DNA of 64,000 bases, taken from NCBI RefSeq assembly GCF_016595465.1, contig NZ_JAENIK010000013.1, positions 62,001 through 126,000 on the forward strand, given 5' to 3'. The stretch comes from Luteolibacter yonseiensis. GTDB lineage: Bacteria > Verrucomicrobiota > Verrucomicrobiia > Verrucomicrobiales > Akkermansiaceae. Numbering within the stretch: position 1 is the stretch's first letter; every line of letters starts with the position of its first letter. Positions 1 through 64,000 of the stretch are shown one piece after another. The position numbers and the translations under genes were made by a program. Below the pieces are notes generated by a model. It worked only from the letters and a program-made list of their open reading frames with translations, ran no database searches and was not told the DNA's origin.

Positions 1-2
1 CG

Positions 3-1109
3 CAGAGGATCGGCTACGACCTGCACGATTTCGTCACCTCACCCGCGCACACCTCGGTGATCCCGAGCCTGGATGTCCCGCATCCTTCGCTGGAGTGGTC
101 GTCACAGCAACCTCGCCAGTTCATGACTTTCACCGCCGACACCCGTTCGAATCCGCCGAAACTCACCGCCCGCTTCTATCTCGCGGACGGCTCGCTACAA
201 CGCGAGGTGGTGGTCCCCTACGATCAACTCACGCCGAAACAAGGACAAGGCCTCGCCCGTGACCTGCGCGCCTACTGGCCATTTGACGGAGATTTGAAAA
301 ACAGATCCGTGCTCGGCGGCCGTGTCGATGCCGATGCGGTCAATGGCGCGGCCCTGGTCAAGGACGGCGGTCTGCGGGGCGGAGCCATTTCGCTCAACCG
401 CGCATCCGGCCAGTATCTCCATGTCGGACGCAGCGCACTCGACGACAACGGAGCGGCAAACACCGTCTCGATGTGGTGCAAACCCGCCTCACTCCCCGCC
501 CACGGAAGCGCGGATCGCCATTTTCTCATGGAAAGCACGCTCGGTGGCACTGTTGGAATGGACGCCGGTTATTCGATCTCCATCGGCCTGCAGGCCGCTC
601 CCATGGCCGGACAGGTGGATCTGGAACTTTTCACCAACACCTTCAAGCCGGCGACCGGAGCCTCCACCTCCTCGCCGACGCCTCTCTCGCAAGGCGGTTT
701 CTCCTGCATGCTGGACCGAAGCCTCTTCACCAACCGTTGGAGTCACGTGGCGGTGACCTTCGACAGCACCACCCTGCGATTGTATGTCGATGGCGCACAG
801 GTCGCCACACATTCCTTGCCCGTACCTGGACCAGCTGCTGAGACCGGCGGCTTTGTCATCGGTGGCCATCGCGCCGGCACGGGTCGGAATTTCGACGGCC
901 TGCTGGATGAGGTCGCGCTTTGGTCGCGGGCGCTTTCCGCAGAGGAAATCGGCTCGCTCTACCATGCCGGAGTTCCTCAGGCGCTCCCTACCGCCACCTC
1001 CGCCGCCAATACCGGCGGCGACACGCTGGAAGACAAGTGGGCCCCCGGTTCGGCCGACCGGTCGCTGGTGTTCCGCCATCTTTCGCAAGGCACTCCCGGC
1101 GCCCCCTGA
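3..1109 (+). CDS. LamG-domain protein, C-terminal part (5' end outside window)
   Basis: The reading frame is open to the left window edge, so only the C-terminal ~368 residues are visible. From about position 270 the product is a concanavalin A-like LamG/laminin-G fold: it starts with LRAYWPFDGDLKN, continues through the core motif WSHVAVTFDSTTLRLYVDG and ends with FDGLLDEVALWSRALSAEEI, all hallmarks of LamG_3 domains. The short segment before it (SLEWSSQQPRQFMTFTAD) is not recognisable on its own and could be the end of a catalytic domain. LamG domains bind carbohydrate or mediate surface contacts. Most LamG proteins of this type are exported, but the signal peptide would lie outside the window. 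It ends about 70 bp before the HTH-cupin regulator and may be an independent unit. Confidence 0.8.
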   Translation, partial: QRIGYDLHDFVTSPAHTSVIPSLDVPHPSLEWSSQQPRQFMTFTADTRSNPPKLTARFYLADGSLQREVVVPYDQLTPKQGQGLARDLRAYWPFDGDLKNRSVLGGRVDADAVNGAALVKDGGLRGGAISLNRASGQYLHVGRSALDDNGAANTVSMWCKPASLPAHGSADRHFLMESTLGGTVGMDAGYSISIGLQAAPMAGQVDLELFTNTFKPATGASTSSPTPLSQGGFSCMLDRSLFTNRWSHVAVTFDSTTLRLYVDGAQVATHSLPVPGPAAETGGFVIGGHRAGTGRNFDGLLDEVALWSRALSAEEIGSLYHAGVPQALPTATSAANTGGDTLEDKWAPGSADRSLVFRHLSQGTPGAP

Positions 1110-1177
1110 TCCTTTTCCCGCTGGTGGAGGGGGCTTGACCATCCCTCAGCAGCGGCCGATTGTGGATTTCACACTTT

Positions 1178-1738
1178 ATGAACCTGGTTGAACTCGCTTC
1201 ACGCATCAAAGCCGCCCGGATTTCCAAGGGTTACACCCTGGACCGTGTGGCGGAGCTTTCAGGCCTTGGCAAGGGTTTGCTTTCCAAGGTGGAGAACTTC
1301 CGGGTGACGCCCTCGCTACCGACTCTCGCGAAGTTATGCGAAGCACTTGGCATGAGTCTTTCCGACCTTTTCGAGGGACTGGATGGCAAGCCGAAGCTCA
1401 GCATCGTCCGGGCGAACGAGCGCAAGGAGATCGAACGGGATCGCGATCAATCGGACATCAGTTACTACGGCCTCGCCCACGGCAGGCCGGATCGGAACAT
1501 GGATCCCTTCGTGTTGGAGGTGCCCGCGGGCGGCGGACGCCGGGAAGCCATGCCGCATGAGGGAGAGGAATTCCTCATCGTTCTCAAAGGGAATGTGAAC
1601 TTCGAATACAATGGGGAAATCCACCTGCTGGCCGAGGGGGATGCCGCTTACTTCGACGCCGAAGTCGACCACCGCCTGATCAACCCGAATTCCCACGGCG
1701 CGAAAATACTCAGCGTTTTCCTAGGACGCCCGATGTGA
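1178..1738 (+). CDS. XRE-family transcriptional regulator with C-terminal cupin domain
   Basis: A 186-residue regulator. Residues ~1-62 form a Cro/C1-type helix-turn-helix (IKAARISKGYTLDRVAELSG, then LSKVENFRVTPSLPTLAKLC). Residues ~110-186 form a small cupin barrel (PHEGEEFLIVLKGNVNFEY, GDAAYFDAEVDHRLIN) that normally senses a small ligand. The ATG at 1178 places the HTH at the N-terminus; longer in-frame starts add only a short non-conserved extension. It lies 102 bp upstream of phnA on the same strand, and the gap holds a perfect palindrome, so it probably regulates the phosphonoacetate genes and possibly itself. Known phosphonoacetate regulators (PhnR) are LysR-type, so this is a different regulator class. 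The regulatory target is inference from position. Confidence 0.88.
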   Translation: MNLVELASRIKAARISKGYTLDRVAELSGLGKGLLSKVENFRVTPSLPTLAKLCEALGMSLSDLFEGLDGKPKLSIVRANERKEIERDRDQSDISYYGLAHGRPDRNMDPFVLEVPAGGGRREAMPHEGEEFLIVLKGNVNFEYNGEIHLLAEGDAAYFDAEVDHRLINPNSHGAKILSVFLGRPM

Positions 1739-1755
1739 TTTAAAATGGTGACAAT

Positions 1756-1777
1756 AATGTTTCCCCAAGGAAACATT
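1756..1777. promoter_or_regulatory. Perfect 9-bp inverted repeat, likely operator of the phosphonoacetate genes
   Basis: The arms AATGTTTCC (1756-1764) and GGAAACATT (1769-1777) are perfect reverse complements around a 4-bp CCAA spacer. The 22-bp AT-richer palindrome stands out in the GC-rich gap between the XRE-cupin gene and phnA. Its length and symmetry suit a dimeric HTH_3 regulator, and it sits 63 bp before the chosen phnA start. No T-tract follows the right arm, so it is not a typical terminator. Confidence 0.6.
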
Positions 1778-1840
1778 TTATCTTTACGGGAAATTCATGG
1801 CGGATTGAATCGGGTCTCACCCATTGGGGATTCCCTTGCC

Positions 1841-3067
1841 ATGAATGTCATCGTCAACCATCGCTCCTACACCCTTCCTGCCACCCCGATCGCCGTCATC
1901 TGTCTGGACGGTTGCGCGGATGAATACCTCAGCGTGGCGATCGCCCGAGGGAAAATGCCGCGCCTCGCGGCAATGGCGCGGGACGGTTGGCGCGGCATGG
2001 TGCGCGGCGCGCTCCCTTCATTCACCAACGTCAACAATTCTTCCATCGTCACCGGCGTCTCCCCTGCCATCCACGGGATTTGCGGCAATTTCTTCCTCGA
2101 TCCGGAAAGTGGCGAGGAAGTGATGATGAACGGGCCGCAGTTCCGACGCTGCGGCACCATACTCACCGCCGTCGCAGATGCCGGGCGCAAGGTCGCCTTC
2201 ATCACAGCCAAGGAAAAACTCCGCACCGTCCTGGGCGACGGCGTGGTCGAACGCGGCGGCATCGTTTTTTCCTCGGAAAAAGTGGACGAGGCCAAACTCG
2301 CCACCCACGGGATCGACAACGCCATGGAAATCATCGGCAAGCCACGCCCGGAGATCTACTCAGGCGACGCCTCGATCTACGTTCTGGAAGCCGGTGCAGC
2401 TCTGGCGGAGCAAGGCCGGGCGGATTTCCTCTATCTCTCCACCACGGATTTCATGCAGCATAAATTCGGCCCCGAAGCGCCGGAGATTCTGGACTTCCAC
2501 GCCCGTATCGACAACGCCATTGGCCGGCTGCTGGACGCCGGCTGCACCGTCGCCCTGACCGCGGACCACGGCATGAACGCGAAGAATGATACATCAGGAA
2601 ACCCCAAGGTCATCTTTGTCGAGACCTTGCTCCGTGAAAAGTTCGGCGACTCCCTGCGCGTCATCTGTCCGATCACCGATCCCTACGTCGTCCACCACGG
2701 CGCGCTCGGCTCGCTGGTGATGGTCCACCTCGAAGACCCTTCCATCCGCACCGAGGTGGCGGAATATCTTTTCGCTCGGGAAGGAATCACCGAGGTGCTG
2801 ACCCGCGAAGAGGCTGTGATCAAGCTTGAGCTGGCCAGCGACCGCATCGGTGACCTCGTCGTCCTGTCGGGGCGTGATGTGGTGGTCGGAAAATCCCCCG
2901 AACATCACGACCTTTCCGTTCTTACCGGCGGTCTGAGGTCGCATGGCGGCCGTTATGAGGAAATGGTGCCGCTCGTCATTTCCAAGCCCCTCACTCCGGA
3001 ACTGCAGCGTCATGCAGAAGGCGATCCCCGGAACTTCGATGTCTTCCACTTCGCCTGCCATGTCTGA
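1841..3067 (+). CDS. phnA: Phosphonoacetate hydrolase
   Basis: The 408-residue product belongs to the alkaline phosphatase/NPP superfamily and resembles phosphonoacetate hydrolase, which splits phosphonoacetate into acetate and phosphate using two zinc ions. Visible superfamily elements are VICLDGCADEYL (metal Asp), the nucleophile region LPSFTNVNNSSIVTG (Thr), the metal pair in LYLSTTDFMQHKFGPE and the second metal site TADHGMNAK. The ATG at 1841 is chosen over an in-frame GTG at 1745 because the extension would run through the palindromic operator and has no family similarity. The gene overlaps the next gene by 8 nt and is followed by phnY, which makes its substrate. C-P hydrolase specificity is inferred from overall resemblance plus the phnY neighbour. 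Confidence 0.88.
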   Translation: MNVIVNHRSYTLPATPIAVICLDGCADEYLSVAIARGKMPRLAAMARDGWRGMVRGALPSFTNVNNSSIVTGVSPAIHGICGNFFLDPESGEEVMMNGPQFRRCGTILTAVADAGRKVAFITAKEKLRTVLGDGVVERGGIVFSSEKVDEAKLATHGIDNAMEIIGKPRPEIYSGDASIYVLEAGAALAEQGRADFLYLSTTDFMQHKFGPEAPEILDFHARIDNAIGRLLDAGCTVALTADHGMNAKNDTSGNPKVIFVETLLREKFGDSLRVICPITDPYVVHHGALGSLVMVHLEDPSIRTEVAEYLFAREGITEVLTREEAVIKLELASDRIGDLVVLSGRDVVVGKSPEHHDLSVLTGGLRSHGGRYEEMVPLVISKPLTPELQRHAEGDPRNFDVFHFACHV

Positions 3068-3953
3068 ATCCGCTCTGCCCCGCCGCCGTTTCCTCACGTC
3101 CGGTCTGGCCGCCGGATTCGCCGCCGCCCTCCCCGTCCGGCAGGCATTGGCCGCCGACGGCGGTACCGGACCGCTCACGGTGCTGCATCTCACCGACATC
3201 CATATCCGCCCCGAGCGCGAGGCACCGGTCCGCTGTGCCGGCATCCTGCGGAAAATCCGCGAACGCCATCCTGAAATCGATCTGGTGATCAACACTGGCG
3301 ACAGCATTTACGCCGCGGATTATTCCCACATCACCCGCGAGCGCGTCTTGGAGCAATGGAAAATATGGGACGAGACGGTGATGGCCGGACTGAAAGGTCT
3401 GCCAATACTGCACACCATCGGCAATCATGACCTGTGGTGGGCCGGACCGAAGGAGGATGAAATGCATGGCATTCCCTATGTCTGCAAACGGCTGGCCATC
3501 GCGAAGCCGTATTATTCCACGCAGCATGGCGGCTGGGAGATTCTAGCACTGGAAAACTGCCGCGGGTCGCTCGATGCCGCGCAGCGGGAATGGCTGTCCG
3601 AGGCCATCAAAACCGTTCCCGCCGCCACTCCCTTGCTCGTCGCTTCGCATCTGCCCTTGTTCTCACTGGCCGGCGACTACGAAGGCGGCAACATGAAGGG
3701 GGCCAAGGCGGTCATCGACCAACTCGCCTCCCATGCGGCCCCCGTCGTCTTGATCAGCGGCCACATCCACATCCAGAGCAGCGAGTCACTCTGGAATCTC
3801 CGCTTTCACTGCAATGGTGCCCTGAGCGGCTCCTGGTGGGAGGCCGGTACCCAGGGCGATGGCAGTTTCAAACGCACTCCCGCCGGCTACGCGCTGCTGA
3901 AACTCTGGCCGGATGGACGGAGCGGGTGGGAATACTTCCCCGTTCCCGCCTGA
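3060..3953 (+). CDS. Tat-exported calcineurin-like metallophosphoesterase
   Basis: The 297-residue product starts with a twin-arginine signal (ALPRRRFLTSGLAAGFAAAL, cleavage near the following Ala-rich end), so it is probably exported folded. The mature part has the complete metallophosphoesterase signature in order: LTDIHI (D-x-H), NTGDSIY (GD), TIGNHDLWW (GNHD), ASHLPLF (H) and ISGHIHI (GHxH). These residues bind two metals for phosphoester hydrolysis. The start overlaps the phnA stop by 8 nt and phnY begins 22 nt after its stop, so it is very likely co-transcribed and perhaps translationally coupled. A role in releasing phosphate or a phosphonate from an esterified precursor outside the cytoplasm is attractive, but it is inference from the neighbourhood only. 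Confidence 0.88.
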   Translation: MSESALPRRRFLTSGLAAGFAAALPVRQALAADGGTGPLTVLHLTDIHIRPEREAPVRCAGILRKIRERHPEIDLVINTGDSIYAADYSHITRERVLEQWKIWDETVMAGLKGLPILHTIGNHDLWWAGPKEDEMHGIPYVCKRLAIAKPYYSTQHGGWEILALENCRGSLDAAQREWLSEAIKTVPAATPLLVASHLPLFSLAGDYEGGNMKGAKAVIDQLASHAAPVVLISGHIHIQSSESLWNLRFHCNGALSGSWWEAGTQGDGSFKRTPAGYALLKLWPDGRSGWEYFPVPA

Positions 3954-3975
3954 AAATCATTTCTCATCTCTCCTC

Positions 3976-5409
3976 ATGTCTTTCACACCCGTTCAACTGC
4001 CTTCCTACATCGCCGGAAATCCCGTCACCACCGGTCGCGTTCTGGAAGTGCGCTACCCATGGGACGGCTCCCTTACCGGCACCGCCGCGATGATCGCCCC
4101 CTGCCACCTCGACGAGGCGATCAACGCCGCGCTCGCGTTTCCCAACGAATCACTCACCCGCCGCGACCGTCACGACATCCTGCGCAAGGCCGCCTCATCG
4201 CTTGCCGAACAACGCGACGAATTCGCCGCGCTCATCACGCGTGAAACCGGCCTGGCGATCCGCGAGGCCACCTACGAGACCACCCGTAGCTCGGACGTGC
4301 TTGAGTTCGCCGCCATGGAAGCCCTCCGCGACGACGGACGGATCTTTTCCTGCGACATCTCGCCGAACGGCAAGCCGCGCAAGATCTTCACCTCCCGCTA
4401 CCCGCTGCGGTTGGTCGCGGCGGTCACGCCATTCAATCATCCTCTCAACCAGGTGGTCCACAAGCTGGCACCCGCCATCGCCGCAGGCACCCCGGTGTTG
4501 CTGAAGCCCTCGGATCGGACTCCGCTCACGGCATTGAAATTCGCGGAAATCCTCTACGACGCGGGATTGCCCGGCCCCATGCTCAGCCTCTTCCTCGGTG
4601 GGATCGATGACATCGTCACGCCCATGATCACCGATGACCGGGTGGAGGCGGTCACCTTCACCGGTTCCGTGGAAATCGGCAAACACATCGCACGCACCTG
4701 CGGCTACAAGCGCATGTGCCTCGAACTCGGTGGGAATTCCCCGTTGATCGTCCTGCGGGACGCGGATCTCGACCTCGCCGCCAAGCTCGCGGCGGAAGGA
4801 TCGTTCCGCAATTCCGGCCAACGCTGCACCGCGGTGAAACGCATCCTGGTCCAGGATGAAATTCTCGACGCCTTTACCGAACGGTTCGTCCGGATCACCC
4901 GCGAGCAATACCCTTGCGGAGATCCTGAAGATCCGGCGACGGTCGTCGGTACCGTCATCAACGAAACCTCCGCCATCGAACTCGAGCGCCGCGTGGAAGC
5001 CAGCGTCGCGATGGGAGCACAAGTGCTCCTCGGCGGCCGCCGCCGGGGCGCGCGACTTGAGCCCACCATCATCGCAGGCGTCCCACGGGAAGCGGAAATG
5101 GTGGCCAGCGAAAGCTTCGGCCCCCTCGCCCCGATCATCCCGATCCGCGATCTGGACGACGCCATCCACTACTACAATTCCGGGCCATTCGGTCTCAGCA
5201 GCGGTGTCGTCACGAACGACCTCGCACTGGCGATGAAGGCCTGCAAAGACCTCAGGACCGGCACCACCAACATCAACGAAATCCCCGGCTACCGGCTCGA
5301 ACTCACCCCCTTCGGCGGCACCCGGGATTCCGGACTCGGCGTGAAAGAAGGAGTCATCGAGGGAATCAAGTTTTTCACCCACGAGAAGACATGGTCCCTG
5401 CCTTGGTGA
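3976..5409 (+). CDS. phnY: Phosphonoacetaldehyde dehydrogenase (aldehyde dehydrogenase family)
   Basis: The 477-residue NAD(P)-dependent aldehyde dehydrogenase has the PFNHPLNQVVHKLAPAIAAG segment after its cofactor region, TFTGSVEIGK (coenzyme loop), the general base in CLELGGNSP (Glu near residue 252), the catalytic Cys in NSGQRCTAVKR (near residue 283) and SESFGPLAPI. In the phosphonoacetate pathway this enzyme oxidises phosphonoacetaldehyde to phosphonoacetate, the substrate of PhnA encoded two genes upstream. The ATG at 3976 gives a normal family N-terminus; upstream in-frame codons overlap the metallophosphoesterase end. The specific assignment rests on the phnA pairing; from sequence alone it is a member of the ALDH superfamily. 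The transaminase PhnW, usual third partner, is not seen in the window. Confidence 0.85.
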   Translation: MSFTPVQLPSYIAGNPVTTGRVLEVRYPWDGSLTGTAAMIAPCHLDEAINAALAFPNESLTRRDRHDILRKAASSLAEQRDEFAALITRETGLAIREATYETTRSSDVLEFAAMEALRDDGRIFSCDISPNGKPRKIFTSRYPLRLVAAVTPFNHPLNQVVHKLAPAIAAGTPVLLKPSDRTPLTALKFAEILYDAGLPGPMLSLFLGGIDDIVTPMITDDRVEAVTFTGSVEIGKHIARTCGYKRMCLELGGNSPLIVLRDADLDLAAKLAAEGSFRNSGQRCTAVKRILVQDEILDAFTERFVRITREQYPCGDPEDPATVVGTVINETSAIELERRVEASVAMGAQVLLGGRRRGARLEPTIIAGVPREAEMVASESFGPLAPIIPIRDLDDAIHYYNSGPFGLSSGVVTNDLALAMKACKDLRTGTTNINEIPGYRLELTPFGGTRDSGLGVKEGVIEGIKFFTHEKTWSLPW

Positions 5410-5636
5410 CGGCAGGCGCCGGACACCTTCTGGCGCTGTTCCCGATTTCTCCAAGGATGCGGATGATCTGTTCCGCACTGTATCGTTTTTTATTGTGTCT
5501 GTTTCGCTGGTTTTACCCTAAAAAACTATGCATCGAAAAGCATCCTCTTTATCGGGGCCGGATCAATTCGACAGCAAGGGCGACCCCAGCAGGCACAGGG
5601 CGAGAAATATTTCTTCCTTAGAACAACGGCAGTAGA

Positions 5637-5725
5637 TGCCAACAAGCCGTGGGATGCAACCGGCGATAACCTCCCTCGTTGAATTCGGGCTCGCCACCGC
5701 CGGTGCATCCACTCTATCGTTGGGC
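5637..5725 (+). repeat. Imperfect inverted repeat resembling an integron attC site
   Basis: The arm 5651-5665 (GTGGGATGCAACCGGCG region) pairs with 5697-5710 (CCGCCGGTGCATCC region), leaving single unpaired bases on the left arm. Outer boxes are TGCCAAC (5637-5643) and GTTGGGC (5719-5725). The right box fits the attC consensus GTTRRRY exactly; the left is one base short of its complement. The next gene starts 7 bp after the right box, as in gene cassettes. Bulged arms and this spacing are typical of attC, but no integrase or array is visible, so the identification is tentative. Confidence 0.35.
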
Positions 5726-5731
5726 AGATAT

Positions 5732-6298
5732 ATGATCCGTAAAGCAACATTCGAGGACGCAGCGGCCATCGCTCAAATCCATGTCGGTACATGGCGGGTC
5801 GCGTATGCCGGGATCGTTCCCGATGACTATCTCGCCAGTCTGTCGGAAGAACAACGCACCAAGAGTTGGCAGCAGCGGTTGACGGACGGTCGGACGATCA
5901 TCTGGGTGGCCGAGAAAGACGATCAGGTCATCGGTTGGGTTGCCGGTGGTGCAGGTCGAGACGCAGACGCACAAGGCGATGCGGAAGTGTATGCGATTTA
6001 CGTGTCATCCCAGCACTGGGACTGCGGCGTCGGGCGGGAGCTGATGGCCCAAATGGAAGCGTCCTTGCCTGATGGTCCGGGCACGACACTTTGGGTGCTG
6101 CGGGATAATCAGCGTGCGATTCGGTTTTACGAGAAGGCGGGCTATCGGACAGATGGCGCACAGAAGGAGATTCAGCTGGGGAGCAAAGGTTTTTGTGAAG
6201 TCCGATTCCGAAAGAGCAGGCCCGACAAATCGCTGCTGCGAACTGTGTCGAATGGATCTTCGATCACACAAGTCCAAGCTTCTTCAGAAACTCAATAG
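5732..6298 (+). CDS. GNAT-family N-acetyltransferase
   Basis: The 188-residue product is a GNAT acetyltransferase that would move an acetyl group from acetyl-CoA to an amine; the substrate cannot be told. It opens with MIRKATFEDAAAIAQIHVGT and continues with the central strand DAEVYAIYVSSQHWDCGVG (acetyl-CoA loop region) and the C-terminal LRDNQRAIRFYEKAGY. The ATG at 5732 places the first GNAT strand at the start. After CEVRFRK, where relatives normally stop, there is a ~34-residue tail unlike GNAT proteins, which suggests the original 3' end was lost. The start lies immediately behind an attC-like hairpin, so the gene may be a former integron cassette. Nothing links it functionally to the phn genes. 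Confidence 0.8.
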   Translation: MIRKATFEDAAAIAQIHVGTWRVAYAGIVPDDYLASLSEEQRTKSWQQRLTDGRTIIWVAEKDDQVIGWVAGGAGRDADAQGDAEVYAIYVSSQHWDCGVGRELMAQMEASLPDGPGTTLWVLRDNQRAIRFYEKAGYRTDGAQKEIQLGSKGFCEVRFRKSRPDKSLLRTVSNGSSITQVQASSETQ

Positions 6299-6673
6299 GT
6301 CCGTGTTGAATTTAGGCTTCATCCACTGGGTGGGAGTCTTGGGATCGTCATGAATGGTGACTCCGCAGTCCGGTGGCAGCGATGGCAAATCTGCCCACGC
6401 TGAGGGCATTGAAACGGGTGCTCCTGGCCGGGCTCGCAGGCACCATGGGGCGACACAGGTTGAGCCTTCACCATCGCGTAGCCAATCGATGAAGATTCCT
6501 GTATCAGCTTGTCGCGGTCCTTGGCCAGCGATGCGACTTTCTCAGGATCTCCCAGCCTGTCGAACTTGCTGGCCTTCACTGCCTCCAAATCCAAACGGGA
6601 GAGAAAAATCCGATGATGCTTTCAAGCGGGGTGACCGGAAAACCGGATACGAGCGCGGACGCAGGCGCGCGGT
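6299..6673. other. Accessory gap with no convincing gene
   Basis: This stretch between the GNAT gene and the tail-like remnant has only short ORFs without recognisable domains. One minus-strand ORF (6319-6594, TTG start) has a helical charged start and a Cys/His-containing end, but no codon or motif evidence makes it a gene. The stretch is most easily read as decayed mobile DNA. Confidence 0.4.
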
Positions 6674-6930
6674 CTGGAGGGTCAGATTCTCGACTTGAAG
6701 GACAAGCAGATGGAGGAGCCGAATAGCGAGATCGAACGACTGGAGGCTCTTGGCAAAAAGGACCGACCGTCGAAACCAGCTCGCTTGCCGAGATCGGAGG
6801 CGGTGGTGGGGCATTCGCTCCCAACGTCGACGTGAACAAGCAGATCCTCACCGAGATTCAGAAGATCACGGCGATTGCCGCGCAGGGCGTCAGCAACACG
6901 TCACCCGGACCACAGGAGCCCCACTACTAA
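6674..6930 (+). pseudogene. Frameshifted remnant of a coiled-coil, phage-tail-like protein
   Basis: Two adjoining frames read like one protein interrupted by an indel in the A-run at 6755-6759. Upstream is a charged coiled-coil stretch (LDLKDKQMEEPNSEIERLEA). Downstream, in another frame, is SSLAEIGGGGGAF, then NVDVNKQILTEIQKITAIAA and a stop at 6928-6930. The SSLAxIGGGG plus Q-x-I-x-x-I pattern is common at the C-termini of phage tail tape-measure and minor tail proteins. No start codon or intact N-terminus exists. A strong hairpin follows about 60 bp later. The phage origin is a suggestion from motif style; the broken-gene interpretation is better supported. Confidence 0.4.
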
Positions 6931-6991
6931 CACTTCCGGCGAGGGGTGGTGCCCTTGCCGTCACGCACCGGTTGGTGCGTCAACTGATAGA

Positions 6992-7023
6992 CCCGCCGTC
7001 CTGAAAATGGGCGGCGGGCTTTT
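6992..7023 (+). terminator. Rho-independent terminator
   Basis: The stem CCCGCCGTCC (6992-7001) pairs with GGGCGGCGGG (7009-7018) around a 7-nt loop, with a single non-Watson-Crick position, followed by CTTTT. It ends transcription rightward after the tail-like remnant and would help insulate the convergent PEP-CTERM gene. Confidence 0.6.
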
Positions 7024-7094
7024 CGTGCCGATCTCGAGACATCAAAAGGAATTCCTTTCGATCTTCAGGAGCCAGCCGAGGAACTGGGGTATCC

Positions 7095-7742
7095 TCAGAT
7101 TTGAGGGGACCCAGTGCAGCGCCGCTTCCGACCTGCCAGCAAACCGATTCCAAGACCGCCGAGTCCCAGCGCGGAAGGCTCTGGTATAACCGAACCTTCC
7201 AAGTTGAAGATAAAGGGCACGGGCGCGTCATTAAACGGCAGGTAGCCGCTTGTCAGGAATGTGCTGCTGGACGCAGACGGGGTCCCGCTGCTCAAGGAAT
7301 TCAACCACGACCAATAGGAGCTGCTTCCATTGGCCACCGCCAACCAGTAAGTGCCAGCTCCCAACGTAATTGCAGAAGAGAGATTCAAGCTGTTTATATA
7401 GCCCTCGCCAGAGGGTAAAGCGGAGCGGGTGCTGGGAATGGAAGAGAAAACATAATTTCCCACTAACTCGCCTGGCATGGAATTACCACTGTCTGCCATG
7501 ATAGCGATGCTGAATTGATCATCCTGCGCGACTCCACCGTACCGTCCCGCAACGTTGATCCCCGCGAGACTGATAGCGGTTGTTACAGTAAATTGCGCGG
7601 CGATATACTGGCTTGCGTATGGGCTACTGACAAATCCGAGGCCCGGATTGTTGGAATCGCCACTGGTAAAAAGGGTGGCCCCTGGACTGAAACAGGCCGA
7701 CGCCAGAGTGGTGGAAACAAACACGATTGATACTTTTATCAC
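7095..7742 (-). CDS. PEP-CTERM sorting domain protein
   Basis: The 215-residue secreted protein has an N-terminal signal peptide (hydrophobic VSIVFVSTTLASACFS), a beta-rich body (AAQFTVTTAISLAGINVAG, TLGAGTYWLAVANGSSSYW) and a C-terminal PEP-CTERM tail: IPEPSALGLGGLGIGLLAGR, then basic residues. PEP-CTERM tails are recognised and cleaved by an exosortase, usually in bacteria that make an exopolysaccharide matrix. The body resembles choice-of-anchor R-type domains but no function can be named. The start is a GTG at 7742. The tail continues for seven residues beyond the arginine cluster (CTGSPQI), slightly longer than usual. No exosortase gene is present in the window. Confidence 0.85.
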   Translation of the reverse strand: MIKVSIVFVSTTLASACFSPGATLFTSGDSNNPGLGFVSSPYASQYIAAQFTVTTAISLAGINVAGRYGGVAQDDQFSIAIMADSGNSMPGELVGNYVFSSIPSTRSALPSGEGYINSLNLSSAITLGAGTYWLAVANGSSSYWSWLNSLSSGTPSASSSTFLTSGYLPFNDAPVPFIFNLEGSVIPEPSALGLGGLGIGLLAGRKRRCTGSPQI

Positions 7743-7849
7743 CTCTCATCCCTGTTACGGAAAGCTGGTGATGTCCACATTATTCGCGATAATGTCCGTC
7801 ATTTCCCATCGACTCCTCCGCCCGCTTCTGCCATCCGTCGCCCGTCGGT

Positions 7850-7976
7850 GCTTCAACATCGATCCGCATTCGAAAACCGAAGAGTAATGACCGAGGCGCG
7901 GGAAAACATCGAAAATCGAATCTAAGTCCTGCCGTGAATAGTCGTGGAGTTATTCCCACGTCTAAGATGTTGAAGC
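7850..7976. repeat. 11-bp inverted repeat outside the ExoD remnant
   Basis: GCTTCAACATC at 7850-7860 and its perfect complement GATGTTGAAGC at 7966-7976 are 105 bp apart. The right arm lies inside the loop of the longer 7924-7995 inverted repeat. The interleaved arrangement is unlike a simple terminator and may be a trace of a small mobile sequence. Confidence 0.45.
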
Positions 7977-7995
7977 ATAGCTCACGGCAGGACTT
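7924..7995. repeat. 14-bp perfect inverted repeat at the truncated exoD 3' end
   Basis: AAGTCCTGCCGTGA (7924-7937) is perfectly complementary to TCACGGCAGGACTT (7982-7995). On the minus strand the right arm encodes the last codons and stop of the ExoD ORF, so the left arm is an inverted copy of the gene end. A small inner stem (CGTGG/CCACG) could extend the hairpin. It may act as a terminator or mark a rearrangement junction. Confidence 0.6.
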
Positions 7996-8416
7996 TTTCG
8001 TTAAATGAAAAACTCCATTGACCGCTTTGCATGGGCATTGGAACGAGCCTCCGGGTCACCATCCTATCGACTAATTTCGCCAACTTTCGTATCCATTTGT
8101 TCGATGCCGTCGTCTTGATGGTTTCGCTCGCACAACGATCGAGCAGCCATTGCGGAAGCCAAAAGTGACTGCGTCCGCAGATCAGTTGTCCAGCCACCAA
8201 CAGCACATAAATTCCAATCAACGTTGACACCCCGGGGATGTCAGAGACGCCGGGCACCAGCAGGACAATCCCGGCGAACAATATCAATGGACCGAATGAC
8301 CTCCTACCCACCGCATCCATCAGCATGTTCAGTGACACTCTTTTTTCATCCTTTGCTACCTCCTTGAAGCGATCCAGTATTTCGTCAACACTTTTGGGAC
8401 GAGATTGGCCGGACAT
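7982..8416 (-). pseudogene. ExoD-family exopolysaccharide protein, C-terminally truncated
   Basis: The N-terminal ~120 residues match the ExoD family (membrane proteins linked to exopolysaccharide production): SVDEILDRFKEVAKDEKRVS, the GRRSFGPLILFAGIVLLVPG segment, DIPGVSTLIGIYVLLVAGQL and HFWLPQWL. The ORF then stops at 144 residues in the non-family end SFSFNEKVLP. Intact ExoD proteins are near 200 residues with further membrane helices that are missing here. The truncation coincides with a 14-bp inverted repeat. The start used is the ATG at 8416; an upstream extension is not conserved. It may be a non-functional remnant, or a shortened protein keeping two membrane segments. Confidence 0.65.
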
Positions 8417-8666
8417 GGAATTTAGCGGATCGTGAGAGCGAGGTTGATTGCAGCGAACTCTAGCGCAAATGCCGGTAACCGCAAGCGAGCTGCCGCCCGG
8501 CCACACACGGTTGATTCAAATGGATCGAATCTTCCGATCTGTGGACTGCATTGCCAGCACCACCGCCACACAAGAATACAAGTCTCGGGGGCGGCGCGCA
8601 TTCCACGGACAAATCCGCCACCGCACCTGAGATTTTTGTCGTGCGCCACTGCAAGGCACCATCCCC

Positions 8667-9329
8667 CTACGGTTTCCGATTCCTGCGGAGGATCGCCAGC
8701 GGAGTGAAAGCACACAACAACATCGGCACCGTCGGCTCCGGGATGGCGGTGACGGTCAGTGTCCAGCTCTCCAGCGTGCTTTGATTGCCGAAGCCGACAT
8801 CCGCGACGAACAGGGTCCAGTCTCCCGTGGGATTGTCGCCAATGAAATCGGAAAGGGTGGCGGTGCGGGGATCCGCGCCGGTGACATCGTCCGGATCGAC
8901 CAGGCGGCCGTCGGAGGCGTAGGTGCCGGCATACGGGCCGCTTGAAGGTGCCAGGGTGTGGACATCCAAGGGGGCGTTGTCATCCAGGGTGATGTTGATG
9001 CCGGTACTCCCGCTGCCATCCTCCACTCCGTTCTCACGACCCACCCTGTTCAGCAGCATCGCCATGGTGTCGCCATGCACCAGATAGACATAGAGATCGC
9101 CGTTCCAGCCGTCGCTGAAGACAAGGTTCACGGTGACATGCGTGATGTGATAGATCTCCTGCAGCGGCGGGACATCCCCCGAGTCCGCCGTGACGGTGAC
9201 CGCATTGGTGTAGCCGGAGAAATTGTAGTCCGGAATGATAGTGCTGGTGATCGACGATCGCACGATGGTCACGGCGGCATCTGCGGATGCGGTGAGGAGA
9301 CAGGCGAACAGCGGAAGGAATGATTTCAT
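8667..9329 (-). CDS. P-domain (proprotein convertase-like) PEP-CTERM protein
   Basis: The 220-residue exported protein has a signal peptide (MKSFLPLFACLLTASADA), a P/Homo B domain and a PEP-CTERM tail (TAIPEPTVPMLLCAFTPLAI followed by LRRNRKP). The P domain is recognised by ITHVTVNLVFSDGWNGDLYV, the central LAPSSGPYAGTYASDGRL region and the ending LSDFIGDNPTGDWTLFVADV then LESWTLTVTA. P domains usually follow subtilisin-like proteases. Here there is no catalytic domain, so it is a free-standing beta-sandwich. It starts 36 bp downstream of the giant gene's stop on the same strand and could share its transcript. Confidence 0.88.
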   Translation of the reverse strand: MKSFLPLFACLLTASADAAVTIVRSSITSTIIPDYNFSGYTNAVTVTADSGDVPPLQEIYHITHVTVNLVFSDGWNGDLYVYLVHGDTMAMLLNRVGRENGVEDGSGSTGINITLDDNAPLDVHTLAPSSGPYAGTYASDGRLVDPDDVTGADPRTATLSDFIGDNPTGDWTLFVADVGFGNQSTLESWTLTVTAIPEPTVPMLLCAFTPLAILRRNRKP

Positions 9330-9365
9330 GAAGAGAGGGAGTCCGGAGGTGTGGAGGTTGTTTCT

Positions 9366-12300
9366 TCAGTGTTTCTTGATGCGGTAGAAGCCGCTGCCGG
9401 ATGGTGGGTTCACATCGGTGAACTCGATCTTCCCGAGATGGTTCGCGTTGCGGGTGGCGATCACTTCCCATGCCCCGAGGTTCACGGAGCGCTCGATGTC
9501 GTAGGCACGGTTCGGAATCCCCTGGAAGTCCAGTTTTATGTCGCCGTTGACGATGGTGAGCTTCGGCGGATTCGGATTCCCCGCCAGCGGGCTGTCATCC
9601 ACAGGTGCCGCGACCTGAAGCGTGACCGTGACCGTGATGGTGGAGCCATGGGTGTCGCGGATGGTGATCGGGAAACTGTCCTCACCGGAAAAGCCGTCCG
9701 GCGGTATGTAGCTGATGACGGTGGCGTTGCGGACCAGGGTTCCGCCATTCGCCGTCGTTCCCCCATTGGTGAAGCTGAGCGTGTCTCCGTCCTCGTCGTG
9801 TGCCTTCGCGAGGATCTTCGCAAGAGAAAGCGGCACGGGCGTGTTGTGGGGGACGTTGGCGGCATAGCCATCGAAGGTCGGCACGGTGTTGACGAATCCG
9901 GTAAGCGTCAGCTTGAAGTCCGGTTTTTCGGGATCGTTGCTGCGGAGGTGGAGGCTGGTGGTCCGGACTCCGGGGCCCGATGGACGGAAGATCACCTGGA
10001 ACGAGCTCGAATCATTCGGATACAAATAAGGATTCCAGAAATCCCAGGGGTTCATGCCATTACCGAATTCGTTGATTTCGAAATCGCCGGAATGGTCACC
10101 TTCAAGAGACAGGCCGATGTTCAGGGAGCTACCGTAGTCATTGCCCTGGTTCATCACGGTGACGGTGTACTTGTTGCCCTGGCTGGTGCCGGATTGCACG
10201 GTGCCGAAGTCCATGGTCGCGCCGTCCCCCACCTGGTTGTAATTCTGATTGTAAACGGCGATTCTCGGAGCCGGAGGGAGCGGCGTCACATCGATCCTCA
10301 CCGTGGCGGTGCTGGAGTAGCCCGAGGCGGTGGTCAGGGTGTAGGTGAAGCTGTCCTGCCCCTCAAACCAATTCGGGTTGCTGTAGGTGATGGAACTTCC
10401 ATTGATGGCGACCGAGCCCACTCCACTGTAAGTGACGGTGAGCGTGGTGTCCGCCGTGTCGCTGTCGTTGGCCAACAAGGTGGAAATCGGGATGTTCAAG
10501 GTCGCGCCCGAACGGGTTTCCGCAGTGTCGTCCCTGACGAAGGGCAGGCCCGGTGTGGTGACATTGCCACTCAGGAGGCGGGAATAATCCGGCACGGTGA
10601 GAAAACGAACGATCGCTCCCTCGGTGCCGTCGCCGTAGACATAAAGCTCTGTATCCGTCCAATCCGTGAAGGAGACATCGTCCAACGTCAGATCGCCATT
10701 GTGGGAAACCACGATGCCGAGGTTCGCGCCACCGGGATACCTCACGGAATTGTCATGGAAATCACAACCGGTGAGGACCACGTCTCCGCCATCGTTGAAG
10801 ATCGCGGCGCCGAGCTGGGCCTCGAAGTATTGGAAGCCCACGTTTTCCGCAGTGAAGCTGCCGAAGTTGAGCACCGCGCCGCCGACGAAGCGGTTGAAGA
10901 AATTTCCACCCCGGGAGCCGGTGAGCTTGAGATTCTTCAGCGTGAGGCTGGCATTGTCGCTTACGAGGAAGAGACGGAGGGAGGTCGGGGAGTTCCAATC
11001 CAAGGAGGTCCCCAGTTCGAAATTCTCCGAGTCTCCGGCATCAATGGTGATGTCGCCCCGGATCTCGAAGGCGGATCGGTAGATGGGATCGCCGTAGTCG
11101 GTGCCGCTGGAGATCGACCAGCGGTCGTTGGCACCGGTTGCGATCCGGATCGTCCAAGAACTCGACGGGTTTCCTGCGGAGGTGAAGCTGTTGATGAAGC
11201 TGATGGCGGCGCGGAGGGTGCCCGGACCGGAATCCTGGCCGCTGTTGACGACGAGCACACGTTCGCGAATCATCACATCCACCCTCACGTTCTCGGTGGT
11301 GCCGGTGGAATTCGAAACACTGTAGGTGAAGCTGTCGGTTTCCGGGGTGGCATCTTCCGGATCCGCCTTCGCGCTGTTGTCATGCGTATAGCGCAGGACG
11401 GAACCGACCTTTGTGACGGTGCCGTGGGCCGGCTGGCTGAAGGAGGCGATGGCCAGCGGATCCCCGGTGGGATCGGTGTCGTTAGCGAGGACATTGATAT
11501 CGGTGGAGAGACCACGGTAAACGGTGCCGCTGTCGGCGACGCCTCCGGGGAACCCGGCCAGTTGATCGAAGTCCAGCGTGACCGTCGCCGTGGAGGTGAT
11601 GTCGCTCGTGCTCTCGCTGGAGCTGAGGCGCTGGTCGGTGGCCATCGTGATGGAGTAGGTGAAGCTGTCACCGTCGAGCGCGGCATCCGCGTTGTAGGTG
11701 AGGTTGTTGCCATCGCGGGTGATGGGGATACCCTTGGCGCTGGTCGGGCTGACGGTGATGTTTTTCAACGGTGTCCCGAAATCGTTCGCAAGCAGCGTGT
11801 CGATGCCGAAGGTGAGCGGTGCGCCGACCGGATAGGTGACGGTGTCATCCACGGCGAGCGGCAGGCCGGAGATGGCGAGCGTGCCACCGTTCCGCTTGAT
11901 GAGTCCCGCGGACCTGATGAGGGAGTTGTAGACATCCACGGTCGCCAGCGCGCCGTCGCCGACGACGAAAAGCTCCGGGTTCTCGTTGTCGTCGAGCGCC
12001 ACACCTTCCAGGGAAAGCGAGCCGTTGCGGGACCAGATGGTGCCGCCGTCGCTGCCTTGGAACAGCGTCGAGTTGTTGAAGCCGAAATCGCAGTCACGCA
12101 GCACGACCGTGCCGCCGTTGTTATAAATCGCTGCTCCGGTGTGGGCGGTGAGACCGTCGAAGATGACATTGTCCGCCGTGAAGGTGCCGAGGTTGTAGAT
12201 GCCTCCGCCACGGGAGACATTGCTGCCCGCAGGCTGGCCCGCGCTGTAGACCGCCGTTCCCTGGCCGCCACGGAGGACGAGGTTTCTCAGGCTGAGGCGC

Positions 12301-15300
12301 GCACCCGGCGTCACAAGGAAATTCCGGGGGGTGTTGGTGACATACGGAACCTTGATGACGAAAGCATCAAGCCCGGCCGCGAGAGGAGCCTCGATGCTGA
12401 CCTTGCCCCGGATCCTGAAGGCGGAGCGGTAGCCTTCCGCGAAGCCGCCTTCATAGCCGGTCGGCGTAAGGACATAGGCCCGAGGGCGGGAGGCGATCCG
12501 GATCGTCCAGTCCGCCGTGGTGCCGCTGGTGCCGGCGAGAGGCTTGTCCCAGAAGCGGTCCACGATGGCGAGGGCTTCCTTGAGCGTGGTGTGGCCCGCG
12601 TCGTCGGTCGCGTTGAGCGTGTCGTCATCGGTGCTGTTCACGATGATGACGTGGTCGGAAATCGTGATCGCGACGGTGATGGTCCGGATCTCTCCGCCGG
12701 TGTTCGTGGCGGTGTAGGTATAGGTGTCCCCGGTCGCGGATCCGCCGTCGTGGGTGTAGAGGAAGTCCGTTCCGGTATTCACCACCGTGCCATGGGCGGG
12801 TGGATTCGTGATGGCGATGGCCGGATTGCTCCAGTCCCCCGGAGCGGCGGGGATGGTGGTGGTTTCGGACAGACCGCGATAGACGAGCGAGGTGACGGGT
12901 TCGCCGGTGATGACGACGATGACCTCCAGCGGTGCCGAGGTCTGGCCTCCCGCCGTGACGGTGAAGGTGAGAGTCTCGGTGCCGAGCACGTTGGTGAACG
13001 GAGTGTAGGTGACGACCGCGCCATTCACTTGGACACGTCCCAGCGTGGGCGTGCTGGTGAGCTGATAGGACGTGATCGCATCGCCATCCACGTCACTACC
13101 GGCAAGGGTGAAGGAAACCGGGGTGTTTTCGACCGTTACGACGGGAGCGACCGCGGCGAGCGTCGGCGGGTCGTTCACCGGCGTGACGTTGATCGTGACC
13201 GTCGCGGCGGCGGAGGTGAGCACCGAGTCCGTGACACGATAGGTGAAGCTGTCGCTGCCATTGAAGTTCGCGGCAGGAGTGTAGGTGTAGGCGTTTCCAT
13301 TCGCACCCGGTGCGAGCGAGCCGTGGCTTGGCGAACTCACGATCGTGTAGCCGAGCGGGGCGGCACCACCGGTTCCGGACAGGAGCACGGCAACAGCGGT
13401 GTCCTCGTCAGTCACGAAAGTGGCCGGAGCCGCGGCGGGAGCCCGGGTGAAGGTCATGGTGTGGATCGTTTCACGGAACAGCCCCAGGGTGTCCGTCACG
13501 CGGATGCGGACGCTGCGGGTGAGACCGCCGGCGGCATCGATCACGCCAGCGGTCTTCAGCTTCGCTCCGGTAATGACGAAGTCCGCATTTCCGGCGGAAC
13601 CCTCGCCCGCCACCAGGCTGAACGTGAGCAGGCCGGCATCCTCCGGATCCGGGTCGGTGGCGGAAAGCGTGGCGACCGTCAGCCCCGCCGTCTGGCCGGT
13701 GTAGAGGGTGCCGCTTGCCGGAGCCAGCGTGAGCGTGGCGGGTGCCTCGTTCAGGCGGGTCACCGTGATGGAAACCGTGCCCACCGCGCTGGCGTGGGTC
13801 ACACCATTCGTGGCGCGATAGGTGAAAACATCCGTACCGGAATAACCGGCGGCGGGACTGTAGCTGAAGGTGCCGTCCGTAGAGAACGTCAGATTCCCAT
13901 GAGCCGGCGGCGTGACCACGGCGGCGGTGAGATCCGCGGGCGAGCTGTCATTGGCAAGCACGCTGGCCGCACCGCTCACGAGAGTGGTGGCGGTGCCGTT
14001 TTCAAGCATGGCGATGGCATCCGCGCTGGCAACCACGGCAGCCGGAGTCGTCACGCCCGCCGTGGGGGAATAGCCGGAGTACAAGATGCCGACATTGCTG
14101 CGGACGCGGTAGAAATACGGTGTCGAAGGCGAGCGCCCCGCATCGACGTAACTCGCCGAGTCCGCCGCAAGCGTGGAGCTGAGCACGGTCCAGTTCGTGG
14201 AACCATTCGGCGAACGCTCGACGGAGTAGTTGGTTTCCCCGGTGGAGTTGTCCGTCCATGCGAGGGAAATCCGCGTGTCGGATTCCGCCGTCGCGACCAG
14301 ACCGGTCGGAGCAGCGGGTGTACCCACGTAATAGGAAACCATCGGCACACCGCTGGCGGAGATGAAGACGGAGTCCATCATTCCATCTCCATTGAGATCG
14401 ACGAGGTCAAGCGCCTTGGACATCGCGAAGGCCGGTTGTTCGATGATCTTCTGGAAGCGGGCGAATGATCCGTCAAATCCCGTTCCTCTCCAGACCTGGA
14501 TCAGATTGTTGTCGAACTGATACGGGAAAACGAGATCGGCGAATCCATCGTTGTCGAGGTCCGCCACATTCAGCGAACCGGCGTCCGCGACGGACAGCCC
14601 TACCGGCGTGGTCTGGTTCGTGAAGTTGAAGGTCCGGGAATTTGTCGCCTGGCGGTAGATCCGGATGGCACCGTTGTTTCTCACGCCGATGACATCCAAT
14701 CGCCCGTCCTTGTCAAAGTCCGCCGTGATCACCCGGTTCGTCTCGCCGCCGGTGGGCGTGGGCCCGGTGGAGTAACGGCCTGTCCCGTCGTTGTTCCAGA
14801 TTTCCATAGGGCCGTCACCGTTGGCGGTGAAAACGTCCAGGCGGCTGTTGCTGTCGTAGTCTCCGAAGGCCACGGAAAGACCCGCGCCGCTTCCGAGCCG
14901 TTGGGTGGAATCCGTGAATGTTCCGTCGCCGTTGTTGAACCAGACCTGGTCCGCACCGGCTGTCGCGATGAAAAGGTCGAGAGTGCCATCGCCATTCAGA
15001 TCCGCGAGGCCCAGCGAGGTGGCGCTGAGGCCTGCCAGCGTGGACGTCTTGCCGAACGCACCATCGCCATCGTTTCTCCAGATCTCGACATCGCCACCCG
15101 CCTTGCGCAGGACCACATCCAGCCTGTTGCGCGAGCCGGAGGAGCGCGTGATGCCCAGCGAACCGACGAGCACCTGCGAGACCGCGCCGCTGCCCAGGGC
15201 GTGCCCGGCCTGAGTGAACACACCCGCTCCGTTGTTGAGCCAGACACCCGCGCCGTTCGCCCCACCGATGACGAGATCCACGGATCCGTCTCCATTCACA

Positions 15301-18300
15301 TCGCCGCTGGCGAGGGCGTTGGCCGACGAGGCACCCGAGATCGCGCCGGGCGTGGTGAATATTCCATAGCGGCTCCGGCTGCCCGCGCGGAACTGATAGG
15401 TCGCCGGGAATGCCGAATAGCCGTCCAGGCGCTTGAGCCCGCCGGTGATGCTGAACTGCACCTGCTCACCCGCCTTGAAGGGAACCGCCGTTTGCAGGGA
15501 GACGGTGTTGCCCGCGATGCTGTATCCGGTGAGTGATCCGTCCGCGAGGGAGAGGCGGCCGGTTTGCGAACCGTGCACCGCGAAGGAGCCGTCAAGAATC
15601 GAAGCCGGCAGGACGCCTCCGTCCACCACGAAGCTGACCTTCGAAATGGGTCCGGTGAGCATCTGGTTTGCGATACCGGCTTCAGGTCCGGCAGTGGCGT
15701 AAACGTAAATGTAGGTCGCCGCGTTCGAATACAGATCGCCCGCGGTGGCGGTCGTCACATGGACTCGATAGAGGCGGCCATGATAGGAAGGACCACCGGT
15801 GACCGTGAGCGTCGGCGTTTGAACGCCGGACTCGGTGGAAGACTCTACAAGATCCGTCCACGTGCCGTTCAGGCTCACCTGCCATTGGTAGGAAACCTCG
15901 GAGAAATTGGCGGCCACGGAGAAAACTCCGGGAATGCCGTCACCCGCATTCGCATCGACCGGCTGGGTCGTCAGGCGGATCGGCACCAGAGGAAACTCGT
16001 AGGCTCCCATGTCCACCGTCGTTTCAAAAACGCGTGTGGCTCCGGCGAGATCGGTGGCGGAACCGCCCAAGAGGGCGTTTGATCCCCGGTTGATGAGGCT
16101 CGACTGCGGCGAGAGACGATAGTCGCCCGCCGTGGTTCCGGTGGCGGAGGCCGCGACCGGCGCGACGAACCCCGGATCAATCGTGAGATTGCCATTGGCG
16201 GGTTTGAAATCCAAGTGGGCCACGGCATCCTGCACGTCGTTGTTGGAAGTGGAGACTCCGCCACCGACGTTCGCATCGATGAGGTACTGCGTGTATTGGG
16301 AGAGTCCGCCCGTGGCATTGCCCCAGACGATCGTGTTATACATCTCGATGCGTCCGGTGTTCTGGGCGCGGGTGAAGTTGAATCCGCCGATCCCCGTCAC
16401 CCCGTAGTTTCCTGCGATGGTGCAGTTGCGGTAGACCACGTTGTCCCCACCTTCGGAATAGATCCCTCCGCCATACCGGGCGAAGTTGCCGCTGAACAAG
16501 CAGCTCTCGATGGCGGCGGAGACGACGTAGGTCTTCAGACCACCGCCATTCACATCCGCAGCGCCGTTTCCACGGAATTCGCTGCGGCCTATGTACGAAT
16601 TACCCTGCACCAGCACCATCCCCTGCCGGTTCGCGGTGAGCACGGAGTCCGTCACGTTCAATGAGCTCCAAACGGTGTTGATCCCCGCCTGGGTCATTCC
16701 GGTGAACCGGCAGTTTTTGACGGTGATCCAATGCTGGATGGTCGCCGCGTCGGCAATCGACTTGATACCGGTGCCAAGTCCGTCGAACGAGCAGTTCGCC
16801 ACGGTGAGGGTGGAGTTCTTGCCGATGGACACACCGGTCGTCGCGGTATTGAAAGAGAATCCATCGATCCGGATGCCGGTGACGGTGGTGGTGTCTACGG
16901 AAGCAAAGATCGACGAAGTGCCGGCGATACCTTGCAGGACCGTCGGATGGGAAACGATGTTCCTCTGTGCCAGTTCGGTTTCCGTGCCGCTGAAGCCTCC
17001 ATACAGCTCGACTTTCGACCGCAGCGGGAACGCCGCCGCCGTGTCTGTCTCACTTGGCCGGTAGGTGCCACCGGCCACCCAGAACTGTACGCCTGTCGTG
17101 GGATTGAGCCTCGCCTTCGTGAAGGCGGTGCCGACGGTTTTGAACGCCGTCGCCCAGGTGTAGCCGTCGCCATTGTCATCGGCTGCGGCGGCGTTGACGA
17201 AATAGCGCTGAGGGTAAACGGACAGCACCGCGCTGCGTGAGATGATCGCGCCGCCGTTGGTTCCGTTGACCTTCACGCGGAAAAAGTAGCCGTGCTTGGT
17301 CGGATCATCCGAGAGCAGTTGGAGCGTGGATGTCCGCGCGCCGGAGAAGCCCGTGCCATCCACGACCGGGGTATAAGCGATGCCGTTCGGCGAATATTCC
17401 CACTGGAAGACGTAGTTCGATCCGGCAAGCACGACCTGGAACTTTCCCGGACCGGCCTGCACGGGCAGCACGAGATCCGCAGGCTGCTGCGTGATGATGA
17501 GCGGATCACTCTGCGAGCCTTGGAATTCATAAGCGCCCAGGTCCACCGTGCGCACCGCACGCGGTGCGTTGTCCGCATCGATGGCCAGTCCTTCCAGCAG
17601 GCTGTTGTCACCGGCATCGACGCCCGGCGATCCTCCCTGAAGCCGGAAGTCCCCCGCCAGCATCGGCGCATCCGCCGCATTGATATCGCTGTAGAAGATG
17701 GGCGCGAAGCCCAGGTTCGGTCCGCCCGCGGCACGTCCCTCCACATTGGAAGTCTGGAGCGAGAAGCCTCCTCCGAAGAGATGGTTGGTGTATTGCTGTG
17801 CGTCGAGCGAGCCGCTGGAAGCGCGGTTGCCCCAGATGATCGAGTTCCGGATGCTCGCGCCGGCGCTGATGTAGGCGTAGAGACCACCGCCCTCACCCGC
17901 GAAGTTCCCCACCACCGTGCTGTTCAGGAGGACGTGTGGATTACCCCCGGAAATGTTGATTCCTCCGCCCGAGCCGGTCGCCTTGTTGCCGGTGACGACG
18001 AGGTTTTCCATCCGCACCGAACCGTTGAAGATACTGATGGCACCGCCGCTGCCACTTGCGACGTTTCCGCGGAAGGTCGAGCCTGAGAGGGTCACCGTGC
18101 TGGCATTGAATGACGCACCCGCACCCGAGGAGGAGGTGTTTTCAAGGAACTGGCAGTTCTCCACCCTGCCGCCGGCGGAGGAGATCGAGAGACCGCCGTC
18201 GGTATTCCGCGAGACGATCAGATTCCGCAGGGTCGGGCGGGCGTTGGAGGTCACGCTGATGCCGCGCTTCCCGTTCACGACGGAGAAGCCGTCGAAGATC

Positions 18301-21300
18301 GTATCCGCCGCGATGGGTGAGCTGATCGCGTTGACCGACAGCACCTGATCCGAATTGTCTCCGGTGGAAGACGGGTCACCGCGCTCGCCGCTCAGAATGA
18401 CGGGATTCGCGGTGACATCACGGGCACCGCCGCCATTCGGATAGCCTCCGTAGATTTCCACGCGCTGGCGGATGCCGAAGCCATAGACGGGTGCGGTGTA
18501 GGTGCCCTTCGCGATTCTGATGATGCGCCGCCCCGGACTGAGGCGTGTGGGATTCTCCACGAGCGCCTCATCGAGTGTCTTGAACGCGGTGGCCCAGGTC
18601 TTGCCATCGCCGGTGGTCGTAACCGATGCGTCGACGTACATGGTTTCCGGTTCATTGACGGTGAGGGTGAGTTCCTCGGAAGTGACACCCTGGCCATTGA
18701 TCGTCACACGGACCTTGATTCCGTTCGCGGCCAGTGCCGGGCTGGGGAAGGTCAGCTTGGATACGCCGTTGACGGTCGTGATGATGACGGGGATTCCGTT
18801 CGGTCCCTCCCATTGGCCGGTCACGTTGTTGAAGGTGATGGTGATCCATTCCGAACCGTTCTTATACTGCCAGGTGAAGGTGTAACTTGGATCGCCGGTG
18901 ATGGAGAAAACACCGTCCACTCCGCGGATCGTGGCGAGGGATGTCGGCAGCGCGCTGCGGTAAAGCGGATCCGGTGCGTGAGAGGATTCGTAAGCACCGA
19001 GATCCGGCAGGCCGGACTGGATGCGCACCGCTCCGGTGACGTCGGTCTCCCCCGCGTTCACGGCGGCGGCATTGCCGGCATTCACGGCTGGAGAACGCGC
19101 GGAAAGGGTGTAGTCCCCCGCCCCGGCATCCGTGAAAAGCGGGTCCCAGCTCATGTTGCCGGTGCCACCGTAAGTCTCGCCCTGCACAAGGGTATACGAA
19201 GCGAACACTCCGCCGGAATCCGTGTAGATCTGCTGGCGGAATCCGTTTCCGGCGATGATGCAGTTGGTCAGTCTGAGAGACTGGTTCTGCCAGCCGATTC
19301 CGATGCCCCATTGGTCGTTGCCCGCGATGGTGCACGAGACCAGTTGCGTCGCCTCGGCGCGATAGGTCATGTCCACACCCGCGCCATGGTTGTCCGCGAA
19401 CAAACTCTGGCGGATGAAGATGCGGCCATCGTTATTGACCACGCTGTTGTTGTGGTTCCCCACGAACTTCGAGCGGACCAGATTCACGGTCGATCCGGTG
19501 CTGACGTAAACCACCGGGTCCGTCGGATCGGTGGGAGTGTTGTCTTGGAAAACGGAGTCCTCTACGGTGATGACACTCTGCGCGGAACTCTGCACGCTGT
19601 TGTCCTTGCCACCTTGGAAAATGGAACGACGGATCGTGGTTGTGCTCGAGGGTCCGCCGACGACCGCGACGCTTCCGGACTGGTTGAAGGTGCAATCCTC
19701 GACGGTCAGCGGTCCCTTGACGTTGATGACGCCATAGCCCGCCAAGCCGGAGAACGTGCAGTTTCTCACGAGCAGCGGCGCGTTGGAAACAGTGATGCCA
19801 CCGGTGCTGCCGGTGAAAGTGAAGCCATCGATGACCTCGCCGAACTTCAGCGTATCGGTATAACTCCCGCTCGAAAGAATATTGGTGGCGGCCGGTGATG
19901 AGGAATTGCGGATGAGTATGGTCGGATTGCCCCGCACGTTCCTCTCGTCGCGCCCGGCCTCCACTCCTGCGAAGCCACCATACAGATCCACTCCCGGAGG
20001 AAGGCTTGTGTAGGTGTCGTAGGTGCCACGGGAGACCCAGATGTCGCGCGGTCCGCCGGTGAGCGGATCCGCTGCGGCCAGGATGGCGCCGTTCACCGAA
20101 GTGAAGGCGTTCGCCCAACTGGTACCGTTGCCATCACCGGTCGCTCCTGCATTCACATAGAGGATCGTCTTCGGAGTGACGGTCAGAACCCCGCCGGACG
20201 AAGTGTAGGTGGCGTTTCCGGAAAGCACGAAGCGGAACTCCGTCCCGTTCATGGAAAGCGGCACCTTGTTCAGCGTCATGATGCTGCCATTGCCCGAGAG
20301 GACCAGATCCCCTCCGGAAACGACATTGACGAAGGAACCGCCGGATTTGACCTGCCACTGGACGTTGACTCCGGCGGTGGTTTGCACGGAATACTGGACC
20401 TGTCGGCCAACGACGACCGCCCTTGCTCCATGATTGGTCTTCAACTGGATCGGAGAGACCGCGGTGCCGGTGAACTCATAGGCTCCGCTGTCCGGATTCG
20501 ATCCCTGGATGCGCGGCGTCGAAGCGAGGTCGAGCGCACCCGTCGGGATGCCGCTGGCGGTGCCCCGGTTGACGGCAGGTGAGAACGCGGGGAGTTGATA
20601 GTTCCCGGCGTCCGCATCGATGAACAACGGATCATAGCCGTCGTTGCCATTTCCATTGATGACATACGCGCCTTCGACGAGGGAGTTCGAGATGACGGTC
20701 CCTTGGCTGCCGAGCTTGATCTGGGAATTCTCCACCAGCGACTGGCTGCCGGGATTGTTCAAGGCCGCATACGGCCACGAGGTCCGGTTGCCCCAGAGGA
20801 TCGAGTTCTTGAGATTCGTCCTGCCGTCATTGGCGATGCCCGCCGTCTCGGTCGCGCCGTTGTTGTGAGCAATGGTGACGTTCGTGAGATTGAACTGGCA
20901 CTGGCTGAAGCCCCTGATGGCCGGGGCATACACGGTGTTCCGCGCGACGAGCGAGTTATCGAGATTCAACAGAGCCTGGCTCGATTGGAAGACCGCGTAT
21001 GCCGAGTTCCCGGTGATCGCGCAGCGGTTCATGGTCACCTGGGTGGCCTTGCCGTCGATGACGTTGGCCGCAGACGTCGAGGAGTAATCGCTGAAGGCGA
21101 TCAACAGCGCGCCATTGTTGACGTTTCCGCTGAAGGTGCTGTCGGTGATTTTCACATTCCCCCGGTAGATGTAGACCGTCGTGCCGGAAGAGGCGGTATT
21201 CACGTTGTTGAGGAACGAGCAGCCGCTGATGGTCGCGGCGTCTCCATCGAGAACCAGAACCGTGGAACTGTGGGAATCAAACACGCAGTTCGCGATGACC

Positions 21301-24300
21301 GGATTCGACTGTCCGGCCGCTTCGATGGCACCTCCATTTCCGCGGAACGTGCAATTCCTGATGACGGACTCCGAATTGCTGAGATACACCGCTGTCTTGT
21401 CGTTCGCGCCGATCAGGGTGAATCCGTCGAGCACGGCGTCGGTGGTCTTGGCATTCCGTGCCGCCGTGGAATCCGCGCTGAGGAAAATCTGCCTGCCGCT
21501 GCCGAGGAGCGTCACCTCGTTCGCCGCCACATTGCGGTCCGCCCGTGCCGTTTCATTCCCCGCGAATCCGCCATAGAGGTGGACGTTCCATTTCAGGCTC
21601 GCCGTGTTGATGTCATAGCTGCCGCCCTGCACCCAGATCTCGCTGTATTCGTTCGTCACGGCCAGCGCCTGCTGGATGGTGCCGAACGCGGTCGCCCAAC
21701 TCTTGCCATCGCCCGGGCTGGCTGCGCCGCCATTCACATAAATGACCTGCGGACGCGTGACGGTGAGGACCAGATCGCCCGAAGTGATGGTCTGCGTGAC
21801 GCCGCCGGTGGTCCGCTCGATGACGGCCCGGAAGCGGGCCCCGTTCATCGCGAGCGACGGTGCGTCGAAGTAAAGCGTCCTCGTGGTGCCATCCGGGGAC
21901 CGGATGAGACGGAAGCTGCCGGTGTCACCGGTGATGGTCACCCAGTTGCCGTTACCGTCGAGATACTGCCACTGCTTGAAATTGTGTCCCACGTAGGTGA
22001 ACGACGTGTCGGTCCCCTCCGTCGCCGAGGTGGAGGTGGGATAGTTGGAAATCAGCAAGGGATTCCCGGAGTCGGCGGGAGACTCGTAGGCACCGGCGGC
22101 TCCGTAAAAACCACGGCGCTGGACCTTGTCCAGATCGGTGCTGCTGAGCAGCGTCATGTTCGAGGCATTCGACGTGATGGCTGCGGGAGAATTGGGCGAC
22201 AGATGGTAATCCCCAGCGGACGGATCCACGAACAGTGGATAGAACGACATGTTGTTGTTCGCATTGTAGGACGAGAGCGGAGTGGGAACGCTCTCGATGA
22301 TCGACTGCCCGACAGTCACCGTGCCCATGCCGTCGGTGCCCGCGGGGTCTCCAAGCTGGTGCTGCTCGGAGGTGGAGGTGGCGCGGGTGCCACGGTTCCC
22401 CCAGAAGATGCTGTTCTTGATCGTGGAGGCCGCCTGCCGGTAGGTGTAGAGACCGCCGCCGAATGATCCGCCACGGTTGTCCGCCACGGTGCTGAAGGTC
22501 ATCGAGAGGCTGCCGCTGTTTTGCAGGGTCGCCATGCCTCCGCTGGCGATGTTTTTGGCAAACAACGATCCCTCGATCACGCAGGTACCCGCCGTGTTGT
22601 TCGCGATGATGGCGCCGCCCGTCGTGTTTCCACGGAACGCGCTGCGAAGCACGGTCAGGTGGGCACCGGTCCCGCTTCCGCTGCGGATGAAGGCACCCGC
22701 GATCGTGTTTCCGTTCACGACGGTGTCGCTGATCACCACGGTGGATTCGTTGGAAGAGGTCAGCAGGTCCGACGATGTCGTATTGTCGTGAATGCGGCTG
22801 TTGCCGAGAGTGACCGTGCTGCGGTCGACAATGAAAAGGTTCCCGGTGTTGCCCGTGAATTCGCAGTTCTCGTACTGCACCTGGCTTTGGAAATTTCCGA
22901 GATACCCGGCGTTGTTACGGAAAACGCAGTTCCGGTAGGCGATGATGACCCCGGCGTGGTAGATCGTCGCCGGACCCGTGCTGTCTCCGATGGTGAAGCC
23001 GTCGATCGCGGACGAGAGACCGGAGTCGGAGTCTGGGGTGGCCGCGTAGAACACCGGATTCGTCCCAACCGCATGGAGGATGGTCGGATGGGTCAGCGGA
23101 TTGCGCTGGCTCCTTGTCGTTTCGGTTCCGGCGAATCCACCGAAGAGATTGACCGCTCCGTTGAGATTGAAATTGGGAGCGGAGACCGGCGTGTGCGTTC
23201 CGCCGGTCACCCAGATTTCGTCGGCGGTTTCCGCATTTTCCAGAGCACGGGACAAGCTGGTGTAAGCGTTCAACCAGCTCGTGCCGTCGTTGGTACCGGT
23301 GGCGACCGGGTTCACGCGGACGATGCGGGGTTCCTTCACCGTCAGGATGGCGGACGGAATGGAATTCACCTGACGCGCGGTATCCGAGAAGCTCACCTTG
23401 AGGCCGGAATCCAGCAGGCTGAGGCCATTGACGCGCACCGTGGAAAAGCCGGGTCCGGTGACGAAGGTGTAGCGACCGGCGGGCAACGGTGTGGTTCCGA
23501 TATAAAGCGTCCAGGCAGGGTTCAACGTGGTTCCCACCGGCCAGCTTACAGTGAAATCGACGCTGCCGCCGATGTTGTAGGCCGTGCGTGACCGGGGCAG
23601 CGAGTTCAACTGGACCGGAGCGGCCGCATTGCCCGCGAGTTCGTAGGCACCCATGTCCGGAGCGCTCTCCCGGACGCGCGGACGGCCGAGAAGATCGGTG
23701 GTGGAGGAAGTCGTGTAAACGGTGGAAGCCGCGTTCACGAGTGGCGAGTAAAGGGCGAGCGCGTAGTCACCGCCACGGGCGGGATCAAAGATCGGGTCGA
23801 ATTTCACATTCCCATCTGTCAGCGATGTGAGGCCGTCAATGCAGGACGAACGGAACATAAGCGTGCCGCCGTCCGCGCGGATGGCGCGCTCATAGGTGGT
23901 CCAGCCCTGGTAGGTGGTCCGGTTGTTCCAGAAGATGGAATTGCTCACCTTTACGGTGCTGTCCTGTGCGTACAGCGCGGCCACGGTTCCTTTTGACGTG
24001 TTGTCCGCCACAGTGCAGTGCACCAGATCCAGCGTGCCTTTCTTCATGAAAACGGCACCGCCGCTGCCGCTCGCACTGTTGCGCGCGAAGACCGAATTCT
24101 CAACCGTCGCGCTCGCACCGGCGATGTAAAGCGCGCCGCCGTAGACGCCGGTGTTCCCCAGGAACTGGCACTCCGCGATGAGCGGGTTCGCGCCATTGAT
24201 GTTCGACATGGCCGCTCCATATCCGTCTCCGGCGCGGCTGCTGTCATTGTCACGGAAGACGCAGTTCCGGATCGTGGGCGAAGCTCCGTCGTTATGAAGC

Positions 24301-27300
24301 AGGCCGGAGTAGGAGTCCTCGAGAATGAACCCGTCGAGCAGGCCGGTGCGGTCCGTCGAATGATTGGAGACAACGTGGCGGCTGTATCCGGTGCGGTTTG
24401 TCGCGCCATTCAACCTGCCGCTCAGGATGGTGGGACGCGTGACCGGATTCCTGTCAACAAGCGCGGTCGACGAAGAATGGAAACCACCATAGATTTTCAC
24501 TCCGAGCGGAATCTGGAAAGACGCATTGGTATCCCCTCCGCTGGTCGGGAGATAGGTCCCGCCCGCGACCCATACCGCGGTGCCAGGGCCGCTGACTTTC
24601 AACGCATCCGCCAGACTGCCAAAGGCCGTGTGCCAGGAGAGTCCGTCCGCCGACATGTTGAGCCGCGCGGCATCTACATAGATCCGCGCCGGAGGCAGCG
24701 TGAGCCGTGTGGAGGTCGTCGTGAGGGTGGTCCCGCCACGCACGACCTGCAGACGGAAAAGGTAACCATTCGCACCGGCCGGCGGCGCGGTGATCGTCAG
24801 CGTGCGGGAATTGACTCCCGAATACACCCCGTCCTCCGTGAGCGGAACAAAGTTGCCGTCGCCGCGATCCACATACCAGACGAGCACATCCCCCTCTTCC
24901 ACCGCGAAGGTGGTGTTCCTGATGAAACGAAGCACACCGCCTGAGAAATCCGAGCTTGCGATGACCCGCCCGAGAGCGGCCGGACCGGTGTATTCATAAG
25001 GACCGAGATCCACAACCGCCGAGCTGACGCGGGCATTTCCCTCCAGATCTGTTTCGGTGAGGAGGTAACCACCGCCGTAGGAAGCCGTTCCCGAGTTGAT
25101 CGCGGGCGACGCGCTGGCTAGGCGGAAATTCTCATTGTTGATGTCCACGAATCCCGGAGCTTCATCGAAGTTGCCCATTTGCGGAATGTTCGCATGCCGG
25201 TTCAGCCCCTGGACCAGAGAATGATTCGCGAACACGGGGCCGTCGCCCTTGACCAGGACCTGCTGGTCCTCGAGTCCGTCCAGTCCGCCCGAACCGGAGT
25301 TCACAGCAGAGTTGTTGTAAAATATGCTGTTGTAGAGTTCCACCGTGTAAGCACCGGGAATCGTATGATCCTGGTAAACCGCGCTGCCACCGAGCGGGGT
25401 GGCGGACAAAAGCTTCGCCTGGTTTCCGTAGAACGTGGAGTTGGTGAGCCTGAGCGAAATTCCCTGGCTGGAGATCGCGCCGCCCCGGCCATCCAAAGAG
25501 CGGTTGCCAAAGAACAAACCGTTTTTCAGGTTGAAGGACAAACCGGCGGTCGTTCCGTTCAGAGCGACCGCGCCACCCGATCCCGCGCGGTTGTTCTTGA
25601 AGATGCAGTTCTCGATCGAAACCGATGAGTTGTAGCTGATGGCGCCGCCCGTCAGTTCCGCGGTGTTGTTTTCAAAACGGCAGCCGGTTATGTCCGAGCC
25701 GAACAGATAACCCGGCGTGCCGGTGGAGGCGACCGCTCCCCCGTTTCTCGCGTGGTTGTCGCGGAAAACACAATTCTGGATCGTCGGGCTGGAGCTGATG
25801 TTGAGGATCGCGCCGCCATCCTCGTCGTCCGAGTAAGCGTTCTCGAAGGTGAGTCCGTCCAGGATCGTGGAGGCACCCACGTTCTCGTTCCGGAACAAAT
25901 GCCGTGAATTGTCCAAGGCGCTTGATGAGGACCCGATGTTTCCACTGATGCGGGTCACACGCACCGTGGGCTTGCGCGCATCACGCAGCGATTCGGTGCC
26001 TTTGAAGCCACCATAGACCTTCACCGCGTAGCTGTTGATCGAGAAGGAAGCGTTCCGGTCCGTGCCGGTGGTTGGATAATACGTTCCTTCCTGCACCCAT
26101 ACCTGCGCGTTGGGCTTGGCCATCGCCGCCTGCAGGTCGCTGGTCGCATCCGCCCAGCCGGTTCCGCTGCCATCGCCCGTGGCAACCGGCCTCACATAGA
26201 CATAGGCAGCCTTTGACATTTCAGTGGGCCGCAGCCGTGAGACCGGGGAATAATAAGTCGAGGCACCCCGGATGAGCCGCAGGCGGAAAAGGAAGTTGCT
26301 CGGCGGGGTCAGGACCGTGAGCGAAGGAGTGTTCAACCCGAGATACGCATCCGGCAGAGGCTCGTCGCCCGGGTCGTTCGCGCCGAGGATACCGAAGCCC
26401 GTGCCGTCGCCGCGATCCACCTGCCATGCGAGGATGTCGCCCTCCTGAGCGTCGTAGTCGGTGGCGGTGTAGCTATAGCTCTCCAGTCCGGATGAGGCCG
26501 CAGCGATTTTCCGAATCGGATTGGCGGGGGTCGGAGGATGCTCGTATGGCCCGAGGTCGATGGTGCCGATGATGCGGTTGTTCCCATCCAGGTCGGTCGT
26601 CTCAAGCCGGCTGGAAATCTCGTTCATCGATCCGGACTCGATGGTCGGAGAGGTGGCGGCGACATGGAAGTTCGTGCCTTCCTGCAAGAAGACCGGATCA
26701 CCATCGAAGTTTCCGTTTCCGGTAAAAGTCTGGAGTCCGTGGATCAGCGAGTTCTTAGCTCCGCCGAAGCTGCCGGCGGCAAGGGAGATCTGTTGTTTTT
26801 CCGTGTTCGCGACTCCGCCCGTTCCCGTGTTGACGGCGGTGTTTTTATAGAAAATGGAGTTATACAATCCCAGCGATGCGTTGCCGGATCCTTTGTCAAA
26901 AGAGACACCACCACCGGCGGCAGAACCGGTCGAACCGACCGTGGCCCGGTTGCCATAGAGCGTGGAGTTGATGACATAAAAACCCATCCCCTTCGCCCAG
27001 ATGGCTCCGCCCGTGCCGGCGGTCGCCCGGTTCCCGGCGAACAGGCTGTTCTGCACGGTGCAGTTCTGCCCATCCATGTCACCCGTGGTCTGGATGGCCC
27101 CACCCGTCTGTGCGGTGTTGTCTTTGAAAAGCAGATTCGCTCCGGCCCATGAGCCGTCGATGTAAATGGCACCGCCGCCCAGCTCTGCACTGTTTTCGTG
27201 GAACTCGCAGTTGAACAGCTTGGAACCGTATGCGACTCCGGTGGTGTCGGTCGAGGAGATCGCGCCACCGTTGCGCGCGTGGTTGTTGCGGAAAACACAG

Positions 27301-30300
27301 TTCCGGATCGAGGGGTTCGAGCGGATGCCTTGGATCGCACCGCCGTCCTCACCTTCCGCATGGGCGTCCTGAAGATAGAGTCCATCGAGCACCGCAGAAC
27401 TCCCCACATCTGTGTTACGGAAGAGATGCCGGGTGTTGTCCTCCGCGCCGGAGCCGCCGATGGCTCCGCTGATGATCGTCGGGTTCGCACGCCAGTCGCG
27501 CGTCGCCAGCCTGGTTTCATTTCCTTTGAAACCACCATAAACCTCCACTCCATCCCCCATCGAAAATGACGCGTCCCGATCCGTCCCCGATGTCGGAGCA
27601 TAAGTGCCCGCCGCGACCCACACCTCGGCGGAAGTCCGCGCGATGGCGCTCCGCAGATCGCTGGTGGCGTTGATCCAGCTGGAGCCGCTGCCATCCCCCG
27701 TCGCCACCGGTTTCACATAGACATAGCGATAGATGCTTTCCGCGGTAGGTTCCAGAATGGCTACGGGCGAAAGATAATTCAGTCCGTTGTGGGTCAGTTG
27801 CAGACGATAGGAGAATCCGTTCGGCCGGGATGACACGGTCAGTGTGCCGGTGGCCACGCCCTGGTTTTCCTCCCTTTCCGTCAACGCCACATACCCCAGC
27901 CCGTCGCCACGATCCACATACCACCGCAACGTATCACCTGAGACGGCGGTGTATCCCGTGGAGAAAATATAGCTCTCGGTCCCCACCGAGGTCTTTGCCA
28001 CATTCTTCACCGGATGCGCGGGAGCCCCGCTGTGCTCATAGGGACCAAGGTCGATCTTCCCATTCACCAGGCGGCTCGCACCCGCCAGATCAAGGGTGAT
28101 CGCCTGGGTGTAAATGCTCCCTGAGTCGCCGGAGTCGATCGCAAGGGACGTTGGCAGCAGACGGAAATCCGTTCCCTCCGTGACGAACTGTGGGTCGCCG
28201 CTAAAGTTGCCATTGATCGGACCACCGCCGAAGGTGCTCAGTCCGTGTACCAGCGAGTTTCTCAGCAGCGGGCCCGCCGACTGGATCTGCTGTTTCTCCA
28301 CGGTTTGCCCGCCACCGGTGCCGAGATTCACCGCCGTGTTCTTGTAGAAGATGGAGTTGAAAATCTGTGCCGTGGTATCCGCCGGAACCGAGGTTCCGTC
28401 GTCGATCGCACCGCCGCCCGTCTTCTGTGTGGACGTGGCGGTGGCGCTGTTTCCGTAGAACGTCGAGTTCACGACGTTCAACTGGAGCATCGAGCTGGAG
28501 ATGGCCCCACCCGCTCCGGAGGCTGATGCGTTGTTGGAGAACAAGCCGTTCTGGATCGTGCAGAACTGGCCGGGGATGGAGCCGGTCACGGAGATCGCGC
28601 CACCCGCTGTGCCCGCAGTGTTTCCGTTGAAGACCAGATTGTTTCCGAACAACGTATGCGCGTATGAAACCGCTCCACCCGCCGCCTCAGCGGAGTTGTT
28701 GCGGAACTCGCAGTTCACCAGGATCGAGCCTTCCACGAGGCCGGAAGAATGGATCGCGCCGCCGTTCCGGGCGTGGTTGTTCAGGAACACGCAGTTCCGG
28801 ACCAGCGGTGCGGAATCGACATTGAGGATCGCGCCGCCATCCGCATCCGAGCTATATGCGTCACGGAGCGTGAATCCGTCCAGCACGGTCGAGCTCGCCC
28901 GGCGTGCGTTGGTGTTCTTGAAAAGGTTTTTGGAATTGTCACCCGCGACATTCGGAGTGCCGATGTCGCCGCTGATGATGGTCACCCGGGTCTTCCAATC
29001 CCGCGCCGCGCGCGTCGTCTCCGTACCGGCGAATCCGCCGAAGACACGCACTCCGTCGGCAAGTGAAAACGAGGCATTCCGGTCGCTGCCGGTGGTCGGA
29101 CGATAGGTGCCCGCCGCGACCCATACCTCGGCGTTCGCATGACTGACGGCCGCCGCCAGATCGCTCGTCGCGTTGGCCCAGCTCAAACCGCTGCCGTTAC
29201 CGGTTGCGGTAGGTCTCACATAATACACCGCCACCCCCGAAGGGATGGTCGCGTTGATCATGCCTGCGGAACCCGCGCCGACGCCCGACGCCACCGGGTT
29301 GCTGGAGCTCCCCGCGCCAACCTCCACGGTGGTGCCCGCGAGCGCAGAAGAATCCGGCAGCGTGCTGTCCACCTCGTAGGCACCGATGTCGACCCGGGAA
29401 TTCAGCACCCGCTTCTTACCCGCCACGTCCATGATGTTCTCCAGATCGACGGCGTGGGAAATCATCTTCCAGGTGATCCACTGGTTGGCACCGGCGTTGT
29501 TGGCAGGCGACTGCACGCTGGGTTTCCCCTTCGGAGAGGAGACCAGCATCGGGTCCGCGGAGCTGTTGCCATAGGCGGGGTCACGCAGCTTCGGCCGGAC
29601 ACCCTCACCCACGTTCACCGCGCCAGAGCTTTCCAGCTCGCCGCGCGCGTCCGCTTCCCGCGTGGCGGCGATCGCCGCATTGATCTCGCTCTGGGACAGG
29701 TTGACGCCAGCAAGTCGCGGCGCGATGCGGTCCGTCCCGAGCGGAATGGTGTCCAGACTCTGGATGATGGAGTTCCGGATATCCATGATGCCCAGCCAGT
29801 TCACCTGTTCACCCTGGAGCGCGTTGTAACGGGCGCGCGCGTTTTCATCGAGCATGGACTCCGTGACCGCCTCGACATCCGCGCCGCTCGCCACCGTCTT
29901 GTTCGCGTTGTTCCAGAGGATCGAGTTGTAAACCCGGACATCCGCCCCCATCGCCGCCGAAAGGGCCTTGCCCAGGGCGGTCTCGGACTTGTTGTTGATG
30001 ACGGTGCAGTTCACCATCATCATGATCGAGTTGAAGCTGTTCGCGACCGCGCTCGTGCCATCCGTCGAGGTGTTGTTCGCGAAGACCGAGCTGATCACCT
30101 GCGGCATGTTCCACATCGCGCTGGAGATCGCGCCACCATTCGACTCTGCCCTGTTTTTGGTGAAGGTGCAGTTCTCGACCAGCAGGTTGTTGAAGACCAG
30201 CTCGATGGCTCCCCCTTCGTTGCCCGCCTCGTTCCCGGTGAATGTGCAAGAGGCGAAGGCGGACCGCCCTGCCTCGGTATAGTTTTCATAACCGGCTTTC

Positions 30301-31742
30301 TTGGTTCCGATCAGGTCCGGGGAAACACCCGGCAGGGCGGCATTGATCGCGGCGTGTGCCCCGAGACTGATCAGGCCCTGGGGGGTGGCATATTTGTTGA
30401 AGCCCTCGTTGACGGCGACCCACCGTTTGTAGTCCGCGCTGTTTTTATCCAGCTTCCCGAAGTGGTCCAGGACCTTCACGATGTTATCGGCCGCGGCGAA
30501 GCCGATCTGCACAACGGCGTAGGCCGCCATCAGGCGCGAACCCGGGGAAATGTTGGTGTTCGTGACCGTCGCTCCCCCGACCTGGGTGGATCCTTTGGCA
30601 AATGGATTCGGAATCGTGGAGGCGAACTTGGAAAAGAACCCGCCTTCGGAAGTGATGAACTTGTTCGAAGCCTTGTAAACGCCATACGCCGTCAGCAGGG
30701 AGCCGATCTTTTCCCGGGTCGCCGTCTCGTCGTTGAGGCCATAGATCGAAAATGCTACCGAACGGAGCGTGTCATTGAATCCGTCAACGTTGGCATCGCT
30801 CGCACGCTCGGACGGGATGCCCATGATCTTGACCGCTCCTCCGCCGTCCTTGGAGAAGTTGTTGCTGAAGGTGCTTTGGACAAAGCCACTCTGCTGGTTC
30901 AGCCCCCAGAACGCCCCCGCCGCACCTTCGCAAAGGTTCTGCTCGAATTCACACCCGCCAATGAAGGCACTCCCGTCATACAGCGCGACCGCGCCGCCGT
31001 AACCACGTGCCTGGTTCCGGGCGAACCGGCAGTTCAGCATCTGCAACCCGTAGCGCGCCGCCGTCCAGGTCGACCCCGTGTTGAAATAAAGTCCTCCGCC
31101 CACCACCGTGGAGTATGGCTTCACGGCGGACTTGGCACCCGTCGTCTCGGGAACATCCGCATACATCTCGTAGCCGTCGATGTCGGCCCGGTCGATCGCG
31201 GTGTTGGTGGCCGCTCCGCCGGTGATCGTCAGGAATTCCAAAGTGACGCCTTCCACACCATCACCCACGACCACGTTGTAACTGTTGTCCGCCCATCCGG
31301 GATCGTCGTTGGAGGCAAGCAGCGCGGGAGATCCGTTGAGCGCCGTGATCGCACCGATCATCGGAGTGCCGATGTCACCGCTCAACACCGTGGGATTACC
31401 CCAAGGAGATCGGGCATCCACCGTTGCTTCATCCCCCCGGAATCCACCTCGGAGGATCATGTTGTTCTTCAGACGGAACGCCACGGTCCGGTCGATCCCA
31501 GTCGTGGGCTTATAGGTGCCGGTCTTGATCCAGATCTCCGTGCCCGGAGCCGCCGCCGCGAGTGCCGTCTGGAGATCGGGGTAGGCCTTCGCCCACGTTG
31601 AGCCGTCCGGCGAGGCATGCGTCGCATCAGAAGCCACCCGCAGGATCGCTGCCGAAGCGTTCGCGGAAAAAAACATCAGGCCCAACAACAGCCACAATCG
31701 GGGGAAAAAAAGGTGTGATTGTTCGGGCAACGCCCGTTTCAT
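9366..31742 (-). CDS. Giant secreted multidomain repeat protein (~7,458 aa), putative adhesin
   Basis: This is one uninterrupted frame of 22.4 kb. After a signal peptide (LWLLLGLMFFSANASA) come ten tandem modules of roughly 420-800 residues. Each opens like YVRPTATGNGSGLSWANATS, then EVWVAAGTYRPTTG and a VFGGFAGTET turn, runs through right-handed beta-helix rungs (IRNCVFRNNHARNGGA-type) and closes with VDLGAYE, followed by an Ig-like spacer. Approximate module starts: 31650, 29235, 27725, 26205, 24685, 23325, 21748, 20164, 18644 and 17208. Then follow a Big_5-like region (~15680-15400), FG-GAP repeats with six DxDxDG-type calcium loops (~15370-14330), Fn3 (~14320-14070), cadherin/Big repeats (~14010-12690), two more helix regions (~12650-11800 and ~11245-10600), an ASPM/Hydin-like domain (~10270-9900) and a final beta domain ending in FYRIKK. 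No PEP-CTERM or LPXTG tail is seen. An upstream ATG at 31787 is an alternative start. Confidence 0.92.
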   Translation of the reverse strand: MKRALPEQSHLFFPRLWLLLGLMFFSANASAAILRVASDATHASPDGSTWAKAYPDLQTALAAAAPGTEIWIKTGTYKPTTGIDRTVAFRLKNNMILRGGFRGDEATVDARSPWGNPTVLSGDIGTPMIGAITALNGSPALLASNDDPGWADNSYNVVVGDGVEGVTLEFLTITGGAATNTAIDRADIDGYEMYADVPETTGAKSAVKPYSTVVGGGLYFNTGSTWTAARYGLQMLNCRFARNQARGYGGAVALYDGSAFIGGCEFEQNLCEGAAGAFWGLNQQSGFVQSTFSNNFSKDGGGAVKIMGIPSERASDANVDGFNDTLRSVAFSIYGLNDETATREKIGSLLTAYGVYKASNKFITSEGGFFSKFASTIPNPFAKGSTQVGGATVTNTNISPGSRLMAAYAVVQIGFAAADNIVKVLDHFGKLDKNSADYKRWVAVNEGFNKYATPQGLISLGAHAAINAALPGVSPDLIGTKKAGYENYTEAGRSAFASCTFTGNEAGNEGGAIELVFNNLLVENCTFTKNRAESNGGAISSAMWNMPQVISSVFANNTSTDGTSAVANSFNSIMMMVNCTVINNKSETALGKALSAAMGADVRVYNSILWNNANKTVASGADVEAVTESMLDENARARYNALQGEQVNWLGIMDIRNSIIQSLDTIPLGTDRIAPRLAGVNLSQSEINAAIAATREADARGELESSGAVNVGEGVRPKLRDPAYGNSSADPMLVSSPKGKPSVQSPANNAGANQWITWKMISHAVDLENIMDVAGKKRVLNSRVDIGAYEVDSTLPDSSALAGTTVEVGAGSSSNPVASGVGAGSAGMINATIPSGVAVYYVRPTATGNGSGLSWANATSDLAAAVSHANAEVWVAAGTYRPTTGSDRNASFSLADGVRVFGGFAGTETTRAARDWKTRVTIISGDIGTPNVAGDNSKNLFKNTNARRASSTVLDGFTLRDAYSSDADGGAILNVDSAPLVRNCVFLNNHARNGGAIHSSGLVEGSILVNCEFRNNSAEAAGGAVSYAHTLFGNNLVFNGNTAGTAGGAISVTGSIPGQFCTIQNGLFSNNASASGAGGAISSSMLQLNVVNSTFYGNSATATSTQKTGGGAIDDGTSVPADTTAQIFNSIFYKNTAVNLGTGGGQTVEKQQIQSAGPLLRNSLVHGLSTFGGGPINGNFSGDPQFVTEGTDFRLLPTSLAIDSGDSGSIYTQAITLDLAGASRLVNGKIDLGPYEHSGAPAHPVKNVAKTSVGTESYIFSTGYTAVSGDTLRWYVDRGDGLGYVALTEREENQGVATGTLTVSSRPNGFSYRLQLTHNGLNYLSPVAILEPTAESIYRYVYVKPVATGDGSGSSWINATSDLRSAIARTSAEVWVAAGTYAPTSGTDRDASFSMGDGVEVYGGFKGNETRLATRDWRANPTIISGAIGGSGAEDNTRHLFRNTDVGSSAVLDGLYLQDAHAEGEDGGAIQGIRSNPSIRNCVFRNNHARNGGAISSTDTTGVAYGSKLFNCEFHENSAELGGGAIYIDGSWAGANLLFKDNTAQTGGAIQTTGDMDGQNCTVQNSLFAGNRATAGTGGAIWAKGMGFYVINSTLYGNRATVGSTGSAAGGGVSFDKGSGNASLGLYNSIFYKNTAVNTGTGGVANTEKQQISLAAGSFGGAKNSLIHGLQTFTGNGNFDGDPVFLQEGTNFHVAATSPTIESGSMNEISSRLETTDLDGNNRIIGTIDLGPYEHPPTPANPIRKIAAASSGLESYSYTATDYDAQEGDILAWQVDRGDGTGFGILGANDPGDEPLPDAYLGLNTPSLTVLTPPSNFLFRLRLIRGASTYYSPVSRLRPTEMSKAAYVYVRPVATGDGSGTGWADATSDLQAAMAKPNAQVWVQEGTYYPTTGTDRNASFSINSYAVKVYGGFKGTESLRDARKPTVRVTRISGNIGSSSSALDNSRHLFRNENVGASTILDGLTFENAYSDDEDGGAILNISSSPTIQNCVFRDNHARNGGAVASTGTPGYLFGSDITGCRFENNTAELTGGAISYNSSVSIENCIFKNNRAGSGGAVALNGTTAGLSFNLKNGLFFGNRSLDGRGGAISSQGISLRLTNSTFYGNQAKLLSATPLGGSAVYQDHTIPGAYTVELYNSIFYNNSAVNSGSGGLDGLEDQQVLVKGDGPVFANHSLVQGLNRHANIPQMGNFDEAPGFVDINNENFRLASASPAINSGTASYGGGYLLTETDLEGNARVSSAVVDLGPYEYTGPAALGRVIASSDFSGGVLRFIRNTTFAVEEGDVLVWYVDRGDGNFVPLTEDGVYSGVNSRTLTITAPPAGANGYLFRLQVVRGGTTLTTTSTRLTLPPARIYVDAARLNMSADGLSWHTAFGSLADALKVSGPGTAVWVAGGTYLPTSGGDTNASFQIPLGVKIYGGFHSSSTALVDRNPVTRPTILSGRLNGATNRTGYSRHVVSNHSTDRTGLLDGFILEDSYSGLLHNDGASPTIRNCVFRDNDSSRAGDGYGAAMSNINGANPLIAECQFLGNTGVYGGALYIAGASATVENSVFARNSASGSGGAVFMKKGTLDLVHCTVADNTSKGTVAALYAQDSTVKVSNSIFWNNRTTYQGWTTYERAIRADGGTLMFRSSCIDGLTSLTDGNVKFDPIFDPARGGDYALALYSPLVNAASTVYTTSSTTDLLGRPRVRESAPDMGAYELAGNAAAPVQLNSLPRSRTAYNIGGSVDFTVSWPVGTTLNPAWTLYIGTTPLPAGRYTFVTGPGFSTVRVNGLSLLDSGLKVSFSDTARQVNSIPSAILTVKEPRIVRVNPVATGTNDGTSWLNAYTSLSRALENAETADEIWVTGGTHTPVSAPNFNLNGAVNLFGGFAGTETTRSQRNPLTHPTILHAVGTNPVFYAATPDSDSGLSSAIDGFTIGDSTGPATIYHAGVIIAYRNCVFRNNAGYLGNFQSQVQYENCEFTGNTGNLFIVDRSTVTLGNSRIHDNTTSSDLLTSSNESTVVISDTVVNGNTIAGAFIRSGSGTGAHLTVLRSAFRGNTTGGAIIANNTAGTCVIEGSLFAKNIASGGMATLQNSGSLSMTFSTVADNRGGSFGGGLYTYRQAASTIKNSIFWGNRGTRATSTSEQHQLGDPAGTDGMGTVTVGQSIIESVPTPLSSYNANNNMSFYPLFVDPSAGDYHLSPNSPAAITSNASNMTLLSSTDLDKVQRRGFYGAAGAYESPADSGNPLLISNYPTSTSATEGTDTSFTYVGHNFKQWQYLDGNGNWVTITGDTGSFRLIRSPDGTTRTLYFDAPSLAMNGARFRAVIERTTGGVTQTITSGDLVLTVTRPQVIYVNGGAASPGDGKSWATAFGTIQQALAVTNEYSEIWVQGGSYDINTASLKWNVHLYGGFAGNETARADRNVAANEVTLLGSGRQIFLSADSTAARNAKTTDAVLDGFTLIGANDKTAVYLSNSESVIRNCTFRGNGGAIEAAGQSNPVIANCVFDSHSSTVLVLDGDAATISGCSFLNNVNTASSGTTVYIYRGNVKITDSTFSGNVNNGALLIAFSDYSSTSAANVIDGKATQVTMNRCAITGNSAYAVFQSSQALLNLDNSLVARNTVYAPAIRGFSQCQFNLTNVTIAHNNGATETAGIANDGRTNLKNSILWGNRTSWPYAALNNPGSQSLVENSQIKLGSQGTVISNSLVEGAYVINGNGNDGYDPLFIDADAGNYQLPAFSPAVNRGTASGIPTGALDLASTPRIQGSNPDSGAYEFTGTAVSPIQLKTNHGARAVVVGRQVQYSVQTTAGVNVQWQVKSGGSFVNVVSGGDLVLSGNGSIMTLNKVPLSMNGTEFRFVLSGNATYTSSGGVLTVTPKTILYVNAGATGDGNGTSWANAFTSVNGAILAAADPLTGGPRDIWVSRGTYDTYTSLPPGVDLYGGFAGVEAGRDERNVRGNPTILIRNSSSPAATNILSSGSYTDTLKFGEVIDGFTFTGSTGGITVSNAPLLVRNCTFSGLAGYGVINVKGPLTVEDCTFNQSGSVAVVGGPSSTTTIRRSIFQGGKDNSVQSSAQSVITVEDSVFQDNTPTDPTDPVVYVSTGSTVNLVRSKFVGNHNNSVVNNDGRIFIRQSLFADNHGAGVDMTYRAEATQLVSCTIAGNDQWGIGIGWQNQSLRLTNCIIAGNGFRQQIYTDSGGVFASYTLVQGETYGGTGNMSWDPLFTDAGAGDYTLSARSPAVNAGNAAAVNAGETDVTGAVRIQSGLPDLGAYESSHAPDPLYRSALPTSLATIRGVDGVFSITGDPSYTFTWQYKNGSEWITITFNNVTGQWEGPNGIPVIITTVNGVSKLTFPSPALAANGIKVRVTINGQGVTSEELTLTVNEPETMYVDASVTTTGDGKTWATAFKTLDEALVENPTRLSPGRRIIRIAKGTYTAPVYGFGIRQRVEIYGGYPNGGGARDVTANPVILSGERGDPSSTGDNSDQVLSVNAISSPIAADTIFDGFSVVNGKRGISVTSNARPTLRNLIVSRNTDGGLSISSAGGRVENCQFLENTSSSGAGASFNASTVTLSGSTFRGNVASGSGGAISIFNGSVRMENLVVTGNKATGSGGGINISGGNPHVLLNSTVVGNFAGEGGGLYAYISAGASIRNSIIWGNRASSGSLDAQQYTNHLFGGGFSLQTSNVEGRAAGGPNLGFAPIFYSDINAADAPMLAGDFRLQGGSPGVDAGDNSLLEGLAIDADNAPRAVRTVDLGAYEFQGSQSDPLIITQQPADLVLPVQAGPGKFQVVLAGSNYVFQWEYSPNGIAYTPVVDGTGFSGARTSTLQLLSDDPTKHGYFFRVKVNGTNGGAIISRSAVLSVYPQRYFVNAAAADDNGDGYTWATAFKTVGTAFTKARLNPTTGVQFWVAGGTYRPSETDTAAAFPLRSKVELYGGFSGTETELAQRNIVSHPTVLQGIAGTSSIFASVDTTTVTGIRIDGFSFNTATTGVSIGKNSTLTVANCSFDGLGTGIKSIADAATIQHWITVKNCRFTGMTQAGINTVWSSLNVTDSVLTANRQGMVLVQGNSYIGRSEFRGNGAADVNGGGLKTYVVSAAIESCLFSGNFARYGGGIYSEGGDNVVYRNCTIAGNYGVTGIGGFNFTRAQNTGRIEMYNTIVWGNATGGLSQYTQYLIDANVGGGVSTSNNDVQDAVAHLDFKPANGNLTIDPGFVAPVAASATGTTAGDYRLSPQSSLINRGSNALLGGSATDLAGATRVFETTVDMGAYEFPLVPIRLTTQPVDANAGDGIPGVFSVAANFSEVSYQWQVSLNGTWTDLVESSTESGVQTPTLTVTGGPSYHGRLYRVHVTTATAGDLYSNAATYIYVYATAGPEAGIANQMLTGPISKVSFVVDGGVLPASILDGSFAVHGSQTGRLSLADGSLTGYSIAGNTVSLQTAVPFKAGEQVQFSITGGLKRLDGYSAFPATYQFRAGSRSRYGIFTTPGAISGASSANALASGDVNGDGSVDLVIGGANGAGVWLNNGAGVFTQAGHALGSGAVSQVLVGSLGITRSSGSRNRLDVVLRKAGGDVEIWRNDGDGAFGKTSTLAGLSATSLGLADLNGDGTLDLFIATAGADQVWFNNGDGTFTDSTQRLGSGAGLSVAFGDYDSNSRLDVFTANGDGPMEIWNNDGTGRYSTGPTPTGGETNRVITADFDKDGRLDVIGVRNNGAIRIYRQATNSRTFNFTNQTTPVGLSVADAGSLNVADLDNDGFADLVFPYQFDNNLIQVWRGTGFDGSFARFQKIIEQPAFAMSKALDLVDLNGDGMMDSVFISASGVPMVSYYVGTPAAPTGLVATAESDTRISLAWTDNSTGETNYSVERSPNGSTNWTVLSSTLAADSASYVDAGRSPSTPYFYRVRSNVGILYSGYSPTAGVTTPAAVVASADAIAMLENGTATTLVSGAASVLANDSSPADLTAAVVTPPAHGNLTFSTDGTFSYSPAAGYSGTDVFTYRATNGVTHASAVGTVSITVTRLNEAPATLTLAPASGTLYTGQTAGLTVATLSATDPDPEDAGLLTFSLVAGEGSAGNADFVITGAKLKTAGVIDAAGGLTRSVRIRVTDTLGLFRETIHTMTFTRAPAAAPATFVTDEDTAVAVLLSGTGGAAPLGYTIVSSPSHGSLAPGANGNAYTYTPAANFNGSDSFTYRVTDSVLTSAAATVTINVTPVNDPPTLAAVAPVVTVENTPVSFTLAGSDVDGDAITSYQLTSTPTLGRVQVNGAVVTYTPFTNVLGTETLTFTVTAGGQTSAPLEVIVVITGEPVTSLVYRGLSETTTIPAAPGDWSNPAIAITNPPAHGTVVNTGTDFLYTHDGGSATGDTYTYTATNTGGEIRTITVAITISDHVIIVNSTDDDTLNATDDAGHTTLKEALAIVDRFWDKPLAGTSGTTADWTIRIASRPRAYVLTPTGYEGGFAEGYRSAFRIRGKVSIEAPLAAGLDAFVIKVPYVTNTPRNFLVTPGARLSLRNLVLRGGQGTAVYSAGQPAGSNVSRGGGIYNLGTFTADNVIFDGLTAHTGAAIYNNGGTVVLRDCDFGFNNSTLFQGSDGGTIWSRNGSLSLEGVALDDNENPELFVVGDGALATVDVYNSLIRSAGLIKRNGGTLAISGLPLAVDDTVTYPVGAPLTFGIDTLLANDFGTPLKNITVSPTSAKGIPITRDGNNLTYNADAALDGDSFTYSITMATDQRLSSSESTSDITSTATVTLDFDQLAGFPGGVADSGTVYRGLSTDINVLANDTDPTGDPLAIASFSQPAHGTVTKVGSVLRYTHDNSAKADPEDATPETDSFTYSVSNSTGTTENVRVDVMIRERVLVVNSGQDSGPGTLRAAISFINSFTSAGNPSSSWTIRIATGANDRWSISSGTDYGDPIYRSAFEIRGDITIDAGDSENFELGTSLDWNSPTSLRLFLVSDNASLTLKNLKLTGSRGGNFFNRFVGGAVLNFGSFTAENVGFQYFEAQLGAAIFNDGGDVVLTGCDFHDNSVRYPGGANLGIVVSHNGDLTLDDVSFTDWTDTELYVYGDGTEGAIVRFLTVPDYSRLLSGNVTTPGLPFVRDDTAETRSGATLNIPISTLLANDSDTADTTLTVTYSGVGSVAINGSSITYSNPNWFEGQDSFTYTLTTASGYSSTATVRIDVTPLPPAPRIAVYNQNYNQVGDGATMDFGTVQSGTSQGNKYTVTVMNQGNDYGSSLNIGLSLEGDHSGDFEINEFGNGMNPWDFWNPYLYPNDSSSFQVIFRPSGPGVRTTSLHLRSNDPEKPDFKLTLTGFVNTVPTFDGYAANVPHNTPVPLSLAKILAKAHDEDGDTLSFTNGGTTANGGTLVRNATVISYIPPDGFSGEDSFPITIRDTHGSTITVTVTLQVAAPVDDSPLAGNPNPPKLTIVNGDIKLDFQGIPNRAYDIERSVNLGAWEVIATRNANHLGKIEFTDVNPPSGSGFYRIKKH

Positions 31743-32024
31743 GGAGGACCGGACATATCTCGACACACAGGCACAAAGGGTTTGCATAAGAAGAAAGGGA
31801 GGGCTCGATTTCGAGGGGATTCCGCCGAATCTAGGGGCACTTTCCAGTTTAACAAGACCATTGTAATTTATTTAGATGCAACCGATAGCGCAATTTGCCC
31901 GGCGTGCAATATGCCCGACACATGCAGTCGTATTTTGAGATTAAATATTAAGCCGTCTCCTCATTACTTGAAGTCGGATGCGGCTATGTTCGCAGGCGTC
32001 GCAACTCCGTCCGATTTTGAAACC
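31743..32024. other. Upstream region of the giant gene, no clear promoter
   Basis: This region should hold the promoter for the giant minus-strand gene. It is more AT-rich between 31850 and 31960 than the surroundings, but I cannot point to a convincing -35/-10 pair. A 12-bp palindrome CTCGATTTCGAG is present near 31804. No gene is evident on either strand. Confidence 0.35.
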
Positions 32025-32237
32025 ATGCTCTTCTTTAAAGACTACAACCTGATCACTCCGCGCCTTTTCAAGATCGTCACGGCCATCATTCCGGTGTTGT
32101 TCTTGTGCAACTGCATGCTTCCCGTGGTGGATTCCCTAGCAGACTTCGAACTCCTACTGCTCGCTTCTGCTCTGAAGGTTTCAGTCGTTGATCTTTTCCC
32201 CTTCAAAGATCGCCTGGCTTTTTCCGCTAAGAGGTAA
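32025..32237 (+). CDS. Small hypothetical hydrophobic protein
   Basis: The 70-residue ORF begins MLFFKDYNLITPRLFKIVTA and continues into a hydrophobic stretch (IIPVLFLCNCMLPVV) and a second weaker one (FELLLLASALKVSVVDLF). The start slightly recalls small DUF4282-type membrane proteins (FF...ITP...IKI), but the second half does not, so a frameshifted or decayed gene is possible. An upstream in-frame ATG at 31986 would add 13 residues. Coding evidence is weak; it is listed because it is the only plausible gene between the giant gene and the tRNA. Confidence 0.3.
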   Translation: MLFFKDYNLITPRLFKIVTAIIPVLFLCNCMLPVVDSLADFELLLLASALKVSVVDLFPFKDRLAFSAKR

Positions 32238-32363
32238 ATCCAGTACTCCAGCGACGAAGAGGTTATCGCGAAGCAACCTCAAATCCGGAAAGAGGAAGCG
32301 GACGCTACAAACTCATCTTCCCTTCCTAACCACCGAACTATCGGATCATAACCATCTCGGCAT

Positions 32364-32389
32364 AAAAAAGGGAGTCGTTTCCGACTCCC
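32364..32389 (-). terminator. Rho-independent terminator of tRNA-Leu
   Basis: Read on the minus strand, GGGAGTCG and CGACTCCC form a perfect 8-bp stem around GAAA, followed by six T residues. It lies about 20 nt past the 3' CCA of the tRNA gene. Confidence 0.85.
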
Positions 32390-32408
32390 TAATCCGTTGA
32401 AAGTAAAA

Positions 32409-32495
32409 TGGTGCGCACGAGAGGACTCGAACCTCCACAGGGTTGCCCCTACTAGAACCTGAATCTAGCGCGTCTACCAATTCCGCCACGCGCGC
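32409..32495 (-). tRNA. tRNA-Leu (anticodon CAG)
   Basis: The 87-nt cloverleaf has acceptor arms GCGCGCG and CGTGCGC (one G-T pair), a D-arm with GGCGGAATTGGTAGACGC, an anticodon stem CTAGA/TCTAG around TTCAGGT (anticodon CAG at 32459-32461), a long variable arm typical of class II leucine tRNAs, and the TTCGAGT T-loop. The CCA end is encoded (32409-32411). Confidence 0.95.
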
Positions 32496-32652
32496 ACATT
32501 GTCCCAACCTTGCGGTCGGGGCGGAGAAAACAGCATGTCGTCCGACGGATTGCAACCCCTTTTCGGAAAGTTTCGCAGATTGTCATACGCGGGCCGGAAC
32601 CAGGCGGTTTTCGGCGTTGCCAAACCCTCCCGCACTCAACCACCCTGAGCAC

Positions 32653-35595
32653 ATGCAGAAGGCCACGCCGCTCGTTCTCGTCCTTTTACTCGCCGCCACC
32701 GCGACCTACCTCTCGGTCCGCCCGAAGAAGGCGGTTCTCACCGACCCGCCGCCGGTGGCGCAAGCCGAAGCTTCCGCCCCCGCACCGGATTTGAGCAAGC
32801 CCCAACCCACGGCGAAGACGGATACCGCCGTTGCGAAGGTCGCTCCGAAACCCTGGCCCCAGGCGTCCTCGGACATCGCCCCGGATGCCGCCGCCACGTT
32901 CGGCACGCTGGAGAACGGCATGCGCTACATCATTTATCCGAATGCCGAACCGCCCAAGCGCGTCTCGCTGCGGCTCCACATTTCGGCGGGATCGCTCATG
33001 GAGGCGAACGACCAGCGGGGCATCGCCCACTTCCTCGAGCATATGGTCTTCAATGGTTCGAAAAACTACACCGCAGCCGAGCTGATCCCGAAGATGCAGC
33101 GCCTCGGCATCCAGTTCGGCGCCCACGCGAACGCCTACACCTCCTTCGACGAGACGGTTTACATGCTTGATCTGCCGGACCTCTCGGCGGACACGCTGAA
33201 CCTGGGCTTCACCGTGATGCGGGATTTCGGTGACGGTGCTCTTCTCACCGCCGATGAAATCGACAAGGAGCGCGGCGTCATCCTGTCTGAAAAAGTCAGC
33301 CGCGATTCCGTGAGCTTCCGCCTCATGGAACAGCAGTTCGCAGCGATCCTGCCGGACTCGCTTGTCACGAACCGCTTCCCCATCGGGACGGAAGAGGTCA
33401 TCAAGGCGGCCCCGCGTGACCGATTCCTCGACCTCTATACGCGCTTCTACACTCCCGAGCGCATGACTTTCATCGTTGTCGGCGACATTGATCCCAAGGA
33501 GATCCAAACCCGGGTCGAGGCCACGTTTTCCTCGATGACTAATCCCTCCGCCGCCGGGAAAAACCCGGAACTCGGCGCGATCAAGCAACCCGAGGGCATC
33601 AAGGCGTCCGTCTTCGCCGACAAGGAGGTCTCCTCGACCGATGTCTCGCTCACGCTCGTCCGCCCGTACACCCCCAAGCCGGACACGGCCGCGGTGCGGG
33701 CGGAGCGCATGACGCTGGGCATCGCCCATTCCATTCTCAGCCGTCGTTTCGAGAGGCTTTCCAAAATCGAAGGCTCCGCCATCGCAACCGGTTCAGCCTC
33801 CGAAAACGTGCTCTTCAATTATGCCGAGATCGGTTCCATCGACATCACCGCCGCGGACGACCGCTGGCAGGAAGTGGTTCCGCTTCTGGAGCAGGAATTC
33901 CGCCGCGCCCTCGAATACGGATTCACCGCCGCCGAACTCGCCGAGGCGAAGTCGAACCTCCTCAATGCCTATGAACAACAGGTGAAACAAAAGGCCACCC
34001 GCAAGTCGGAAGGCATCGCCACCGTGCTCGCCCGTTCCATCAATGACGATTCCGTTTTCTCGGATCCTGTGACGGATCTGGAAATCGCCAGGAAAGCCCT
34101 CGACTCCATCGATCTCGCCGCCTGCCACGACTCGTTCAAGAAATTCTGGGATGCGACCGGCCACCACCTCATTCTCACCACCAAGGAAAAGCCGGAGAAC
34201 TCGGACAAAGAGCTCGTCTCGCTGTTTGAGGAATCCCGTGGCAAACCGGTGGAGGCTCCGGCAGCCCGTGAGCTGACTCCCTTCGGATACACGAATTTCG
34301 GCAAGCCCGGCACGATCACCTCCCGCAAGGAAGTGAAGGATCTGGGCATCACCCAGCTTGTGCTTTCCAACCAGATCCGGGTGAACCTGAAGCCTACGGA
34401 TTTTGAAAAAGGCAGGATCCGCCTGCTCGCCCGCATCGGCTCCGGCAAGCTCACCCAGCCCAAGGACACCCCGATGTTGGACGCTTTCGCCACCGCCGTC
34501 TTCGAGGGCGGCGGCCTCGGCAAACACTCGAACGATGATCTCCAACAAATCCTCGCCGGCAGGAACGTCGACACCGCCCTCTCCATCGGAGAAGACGCTT
34601 TCACTCTCGGAGGTTCCACCACCCCGGCGGACTTCACCACCCAGGTCCAGCTCATGTGCGCCTCCCTGACCGATCCGGGCTACCGCGACGAAGGGCTCTG
34701 GCAGTTCCAGAAGGCCATCCCCATGATCTACCAACAGCTCAAACACACTCCCGCCGGTCCTCAGCAGGAGATGGATGCCTGGCTTCATGGTGGCGACTCC
34801 CGGTTTTCGGTGGCCACCGAAAAGCAGCTCGCGGCCTACACCATCGCGGACGCGAAAAAGTGGCTCGCTCCGGAACTCGCCAAGGGTTACCTCGAACTCT
34901 CCATCGTGGGAGATTTCGAAATCGAAAAAATCACGCCGGACCTGCTTGCCTCCTTCGGCGCGCTTCCTCCCCGCGCTGCGACACCCGCCGCTCTCGCGGA
35001 CATGCGCAAGATCCGGTTTCCGAACGCACCGGGAGTCAAAACCTTCACCTACGACTCCAAGATTCCCCAAGGAGTCGCCTCCACCTTGTGGAAAACCGAC
35101 GGCTTGCGTGGGAATCAACCGGAATTCCGCCGGCTGAACATCCTCGGAGAAATCTATGGCGATCGTCTGCGGGAGGAAATCCGTGAAAAGCTCGGAGCCT
35201 CCTACAGTCCGAACGCTGGCGCGGATGGATCGGACGCCTTCGAGGGCTTCGGCTATGTCATCGGTCAAAGCGTCGGCAAGCCCGAAGACCTCGACCTCCT
35301 TCTCAAGACCATGCGCGAGCTCGCCGATACCTTCGCCACCCAGGGTGCCACCGACGACGAGCTCGACCGCGCGCTCAAACCCACTCTCGGGCAGTTGGAT
35401 AAATCCCTGCGCGACAACAGTTACTGGCTCGGCACCGTCATGAGCCAGTCCCAAGCGGATCCCAAACGCCTCGAACTCGCCCGCGGACGGGAGGCTGACT
35501 ACCGCTCCATCACGCTGAAGGAAATCAACGCGCTCGCGAAAAAATACCTCCGTGCGGAAAACGCCCTGCTCATCTCCATCAAGCCTGCGGAATAA
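32653..35595 (+). CDS. M16-family zinc metallopeptidase (two M16 units)
   Basis: The 980-residue protein starts with a hydrophobic segment (ATPLVLVLLLAATATYLSV) that serves as a signal peptide or anchor, then a Pro/Ala-rich linker. The first M16 unit has the inverted zinc motif HFLEH (near residue 126) followed by the distal glutamate in GVILSEKVS. The second half (after residue ~560) is the related non-catalytic M16_C-type unit, with IREKLGASYSPNAGADGSDA near its end. Length and order match the pitrilysin-like PqqL/zinc-protease group, which degrades peptides in the periplasm. ATG 32653 is chosen because it begins the signal segment. It stands alone between tRNA-Leu and a GNAT gene. Confidence 0.9.
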   Translation: MQKATPLVLVLLLAATATYLSVRPKKAVLTDPPPVAQAEASAPAPDLSKPQPTAKTDTAVAKVAPKPWPQASSDIAPDAAATFGTLENGMRYIIYPNAEPPKRVSLRLHISAGSLMEANDQRGIAHFLEHMVFNGSKNYTAAELIPKMQRLGIQFGAHANAYTSFDETVYMLDLPDLSADTLNLGFTVMRDFGDGALLTADEIDKERGVILSEKVSRDSVSFRLMEQQFAAILPDSLVTNRFPIGTEEVIKAAPRDRFLDLYTRFYTPERMTFIVVGDIDPKEIQTRVEATFSSMTNPSAAGKNPELGAIKQPEGIKASVFADKEVSSTDVSLTLVRPYTPKPDTAAVRAERMTLGIAHSILSRRFERLSKIEGSAIATGSASENVLFNYAEIGSIDITAADDRWQEVVPLLEQEFRRALEYGFTAAELAEAKSNLLNAYEQQVKQKATRKSEGIATVLARSINDDSVFSDPVTDLEIARKALDSIDLAACHDSFKKFWDATGHHLILTTKEKPENSDKELVSLFEESRGKPVEAPAARELTPFGYTNFGKPGTITSRKEVKDLGITQLVLSNQIRVNLKPTDFEKGRIRLLARIGSGKLTQPKDTPMLDAFATAVFEGGGLGKHSNDDLQQILAGRNVDTALSIGEDAFTLGGSTTPADFTTQVQLMCASLTDPGYRDEGLWQFQKAIPMIYQQLKHTPAGPQQEMDAWLHGGDSRFSVATEKQLAAYTIADAKKWLAPELAKGYLELSIVGDFEIEKITPDLLASFGALPPRAATPAALADMRKIRFPNAPGVKTFTYDSKIPQGVASTLWKTDGLRGNQPEFRRLNILGEIYGDRLREEIREKLGASYSPNAGADGSDAFEGFGYVIGQSVGKPEDLDLLLKTMRELADTFATQGATDDELDRALKPTLGQLDKSLRDNSYWLGTVMSQSQADPKRLELARGREADYRSITLKEINALAKKYLRAENALLISIKPAE

Positions 35596-35692
35596 AAACA
35601 CATCCGCGCCCTGACCAATGACGGGGCCACCGGGAAACAGCTCTCCTTCCTCCATCGATCTCCGATAATTCCGCCGACCGTAGATCCCTTCC

Positions 35693-36148
35693 ATGGCAGA
35701 AATCCACATCCGTCCGCTCACTCCCGGCGACGTGCCCGCCGCCTCGCTCCTGCTCGCGACTCTCAATCCGGACACCCCGGAGCACGTCATCCGGCAGCGG
35801 CTTGGCACGATTTTGACGGATCACCCCCACTATCATCTCCTCGGCGCGTTTTCGGATGAAAGCCTCGCGGGCGTCGCAGGAGCATGGGTCGCCACCAAAA
35901 TCTGGTGCGGGCGCTATCTGGAAATCGACAACCTCGTTGTCTCGGAAAAACACCGGTCATCCGGCATCGGCAGCCAGCTCATCGCCCGGTTGGAAGCTCT
36001 TGCCCTTGAGCTGGATTGCAACGTTCTCACCCTCGACAGTTATGTTTCCAACCCCGCATCGCACCGCCTCTATCATCGGTTGGGATTTGAGATCTGGGGA
36101 TTCCATTTCATCAAGCCGATCGGTGACTGGAAGGGGCGGGAAAGTTGA
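35693..36148 (+). CDS. GNAT-family N-acetyltransferase
   Basis: The 151-residue single-domain GNAT protein begins with MAEIHIRPLTPGDVPAASLL. It has the central strand YLEIDNLVVSEKHRSSGIGS, where EKHRSSGIGS is the acetyl-CoA pyrophosphate loop (R-x-x-G-x-G type), and ends with NPASHRLYHRLGFEIWGFHF. It transfers acetyl from acetyl-CoA to an unknown amine. The gene is 97 bp after the M16 peptidase and 88 bp before the glycosyltransferase fusion, all on one strand, but nothing indicates a shared role. Confidence 0.88.
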   Translation: MAEIHIRPLTPGDVPAASLLLATLNPDTPEHVIRQRLGTILTDHPHYHLLGAFSDESLAGVAGAWVATKIWCGRYLEIDNLVVSEKHRSSGIGSQLIARLEALALELDCNVLTLDSYVSNPASHRLYHRLGFEIWGFHFIKPIGDWKGRES

Positions 36149-36236
36149 TGGTTTTGAATTGTGAGCGGGAGAAACCAGATCCCCTATGAACCGGTATTCT
36201 CTCGCGAGCAATTATTGAAAGCCAGCGCACCAGACA

Positions 36237-38522
36237 ATGCTCGCAGCCATCGTCCACTACCACCTTGATCCCGGCGGCGTCACCACCGTCATCCGTGGCG
36301 CGTCGGACGCTCTTTCGGCAGCAAACATTCCACATGTGATTCTCACAGGTGGACGGAGCGATCACCCGAGGCATGTCCGGGTATCCGGTCTTGAATACCT
36401 GTCGGAACCCGGTTGCCAAACGGCTTCCCACCTCACCGCAGACCTGCTCCGGGCTGCGACGCAGGCTCTCGGAGCCCCGCCGGATGTCTGGCATTTCCAC
36501 AACCACTCGCTTGGAAAAAACGCGCTCCTTCCGGCGGTCATTGCACAGCTCGCCGCCGGAGGGGAAAGGATCATCCTGCAGATTCACGATCTCGCCGAAC
36601 AAGGGCGGCCTGACAACTATCCGGTGATCGCCGACCGGTCGGACCTCTATCCGGTTTCCCCGTGCATCCGCTACGCATTCCTGAACCACCGCGACCTTGC
36701 GGTGTTCACCTCCGCCGGGCTGCCGCCTGAAAACGCGTCCCTGTTGCCGAACCCCGTGGCTGCCGGCGGAAAAAACCCGGACAGCGACAACAGCGGGCAG
36801 GCGCTTCTTTTCTCACCGGTCCGTGGCATCCGCCGGAAAAACCTGGGCGAGTTGGTCCTGCTCGCCGCGCTCGCTCCCGCAGGGACCCGTGTGGCGGTCA
36901 GTCGCGCCCCGGCCAATCCCATCGCCTTGCCCATACACGACACATGGCGGAAATTCGCGGAAAAGCACCGTTTGCCGATCGGTTTCGATGTTGTGGACCG
37001 TTTCACACCCGTAGCGGGAGCTGGCAGTGATTTCGCCTCATGGATCGCCCACGCGAGCCACTTCGTCACGACCTCCGTCAGCGAAGGCTTCGGGCTGCCC
37101 TTCTTGGAAGCCATTGCTCACGGCAAACCGCTGCTGGGACGTGATCTGCCTTATTTGTCGGAAGAACTGGCCGCCCACGGGATCCGCCATTCTTCTGTCT
37201 ACCATCGCATCCTCATCCCGGAGGAATGGATCGATCGCCCGGTATTGGAAGCGCATCTGACAACAACACTGGAGAGGAATCTCCGGCTTTACCGCCGCCG
37301 CATGCCATCGGGTCATGTCTCCGCCACGATGAAGGAACTCGAACAGGAAGGCTGGCTGGATTTCGGCAACCTTCCGGAGTGTTTGCAGCAGGCGCTCATT
37401 GAGAAAGTGGTGAAAAGCAAAAGCGCTCCTGAATGTTCCGCCACCTGTGGCGGAGATGCTACCACCCTGCCGCCCCATCTCCAGGTTTTGGCAGCGGTCC
37501 ATCGCCATCCGGACCACACCGCCGGGTCGCCGGATGAAAACACCGGGCGCGGACTGCCGCTGCGGCTTGTCCCCCTCACCAGGTGGCTCGCGGAAGTCAT
37601 CGCGATCCGCACCCCATGCGCTTCACCGGATTCACTCGCACCGTGGTCGATTGAGAACTACCAAACCCGGCTGACCAAGCTTTATCAGAATCTCGTTGCG
37701 GAACCTCCCTCCCCTGTCCGCCACCTGTCCGCGGAAAAAATCCTCACCGCACACCTTACCCCCGGCTCGTTCCATTTCCTGCTCTCGGCGCTGGAACCAA
37801 GATCCCGCCCGCCCCGTTACCGGGCCGTGGTTTTCGACATCTACGGGACTCTGCTCATCGCCCCGGCCGGAGGAGTAAAGCCGGATCTCCTTTTCGATCC
37901 CGTGCTGCGTGAGGTGCTTCGCCAACATGGTCACGAGCCGCCCGTATCGCCCAGCAGCGAACTTCACGCGGCGGTCCTCCGTCATCATGCCGCCGCGGGC
38001 GTTGATCATCCTGAGATCGACCTCCGGGTCCTTTGGCGTGAAATCCTGCACCTTCCCGCCGGATCCGATACCACCTCTCTCGTGCGGGCCCTTGAGAACG
38101 CATGGCATCCCGCAAGCCCGATGCCCGGTGCGGAACCGTTCATCCGCAACCTGTCGGCCCGCGGACTTTCGCTGGGGCTGCTGTCCAACGCCCAATCAAA
38201 CACCCTTGCCGACCTCGGCTCAATGTCCCTTCTCTTCTCGCCGGAACTCACGATTCTTTCCTACCAACACCACATCGCGAAGCCCTCTCCGGAAATTTTC
38301 CAAATCCTGGCCGGCCGGCTCGCCGGCCGCGGCATCTCCCCAGAAGAAACGCTCTACATCGGAAACGATCCCCGGCACGACATCATCCCGGCAGCAGCGG
38401 CGGGTTTCAAGACGGCGCTGTTTGCCGGACACCCGGAGTCCTTGCGGGACGGCGCATGCTCGCCGGACATCACGTTCGACGATTGGAAGGAACTGGAGTC
38501 CCGATATTTCAGCAGGACTTGA
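36237..38522 (+). CDS. Fusion protein: GT4-like glycosyltransferase plus HAD phosphatase
   Basis: The 761-residue protein has two enzyme halves. Residues ~1-360 are a GT-B glycosyltransferase: HYHLDPGGVTTVIRGASDAL at the N-terminus, and the nucleotide-sugar site TTSVSEGFGLPFLEAIAHGK near residue 280 with the usual E-x7-E spacing. Residues ~525-761 are a HAD hydrolase: motif I VVFDIYGTLL (near 531), motif II LLSNAQ, the lysine in IAKPSPEIF and motif IV YIGNDPRHDI. A ~150-residue linker joins them. Such a pairing could make a phosphorylated glycoside and dephosphorylate it in one chain, as in compatible-solute or lipid-sugar synthesis, but the substrate is unknown. Each domain is confident; the combined reaction is inference. 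Confidence 0.82.
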   Translation: MLAAIVHYHLDPGGVTTVIRGASDALSAANIPHVILTGGRSDHPRHVRVSGLEYLSEPGCQTASHLTADLLRAATQALGAPPDVWHFHNHSLGKNALLPAVIAQLAAGGERIILQIHDLAEQGRPDNYPVIADRSDLYPVSPCIRYAFLNHRDLAVFTSAGLPPENASLLPNPVAAGGKNPDSDNSGQALLFSPVRGIRRKNLGELVLLAALAPAGTRVAVSRAPANPIALPIHDTWRKFAEKHRLPIGFDVVDRFTPVAGAGSDFASWIAHASHFVTTSVSEGFGLPFLEAIAHGKPLLGRDLPYLSEELAAHGIRHSSVYHRILIPEEWIDRPVLEAHLTTTLERNLRLYRRRMPSGHVSATMKELEQEGWLDFGNLPECLQQALIEKVVKSKSAPECSATCGGDATTLPPHLQVLAAVHRHPDHTAGSPDENTGRGLPLRLVPLTRWLAEVIAIRTPCASPDSLAPWSIENYQTRLTKLYQNLVAEPPSPVRHLSAEKILTAHLTPGSFHFLLSALEPRSRPPRYRAVVFDIYGTLLIAPAGGVKPDLLFDPVLREVLRQHGHEPPVSPSSELHAAVLRHHAAAGVDHPEIDLRVLWREILHLPAGSDTTSLVRALENAWHPASPMPGAEPFIRNLSARGLSLGLLSNAQSNTLADLGSMSLLFSPELTILSYQHHIAKPSPEIFQILAGRLAGRGISPEETLYIGNDPRHDIIPAAAAGFKTALFAGHPESLRDGACSPDITFDDWKELESRYFSRT

Positions 38523-38558
38523 AACGGGGCCGTATTGGGGCCGGGCCCCACCGGTTTC

Positions 38559-38903
38559 TCAAATTTTCATCTGATTGAGCATCTTCGTCGCTTCGTCAAA
38601 TTGGTGCATGAATCCGATGATCGCGATATAGGACAGCCAGCAGAAGCCGGCCACCGCCAGCGTCCCGGCGATTTTCCAACCCACATGCCACTTAGGATGA
38701 AGCCATAACGATGGCAGGGCGAGCGGCGGCAGCGACAGGAACATCAGCACGATGAAAGTGGTTCCGAAATACCAAGGCAGCCTTTCCCCTGGACGATCCG
38801 GCAACGCGGGCGGTTGCCTCGGGCCGTCCAGAAATTCATGACAATACCTGCACTTGATCGCCTCGTCCTGGATTTCTTCCGCGCAATAAGGACACTTTTT
38901 CAT
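38559..38903 (-). CDS. Zinc-ribbon membrane protein
   Basis: The 114-residue protein starts with a four-cysteine ribbon, [20 protein letters not shown] continuing to CHEFL (CxxC...CxxC), a module seen in many small membrane proteins. Two hydrophobic helices follow ([19 protein letters not shown] and [20 protein letters not shown]), and the C-terminus is short and polar. Start 38903 is used because the ribbon normally sits at the very N-terminus. It is convergent with the glycosyltransferase-HAD gene (36-bp gap). Function unknown. Confidence 0.75.
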
Positions 38904-39060
38904 GAGGTGGCTGGGACAAGTCTCGTTGGTTTTTCCGGCGGAGAGAAGAGAATAACCGACAACTCTGCAGCTATCAACGCCTGCCAACCCCACAACTGTT
39001 TCCAGCAAATGAAAAAAGCGCTCCGTGGACGAACCTACACATCCACGAAGCTCCACCTCA

Positions 39061-39315
39061 TCAATTGGATTGCATGAGGGGGAGAAGCAGCGAGAAAACT
39101 CCCGTCTCGCCGCCGCTCGTATCTTCCACCAGGAAAATCTCACCGTTCAACCGGATGACCATGGACCGCAATCCATACGGAGTTTCGTCCGGACGCGAGA
39201 GCGGGAAAAAATCCGCCTTGTGGCGCAAGCAGTTCCGCGTCGCTTCATCACCTTCGTAGAAAGCGGTCGCAAGGGTCATGATTTGGGCTTTTTTTTCGTA
39301 ATATGCGGTTTTCAC
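39061..39315 (-). CDS. Small hypothetical protein
   Basis: The 84-residue acidic-to-neutral protein with a GTG start has no recognised domain. It reads like a folded cytoplasmic protein ([20 protein letters not shown], then [19 protein letters not shown]), with no signal or membrane segment. It lies just downstream of the AbiEii-type toxin gene on the same strand, 93 bp apart. Coding status is plausible but not proven. Confidence 0.5.
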
Positions 39316-39408
39316 GGCGATGGAACCCTAGCAAAATTCCTTCGATTCCGCACTCGTGCAAATGCCTGAACTTTTTGTAGGGAAAAAGCTGACAACTCCC
39401 CATGCATT

Positions 39409-40014
39409 TCAAAGCCCGCCAACAGCCTTTCGGGCGGTATTCTTCACACCTGCCCAATCGCGGCCGTTCAAGGCAACGGGTGCCGGCTCAAGCTCGGCAT
39501 CTTCGAACCAAGCCAGACTCCGGATGACCGTGAAAGGATCGGATGACCGGTATTTCCGGGAGAAAAAGTCCAACATCTGCGGAAGCGTGTGGTGCTCCAA
39601 CAATTCGGCGAGATCATAAAAATCCTTTTTTGATCCACGGTTGGCGAGTGCATTGAGTTTCATTGCCGCGATGTCAGGCAGGGAAATCAGGCGGACGCCG
39701 TCGATCACCTCCACAGGCTGGATCACAGGGTATGCATGCCGGAGCAGGTCGAGTTTCACTCCTCCCGCATCCAGGGTGAGAGTGTTCCGCGCCCGCCCGG
39801 TGACAGTGGCATGATCAAGTTCCAGATCTTCAAACAGCACTTCCGGGTCGAATTCACGGGTGGTGAAGAAATCCAAATCCACGGACCAGCGATGCCCGAA
39901 ACGCAGGGCCAGCGAAGTGCCTCCTCCAAGCGCGAAGTCCTGCAACGCATCCAATGAGATGAGATGCTTCAACAAGTCAGCCAAAGCTACGGGAACGGCG
40001 TCGAAGTGGAGCAT
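39409..40014 (-). CDS. AbiEii/AbiGii-type nucleotidyltransferase toxin
   Basis: The 201-residue protein of the AbiEii (DUF1814) family is a nucleotidyltransferase-fold toxin that can modify tRNA or other targets. Diagnostic stretches are DFALGGGTSLALRFGHRWSV and the following DLDFFT (the G-S-like and D-x-D motifs), GGVKLDLLRHAYPV, LISLPDIAAMKLNALANRGS and KKDFYDLAELL. ATG 40014 lies inside the 3' end of the upstream DUF6922-like gene in another frame (28-nt overlap), so translation is probably coupled, as expected for a toxin-antitoxin pair. The gene is complete. A second copy of its first 14 codons lies 364 bp upstream. Confidence 0.85.
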   Translation of the reverse strand: MLHFDAVPVALADLLKHLISLDALQDFALGGGTSLALRFGHRWSVDLDFFTTREFDPEVLFEDLELDHATVTGRARNTLTLDAGGVKLDLLRHAYPVIQPVEVIDGVRLISLPDIAAMKLNALANRGSKKDFYDLAELLEHHTLPQMLDFFSRKYRSSDPFTVIRSLAWFEDAELEPAPVALNGRDWAGVKNTARKAVGGL

Positions 40015-40258
40015 CGGAATGAGGAAGAAGGAAGATCGAACCAAGCGCAACAAAACGCGAAAGCCCGGGGCTGGAGACTGCGTAAGCCGGTGGCCAGTTC
40101 CGCGAGGCGGGGCTTGCCGTAATGCGAGACGAGCAGTTGCCAATCCGCCCAGCGACCATACTCCAACACCCGCTTCACCAGCCAGGCGGCGTGTTGTTCC
40201 GGGTCGATGGAAGAGCGGTCCACATCCCAGAAAAGATGGTCTGACAGCGAGGTCATGA
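39977..40258. repeat. Tandem duplication unit, copy 1 (complete toxin locus)
   Basis: About 282 bp covering the DUF6922-like gene and the first codons of the toxin are repeated at 40341-40622, a 364-bp offset. By eye the copies agree at roughly four of five bases, and the ends of similarity are the same in both. Confidence 0.75.
39987..40256 (-). CDS. DUF6922-like partner of the AbiEii toxin (putative antitoxin)
   Basis: The 89-residue protein begins MTSLSDHLFWDVDRSSIDPE and continues with AAWLVKRVLEYGRWADWQLL and SHYGKPRLAELATGLRSLQP. The LFWDVD...I.ERVLEYG..DW pattern is that of DUF6922 proteins, commonly found just upstream of AbiEii-type genes and presumed to be antitoxins. The ATG at 40256 is chosen by alignment with the upstream paralogue. 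Its 3' end overlaps the toxin start by 28 nt. It is closely similar to the gene at 40351-40620, at both the DNA and the protein level. Confidence 0.75.
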   Translation of the reverse strand: MTSLSDHLFWDVDRSSIDPEQHAAWLVKRVLEYGRWADWQLLVSHYGKPRLAELATGLRSLQPRAFAFCCAWFDLPSSSFRCSTSTPFP

Positions 40259-40378
40259 AAGTAGGATAGTGGTCTGCACGCCGGAGGCAAAGCACGAAAG
40301 AAGCCCCGTGGAGAGAGATTCCTTCAACACTTGTCGCGATCCAGCCAACGCTACGGAAACGGCGTCGAAGTGGAGCAT
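40253..40378 (-). pseudogene. Truncated duplicate of the AbiEii toxin 5' end
   Basis: The 41-codon ORF begins MLHFDAVSVALAGS, nearly identical to the first 14 residues of the intact toxin (MLHFDAVPVALADL), then diverges into unrelated sequence and stops. It overlaps the end of the upstream DUF6922-like copy exactly as in the complete pair, showing that the duplication ended just inside the toxin gene. Confidence 0.7.
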
Positions 40379-40622
40379 CGGAATGAAGATGGCGGGAGAT
40401 CGAACCAGGCGCGGCAGAATTCGAAGGCCCGCGGTTGGAGAGTGCGGAGACTTGTGACCACCGCGGCCAGGCGGGGCCTGCCGTAATGGGAGACGAGCCA
40501 TTGCCAATCCGCCCAACACCCGTGCTCCAGCACCCGCTTCACCAGCCAGGCGGCATGTTGCTCGGGATCGATGGCGGAGCGGTCCACATCCCGGAAGAGA
40601 TGGTTTGATAGTGAGTTCATGA
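40341..40622. repeat. Tandem duplication unit, copy 2 (toxin truncated)
   Basis: Direct repeat partner of 39977-40258. The copies are separated by 82 bp of unique sequence (40259-40340). Confidence 0.75.
40351..40620 (-). CDS. Second DUF6922-like protein (duplicate putative antitoxin)
   Basis: This 89-residue paralogue of the 39987-40256 protein has the same length and ending (WFDLPPSSFRCSTSTPFP). Differences include LFRDVD instead of LFWDVD and more changes in the middle. The frame is intact despite the loss of its toxin partner, so it may still be translated, for example as an orphan antitoxin that dampens the downstream toxin or resists related toxins. It could equally be a recent duplicate awaiting decay. 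Confidence 0.65.
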   Translation of the reverse strand: MNSLSNHLFRDVDRSAIDPEQHAAWLVKRVLEHGCWADWQWLVSHYGRPRLAAVVTSLRTLQPRAFEFCRAWFDLPPSSFRCSTSTPFP

Positions 40623-40770
40623 TGAATTCCGGTTTAAAAAATGAGATGTTCTTTCGTCGGCTTTTCCTTGGAGCAAAGATGCCTTTCGATGAAGAAAACC
40701 AGATGAAGGCTGTGTGAAAAATTGGTGCGGATTCCGTAGTTCGTTGTCATCCATATCCGGAAGATCCAGG

Positions 40771-41460
40771 ATGGACGACATGCCACAGGATGACGGAACC
40801 ACCTCAGACTCACGGAGAAGATATGGTTTGAGAAAGTGGCATGATCCGCCGGCACAAATACCGTCGAACCCCGGAATCGTCCTGAGACTTTTCTTGTTTT
40901 TCGGAGGATGCTCGTTCGCCCTCGGAGGCGTCGGCTATTTCACACTCAGAATGATCATGCCACACGGCTGGGTGTTCGGCGCGCTGTATCGCATGTTTCT
41001 TTATCATTGGGCACATCCGCTCCAATACATCGGCCTCGTATCCCTAATTTACGCGGCCGTCGCCACATCGGTGGTTTTCCTGTGCGGAAATCTCACGGGC
41101 AGGTGGCCGCACCTGATGATTCCCTTCATCATGCTCACAAGCATCCTGGCCGCCTCACCGGCCGGCGGCGTCCTATGGGTGATCCACGACATGCAGGCGG
41201 GCTACTTTCCGGAGGGAAGCAGATTTTGGAATGATATCGCGTGGGGTGCGATCACGGGAGCAAGCACCGGATGGGTGGTCGTCCTCCTGTCGGTTCCATA
41301 TAATATCTTCGGATTGGTCGCGGGATACTATGTGACGTTACTGGGCTACAGAATGACGCTTCAGAAAAACACAATCCGACAACCTGTGGAAACCTCCCGC
41401 ACGTTGGCCCAGCTGAACGTCAGACTTGCCAGAAAAACCAGCAGCGGTGCCCCCCTATGA
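40771..41460 (+). CDS. Membrane protein of unknown function
   Basis: The 229-residue protein has a charged N-terminus and at least four hydrophobic helices: IVLRLFLFFGGCSFALGGVG, YIGLVSLIYAAVATSVVFLC, HLMIPFIMLTSILAASPAGG and ASTGWVVVLLSVPYNIFGLV. No known family is recognised. The ATG at 40771 is preferred over a GTG at 40714 because the extra residues are not membrane-like. The stop overlaps the ATG of the next gene by 4 nt (ATGA), so the two are surely co-translated. Confidence 0.7.
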   Translation: MDDMPQDDGTTSDSRRRYGLRKWHDPPAQIPSNPGIVLRLFLFFGGCSFALGGVGYFTLRMIMPHGWVFGALYRMFLYHWAHPLQYIGLVSLIYAAVATSVVFLCGNLTGRWPHLMIPFIMLTSILAASPAGGVLWVIHDMQAGYFPEGSRFWNDIAWGAITGASTGWVVVLLSVPYNIFGLVAGYYVTLLGYRMTLQKNTIRQPVETSRTLAQLNVRLARKTSSGAPL

Positions 41461-41816
41461 AGCCTCATGAAATACCCGTTTTCATCACAGCCGCTTCGAT
41501 GAGCCTGTGCGCCGTCCGCGCGGTGGTGGCGGATCGCTTCAAGAACCCAATCACGGACATCGGAGTGATCGCAGGAGGAATTTTGCCATGGATCGCTGTG
41601 GGAATGTGGTGGGGCTCCGGGTATGCTCTCATTCTGGTCGTTTGCGGCAGCGGACCATTGTTTTTCGGAGCTCTCTTGCGTTACTGGCTGGGACCTAGGT
41701 TCGACAATTGGGAAAGGTCGACCATCGCAATGGCCACGGCTGTTTGGCGGTCGTGGGCTTTTTGGCGTCGATCAACCATTGGTTCATCAGATACTGAAAA
41801 AGCCGCATCCGGATGA
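41457..41816 (+). CDS. Small membrane protein of unknown function
   Basis: The 119-residue protein has two or three hydrophobic segments (VFITAASMSLCAVRAVVA, GVIAGGILPWIAVGMWW and YALILVVCGSGPLFFGALLR). It is translationally coupled to the preceding membrane-protein gene through an ATGA overlap. The stop codon lies inside the stem-loop of a strong terminator. No family is recognised. Confidence 0.65.
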   Translation: MKPHEIPVFITAASMSLCAVRAVVADRFKNPITDIGVIAGGILPWIAVGMWWGSGYALILVVCGSGPLFFGALLRYWLGPRFDNWERSTIAMATAVWRSWAFWRRSTIGSSDTEKAASG

Positions 41817-41831
41817 ACCGGATGCGGCTTT
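41799..41831. terminator. Bidirectional terminator between the membrane-protein pair and argG
   Basis: A perfect 14-bp stem, AAAGCCGCATCCGG (41799-41812) with CCGGATGCGGCTTT (41818-41831), around a 5-nt loop gives T-ends in both directions. It serves two convergent genes. Confidence 0.85.
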
Positions 41832-41860
41832 GAGATGAAAAACAGACGGTAATTCCCGGA

Positions 41861-43144
41861 TCAGAGACCCTGGCGCGCGGTGGCCTTGAGGCGCAGCGCG
41901 TTCAGGGCGATGAAGCCGGTGGCGTCGTCCTGGTTGTAGGCCTCCTCCTGCCCGCCTTCCATGGTGGCGACGGCTTCGGAATACATGCTGTAAGGGCTGC
42001 GGCGGCCTGCCTGCATGACGTTGCCCTTGTAGAGTTTGAGGCGGACTTCGCCGGTCACGGTCTTCTGCGTCTCGGTGACGAGCGCCTGGATCGCCACGCG
42101 CTCCGGTGCGAACCAGAAGCCGTTGTAGACGAGTTGCGCGTATTTCGGGATGAGGCTGTCGCGGATGTGCATGGACTCGCGGTCCACCACGAGGGTTTCC
42201 AGATCGCGATGGGCCGCGAGGAGAATGGTGCCGCCGGGGGTTTCGTAGATGCCGCGCGACTTCATGCCGACGAAGCGGTTTTCCACGATGTCCACCCGGC
42301 CGATGCCGTTGCGTCCGCCGAGCAGGTTCAGCACGCGCATCACGCCATATGGCGAGAGGAGTGCGTAGCCGTCCTGGGTGCCGGTGGATTTCACATCGCC
42401 GAGTTCGGTGAGGATGGCGTCGAGGTTCTCGTGTCTGAGGCCGATGGCGTTGCCCTTCTCGAACAGGATTTCGATGTATTCCGCCTTGTCCGGCGCGTCC
42501 TCCGGGGAAACGGAGAGCACATACATGTCGGTATCCGCAGGGGTGGTGGCGTCATACCATGGGTCTTCCATGGCACCGGCCTCGAAGGAGATGTGCAGGA
42601 GGTTGCGGTCCATCGAGTAGGGCTTCTTCATGGAAGCCTTGATCGGGATGTTGTTCGCCTCGGCGTAGGCGATCATCTCGGCACGGCCGGGGAATTCCTT
42701 ACGGAACTCGGCGTCGCGCCATGGGGCGATGCACTTGACGTTCGGCGCGAGAGCGGCGGCGGAGAGTTCGAACCGCACCTGGTCGTTGCCCTTGCCGGTG
42801 GCTCCGTGGGCGATGGCGTCCGCACCTTCCGCAAGGGCGATCTTGATCATGTCGTGCGTGATGCAGGGACGGGCGATGGAGGTGCCGAGCAGGTAGCGGC
42901 CTTCATAAATCGCGCCCGCCTGGATCATCGGGAAAATGTAGTTCGCGGCGAAATCTTCCTTGAGATCACCGATGTAGCACTTGGACGCACCGGTGCTGAG
43001 AGCCTTGGCTTCCAGGCCGTCGAGCTCGTCCCCCTGGCCGACGTCGGCACAGTAGGCGATGATCTCGGCATTGTACTTGGCCTTGAGCCAGAGAAGAAGG
43101 ACGGAGGTATCAAGACCACCGGAATAGGCGACGACGATTTTCAT
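41861..43144 (-). CDS. argG: Argininosuccinate synthase
   Basis: The 427-residue enzyme joins citrulline and aspartate with ATP to make argininosuccinate in arginine biosynthesis. The N-type ATP pyrophosphatase loop [17 protein letters not shown] is at the N-terminus, followed by [48 protein letters not shown], the substrate region [20 protein letters not shown], and ending [20 protein letters not shown]. All are family hallmarks. ATG 43144 places the pyrophosphatase loop at residue ~7; a start five codons upstream is possible. It is divergent from the Ser/Thr kinase gene (239-bp gap), and no other arg gene is adjacent. Confidence 0.97.
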
Positions 43145-43383
43145 GAGGGCGGGAGGCAATCATGAAGCGGCGCGGCGGGCAAGCGGCGAATCGAGAGGAG
43201 AATTCCGGGATTTCCCGCGATTGCGGACCGCTCCGGTCATCGCAAGCGCCGCCCGCGCCCCAAAAAGATCATTTGCTAACAGAATTCCCTACGGCGATGG
43301 GTAATAGGCAAAACAACCGCGCCGGGGCGTTTTCGTGGTTGCGGCATGGTTTGAAATTTTTCAATATCTGGCAATTCGACATC

Positions 43384-45246
43384 ATGGAAGAACGTTACGA
43401 AATCCGCGGGAAAATCGGGCAAGGCGGTCTGGGTGCGGTTTACAAGGGATACGACACGCGGATGAACCGCGAAGTCGCGATCAAGCGGATTTCTGTCACG
43501 AGTGATGACCCGGCCTTGCAGGAGGAATCCACCCGCCAGCTCATCAAGGAAGCGGGCGCGCTGGCGTCATTACAACATCCACACATCGTGACGATCTACG
43601 ATGTCGGCTCCGATGCCGACGGACCCTATGTGGTGATGGAACTCATCAATGGCAAGACGCTGGACGAGCTCATCGAACGCGCGCCGCTGACATGGCCGGA
43701 CTTCCGCGAGCTGGCGATCCAGACGATGGAGGCGTTGATCGCCGCACAGGAGCTGGACCTGATCCACAGCGACATCAAGCCGTCCAACCTGATGCTGACG
43801 TGGCTGCCGTCGGGAAAATTCCAGATGAAAATCGTGGATTTCGGGCTGGCAACCCTCACCCAATCGCAGACGAAGGAAGAATTGGAAGAGCTGGAGGCGG
43901 TGTTCGGCTCCATCTTTTTCATGGCTCCGGAACAGTTCGAGCGGGTGCCTATCGATGCCCGGGTGGACATCTACGCGATGGGTTGCGTATACTACCAGGC
44001 ACTGACGGGGACCTATCCGTTCCGGGGGGAAACGGGGAATGAAGTGATGGTTGCCCATCTCCACCACACCGTCATCCCCCTGCAGGACATCCGCCAGGGC
44101 ATCCCGAAATGGGCTTGTGACTGGATCATGTGGATGATCAACCGCATGCCCGACGACCGCCCCGCATCCGCCCGGGAAGCCCTTCAGGTTTTCCTGCAGA
44201 ACGACAAGAATCCCTCACCCACCGTAAGCCTCGGCCGGGCGGTTCCGGTTGTCCCGGCAGGCCCGCGCCCCCGCATGAGCGGATCGGCCGCACCCACCGC
44301 CAAAGCCATCACACCCGGCCGGCCCATCCTTGATCCGAGGATGCAGCCGCCAGGCTATGTCTCCCCCGCTCCCGAGCCGGAGCCCATTCCCGAACCACCG
44401 CCGACGACCACCGCGCCACAGCCGCTGCTGCCCCCGGAAGGCTCCAAGCCAAGCATCCATACCGGCCCGCATGAGATTCCCGAGGTGGTGTCCACTCCCA
44501 CGGTTCCATTGAATCCCACCGGACGCATCATGCCGACGGTCACCCGCACGGTCATCATTCCCCAGAAGAAATCAAACAAGGGAGCGAAGATCGCAGGCAC
44601 GCTGTTGTTGCTCGTGATCTTCGGCGTACTGGCCATGCTTTTGAAGCAACGGCTCGCGGAAAACAAGCTGGAGCAACGCTACCCGAACCTCATCGTCGAG
44701 GCAGGAAAAAGCGAGGTCAAGGAGCTGCCCGTATCTGGCGCGGAATACAGCCGCTTCCTCAAGGATGCGGCGGATGCGGGTACGGATGACAAGCGCCAGG
44801 CCTATTTCCAGGCCCTGCTGAAAGCCAAGGCCAACGACGGCACCGACATTGATGCGGCGACCTCGGATTTCATCATCAAAACCACACAGATTCTTCCGGA
44901 GGTCCGCGAGCTGATGATCCGCTCGGTGCTGTCGAAACGCGTCACTCCGGCGTCCGTGCCCGGCCTCACCGAATTCGCCCGCAGCACGAAGGACACCAAA
45001 TCCGCGATCGCGATCTTCGAGGTCACCCGCAGCGTAACGGATGACAAGCAGTTCGAGGCCTACCTCAGCATCGCCCGCTATCACAACGATGCGAATTTCC
45101 GCAAGGCGGCGGAGGAATCCGCCATCAGCGTGATCAAGAAAAGCAACAACCGGTCCGCGCTTCTAAGTCAGGCCGCGGAGGCGGAAAGGGAGGAAACGGA
45201 TTCCAAGATCAAGGAGTCGATGAAGCGGATCCAGGCTGGCGGCTGA
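43384..45246 (+). CDS. Ser/Thr protein kinase with one membrane helix and an exported C-terminal domain
   Basis: The 620-residue PknB-type kinase has a glycine loop (KIGQGGLGAVYKGYDTRMNR), lysine in VAIKRISV, a catalytic loop HSDIKPSNLML (near residue 129), DFGLA (near 152) and APEQ. HSD replaces the usual HRD, making it a non-RD kinase. A Pro-rich linker (~285-395) leads to a single membrane helix, IAGTLLLLVIFGVLAMLL (~400-420), then ~200 helical residues outside the cytoplasm with no recognised sensor fold. Translation from 43384 is chosen because the kinase fold starts there; the upstream extension has no similarity to kinases. It probably senses something at the envelope and phosphorylates cytoplasmic targets; both are unknown. 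Confidence 0.9.
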   Translation: MEERYEIRGKIGQGGLGAVYKGYDTRMNREVAIKRISVTSDDPALQEESTRQLIKEAGALASLQHPHIVTIYDVGSDADGPYVVMELINGKTLDELIERAPLTWPDFRELAIQTMEALIAAQELDLIHSDIKPSNLMLTWLPSGKFQMKIVDFGLATLTQSQTKEELEELEAVFGSIFFMAPEQFERVPIDARVDIYAMGCVYYQALTGTYPFRGETGNEVMVAHLHHTVIPLQDIRQGIPKWACDWIMWMINRMPDDRPASAREALQVFLQNDKNPSPTVSLGRAVPVVPAGPRPRMSGSAAPTAKAITPGRPILDPRMQPPGYVSPAPEPEPIPEPPPTTTAPQPLLPPEGSKPSIHTGPHEIPEVVSTPTVPLNPTGRIMPTVTRTVIIPQKKSNKGAKIAGTLLLLVIFGVLAMLLKQRLAENKLEQRYPNLIVEAGKSEVKELPVSGAEYSRFLKDAADAGTDDKRQAYFQALLKAKANDGTDIDAATSDFIIKTTQILPEVRELMIRSVLSKRVTPASVPGLTEFARSTKDTKSAIAIFEVTRSVTDDKQFEAYLSIARYHNDANFRKAAEESAISVIKKSNNRSALLSQAAEAEREETDSKIKESMKRIQAGG

Positions 45247-45275
45247 GGTGGCGGCGGTCCGCTGCGAACGTCGCA

Positions 45276-46424
45276 TCAAGGCGAATAAACCACCACGGGT
45301 CCCACACCGCTGCCCTGCACGCGGCGGAGTTTTTCCACGGCTTTTTTCAGCGCGGTGGCTGCGGCCAGGGCCTCCTCCATCGTGTTGAGCCGGGAAAAAC
45401 TGATACGGAGACTGCTTTTGGCGATCTCCTCCGGAATACCCATCGCGAGCTGCACGTGCGAGGGTTTCTGCTTGCCCGTCATGCATGCCGATCCGGCGGA
45501 ACAAGCCACCCCCGCTTCATCCAGCAGGATCAGCAGACCGGCGGCATCGCACCGGTCGAAGGAAAGGTGCGACGTGTTCGGCAGGCGGTGCAGGGTGTCC
45601 CCGTTCACCCGGATTCCGGAAATCTCTTCAAGCGCCTTTGCTTCGAAAGCATCTCGGATCGCACCTGTGGATTCGCTGGAATGCTTCATCATCCATTCCG
45701 CAGCGGCTCCCATCCCGACGATGCCGGCCGTATTCTCCGTGCCGCTGCGCCTGCCGGCTTCCTGGCCACCACCCTCCAGCAGCGGCTTGAAACGCAGGCC
45801 GTCGCGCACGAAAAGCGCGCCCACACCTTTCGGTCCGTGAAATTTATGGGCGGACATCGAGAGCATGTCCACGCCGAGCGCGCGAACGTCGAGCGGAATT
45901 TTTCCCGCCGCCTGGATCGCGTCCGTGTGAACCGGCAACCCGCGCTCGTGTGCGAGAGCGACGATTTCGGACAGGGGTTGGATGACGCCGGTTTCATTGT
46001 TCGCTGCCATCACGGAGACAAATGCCGCCCCATCAAGCGAGCTGACGAAATTGTCGATTTCCAGCCTCCCTTCCAGAGTCACGGCGACCTTGGCGGCGGA
46101 TCTTTCCAAGCCCTCCACATAACGCAGCACCGCGCTGTGTTCGATGGAGGAGACGACCGCCTTCCCCTGCCCCGTCAGGCGATCGAGCGAATGGAGGGCG
46201 GTGTTCACGCTCTCCGTACCGCCTCCGGTGAAAATGATCTCGCCAGGTTCCGCGCCGATCAGCGCTGCGACTTGTCCGCGTGCGTGGTCGATGGCTTTTC
46301 GGGCCGCTTTTGCACCCGCGTAAGCTCCCGAGGGATTGGAAAAACCATCCCGCAGCCAAGGCAGCATGGCATCCAACACTTCAGGGAGAAGCGGCGTGGT
46401 GGCATTCGCATCCAGGTAGATCAC
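45276..46424 (-). CDS. Cysteine desulfurase (NifS/IscS-like)
   Basis: The 382-residue PLP enzyme takes sulfur from cysteine to form alanine and an enzyme persulfide for Fe-S cluster or thiolation pathways. Visible elements: MIYLDANATTPLLPEV, IIFTGGGTESVNTAL, AANNETGVIQPL, the PLP lysine in SAHKFHGPKGVGALF, GGGQEAGRRSGTENTAGIVG and the persulfide Cys loop VACSAGSACMTG. It has a GTG start. It begins 12 bp after the stop of the M50-like membrane-protease gene, so the two likely form an operon. No isc or suf scaffold gene lies nearby, so the exact sulfur acceptor cannot be assigned. Confidence 0.93.
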   Translation of the reverse strand: MIYLDANATTPLLPEVLDAMLPWLRDGFSNPSGAYAGAKAARKAIDHARGQVAALIGAEPGEIIFTGGGTESVNTALHSLDRLTGQGKAVVSSIEHSAVLRYVEGLERSAAKVAVTLEGRLEIDNFVSSLDGAAFVSVMAANNETGVIQPLSEIVALAHERGLPVHTDAIQAAGKIPLDVRALGVDMLSMSAHKFHGPKGVGALFVRDGLRFKPLLEGGGQEAGRRSGTENTAGIVGMGAAAEWMMKHSSESTGAIRDAFEAKALEEISGIRVNGDTLHRLPNTSHLSFDRCDAAGLLILLDEAGVACSAGSACMTGKQKPSHVQLAMGIPEEIAKSSLRISFSRLNTMEEALAAATALKKAVEKLRRVQGSGVGPVVVYSP

Positions 46425-46436
46425 GGGAGGAATTTG

Positions 46437-47369
46437 TCAGAATCTACCCGCCGCGCGCAATTCTAACAACAGGTGGTTCCCCCAGCGCAGGGCCATGTCA
46501 CTCCAGGTCGCGGCGTGCCGCAGCCATTCCATCCCGAAGTCCCGGATGTTTTGCAACGGCGACTTTTCCGCGAGGCAGAACAATCCGACGAGCACGAGGA
46601 TGTTCGCGAAGAAAATGATGACGAGCGAGAGGTAGGTCCCGTTCTCCTTCAGGTCCGGCTGGTCCCGGGGGATCATCCACAGGGTCCAGACCATGTGAAA
46701 CGTCCATGTCACGCCCATGGTGGCATAGAGCAGCCGGTCCCACTCCGGCGAAAGTCCCGCGGAAAACCGCAGCACGACGTAGAACAACGCGGCGACGACC
46801 GACCAGAACGGCACGAAATACGGCGAGAGCGCGATGACGAGGTTGGTTTTGTTCGTCGTGATGTAGCCGCCCTCCGCGCTGACGTGGAATTCGGACACCT
46901 TCCCCCGGTAGAGTTTCACGAAAACCGCATGCGTGAGTTCGTGACCCAGCACATAGAGGTAGAGGAAAAAGGTCTGCAACAGCCCCGACCAGAACCAGCC
47001 GATCATGACCAGAGCTCCCGTTGCGAAATACCAGAACTCGGTGGATTTCCAGAAATCCTGATGCACCGTGGCTTGGGAGAAACGGGACAGGAAGGTCCAG
47101 GTGGTCACCCAGCACAACGGAAGCAGCAGCGTCGCCAGGCTCCAGCGCACCAACCGCTTCGGCCACTCGGATGGTTCCGCATTCTCCTCAAGATCAGCGG
47201 CATCCGCGACCCAGACATATCGCTTGCTGCGGCTGCCCCCCTTGCGGTTCGCTTGTTCATGTGCCCTGTTGTTCGCGGAACTGAGCGCTTCCGCGAACGA
47301 AACACGCGCGCGCCGTTGGTTTTCCAACGGGCGGCGGGCGGAGACCGGGGAGCGGGGCTTTTTCACCAT
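46437..47369 (-). CDS. M50-like membrane metalloprotease
   Basis: The 310-residue protein has a basic, Arg/Lys-rich cytoplasmic N-terminus and about six hydrophobic helices. The zinc motif HELTH lies within a helix (YLYVLGHELTHAVFVKLYRG), followed by TNLVIALSPYFVPFWSVVAA, consistent with an intramembrane M50-type peptidase or a close relative. The glycine before H and the membrane placement argue against a soluble protease. It is the first gene of a probable operon with the cysteine desulfurase and is divergent from the exonuclease gene (118 bp). The substrate is unknown. Confidence 0.7.
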   Translation of the reverse strand: MVKKPRSPVSARRPLENQRRARVSFAEALSSANNRAHEQANRKGGSRSKRYVWVADAADLEENAEPSEWPKRLVRWSLATLLLPLCWVTTWTFLSRFSQATVHQDFWKSTEFWYFATGALVMIGWFWSGLLQTFFLYLYVLGHELTHAVFVKLYRGKVSEFHVSAEGGYITTNKTNLVIALSPYFVPFWSVVAALFYVVLRFSAGLSPEWDRLLYATMGVTWTFHMVWTLWMIPRDQPDLKENGTYLSLVIIFFANILVLVGLFCLAEKSPLQNIRDFGMEWLRHAATWSDMALRWGNHLLLELRAAGRF

Positions 47370-47487
47370 GCGGGTTTCGCGCGGAGATTATTTCGCAGAC
47401 CTTAACAAATCAAGAGAGATCGGAGCACGTCGGGAACGGTCGAGTGCTGGCTTGCCTCGGAGACCGTCGTCCGCTGTCTTGGGTCGC

Positions 47488-48093
47488 ATGACACTTGTCC
47501 GCCACTGCCGGTTTTCCGCCATCGATTTCGAATCGGCGGGGGCGGCACGGGGAAAAACCGATAGTCCGGTGCAGGTAGGCCTTGCCTCCTGGGCGCTGCC
47601 GGACGGACACGCCGATCCGTTCGTCTCCTATCTGCAAACGGATTCCCCGATCCAGTGGTCCGCCCGCAAGGTCCACGGCATCGGCCCCGAACAACTCAAG
47701 GACGCCCCCGCCCTCCTCATGCTTTGGCCGGAGTTCAGGAAGCGCATGGCAGGCGCGGTCGTCGTCGCACATGGGAAAGGCACCGAAAAACGCTTCCTCC
47801 GCGCCTTTCCCGGCCATGGATTCGGCCCTTGGATCGACACCCTCCTGCTGGCGCGCGCGGCGTGGCCGCACCTGGCGGACCATTCGCTCGGCGCGCTCTG
47901 CGAGTCGCACGGCCTGACAAACGCCATCCACACGCTGGTTCCGGAGAAATCCTGGCACGACGCCCTGTTCGATGCGGTTGCATCCCTCGTTTTGCTCGCC
48001 TATGTGGTAGAGTCCCACGATCTCGCGGATCACCCCGTGGAATCGCTGCTGCAACCGGACACGTCACGCTGGCACCAATTCAAACGCTCATGA
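47488..48093 (+). CDS. DEDDh-type 3'-5' exonuclease (DnaQ-like)
   Basis: The 201-residue protein has the exonuclease fold of the DnaQ/RNase T superfamily. Exo I is FSAIDFESAG (D-x-E), Exo II lies around VVVAHGKGTEKRFLRAFPG, and Exo III is SWHDALFDAVASLVLLAYVV (H-x4-D). A good start is the ATG at 47488; longer in-frame extensions run into the divergent gene. The stop overlaps the next gene's ATG by 4 nt. It might be a proofreading-like or RNA-processing nuclease. There is no polymerase subunit nearby. Confidence 0.85.
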   Translation: MTLVRHCRFSAIDFESAGAARGKTDSPVQVGLASWALPDGHADPFVSYLQTDSPIQWSARKVHGIGPEQLKDAPALLMLWPEFRKRMAGAVVVAHGKGTEKRFLRAFPGHGFGPWIDTLLLARAAWPHLADHSLGALCESHGLTNAIHTLVPEKSWHDALFDAVASLVLLAYVVESHDLADHPVESLLQPDTSRWHQFKRS

Positions 48094-48902
48094 CCACCCG
48101 TCATCCCACCACAGGCACCCCGGGCAAGATCATCCCGCTCCTCTGCACATTCTTCCTCGGCGGCCTCGCCCATGATTCCCAGGCCCAGACCCCGCCCCAA
48201 CCCATCGCGCCCGCACCGGCGATCCCCCCTCCCGCCCCGGCGAAAACCGATCCCGACGCCGCACTGGTGATCTCACTGCTGGGACAAAACCTTTCCAACA
48301 GGACTTTTTCCTTCGCAACCGTCGCCGAGGCCTGTTCCGGAAAACGCGTGCTCCCGCTCACCGATGACGCGGCACACAAACGGGTCACCGCCGCCATCGA
48401 AAAAGCGCTGACAGCCACCTTTGAAGGATCGGGCCGCGAGGATTCCCCTGTCAGCAAGCTCCACAGTGCTGATGAAATTTCCAAATTTTTCGAGGACAAC
48501 ATCCATAAACACCTGAACGGGATTCCCGGTATCAAGTGTGATCCCCCGCCGGCCCGCGGCGCCGGACACCAGCGGCCTGATTATCCGAACCTCCGCATCG
48601 TTGACGAGGAATCGAAGATCGTCTTCTACCTCGATCCGAAACCCCTTCCTCAAGGCACGGCGGACGCTTCGTCCCTCACATTTCATTTCGAGCCGAAGAA
48701 TGAGACCCTCAAGATCAACGAGGACGCCGTGCATCTGCTGGCCGGAATCGAGCATGAGGGCAAGGAAGGTGCATGGAAATTCACGGGATGGCGGATCGTG
48801 GATTTGTCAAAGGTCAAGGTCCGGCTCAAGGCCGAGTTCCAGGCCACCAATAACGACCTTTATCAGAAAACCGAGCTTTCCCTCCCCGGTTCGTCCCGTT
48901 AG
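48090..48902 (+). CDS. Secreted hypothetical protein
   Basis: The 270-residue protein has a long n-region, then a hydrophobic signal (KIIPLLCTFFLGGLAHDSQA) and a Pro/Ala-rich linker. The mature body has no recognised domain but looks folded, with charged helices (RVTAAIEKALTATFEG, KLHSADEISKFFEDNIHKHL) and strands (PNLRIVDEESKIVFYLDPK). Its ATG overlaps the stop of the exonuclease gene (ATGA), so they are translationally coupled even though one product is cytoplasmic and the other exported. It ends 12 bp before mntR. Confidence 0.75.
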   Translation: MTTRHPTTGTPGKIIPLLCTFFLGGLAHDSQAQTPPQPIAPAPAIPPPAPAKTDPDAALVISLLGQNLSNRTFSFATVAEACSGKRVLPLTDDAAHKRVTAAIEKALTATFEGSGREDSPVSKLHSADEISKFFEDNIHKHLNGIPGIKCDPPPARGAGHQRPDYPNLRIVDEESKIVFYLDPKPLPQGTADASSLTFHFEPKNETLKINEDAVHLLAGIEHEGKEGAWKFTGWRIVDLSKVKVRLKAEFQATNNDLYQKTELSLPGSSR

Positions 48903-48914
48903 CGTCGCCCTCCC

Positions 48915-49364
48915 ATGACTTCACTACCCCGGCGCACCAGCGGCTCTGTCGCCATGGACGATTACCTTGAGCAGATCCTGCATCTCATCAAGGACAAGGG
49001 CTACGCCCGCGCCGTGGACATCTCCAAAAACCTCGGCATTTCACAGGCCAGCGTGACCAACATGCTCCAGCGGCTGGATGCGGAAGGACTGGTCAAACAC
49101 GAGAAATACCGCGGCACCGTCCTGACAGACGAGGGCCAGCGCATCGCCCTCGCCATCATCGAGCGCCACGAGACGCTCACGCGGTTCCTGCGGCTCTTCG
49201 GCATCGACGAGGAAACCATCTACCACGATGTCGAAGGCATGGAACACCACGTCTCGCGCCCGACGCTGAATGTCATCCGCGCGGTGGCGGATGCGCTGGA
49301 GGCGGATCCGGAGTTGTTGGAGCGTGTGCGCAAGGAGGGCCGACTTTCAGCCGACCCGGGTTGA
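48915..49364 (+). CDS. mntR: Manganese-dependent transcriptional regulator MntR (DtxR family)
   Basis: The 149-residue DtxR/MntR-type repressor closely follows Bacillus MntR. The N-terminal metal ligands lie in MDDYLEQILHLI (D and E), the winged helix in SQASVTNMLQRLDAEGL and EKYRGTVLTDEGQRIA, and the second ligand cluster in IIERHETLTRFL and DVEGMEHHVS. It has no SH3-like C-terminal domain, as in MntR rather than DtxR. With Mn(II) bound it should repress manganese uptake genes, but no mntH or mntABC is in the window. The last codons, KEGRLSADPG and stop, lie in a 33-bp sequence repeated at 50241. Confidence 0.93.
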   Translation: MTSLPRRTSGSVAMDDYLEQILHLIKDKGYARAVDISKNLGISQASVTNMLQRLDAEGLVKHEKYRGTVLTDEGQRIALAIIERHETLTRFLRLFGIDEETIYHDVEGMEHHVSRPTLNVIRAVADALEADPELLERVRKEGRLSADPG

Positions 49365-49365
49365 C
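49333..49365. repeat. 33-bp direct repeat, left copy (mntR 3' end)
   Basis: Matches 50241-50273 at 30 of 33 positions (shared core TTCAGCCGACCCGGGTTGAC). It covers the last codons and stop of mntR. Confidence 0.85.
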
Positions 49366-49541
49366 CGGACATCTGCTTTCCGCGAGGAAGCGTATCGAGG
49401 GGTGGTTGGAAATTTGAATTTCATTGCGCGAATGACAGCCCTACTCCCCGGAACAGCTTCAACTTTTGACACCCTCCGGTCAGGAGATAGAAAGCGACTA
49501 CTTCCGTCTAAGAAAAACCAGCCCTGAGTGTCTTATTACCG

Positions 49542-50090
49542 ATGAAACAGCAATTCATTGCAGCGCTTTTGCCATTCGGAGTCAGTCAGGTTGCATCGGC
49601 GTTCGATACCGGAAAAGCTTCCACCGACCGATTCAAAGTTACCTATGTGGAGCCTGCTGTCGTTCCGCCGATCACCGCGCTACCGGATTTTTACCTGGAA
49701 AGGAAGGCCGCCATCGAGGCCGACCGGACCGCGTTGAAAAATGGCACGAGCAAGGAAGACCTCCTCCTCACCCGCAAACTGCATTTCCAATACGCCTTGT
49801 ATCCGATCCGCATCACGGACAAGAAAACAGGTTTCACCTACGAACTCCAAAGTGATCGGAGAACCATCATCGCGAAAAAACCGAATGGCGATCTCATTTG
49901 GAAGATCAACCCTTATAAAGATGCGAAACTCGGGCCATACCGTGTGAAACATCCGTTCATCCATTATTTCGGAAGGTCCGCCAACTATTCCAAATTGAAA
50001 GGCCCGGTGCTCGCCATCGCATTCACCTCCTCGCAATTTGGTGATATCGACCTCGAATCCGGCAAATTCCATTGGCAGGGTCAGGACTAA
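49542..50090 (+). CDS. Hypothetical exported protein between direct repeats
   Basis: The 182-residue protein has a short N-terminal hydrophobic region ending in an A-x-A-like site (IAALLPFGVSQVASAFDTG), consistent with export. The mature part is rich in aromatic and basic residues (TRKLHFQYALYPIRITDKKT, GFTYELQSDRRTIIAKKPNG, FIHYFGRSANYSKLKGPVLA). No known family is recognised. The gene and its flanks (49366-50240) are bounded by 33-bp near-identical direct repeats, and local AT content is higher than in mntR or dnaB, so the block may be acquired DNA. Confidence 0.6.
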   Translation: MKQQFIAALLPFGVSQVASAFDTGKASTDRFKVTYVEPAVVPPITALPDFYLERKAAIEADRTALKNGTSKEDLLLTRKLHFQYALYPIRITDKKTGFTYELQSDRRTIIAKKPNGDLIWKINPYKDAKLGPYRVKHPFIHYFGRSANYSKLKGPVLAIAFTSSQFGDIDLESGKFHWQGQD

Positions 50091-50240
50091 AAAAGACACT
50101 GGGAGCCTTCGCAACCTGCGAGGGCTCGAGACGACGTTGAAAAATGGTTGATTCGCTGTTTTTGCCAAACCACCGGCGCCGCGCTTCCAGATGCCCACCG
50201 ATCAGATCGGTGAAGACTGAATCGACAGCGATAGGACATG

Positions 50241-50273
50241 AGGAGGAACGACCTTCAGCCGACCCGGGTTGAC
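50241..50273. repeat. 33-bp direct repeat, right copy
   Basis: Right partner of 49333-49365, three mismatches, 908 bp offset. Immediately beyond it, GGGTTGAC and GTCAACCC form an 8-bp stem (50266-50285) at the dnaB 3' end. Confidence 0.85.
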
Positions 50274-50278
50274 TTCTG

Positions 50279-51721
50279 TCAACCCTCCTCACGCGCCGGA
50301 GCGCCGGTCTCGAAGCGCATGAGTTCCGCTACGAATGTCAGCGGAATATGGCCGGTTTCACCGTTACGGTTTTTCGCCAGAACCAGTTCCGCCTTGCCCG
50401 CTTCCGCTTCTTTTTCCTCCGCATCTTCGGCGTAGTAGGCGGTCCGGTAGAGCAGGCCGACCATGTCGGCGTCCTGCTCGATGGAGCCGGATTCCCGGAG
50501 GTCGGACATCCGCGGCACGCCGAGGCTCTTGCCGGTCCGGCTTTCCGGACCCCGGTTGAGCTGGGCGAGAATCAGGATGGGGATGCCGAGTTCCTTCGCC
50601 AACCCCTTGATGCCTGCGGAAATTTCCGCGATTTCCCGCTCCCGCGAGCCCTCGGCCTGCTTGGTCCGGGACTTCATGAGCTGGAGGTAGTCGATCGCGA
50701 TGAACTGGATGTCCTCGTCGCGCTTCTTGCGGCGCGCCTTCGCACGGAGTTCGTTGATCGTGATGCCGGGGGTGTCGTCGATGAAAAGCTTCGCCGCGGC
50801 GGTCTCGACCGCCGCACGCTGGATCCGCTGCAGGTCTCCTTTCGTGGGAGTGTAGCCACGGGAAAGCTGGCTCATCGCGAACTTCGCACGCGAGAAAATG
50901 ACCCGCTGCACGATCTGGAACGCGCTCATTTCGCAGGAGAAAACCATGCTCGGCTTCCCCTCCGTGATGCACACGTGCTCCACGATGTTCATCATGAACG
51001 ACGTCTTGCCCATCGACGGACGGGCCGCGACGACGAACATGTCGCCCGCCTTCATGCCGTTGCACATGCGGTCCAGCTCCTCGAAGCCGGACTTGATGCC
51101 CTGCGCGTCCTTTTCCCCGGCGAGCAAGGCCTGGAATTTTTCGATCACCTCGTTGACCGACTGCTTGATGGTTGGAGCCTTGTTCGTCTCCGATCCCTCG
51201 CGGATGGCCAGCACCTTCGCCTCCACCGAATCAAGCAGTGCCTCCACCTCATCCGGCGCGTCGTAGGCCTGGGCGATGGCTTCGTTCGAATTCTGGATGA
51301 TCGCGCGCAGGACGAACTTGTCCTTCACGAACTTCAGGTGGTGGCGGAAATGCCCCGGGCTGGGTGCGTAGGTGTAGAGATCCGTCAACGAGGAAGGGCC
51401 GCCCACCCGGTCCAGAAGACCGCGGTCCAGCAACCGTTGCACCAGAGAGACCAGCTCGATCTCATGCCCGGCCTCGAACATTTCGATCAGGAACGTGAAA
51501 AGCGTGGAATGCGACGGCAGGTAGAAATGATCCGCCGTCAGCTTCTCCTCGATCGCCACGCCGATGTATTCCTGAGGGTCCTGAAGGATGGAGGACAACA
51601 ACGACTTCTCAGGCCCCAGCGCGTGCGGCAGCGCGCGTGTCACATCATCCACCGTGGAAGCGCCTTGCTGGAGCTCTGCGGTCTTTCGGAATGCGGGTGC
51701 TGGTTTGGTGTCGGCTGCCAT
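50279..51721 (-). CDS. dnaB: Replicative DNA helicase DnaB
   Basis: The 480-residue hexameric helicase unwinds DNA ahead of the replication fork. The N-terminal DnaB domain (LPHALGPEKSLLSSILQDPQ through LDRGLLDRVGG) precedes the RecA-like motor with Walker A AARPSMGKTSFMMN, VFSCEMSAFQIVQRVIFSRA, the Walker B region DIQFIAIDYLQLMKS, and ILAQLNRGPESR plus SDLRESGSIEQDADMVGLLY. Length and motif order are canonical and no intein is present. The ATG at 51721 follows the family; the upstream extension is not conserved. It is divergent from a small hypothetical gene (121 bp). Confidence 0.96.
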   Translation of the reverse strand: MAADTKPAPAFRKTAELQQGASTVDDVTRALPHALGPEKSLLSSILQDPQEYIGVAIEEKLTADHFYLPSHSTLFTFLIEMFEAGHEIELVSLVQRLLDRGLLDRVGGPSSLTDLYTYAPSPGHFRHHLKFVKDKFVLRAIIQNSNEAIAQAYDAPDEVEALLDSVEAKVLAIREGSETNKAPTIKQSVNEVIEKFQALLAGEKDAQGIKSGFEELDRMCNGMKAGDMFVVAARPSMGKTSFMMNIVEHVCITEGKPSMVFSCEMSAFQIVQRVIFSRAKFAMSQLSRGYTPTKGDLQRIQRAAVETAAAKLFIDDTPGITINELRAKARRKKRDEDIQFIAIDYLQLMKSRTKQAEGSREREIAEISAGIKGLAKELGIPILILAQLNRGPESRTGKSLGVPRMSDLRESGSIEQDADMVGLLYRTAYYAEDAEEKEAEAGKAELVLAKNRNGETGHIPLTFVAELMRFETGAPAREEG

Positions 51722-51842
51722 GTGCGGGGGGCGACGATGATTCAAATGGGATAAAAAAACGACTGAAAATTCCCTAACTTTTAATCCATGATTGCCACCT
51801 TCACCTCTTTTCTCATCCTGTTGTCCATCCAAGGACGACCGA

Positions 51843-52256
51843 ATGAAAACCCTCCTCCACACCCCACTGGGCGAAAATCAGGACGAATCCGTGGCAAACC
51901 TGGTCCGGGACTTGTGCGGTATCCGGAACCGGCGCATCAGCGACTATGACGATTACACCCTCTTCAACTTCCTGGAAGTCGTTGTAAAGGAGGACTCAAA
52001 AAGCCTTTCTTCGGATCACTTGGCGGCCCCTATGATTCTGGACCAGAAACTGGGAAAGCTGCAGGACCTCGGGATTTATTCGGTCTGCAAGGAACTCAAC
52101 AACGGGGACACCCTGGAGGCGGAAGCCGGGACAATCTTAGTCAAATTTCTAAAAAAACGGTTCACCGCTCCGGCCTCTTCAGGCAAGTCAGCCGAAGTCA
52201 GCGCGCACGATCTCGATGTGAGGATCATCCAACAGAGACGCAGGAACGCCTATTGA
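51843..52256 (+). CDS. Hypothetical protein
   Basis: The 137-residue soluble protein has no recognised domain. Features include [40 protein letters not shown] and a basic tail [16 protein letters not shown]. There is no signal or membrane segment. The ATG at 51843 gives a clean N-terminus. Its stop is 35 bp before the dtd start, so the two may be co-transcribed. It is divergent from dnaB. The helical character and basic tail could suit nucleic-acid or partner binding, but no function can be assigned. Confidence 0.65.
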
Positions 52257-52291
52257 TCGTAAAAAAATCGCCACACCACCGATTTCAATAC

Positions 52292-52744
52292 ATGCGAGCC
52301 ATCCTCCAGCGCGTCCTCGAAGCTTCCGTAACGGTTGATAACCAGCTCATTTCCTCCATCGGTCCCGGCCTTCTGATCCTGCTCGGAGTGGAGGAGGGTG
52401 ACACGGCCGAGGACGTGAGCTGGCTCAGCGGCAAGGTCGCCCGCATGCGGATTTTCTCCGATGAGGAAGGAAAAATGAACCAATCCGTGGCCGATACGGG
52501 GGGCGAAATCATCGTCGTGAGCCAGTTCACCCTGCACGCTTCCACAAAAAAGGGAAACCGGCCCTCTTTCCTGAAATCCGCCGCACCCTTGGTCTCCGAG
52601 CCGCTTTATGAAAAATTTTGCGAAGCCGTGTCCCGGGAAACCGGCAAGCCCGTGGGCCGGGGAATCTTCGGTGCTGACATGAAAGTCGCCCTGATCAATG
52701 ACGGACCTGTCACCATTTTTATCGATACCCGCTCCCGGGAATGA
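52292..52744 (+). CDS. dtd: D-aminoacyl-tRNA deacylase
   Basis: The 150-residue DTD protein hydrolyses D-amino acids from mischarged tRNAs. Diagnostic parts: [74 protein letters not shown] (the SQFTL motif) and the C-terminal cross-subunit motif [12 protein letters not shown] (N-x-GP-x-T). Length and motif spacing are normal. It is followed 46 bp later by carA on the same strand. Confidence 0.95.
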
Positions 52745-52790
52745 GCATTCGCTTGCATCGTCGGAATCGCCTGCCTAGCCTGCCGCCGCC

Positions 52791-55281
<2,491 letters not shown>

Positions 55282-55344
55282 GTTCATTCAATTTTCACCA
55301 GTCCCGCATACCCCCCTCATCCACCGGAATCATCCTCCGGCGAA

Positions 55345-56112
55345 ATGAACGTGCCCCACCCCCTTGTGAAGTCCGGTTTCTTCAAAGCATCATCCACCGC
55401 CATGGCTACCCAGCCCGACATCCCCCGCCACGTCGCCATCATCATGGATGGCAACGGACGCTGGGCGAAGCAACGCGGGCTTCCGAGGCTTGAAGGACAT
55501 CGCGCGGGGGCAGAATCCGTAAGGGAGGTGATGGAGGCCAGCATCGAGCTGGGTGTGGAGTACCTCACCTTATACGCGTTTTCCTCGGAAAACTGGAATC
55601 GTCCCGCGGCCGAGGTCACGGCCCTGATGGGTTTGCTCGACCGGTTTCTCAAGGAGAAGGCCAAGGATCTGGACCGTCAGAACGTGCGGCTGCTTGCCAT
55701 CGGCCAGCTCGACAGACTGCCCGCAAAAACCCGTGCGTTGATCGAACAGATCCAGGAACGCACGACCAACCACACCGCCCTGACACTGGTTCTGGCGCTG
55801 TCCTATGGCAGCCGCGAGGAAATCGTATCGGCCGCTAAATCTTTGGCATCAGATGCGGTGGCAGGGATAATCGACCCCACGGATATCACCAACGAACTCT
55901 TCGCCTCGCGTCTTCATACGGCGGGAATGCCTGACCCCGACCTTTTGATCCGCACCTCCGGCGAAATGCGGGTATCCAACTTCCTGCTTTGGCAGATCAG
56001 CTATGCGGAGATGGTGATCGTTAAAAAATTCTGGCCGGAATTCCGCCAAGGCGACCTGTTTGAGGCCGTGCAGGAATACCAGCGGCGGCACCGGCGGTTC
56101 GGCGCGCTGTGA
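55345..56112 (+). CDS. uppS: Undecaprenyl diphosphate synthase (cis-prenyltransferase)
   Basis: The product condenses isopentenyl diphosphate with farnesyl diphosphate to make the C55 lipid carrier for peptidoglycan and polysaccharides. Family signatures: HVAIIMDGNGRWAKQRGLPR (catalytic Asp), GHRAGAESVREVM, LTLYAFSSENWNRP, and the C-terminal DLLIRTSGEMRVSNFLLWQI followed by SYAEMVI. An ATG at 55402 (MATQPDIPRHVA) is a plausible alternative start, as the first 19 residues are not conserved. cdsA, a frequent partner downstream, is absent; a terminator region follows. Confidence 0.94.
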   Translation: MNVPHPLVKSGFFKASSTAMATQPDIPRHVAIIMDGNGRWAKQRGLPRLEGHRAGAESVREVMEASIELGVEYLTLYAFSSENWNRPAAEVTALMGLLDRFLKEKAKDLDRQNVRLLAIGQLDRLPAKTRALIEQIQERTTNHTALTLVLALSYGSREEIVSAAKSLASDAVAGIIDPTDITNELFASRLHTAGMPDPDLLIRTSGEMRVSNFLLWQISYAEMVIVKKFWPEFRQGDLFEAVQEYQRRHRRFGAL

Positions 56113-56469
56113 GATTCGGCGGGTGGATCCGGTTTGGCCTGAAACCTGAAGACGCCGCTTGAGATGCGACGGCGGCCCGCACTCTATCCGAGTCCTTCGA
56201 ATCACAAGAAATCAAATGGCACAGGCGGCACCAAAGTGCCCTTGCCTCTTGATTTACCAGATCGGTCGCATGCGGATCACCTTTCACACCGTCGCCGGAC
56301 AGAATGTCCACGGCAGATAGCGTCCAGAATCAACGCCCTCCTTTCTCCCACGACCACTGGGGCGCCGTCATTCTGACAACTGCTCCGAGGGACATCCCTT
56401 GCTGTGGAACTTTCTGAAATGGTAACAAGTCAGGAAGTTCATTTCTGGTATGAGCTTCCTCCAAAAGCA
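56113..56469. other. Gap between uppS and the prepilin cluster, no gene seen
   Basis: A ~360-bp stretch carries only short ORFs without motif support on either strand. It contains no tRNA-like fold that I could build. A terminator closes it on the right. Confidence 0.45.
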
Positions 56470-56503
56470 AAAAAACGGACCAAAATCGTTCGGTCCGTTT
56501 TTT
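56470..56503. terminator. Bidirectional terminator
   Basis: A 12-bp perfect stem, AAAAAACGGACC (56470-56481) with GGTCCGTTTTTT (56492-56503), around a 10-nt loop; T-runs in both directions. It ends the prepilin transcript leftward and uppS-side transcription rightward. Confidence 0.88.
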
Positions 56504-56554
56504 AGTTAGGAATATCTCATGAGCCGGAACCAATCCGGATCACCTTCGACAAGG

Positions 56555-57511
56555 TCACATGCTCGGAATCTGAATGATTTTCGAGTATTCGAAGGAGTTC
56601 TGGCTGAAGAACTTGGCTTTTGCTTCGTCGCTTGCAAAGCTCCGCTTTTTGGCTTGATCGACGCCGAAGTCGGAAAGAACCGTCGTGGAGATCTGCACTG
56701 CGGTGACACGGCCTGCGGCAAATGTGGCTGGAGTAACCCCAGCCGGAGCTTCGGTCTCGATACCGGTGCCCAAGATGCGGAAGCTGTTATTATTCTTATC
56801 CACCTTCACCAGGTGATTCTTCACTTCAGTGGTCGGATTCGCTCCGCCGGAGGTTTCGGAAGTCTGGACGTAGAAAGTGACGGAAAACTGATAAATATTC
56901 TCACAAACGAAATTCTGCTCATCGGAAATATCCTGTGAGAAATTCTGGTTGAACACATCTTCCAGGGTGGAAACGTTTTTGTTGGGATCGGTCTGGGTCT
57001 CGCCGAGCAACTTGTCGAACGTCTCATCGGGATTCACCAACAAACGGTTCAGAACGAAAGTATCGAAGGTTCCGCCCGCCGCACCGGTGGAACCAATGGG
57101 ATCCTTGTATTCGAGCTGGTATGCCACGCAGGAAACATCGCCGCCCCTGTCGTCCGAACCGCCGATGTTGCCGTCATAGCGGTCGGTCGCGGCGGTGAAG
57201 AAGATGAGTTTCGTGGCGTTGGTGCTGGTGAGGTTCTGACCGATGGAACTGTCATCGGCGATCGCCGAAAGCCATTCGTTCGTATTGCCCTTGCGGGTGA
57301 CCAGTGATTCAAGATCGCGTGCCATCGTATCAATCATCGCTTTCGCCTGACGCGCCGCGCGCAGCTCTGATCGGCTGCGGTTCCAGGTATCCAAGGCGAT
57401 CGAGGTGATGCCCACCAACACCGAGATGATGATGGTGGTGATGAACATGGCCACCAACAACTCCACCAAGGTGAAGCCGGTTTTTTTGGAGGAAATCCGT
57501 TGGGTTTTCAT
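56555..57511 (-). CDS. Prepilin-like protein (Verru_Chthon cassette protein C type)
   Basis: The 318-residue protein begins with a class III prepilin signal, KKTGFTLVELLVAMFITTII, where the peptidase cuts after Gly and methylates Phe. The rest is a long pseudopilin-like body (SELRAARQAKAMIDTMARDL, LIFFTAATDRYD, YQFSVTFYVQTSETSGG, RVTAVQISTTVLSDFG). Third gene of a minus-strand trio; the body and gene order resemble Verru_Chthon cassette protein C, a family described from Verrucomicrobium and Chthoniobacter, with multiple paralogous cassettes per genome. The family name is from recollection of its features, not a search. It is likely part of a type II secretion or pilus-like envelope structure. 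Confidence 0.8.
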   Translation of the reverse strand: MKTQRISSKKTGFTLVELLVAMFITTIIISVLVGITSIALDTWNRSRSELRAARQAKAMIDTMARDLESLVTRKGNTNEWLSAIADDSSIGQNLTSTNATKLIFFTAATDRYDGNIGGSDDRGGDVSCVAYQLEYKDPIGSTGAAGGTFDTFVLNRLLVNPDETFDKLLGETQTDPNKNVSTLEDVFNQNFSQDISDEQNFVCENIYQFSVTFYVQTSETSGGANPTTEVKNHLVKVDKNNNSFRILGTGIETEAPAGVTPATFAAGRVTAVQISTTVLSDFGVDQAKKRSFASDEAKAKFFSQNSFEYSKIIQIPSM

Positions 57512-57529
57512 AAAATGTTGGAAAAAGGA

Positions 57530-58276
57530 TTAACGGCGGACGGCCAGATTGCGGGTGAAGACGGGAGTCTTCATGTTGTTGAAGCTGTTGGCGAATGCCG
57601 AACCGGAGAAGAAGGCGGCGTTTTTCGCCGGCAGCATGTAGAAATCCGCGGCAAAGGCGATAACCGCATCGGAATAGGTGCTTCCGCTTGACGCCGTGTT
57701 CTGCGTGTCCTTCGGATCCACGATCTTGCCCGGATCACCCAGTTCGAGACCCGCGTTGTTCCCGTTGCCGAAAACAAGCTGGGTGCATTTCACCAGGTAA
57801 ACCGCTCCTTCAACGGCGGAGATATCACCGGTATTTTCATTGCTGAACAGGTTGTCACTGGCTTTGCGTGCCATGGAAACAACGATGAAATCCTTGCCCG
57901 GGATCTTGTCCTTCACCGAAGCGACCGGCTCGGGTGTCCCGTCCGTCCTCACACGGGTCGGATCCGCATTGCCCCGGTACTGATAGACCAGCAACGCGTC
58001 GGCAGCGGTGTCGGACCCTTCGATGAAATTGAACGCCTTGTCAAAACCGGTGGCGATGTCCGTGGTCTCCTCCCCCTCTCTCAGGGTGACGAGTTCTTGC
58101 TCGAGCGCGGATGCCAAGCGATCGGCCTCCTGCACATTGATGGACTTGCGGATGCCCTCGGCGGCAGGTGAGAACACCAGCATGAAGCCCGTCAGCAGGA
58201 CTGCCAGCACACCGATGGCGATGACGGTCTCCAGAAGGGTGAATCCACGATGAAGGGATGAAGGTGAGGATTTCAT
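57530..58276 (-). CDS. Prepilin-like protein (Verru_Chthon cassette protein B type)
   Basis: The 248-residue protein has a prepilin N-terminus, HRGFTLLETVIAIGVLAVLL (cleavage after Gly, the required Glu at +5), then a globular region (ADRLASALEQELVTLREGEE, AADALLVYQYRG, KDFIVVSMARKASDN, AVIAFAADFYMLPAKNAAFF). It is 18 bp upstream of the cassette-C-like gene and 3 bp after the D-like gene stop, so the three are one operon. The resemblance to Verru_Chthon cassette protein B is by layout and prepilin type. Confidence 0.8.
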   Translation of the reverse strand: MKSSPSSLHRGFTLLETVIAIGVLAVLLTGFMLVFSPAAEGIRKSINVQEADRLASALEQELVTLREGEETTDIATGFDKAFNFIEGSDTAADALLVYQYRGNADPTRVRTDGTPEPVASVKDKIPGKDFIVVSMARKASDNLFSNENTGDISAVEGAVYLVKCTQLVFGNGNNAGLELGDPGKIVDPKDTQNTASSGSTYSDAVIAFAADFYMLPAKNAAFFSGSAFANSFNNMKTPVFTRNLAVRR

Positions 58277-58279
58277 GAC

Positions 58280-58993
58280 TTAGAATTTGCTTCCTGTGCT
58301 GAGGGATTTGATGGTGGGGGAAATTTGCTCGGGGCTGCGATAGATCGAAGTCCGGCCGTTTCTCCAGACCACGAAACCACCGAAATCCCTTTTGCCCGAG
58401 GACGTCACACGAGGCTGCTCGGTAGGAGCGTTGACATTGCGCGATCCGGTCCCGATGACAAAACTGGCACCGGGTGTGGTGCAGATGCCTTCGGAATTGA
58501 ATTCGTAGGCATAATAGGAACCCGCGTATGCGTTGGAAGCTCCGGAAAGGGGTTCCACTTCAATGCTTCCACCGTCTCCCTTTTTGCTGAAGTTTTCACT
58601 GAAATACACCTGATCCGGAAGCAAGGCGCCGCGGCTCGACATCACCCATCTGGTAGGCCGTCCACCGGCATCCAGATTCCGGCTGCCGTCCGGATTGAGT
58701 TCTTCGGCAACGACAACCATCCGGCGGAGGTTGTCACTGCTGGAGCTGGTCAGATCCTTGGCGATGAGAACACGGGCGAAAATGCGCTGGCCGACCGCGA
58801 TTGAACGCGCTTCGTCAAACAACGATTCCGCGCTCGCCACACCACTCGAAACCCCTTTGCCGCCCATGTTACCAATGCCGATGGCACCGGCTGTCATCAG
58901 AATGGACATGATGACAATGACGACCAGCATCTCGACCAGCGTGAAGCCGTCGCGTTGCCGCCGTGAGGAAAAATTCAAATCGTTTGAGTTCAT
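58280..58993 (-). CDS. Prepilin-like protein (Verru_Chthon cassette protein D type)
   Basis: The 237-residue protein starts with a prepilin signal after a charged leader: QRDGFTLVEMLVVIVIMSIL. The body (SAESLFDEARSIAVGQRIFA, RVLIAKDLTSSSSDNLRRMV, GGFVVWRNGRTSIYR) resembles pseudopilin GspH and the Verru_Chthon D protein. The ATG at 58993 is chosen because upstream in-frame residues precede the leader without conservation. First gene of the trio; the upstream ~75 bp to galE are AT-rich and probably contain the promoter. The large A protein of the canonical four-gene cassette is not found beside it. Confidence 0.8.
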   Translation of the reverse strand: MNSNDLNFSSRRQRDGFTLVEMLVVIVIMSILMTAGAIGIGNMGGKGVSSGVASAESLFDEARSIAVGQRIFARVLIAKDLTSSSSDNLRRMVVVAEELNPDGSRNLDAGGRPTRWVMSSRGALLPDQVYFSENFSKKGDGGSIEVEPLSGASNAYAGSYYAYEFNSEGICTTPGASFVIGTGSRNVNAPTEQPRVTSSGKRDFGGFVVWRNGRTSIYRSPEQISPTIKSLSTGSKF

Positions 58994-59068
58994 GGGTTTT
59001 AAGGCTCGTTTTGATGGAAAGTGGTTCAATATTTGTAAATCGCAAGTGCAAATGTCAATACATCGCAT

Positions 59069-60094
59069 TTACGCTTTGTTTTTATTCTCGGGATATCGGC
59101 CTTGATGAGGACCCGTAGCCCACAACCATGCCGGACCCACCATGTCGCGGATGTCGCGCCGGGTGGCGACCCAGCCGAGCAGTTCTTTTGCCAAAGTCGG
59201 GTCAGCGACCAAGGATGGCGGATCTCCTTCACGACGAGGGCCGTATTTCACCGGGACGGTTTTCCCTGAGACCGCCTCGACAGCGGTGATGATCTCTTTC
59301 ACCGAAACTCCTACTCCGGTGCCAAGGTTGCATCGGACGGATGGCCCGCCTGCGGCGAGATGATCAAGCGCGCGGGCGTGGGCGTCGGCAAGGTCGTCCA
59401 CATGGATATAGTCGCGGATGCAGGTGCCGTCCGGAGTGTCGTAGTCGGTGCCGAAAACCTCGACATGCTCGATTTCCCCGGTTACAGCCATCATCACCCG
59501 TGGGATGAGGTGGGTTTCCGGGTTGTGATCCTCCCCGATCAGACCGTCCGGAGAACATCCGCTGGCGTTGAAGTAACGGAGGCAGGCGCTGCGAAGACCC
59601 CAGGCTGTGTCGCAATCCGCGAGGATCCGCTCCACCATCAGCTTGCTCATGCCATACGGGTTGATGGGGTTCTGCTGGTTCGTCTCCGTGATGGGGAGCT
59701 TGTCCGGCACACCATAAGTCGCACAGGTTGAGGAAAAAACAAAAACCTCACAGCCGAATTCCTGCATGACCTGGAGCAGCTTGATGGGCTCGGCGGTGTT
59801 GTTCTGATAATACTTCAGCGGGTTCGTCACCGATTCTCCGACATAGGCGTAGGCGGCGAAATGAATCACCGCGCCGAACTGATGTTTCTCAAACAAGGAA
59901 CGCACCAATGCCTGATCGCCCACCTCACCGACCACCAACTCGACGGATTCGTCGATAATGGCTTGGTCGTGACCGAATACGAGATTGTCCAGTACCACGA
60001 TTTTCCGGCCTTGTCCCGCAAGGAGCCGGACGGTGTGGGAGCCGATGTAGCCAGCTCCTCCAGTGACGAGAATCGGTGCGCTTTGATCAATCAT
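59069..60094 (-). CDS. galE: UDP-glucose 4-epimerase
   Basis: The 341-residue extended SDR enzyme interconverts UDP-glucose and UDP-galactose. It has the NAD loop ILVTGGAGYIGSHTVRLLAG, HFAAYAYVGESVTNPLKYYQ, the catalytic serine/threonine in VFSSTCATYG, the YGMSK (Y-x3-K) pair, LRYFNASGC and GTCIRDYIHVDDLADAHA. ATG 60094 fits the family. It lies just upstream of the prepilin trio and divergent from the lipoprotein gene. It probably supplies UDP-galactose for surface polysaccharide. Confidence 0.95.
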   Translation of the reverse strand: MIDQSAPILVTGGAGYIGSHTVRLLAGQGRKIVVLDNLVFGHDQAIIDESVELVVGEVGDQALVRSLFEKHQFGAVIHFAAYAYVGESVTNPLKYYQNNTAEPIKLLQVMQEFGCEVFVFSSTCATYGVPDKLPITETNQQNPINPYGMSKLMVERILADCDTAWGLRSACLRYFNASGCSPDGLIGEDHNPETHLIPRVMMAVTGEIEHVEVFGTDYDTPDGTCIRDYIHVDDLADAHARALDHLAAGGPSVRCNLGTGVGVSVKEIITAVEAVSGKTVPVKYGPRREGDPPSLVADPTLAKELLGWVATRRDIRDMVGPAWLWATGPHQGRYPENKNKA

Positions 60095-60213
60095 AAGTTT
60101 GCGCAGAGAGGAAACCGGAGAAACCACTCCTCTGTCAACCCATGGGAGCCGGAAGTGAAAAATTCTCACAAAATCCGGTCGAATAGAATTCCGACCTGTG
60201 CTGTCTTAACGGC

Positions 60214-61170
60214 ATGAATAAAAACTTCCGTTCGCTGGCCGGTGCGGCGTTGGCCGCCTTGACCGCCCTCGCCTCCACGTCCTGCTATTATGATCCCTAC
60301 GCCACCACAACTGTCGGAGGCAGCTACAGCAGCGGGGGATATGGCGATGGCTACGGTTACGGTGGCAGTTCGTTCAGCACCTCCGTTTTTGTCAGCACCG
60401 GCGATCCTCGCTGGGGTTACGATCCTTATTGTTACAGCTACTACGACTACAGCCGCCGTTGCTACTATGATCCCTACCTGAATGGTTATTACCCCGTCGG
60501 ATATCGCCCACCCGTGGTTTACGGGGTTCCCCATCCGGGTGGTTGGCGTCCCGGCCACGGCTACTGCCCGCCACCCCGCTACGTTTCCCATGGCTACATT
60601 TCGGATTACCGCAACCGCGAGGGCCGTTACCGGAACAGCAATTACAAATGGGCCAGAGAAGTCCGCCAGGCTCCACAAGGAGGACGTGTGCAAGGCAGCC
60701 GTCCGCCACAAGGCGGCTTCCAACGGAACGATTCTCCGCGAAACGGGTCGCGCCCGGATAACTTCAACCGCCCGTCGAACAACTTCTTCGAGCGGCCGTC
60801 CGGCAGTGGTTCACGCCCATCGACCAACGATTCGCGTCCGTCCGGAGGCTACTCCCGCGACCGCCAGCCGAGCAGTCAGAACGGCCGGGAGTCGAGGGAA
60901 AGCTACCGTCCGCAAAGCGGGAACCGTGAAAGCAACCGCCCGCAAAGCGGGAACCGCCCACCAGAGCGCTTCAACAGTCCGGTGACAAACCCGTCGCAGC
61001 GGCAGTCCTACCAAGGCCAGCGTCCGCAGCAGGGCCAGCGCGCCGTACCACAAAATTTCGGCAACCAACGCCCTCAGCCCCAGAGGCAACAACAACCTCA
61101 GGCAGGCCGTGGTTCCGGAGGCAAGAAGCAACCCCGCCAGGAAGAAGGCCGGGTGCAAGGCTACCGCTGA
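60214..61170 (+). CDS. Low-complexity Tyr/Gly- and Arg/Pro/Gln-rich lipoprotein
   Basis: The 318-residue protein has a lipoprotein-type signal, GAALAALTALASTSCYYDPY, with Cys in a lipobox (LASTSC). The first ~130 mature residues are Tyr/Gly/Ser/Pro-rich (GGYGDGYGYGGSSF, YDPYCYSYYDYSRRCYYDPY). After VSHGYISDYRNREGRYRNSN the rest is a disordered Arg/Pro/Gln/Ser/Asn tail with short repeats such as YRPQSGNRESNRPQSGNRPP. No catalytic domain is visible. Similar compositions occur in outer-membrane-anchored surface or matrix proteins. It is divergent from galE (119 bp) and convergent with rhomboid. Confidence 0.75.
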   Translation: MNKNFRSLAGAALAALTALASTSCYYDPYATTTVGGSYSSGGYGDGYGYGGSSFSTSVFVSTGDPRWGYDPYCYSYYDYSRRCYYDPYLNGYYPVGYRPPVVYGVPHPGGWRPGHGYCPPPRYVSHGYISDYRNREGRYRNSNYKWAREVRQAPQGGRVQGSRPPQGGFQRNDSPRNGSRPDNFNRPSNNFFERPSGSGSRPSTNDSRPSGGYSRDRQPSSQNGRESRESYRPQSGNRESNRPQSGNRPPERFNSPVTNPSQRQSYQGQRPQQGQRAVPQNFGNQRPQPQRQQQPQAGRGSGGKKQPRQEEGRVQGYR

Positions 61171-61175
61171 TCCGA

Positions 61176-61895
61176 TCAATCCAGACGCCGGATACTCCCC
61201 GCCTCCCGCCGCTCCCTGTCGCGGCGGAGGCGTTTCAGGGAAACCCGGGGGCGTAAGAGCCAGCGGCCATAAGCCCAGCCGGCCAGCCCGCCGCCAAAGT
61301 GGCAGGCATGTCCCACGTGGGAAAATCCGACGATTCCCATGACCGGCTCCATCAAGGCCATGGCCAGTTCCACGGTCAGGACAGCAAATCCCAGAACCCG
61401 ACCGGACACAAACAACGGCATCATCCGGGACTGCGGAGAGAGTGTCGTCGTCAGCAGCAACAGCGCGAGACACCCTCCTGAAAGTCCGACAAGCAACGGG
61501 GCTCCTTGCCCGCCCGGGGCAAGCGTCAGGTGGCCCAAACCTCCACCCAAAATTCCGAAAATCACGGCTTTCATCATGGTCGCCTGTCCCGTCATGTGCT
61601 CAACCCGTGAACCGACGAGCAGGATCAGCAGCGAATTCATCACCACGTGGATCCACCCGCCATGCAGCAGGCCGTAGCTGAAAACCTGCCAGATTCGGCC
61701 TGAAAGGACTCCGCCGCGACTCAGACCGAACCATTCGAACCATCTCCATGCAGGCTGCTGGTCGGGGCCGCCTGCCGCGGTGACCACCAATTGGATCGCC
61801 AGAACCACCGCCACACAAGCCCAGGAGGCTGGAGAGCTCCGGAGCTGGCGCAGGTTGCGCGCGGCATTAGCAAACGGAGCACCCGATGAATTCAT
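61176..61895 (-). CDS. Rhomboid-family intramembrane serine protease
   Basis: The 239-residue protein has six or so hydrophobic helices and the rhomboid catalytic pair: serine in LLVGLSGGCLALLLL (G-x-S-G) and histidine in SHVGHACHFGGGLAGWAYGR. The earlier conserved LLHGGWIHVVMNSLLILLVG (H...N in TM2) stabilises the active site. Rhomboids cut within or near transmembrane helices of other proteins. The C-terminus is basic and cytoplasmic. Its start is 38 bp past the nuoC stop on the same strand, so it may be co-transcribed with nuoBC. Confidence 0.93.
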   Translation of the reverse strand: MNSSGAPFANAARNLRQLRSSPASWACVAVVLAIQLVVTAAGGPDQQPAWRWFEWFGLSRGGVLSGRIWQVFSYGLLHGGWIHVVMNSLLILLVGSRVEHMTGQATMMKAVIFGILGGGLGHLTLAPGGQGAPLLVGLSGGCLALLLLTTTLSPQSRMMPLFVSGRVLGFAVLTVELAMALMEPVMGIVGFSHVGHACHFGGGLAGWAYGRWLLRPRVSLKRLRRDRERREAGSIRRLD

Positions 61896-61933
61896 ACAGG
61901 TGCGCGGTCCGGTTCGATTCTAATGGATCATTC

Positions 61934-62503
61934 TTACTCCACCACCCGTGCCCGTGGCTCCCGCTTGGCGACATCCTCCACGCTCGGGCTGGTCACAAAC
62001 GGACCGCCTTCCAATGGAGCCACCCCAGTGGTCGCCACGTCAGGCATGTCGGTGGGACGTCCCGCCAACGGGAAATCCTTGCGCAACGGGAAAAACGGAT
62101 ACCCTTCCCACATGAGGATGCGCTTCATGTTCGGGTGACCCGTGAATGGAATGCCCATCATGTCCCACACCTCGCGCTCATGCCAGTCCGCGCCGACCCA
62201 TACGTCCGTCACCGATGGCACGGTCTCGTCCTCGCCCACCTTCGCCTTCACGCGCAGGTGCTTGGAGTCATCCAGCGTGGCGATCTCATACACCATTTCG
62301 AACCGTGGGTCGTCGCCAAAGTGATCAAGGCTGGAAATATCCAGAATCATCTCGTAACCGAGATCCTTCCGGCATTTCGACAGCACATCGTGCAGGGAGC
62401 CGAGCTCCACCCGCACCGTGTGCTCGCCACGGAATTCCACCGTTTCCCAAATCTTTTCTCCGAAGGCTTCCCGGAGCTTGGTGACATCGTCTGCTGCTGA
62501 CAT
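61934..62503 (-). CDS. nuoC: NADH-quinone oxidoreductase subunit C
   Basis: The 189-residue peripheral-arm subunit of complex I has the typical 30-kDa motif DHFGDDPRFEMVYEIATLDD and the signature WVGADWHEREVWDMMGIPFT followed by GHPNMKRILMWEGYPFFPLR and KDFPL. It is not fused to NuoD. It starts 19 bp after the nuoB stop, and no nuoD follows: the next gene is a rhomboid protease. Confidence 0.95.
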   Translation of the reverse strand: MSAADDVTKLREAFGEKIWETVEFRGEHTVRVELGSLHDVLSKCRKDLGYEMILDISSLDHFGDDPRFEMVYEIATLDDSKHLRVKAKVGEDETVPSVTDVWVGADWHEREVWDMMGIPFTGHPNMKRILMWEGYPFFPLRKDFPLAGRPTDMPDVATTGVAPLEGGPFVTSPSVEDVAKREPRARVVE

Positions 62504-62522
62504 GTTTGAAAATCGTTGAAAA

Positions 62523-63059
62523 TCAGGCGTTCTCCTCGAGGAACACTTTTTTCTGGTCCATCGTGGATTCCTCGCCCTCGATCTTCCGCTGGAGTTTCAT
62601 CAACCCCTCGATGAGGGCCTCGGGCCGTGGCGGACAACCGGAAATATAAACGTCCACCGGGATGAGCTTGTCGATTCCCTGGAGCACCGCGTAGCTGCGG
62701 TACATGCCGCCGGAAGACGCACAAGCACCCATCGCGATGCACCATTTCGGCTCCGGCATCTGATCCCAGACCCGCTTCACGGCGAGCGCCATCTTATAAG
62801 TCACAGTGCCTGAAACAATGAGAACGTCCGCCTGGCGCGGCGAGAAACGCATGACCTCCATCCCGAAGCGGGAGATGTCGAAACGGCTCGACGCCGTCGC
62901 CATCAGCTCGATGGCACAACAGGCGAGTCCCATCGGCATGGGCCACAAGGAGTTCTTCCGCATCCAGTTGATGGCGGCATCCACGCGGGTGATGATCACA
63001 TTTCCTTCGATCTTCGAATCGTAGGCCGTGTGGAGAGTGCTTGAAGAAGGGCTGACCAT
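62523..63059 (-). CDS. nuoB: NADH-quinone oxidoreductase subunit B
   Basis: The 178-residue subunit carries the terminal N2 [4Fe-4S] cluster. The four ligands are visible: tandem Cys in [14 protein letters not shown], Cys in [17 protein letters not shown] and Cys in [40 protein letters not shown] and [10 protein letters not shown] are also typical. First gene of the nuoBC pair in this window. No nuoA is found upstream, where a PEP-CTERM gene lies. Confidence 0.96.
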
Positions 63060-63205
63060 GGTTCGTTACTGCTGGCGGAAGTGTGCCCCCGCTCGCCCGA
63101 CGTCTCAAGACGTTTGTGAAATTTTTCACAAGGAAACCGCCCTTCCCTCGCTTGATGGACCGAGGCGGGCGGTTGATTCAGGAAAACGAATAACCGTCAG
63201 CCGCA

Positions 63206-63904
63206 TCAATCGCGGTTTCTGGAAACGGAACGAAACCCCAGACCCGCCAAGCTCAACAACATGAATACGGCGGTGGAAGGCTCCGGGATGCTGTTGAGGA
63301 AGACTTGGTTCCAGTTGGCGTGTGACGCCCCTTGCGCTCCGCCGAAATCCACCCTCGGAGCGGAGATGAGCGGAGTTCCGGTGATCCCGTTGATACGCAT
63401 GGTTCCATCGACTGCCAAGGAGGTCTGCGTCGGAGAATACCAGTAGAGGGTGTATTGGTGATACCCGCCGCCGCTTCCTTCCAAGGTATAAATCTGTCCG
63501 CCGGAGGTTCTGACGAAAGGGTCGCCGTCAGCTTGGGCGCCGAAGTACATGTCAAACCGTTCGGTGCCTGTGTAAAATCTCGCCAGCATCACGTTTCCCG
63601 CATCCGGAGTCTCCACAATCCGGAGATTCACGGACAACATCCATCCGAGGGCGGTAAATCCATTCTCCAAAGAAGTCAGGGAGTAACTGTAAATTCCGAA
63701 CTGGGAACCCGAGTTCAAATCGATCGACCAGGCGTTGACTCCAAAATCGTTCGTCACAGGATTCCGCGTGGCGTTTCCAGGCGCGTTGAGAATGAATCCT
63801 TCGGATACGGGATCCGCGGAACCAAAATGTTGGAGTAGAATCGCGGCGGAAGAATGCGAGACAAGGCATGCGGACAAGAGAAGGAGGGCAATGTAGGGCT
63901 TCAT
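63206..63904 (-). CDS. PEP-CTERM sorting domain protein
   Basis: The 232-residue exported protein starts with a signal peptide (IALLLLSACLVSHSSAAILL). The beta-rich ectodomain (AWSIDLNSGSQFGIYSYSLT, MLARFYTGTERFDMYFG, GYHQYTLYWYSPTQTSLAVD) resembles a LamG/concanavalin-like sandwich without a clear family. The tail NSIPEPSTAVFMLLSLAGLG followed by FRSVSRNRD is a classical PEP-CTERM signal for exosortase processing. Start 63904 gives the signal peptide right at the N-terminus. It lies upstream of nuoB but probably uses its own promoter. Confidence 0.87.
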   Translation of the reverse strand: MKPYIALLLLSACLVSHSSAAILLQHFGSADPVSEGFILNAPGNATRNPVTNDFGVNAWSIDLNSGSQFGIYSYSLTSLENGFTALGWMLSVNLRIVETPDAGNVMLARFYTGTERFDMYFGAQADGDPFVRTSGGQIYTLEGSGGGYHQYTLYWYSPTQTSLAVDGTMRINGITGTPLISAPRVDFGGAQGASHANWNQVFLNSIPEPSTAVFMLLSLAGLGFRSVSRNRD

Positions 63905-64000
63905 GGGATTCTCGACCGCAAAACAGTACGATCTAACACAATACAACCGGATCCCACGTATCATGGCGAGGAGATTTTCCAATATCGGCGTCGCCATGAG

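Follow-up and report, generated by a model that had tools for sequence, protein, structure and literature searches.

Giant surface proteins are common in the genomes of Planctomycetota and Verrucomicrobiota and, to our knowledge, there is no explanation for how they are exported and held at the cell. Enrichment of giant proteins in the PVC superphylum is also reported in the accessible parts of three studies (PMC11573180, PMC5177795, PMC12057145). The locus analyzed here raises the question anew: what is a protein of this size made of, and by what means could it be kept at the cell surface? The gene lies in contig 13 of a genome, probably verrucomicrobial, of 5.73 Mb in 13 contigs, within a window of 64,000 nucleotides (the whole stretch of DNA that was analyzed).

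Organization of the giant gene

The giant gene is one intact frame on the minus strand (7,501 codons stop to stop, ending at a stop at 9366), whose length has a chance probability of ~1e-95 at the local base composition. Two candidate starts exist, an ATG at 31787 (7,473 aa) and Met16 at 31742 (7,458 aa), the latter directly preceding a clear signal peptide. The initial annotation had described a single uninterrupted frame of 7,458 residues and this was borne out, no internal stop being present; the strand, the paralogue, the C-terminal domain and the companion gene described below were all absent from it. The GC content at codon positions 1, 2 and 3 is 56, 52 and 78%, and an antisense open frame of 1,705 aa inside the gene (9351-14468, plus strand) is most likely a by-product of the high GC3. 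The signal peptide is the sole hydrophobic segment above 1.7 on the Kyte-Doolittle scale, with no membrane segments beyond it in a hydropathy scan of the whole chain, and the predicted mass is roughly 770 kDa. The features of the locus are the following.

8667-9329, minus strand: companion gene P0002, 36 nt after the stop of the giant; signal peptide, P_proprotein domain (PF01483), PEP-CTERM-type tail
9366-31787, minus strand: giant gene, 7,473 aa (7,458 aa from Met16), by ORF reading
9369-9572, minus strand: C-terminal FYR domain (residues 7406-7473), by profile searches
9612-9893, minus strand: constant cadherin-like domain (Cadherin_5/Big_9, residues 7299-7392), at the same position in other cassettes
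9894-10220, minus strand: Cep192/ASPM-Hydin-like Ig domain (residues ~7190-7298), below the Pfam cut-off
10458-11000, minus strand: small beta-helix 12 (residues ~6930-7110), weak Beta_helix match below cut-off
11718-12275, minus strand: small beta-helix 11 (residues ~6505-6690), by sequence reading, without a Pfam match of its own
12288-14045, minus strand: Big_9/cadherin-like (tandem-95) repeats, by Pfam and NCBIfam
14073-14312, minus strand: Fn3 domain (residues ~5826-5905), by domain searches
14283-15695, minus strand: Ig-like domain (SwmB-type by eye), then FG-GAP propeller (residues 5365-5835), by domain searches
15993-24692, minus strand: modules 5-10 (residues 2366-5265), each a beta-helix with choice_anch_Q closing and ~100-aa spacer, by NCBIfam and HMMs
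24990-29246, minus strand: modules 2-4 (residues 848-2266) with Ig-like spacers, a window-specific triplication, by HMMs and tree
29370-31652, minus strand: module 1 (residues 46-806), beta-helix with insert, by own HMMs and sequence reading
31650-31742, minus strand: signal peptide (MKRALPEQSH...ANASAA), by hydropathy and sequence reading

The FG-GAP, Fn3 and cadherin/Big domains, the two additional helices and the ASPM/Hydin-like domain that had been proposed to follow the ten modules were all recovered, some of them weakly. The propeller has about seven blades, six of them with clear Ca-type loops. Weak Pfam matches to TcdB_midN, Adeno_E1B and Dockerin were attributed to a general resemblance to FG-GAP or beta-helix sequences and discounted. 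A secreted modular chain of ten beta-helix units and Ig-like spacers makes the long surface rod of the earlier proposal plausible, but the terminal binding head attributed to it was not sustained: the propeller is situated at about 73-78% of the chain, ~1,650 residues follow, and a conserved tail occupies the C-terminus.

Neither an autotransporter outer-membrane beta-barrel at the C-terminus nor a T9SS sorting domain was matched in the giant (Pfam, NCBIfam), and a GlyGly-CTERM tail was not found in the NCBIfam scan, a hydrophobic tail also being absent. PEP-CTERM is likewise absent from the giant, in which only the signal peptide is hydrophobic and which ends in ...GFYRIKKH.

The C-terminal domain and the companion gene

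The last 68 residues of the giant match the extreme ends of other large secreted proteins of the phylum. A profile (A1) was built from 11 members, whose invariant residues include a terminal FYR; the domain is called FYR because it ends in these residues. Of 289 genomes of the phylum, 91 have a match to the profile, and in 42 of ~49 significant matches the domain lies no more than 10 residues from the stop; at one locus of genome G017 the match falls inside the frame. No Pfam or NCBIfam family covers the domain, the nearest sequence match in the PDB is an insignificant one to an Fn3-like protein, and a single-sequence structure model of the tail was useless (pLDDT 35). Plasmid records gave only generic cadherin/tandem-95 matches to the tail and no companion, and a scan of the contigs of named relatives gave one weakly related Paludibacteraceae locus.

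The companion P0002 carries the marks of PEP-CTERM cargo, namely a signal peptide and a C-terminal PEP followed by a hydrophobic stretch and basic residues (IPEPTVPMLLCAFTPLAILRRNRKP). The Pfam PEP-CTERM model gave no score on P0002; the PEP of the tail is invariant in 15 homologues. No recognised enzyme domain was found in the companion. As in the known PEP-CTERM/exosortase sorting systems (PMC1569441), the signal peptide and PEP-CTERM-type tail coexist with exosortases, three PF09721 matches occurring in the same genome, whereas the giant itself is without PEP-CTERM. Exosortase was also present in 22 of 22 cassette genomes, a count that covers cassette genomes only and is therefore weak. Most PEP-CTERM genes have been reported as single-gene operons (PMC1569441), so that the strict second-gene position of the companion is a departure.

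The same genome encodes a second giant of 6,105 aa (C11:1351250-1369597), broadly collinear with the first, which rules out that the giant is unique in its genome. This paralogue, with seven module openings, is accompanied by its own P-domain/PEP-CTERM companion (L039 and L040, C11:1350564-1369597), which is 53% identical to P0002 over 206 aa and stands in the same order after a similar-sized gap. A third pair is found at C12:1151742.

In order to be counted as a cassette, a locus had to carry the FYR domain at the C-terminus of the first gene and the companion directly downstream on the same strand, an arrangement that both the window giant and its paralogue display. The companion, used as query, retrieved 21 loci with sufficient sequence upstream, and 20 of these have an ORF ending in FYR directly before the companion on the same strand, mostly across gaps of 29-240 nt (652 nt in one case). 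When the loci retrieved with the tail are added, the overall proportion is 26 of 27; companion L111 stands without an FYR gene upstream. A phylum-wide search with a companion profile added six loci from other genomes, and in every one of them the companion is again preceded by such an ORF, one of the six FYR matches being weak (E 0.006). PEP-CTERM genes are seldom found next to genes whose FYR match is weak (E above 1e-12), which serve as an internal control.

The upstream genes differ widely. Leaving the window's own aside, the shortest payload has 751 aa and the longest at least 6,169 aa, and they carry RCC1, kelch, FG-GAP_2 with LamG, PATR or Calx-beta domains, usually with a Cadherin_5/Big_9 domain preceding the FYR tail. 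The payloads vary while tail and companion stay, and the giant turns out to be one form of a two-gene surface cassette with a wide distribution. The cassette, for which no description of the tail-companion pair was found in the open-licence literature, appears to be undescribed, and is the more interesting result. The companion is not always needed, since none was seen downstream of three strong FYR genes (L012, L015, L016) and an unrelated neighbour follows two others.

Several variants of the arrangement were observed. In two genomes of genus g19 (L070 in G303, L071 in G236) the FYR genes are followed by a different PEP-CTERM protein of ~300 aa, similar between the two loci, which is perhaps a second companion type. 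In G017, two FYR-tailed giants with nearly identical tails (L154, L155) stand in tandem upstream of one companion, possibly as a result of tail gene conversion. Behind some FYR-like genes, a companion-like P-domain is part of a longer ORF that has other extensions (L131, L132, L133, L165; in the genome of the window at C2:170937-171524). Beside the window cassette are genes for a small PEP-CTERM protein (7095-7742, minus strand) and an ExoD-like protein (7982-8506, minus strand), and farther off one for an AbiEii-type nucleotidyltransferase of a type IV toxin-antitoxin family (39409-40290, minus strand; Pfam).

Proposed export and retention at the cell surface

The explanation that best accommodates the whole locus is a surface fibre. 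The giant would be exported via Sec as a fibre of ~770 kDa without membrane segments, in which the ten beta-helix/Ig units may form a long stalk or display array and the propeller and cadherin-like domains would lie nearer the C-terminus. The constant tail of the payload (cadherin-like domain plus FYR) would dock non-covalently on the companion, whose PEP-CTERM tail would be processed by exosortase, and this would keep the pair on the surface of the cell or within the polysaccharide there. The fibre might then act in adhesion or matrix scaffolding through its helices and propeller. This account is put forward tentatively, as a whole whose probability falls a little short of even; the sequences and the model show the gene with its modules, the fold of one of these, the FYR tail, the companion with its conserved linkage and the genes for exosortase, and docking, retention, orientation and adhesion are what we infer for the giant. 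Given the shared C-terminal tail and the conserved companion, the C-terminus looks like the held end, and the helices at the N-terminus, module 1 and its insert among them, like the free end.

Extended to the phylum, the fibre account becomes that of a two-gene display system, in which interchangeable FYR-tailed giants would dock on an exosortase-sorted P-domain partner, cargo and sorting tag being split between two genes rather than fused, and the window fibre would be among the largest payloads. This extension has a good deal less than an even chance of being right. The cassette would account for a C-terminal domain that has no name and occurs in roughly one in three of the genomes sampled from the phylum; it also suggests that a neighbouring gene can supply the signal for sorting in trans. 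Since both the tail and the small partner are constant, the holding of giants may become testable on two small domains instead of a 770-kDa protein. Other giant PVC surface proteins are likewise extracellular, rich in Big_9/Cadherin domains and enriched in the superphylum; the accessible parts of the reports mention neither a common tail nor a companion (PMC5177795, PMC11573180).

Tail and companion could instead work as a pair in export or maturation, with the P-domain protein as chaperone, gate or maturation factor at the outer membrane and the FYR-tailed proteins being afterwards released or held otherwise. Strict adjacency and a constant C-terminal domain would also suit a secretion signal, and no outer-membrane route was found, SprA_N giving no match in the genome in a search that had no working positive control. 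However, the PEP-CTERM tail predicts retention after exosortase processing and not catalysis, and the lack of a recognised enzyme domain in the companion also counts against such a pair, which we regard as unlikely while giving it real weight. It is quite improbable that the linkage reflects shared transcription only, that is, two surface proteins co-expressed from one promoter without physical interaction: the short gaps suit simple co-transcription, but payloads change completely while tail and companion persist together across several families of the phylum.

The ten modules and their history

Exactly ten openings and ten closings were found with our own HMMs, and GGF-type turns occur in all ten modules (RGGF in module 1, GGY in module 9), in agreement with the modular plan read initially. 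The closings match NCBIfam choice_anch_Q (NF041518), the two halves of the giant scoring 104 and 105 bits against a curated cut-off of 25, and eight separate matches fall within its frame in a genome scan. The pitch is ~505 aa, modules being ~350-430 aa except module 1 (761 aa), whose helix contains an insert of ~190 aa that is probably helical; the module 1 of the paralogue has one too. Protein identity among modules is ~30%, but 49-54% among modules 2-4. The Ig-like spacers proposed earlier stood in part: nine spacers of ~100 aa follow modules 2-10 and the one modelled is Ig-like, while the first spacer is a Gly/Ser-rich stretch of 41 aa and not Ig.

One of the ten modules, module 3 with its spacer, was modelled with AlphaFold, with all ten modules as input (pLDDT 81, pTM 0.82), and consists of a beta-helix with an N-terminal cap followed by an Ig-type sandwich. 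Rhombotarget A, whose chain contains one helix of this kind and ends in a GlyGly-CTERM/rhombosortase tail, is the best solved fold for it (Z 31.8, 332 residues, 20% identity). This surface beta-helix protein of Acinetobacter (9CDU/9CDV; PMC12643943) has no match to the module at the sequence level, and no PDB sequence matches the module profile. Choice-of-anchor Q proteins (NF041518; Pfam Beta_helix/Chlamydia PMP-type repeats) match the modules as a unit, helix then Q closing; the giant differs from them in having ten in one chain, with Ig-like spacers, and a C-terminal tail of a type other than PEP-CTERM or LPXTG.

The next solved folds, pectate lyase Pel9A (Z 28.4) and PL6 alginate lyases, bring up the alternative that the helices are polysaccharide lyases or carbohydrate-binding modules forming a catalytic array for polymer degradation. 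A PVC protein of ~6,000 aa with tandem CASH helices, from Ca. Menyafoubacter, has been so interpreted according to the accessible part of its report; it resembles the giant in its signal peptide, tandem beta-helices and lack of a transmembrane helix, and differs in its PL6, Rhs and internalin domains and in that no cassette context is described there (PMC12057145). Yet no lyase family matches the giant (Pfam, NCBIfam), and no invariant Lys or Asp cluster in the helix runs across the modules, whose invariant residues are mostly Gly, Asn, Trp and those of the closing motif and look structural in character. A catalytic array is thus decidedly improbable and was dropped as the default reading for want of invariant catalytic-type residues, although single modules could be active individually.

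A tree of 26 modules, those of two related proteins in G024 and G002 among them, matches the modules of the window giant with those of the paralogue according to their place in the chain: 1 with 1 (support 100/99), 9 with 6 (99/96), 10 with 7 (96/91) and 8 with 5 (94/77). Modules 1, 2 and 3 of the G024 and G002 proteins likewise pair by position, and window modules 2-4 form an exclusive clade (100/99), a local triplication. The pairing indicates that the chain is old, that several positions kept their identity and that the triplication enlarged it here; it rules out homogenisation of modules within each gene, except for modules 2-4. Such position-specific conservation argues that the modules are not interchangeable spacer units.

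The highest DNA identity between modules is 68.5% (over 499 nt), and the longest direct repeat that is exact measures 21 nt, so that an assembly artefact arising from the module repeats is ruled out as far as these values go and is an unlikely source of the module number. That the giant is an artefact of assembly or a decaying, unexpressed gene has a negligible chance of being true, given also the open frame with its GC3 of 78%, the ~30% protein identity of the modules and a paralogue matched position by position.

The initial annotation knew of no described family with ten such modules in one chain. Ten modules with opening, GGF turn and closing are indeed the most seen here, but other tandem chains exist (seven openings in the paralogue, five in G024 and three in G002 with our own HMMs), and together with one in G244 they rule out that the giant is the only tandem chain. 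The last is a frame of 3,198 aa (L100, C1:1648000-1661500) with nine choice_anch_Q closings ~1 kb apart, whose helices are of another type and lack the GGF opening. The choice_anch_Q family is present in 103 of 241 genomes of the phylum sample. The rarity claimed for genes over 22 kb was overstated, as the same sample contains open frames of 20,466, 18,189, 17,103 and 14,839 aa (G073, G214, G244 and G097, respectively), and published PVC proteins reach 85,800 aa, a figure cited in the accessible part of PMC12057145.
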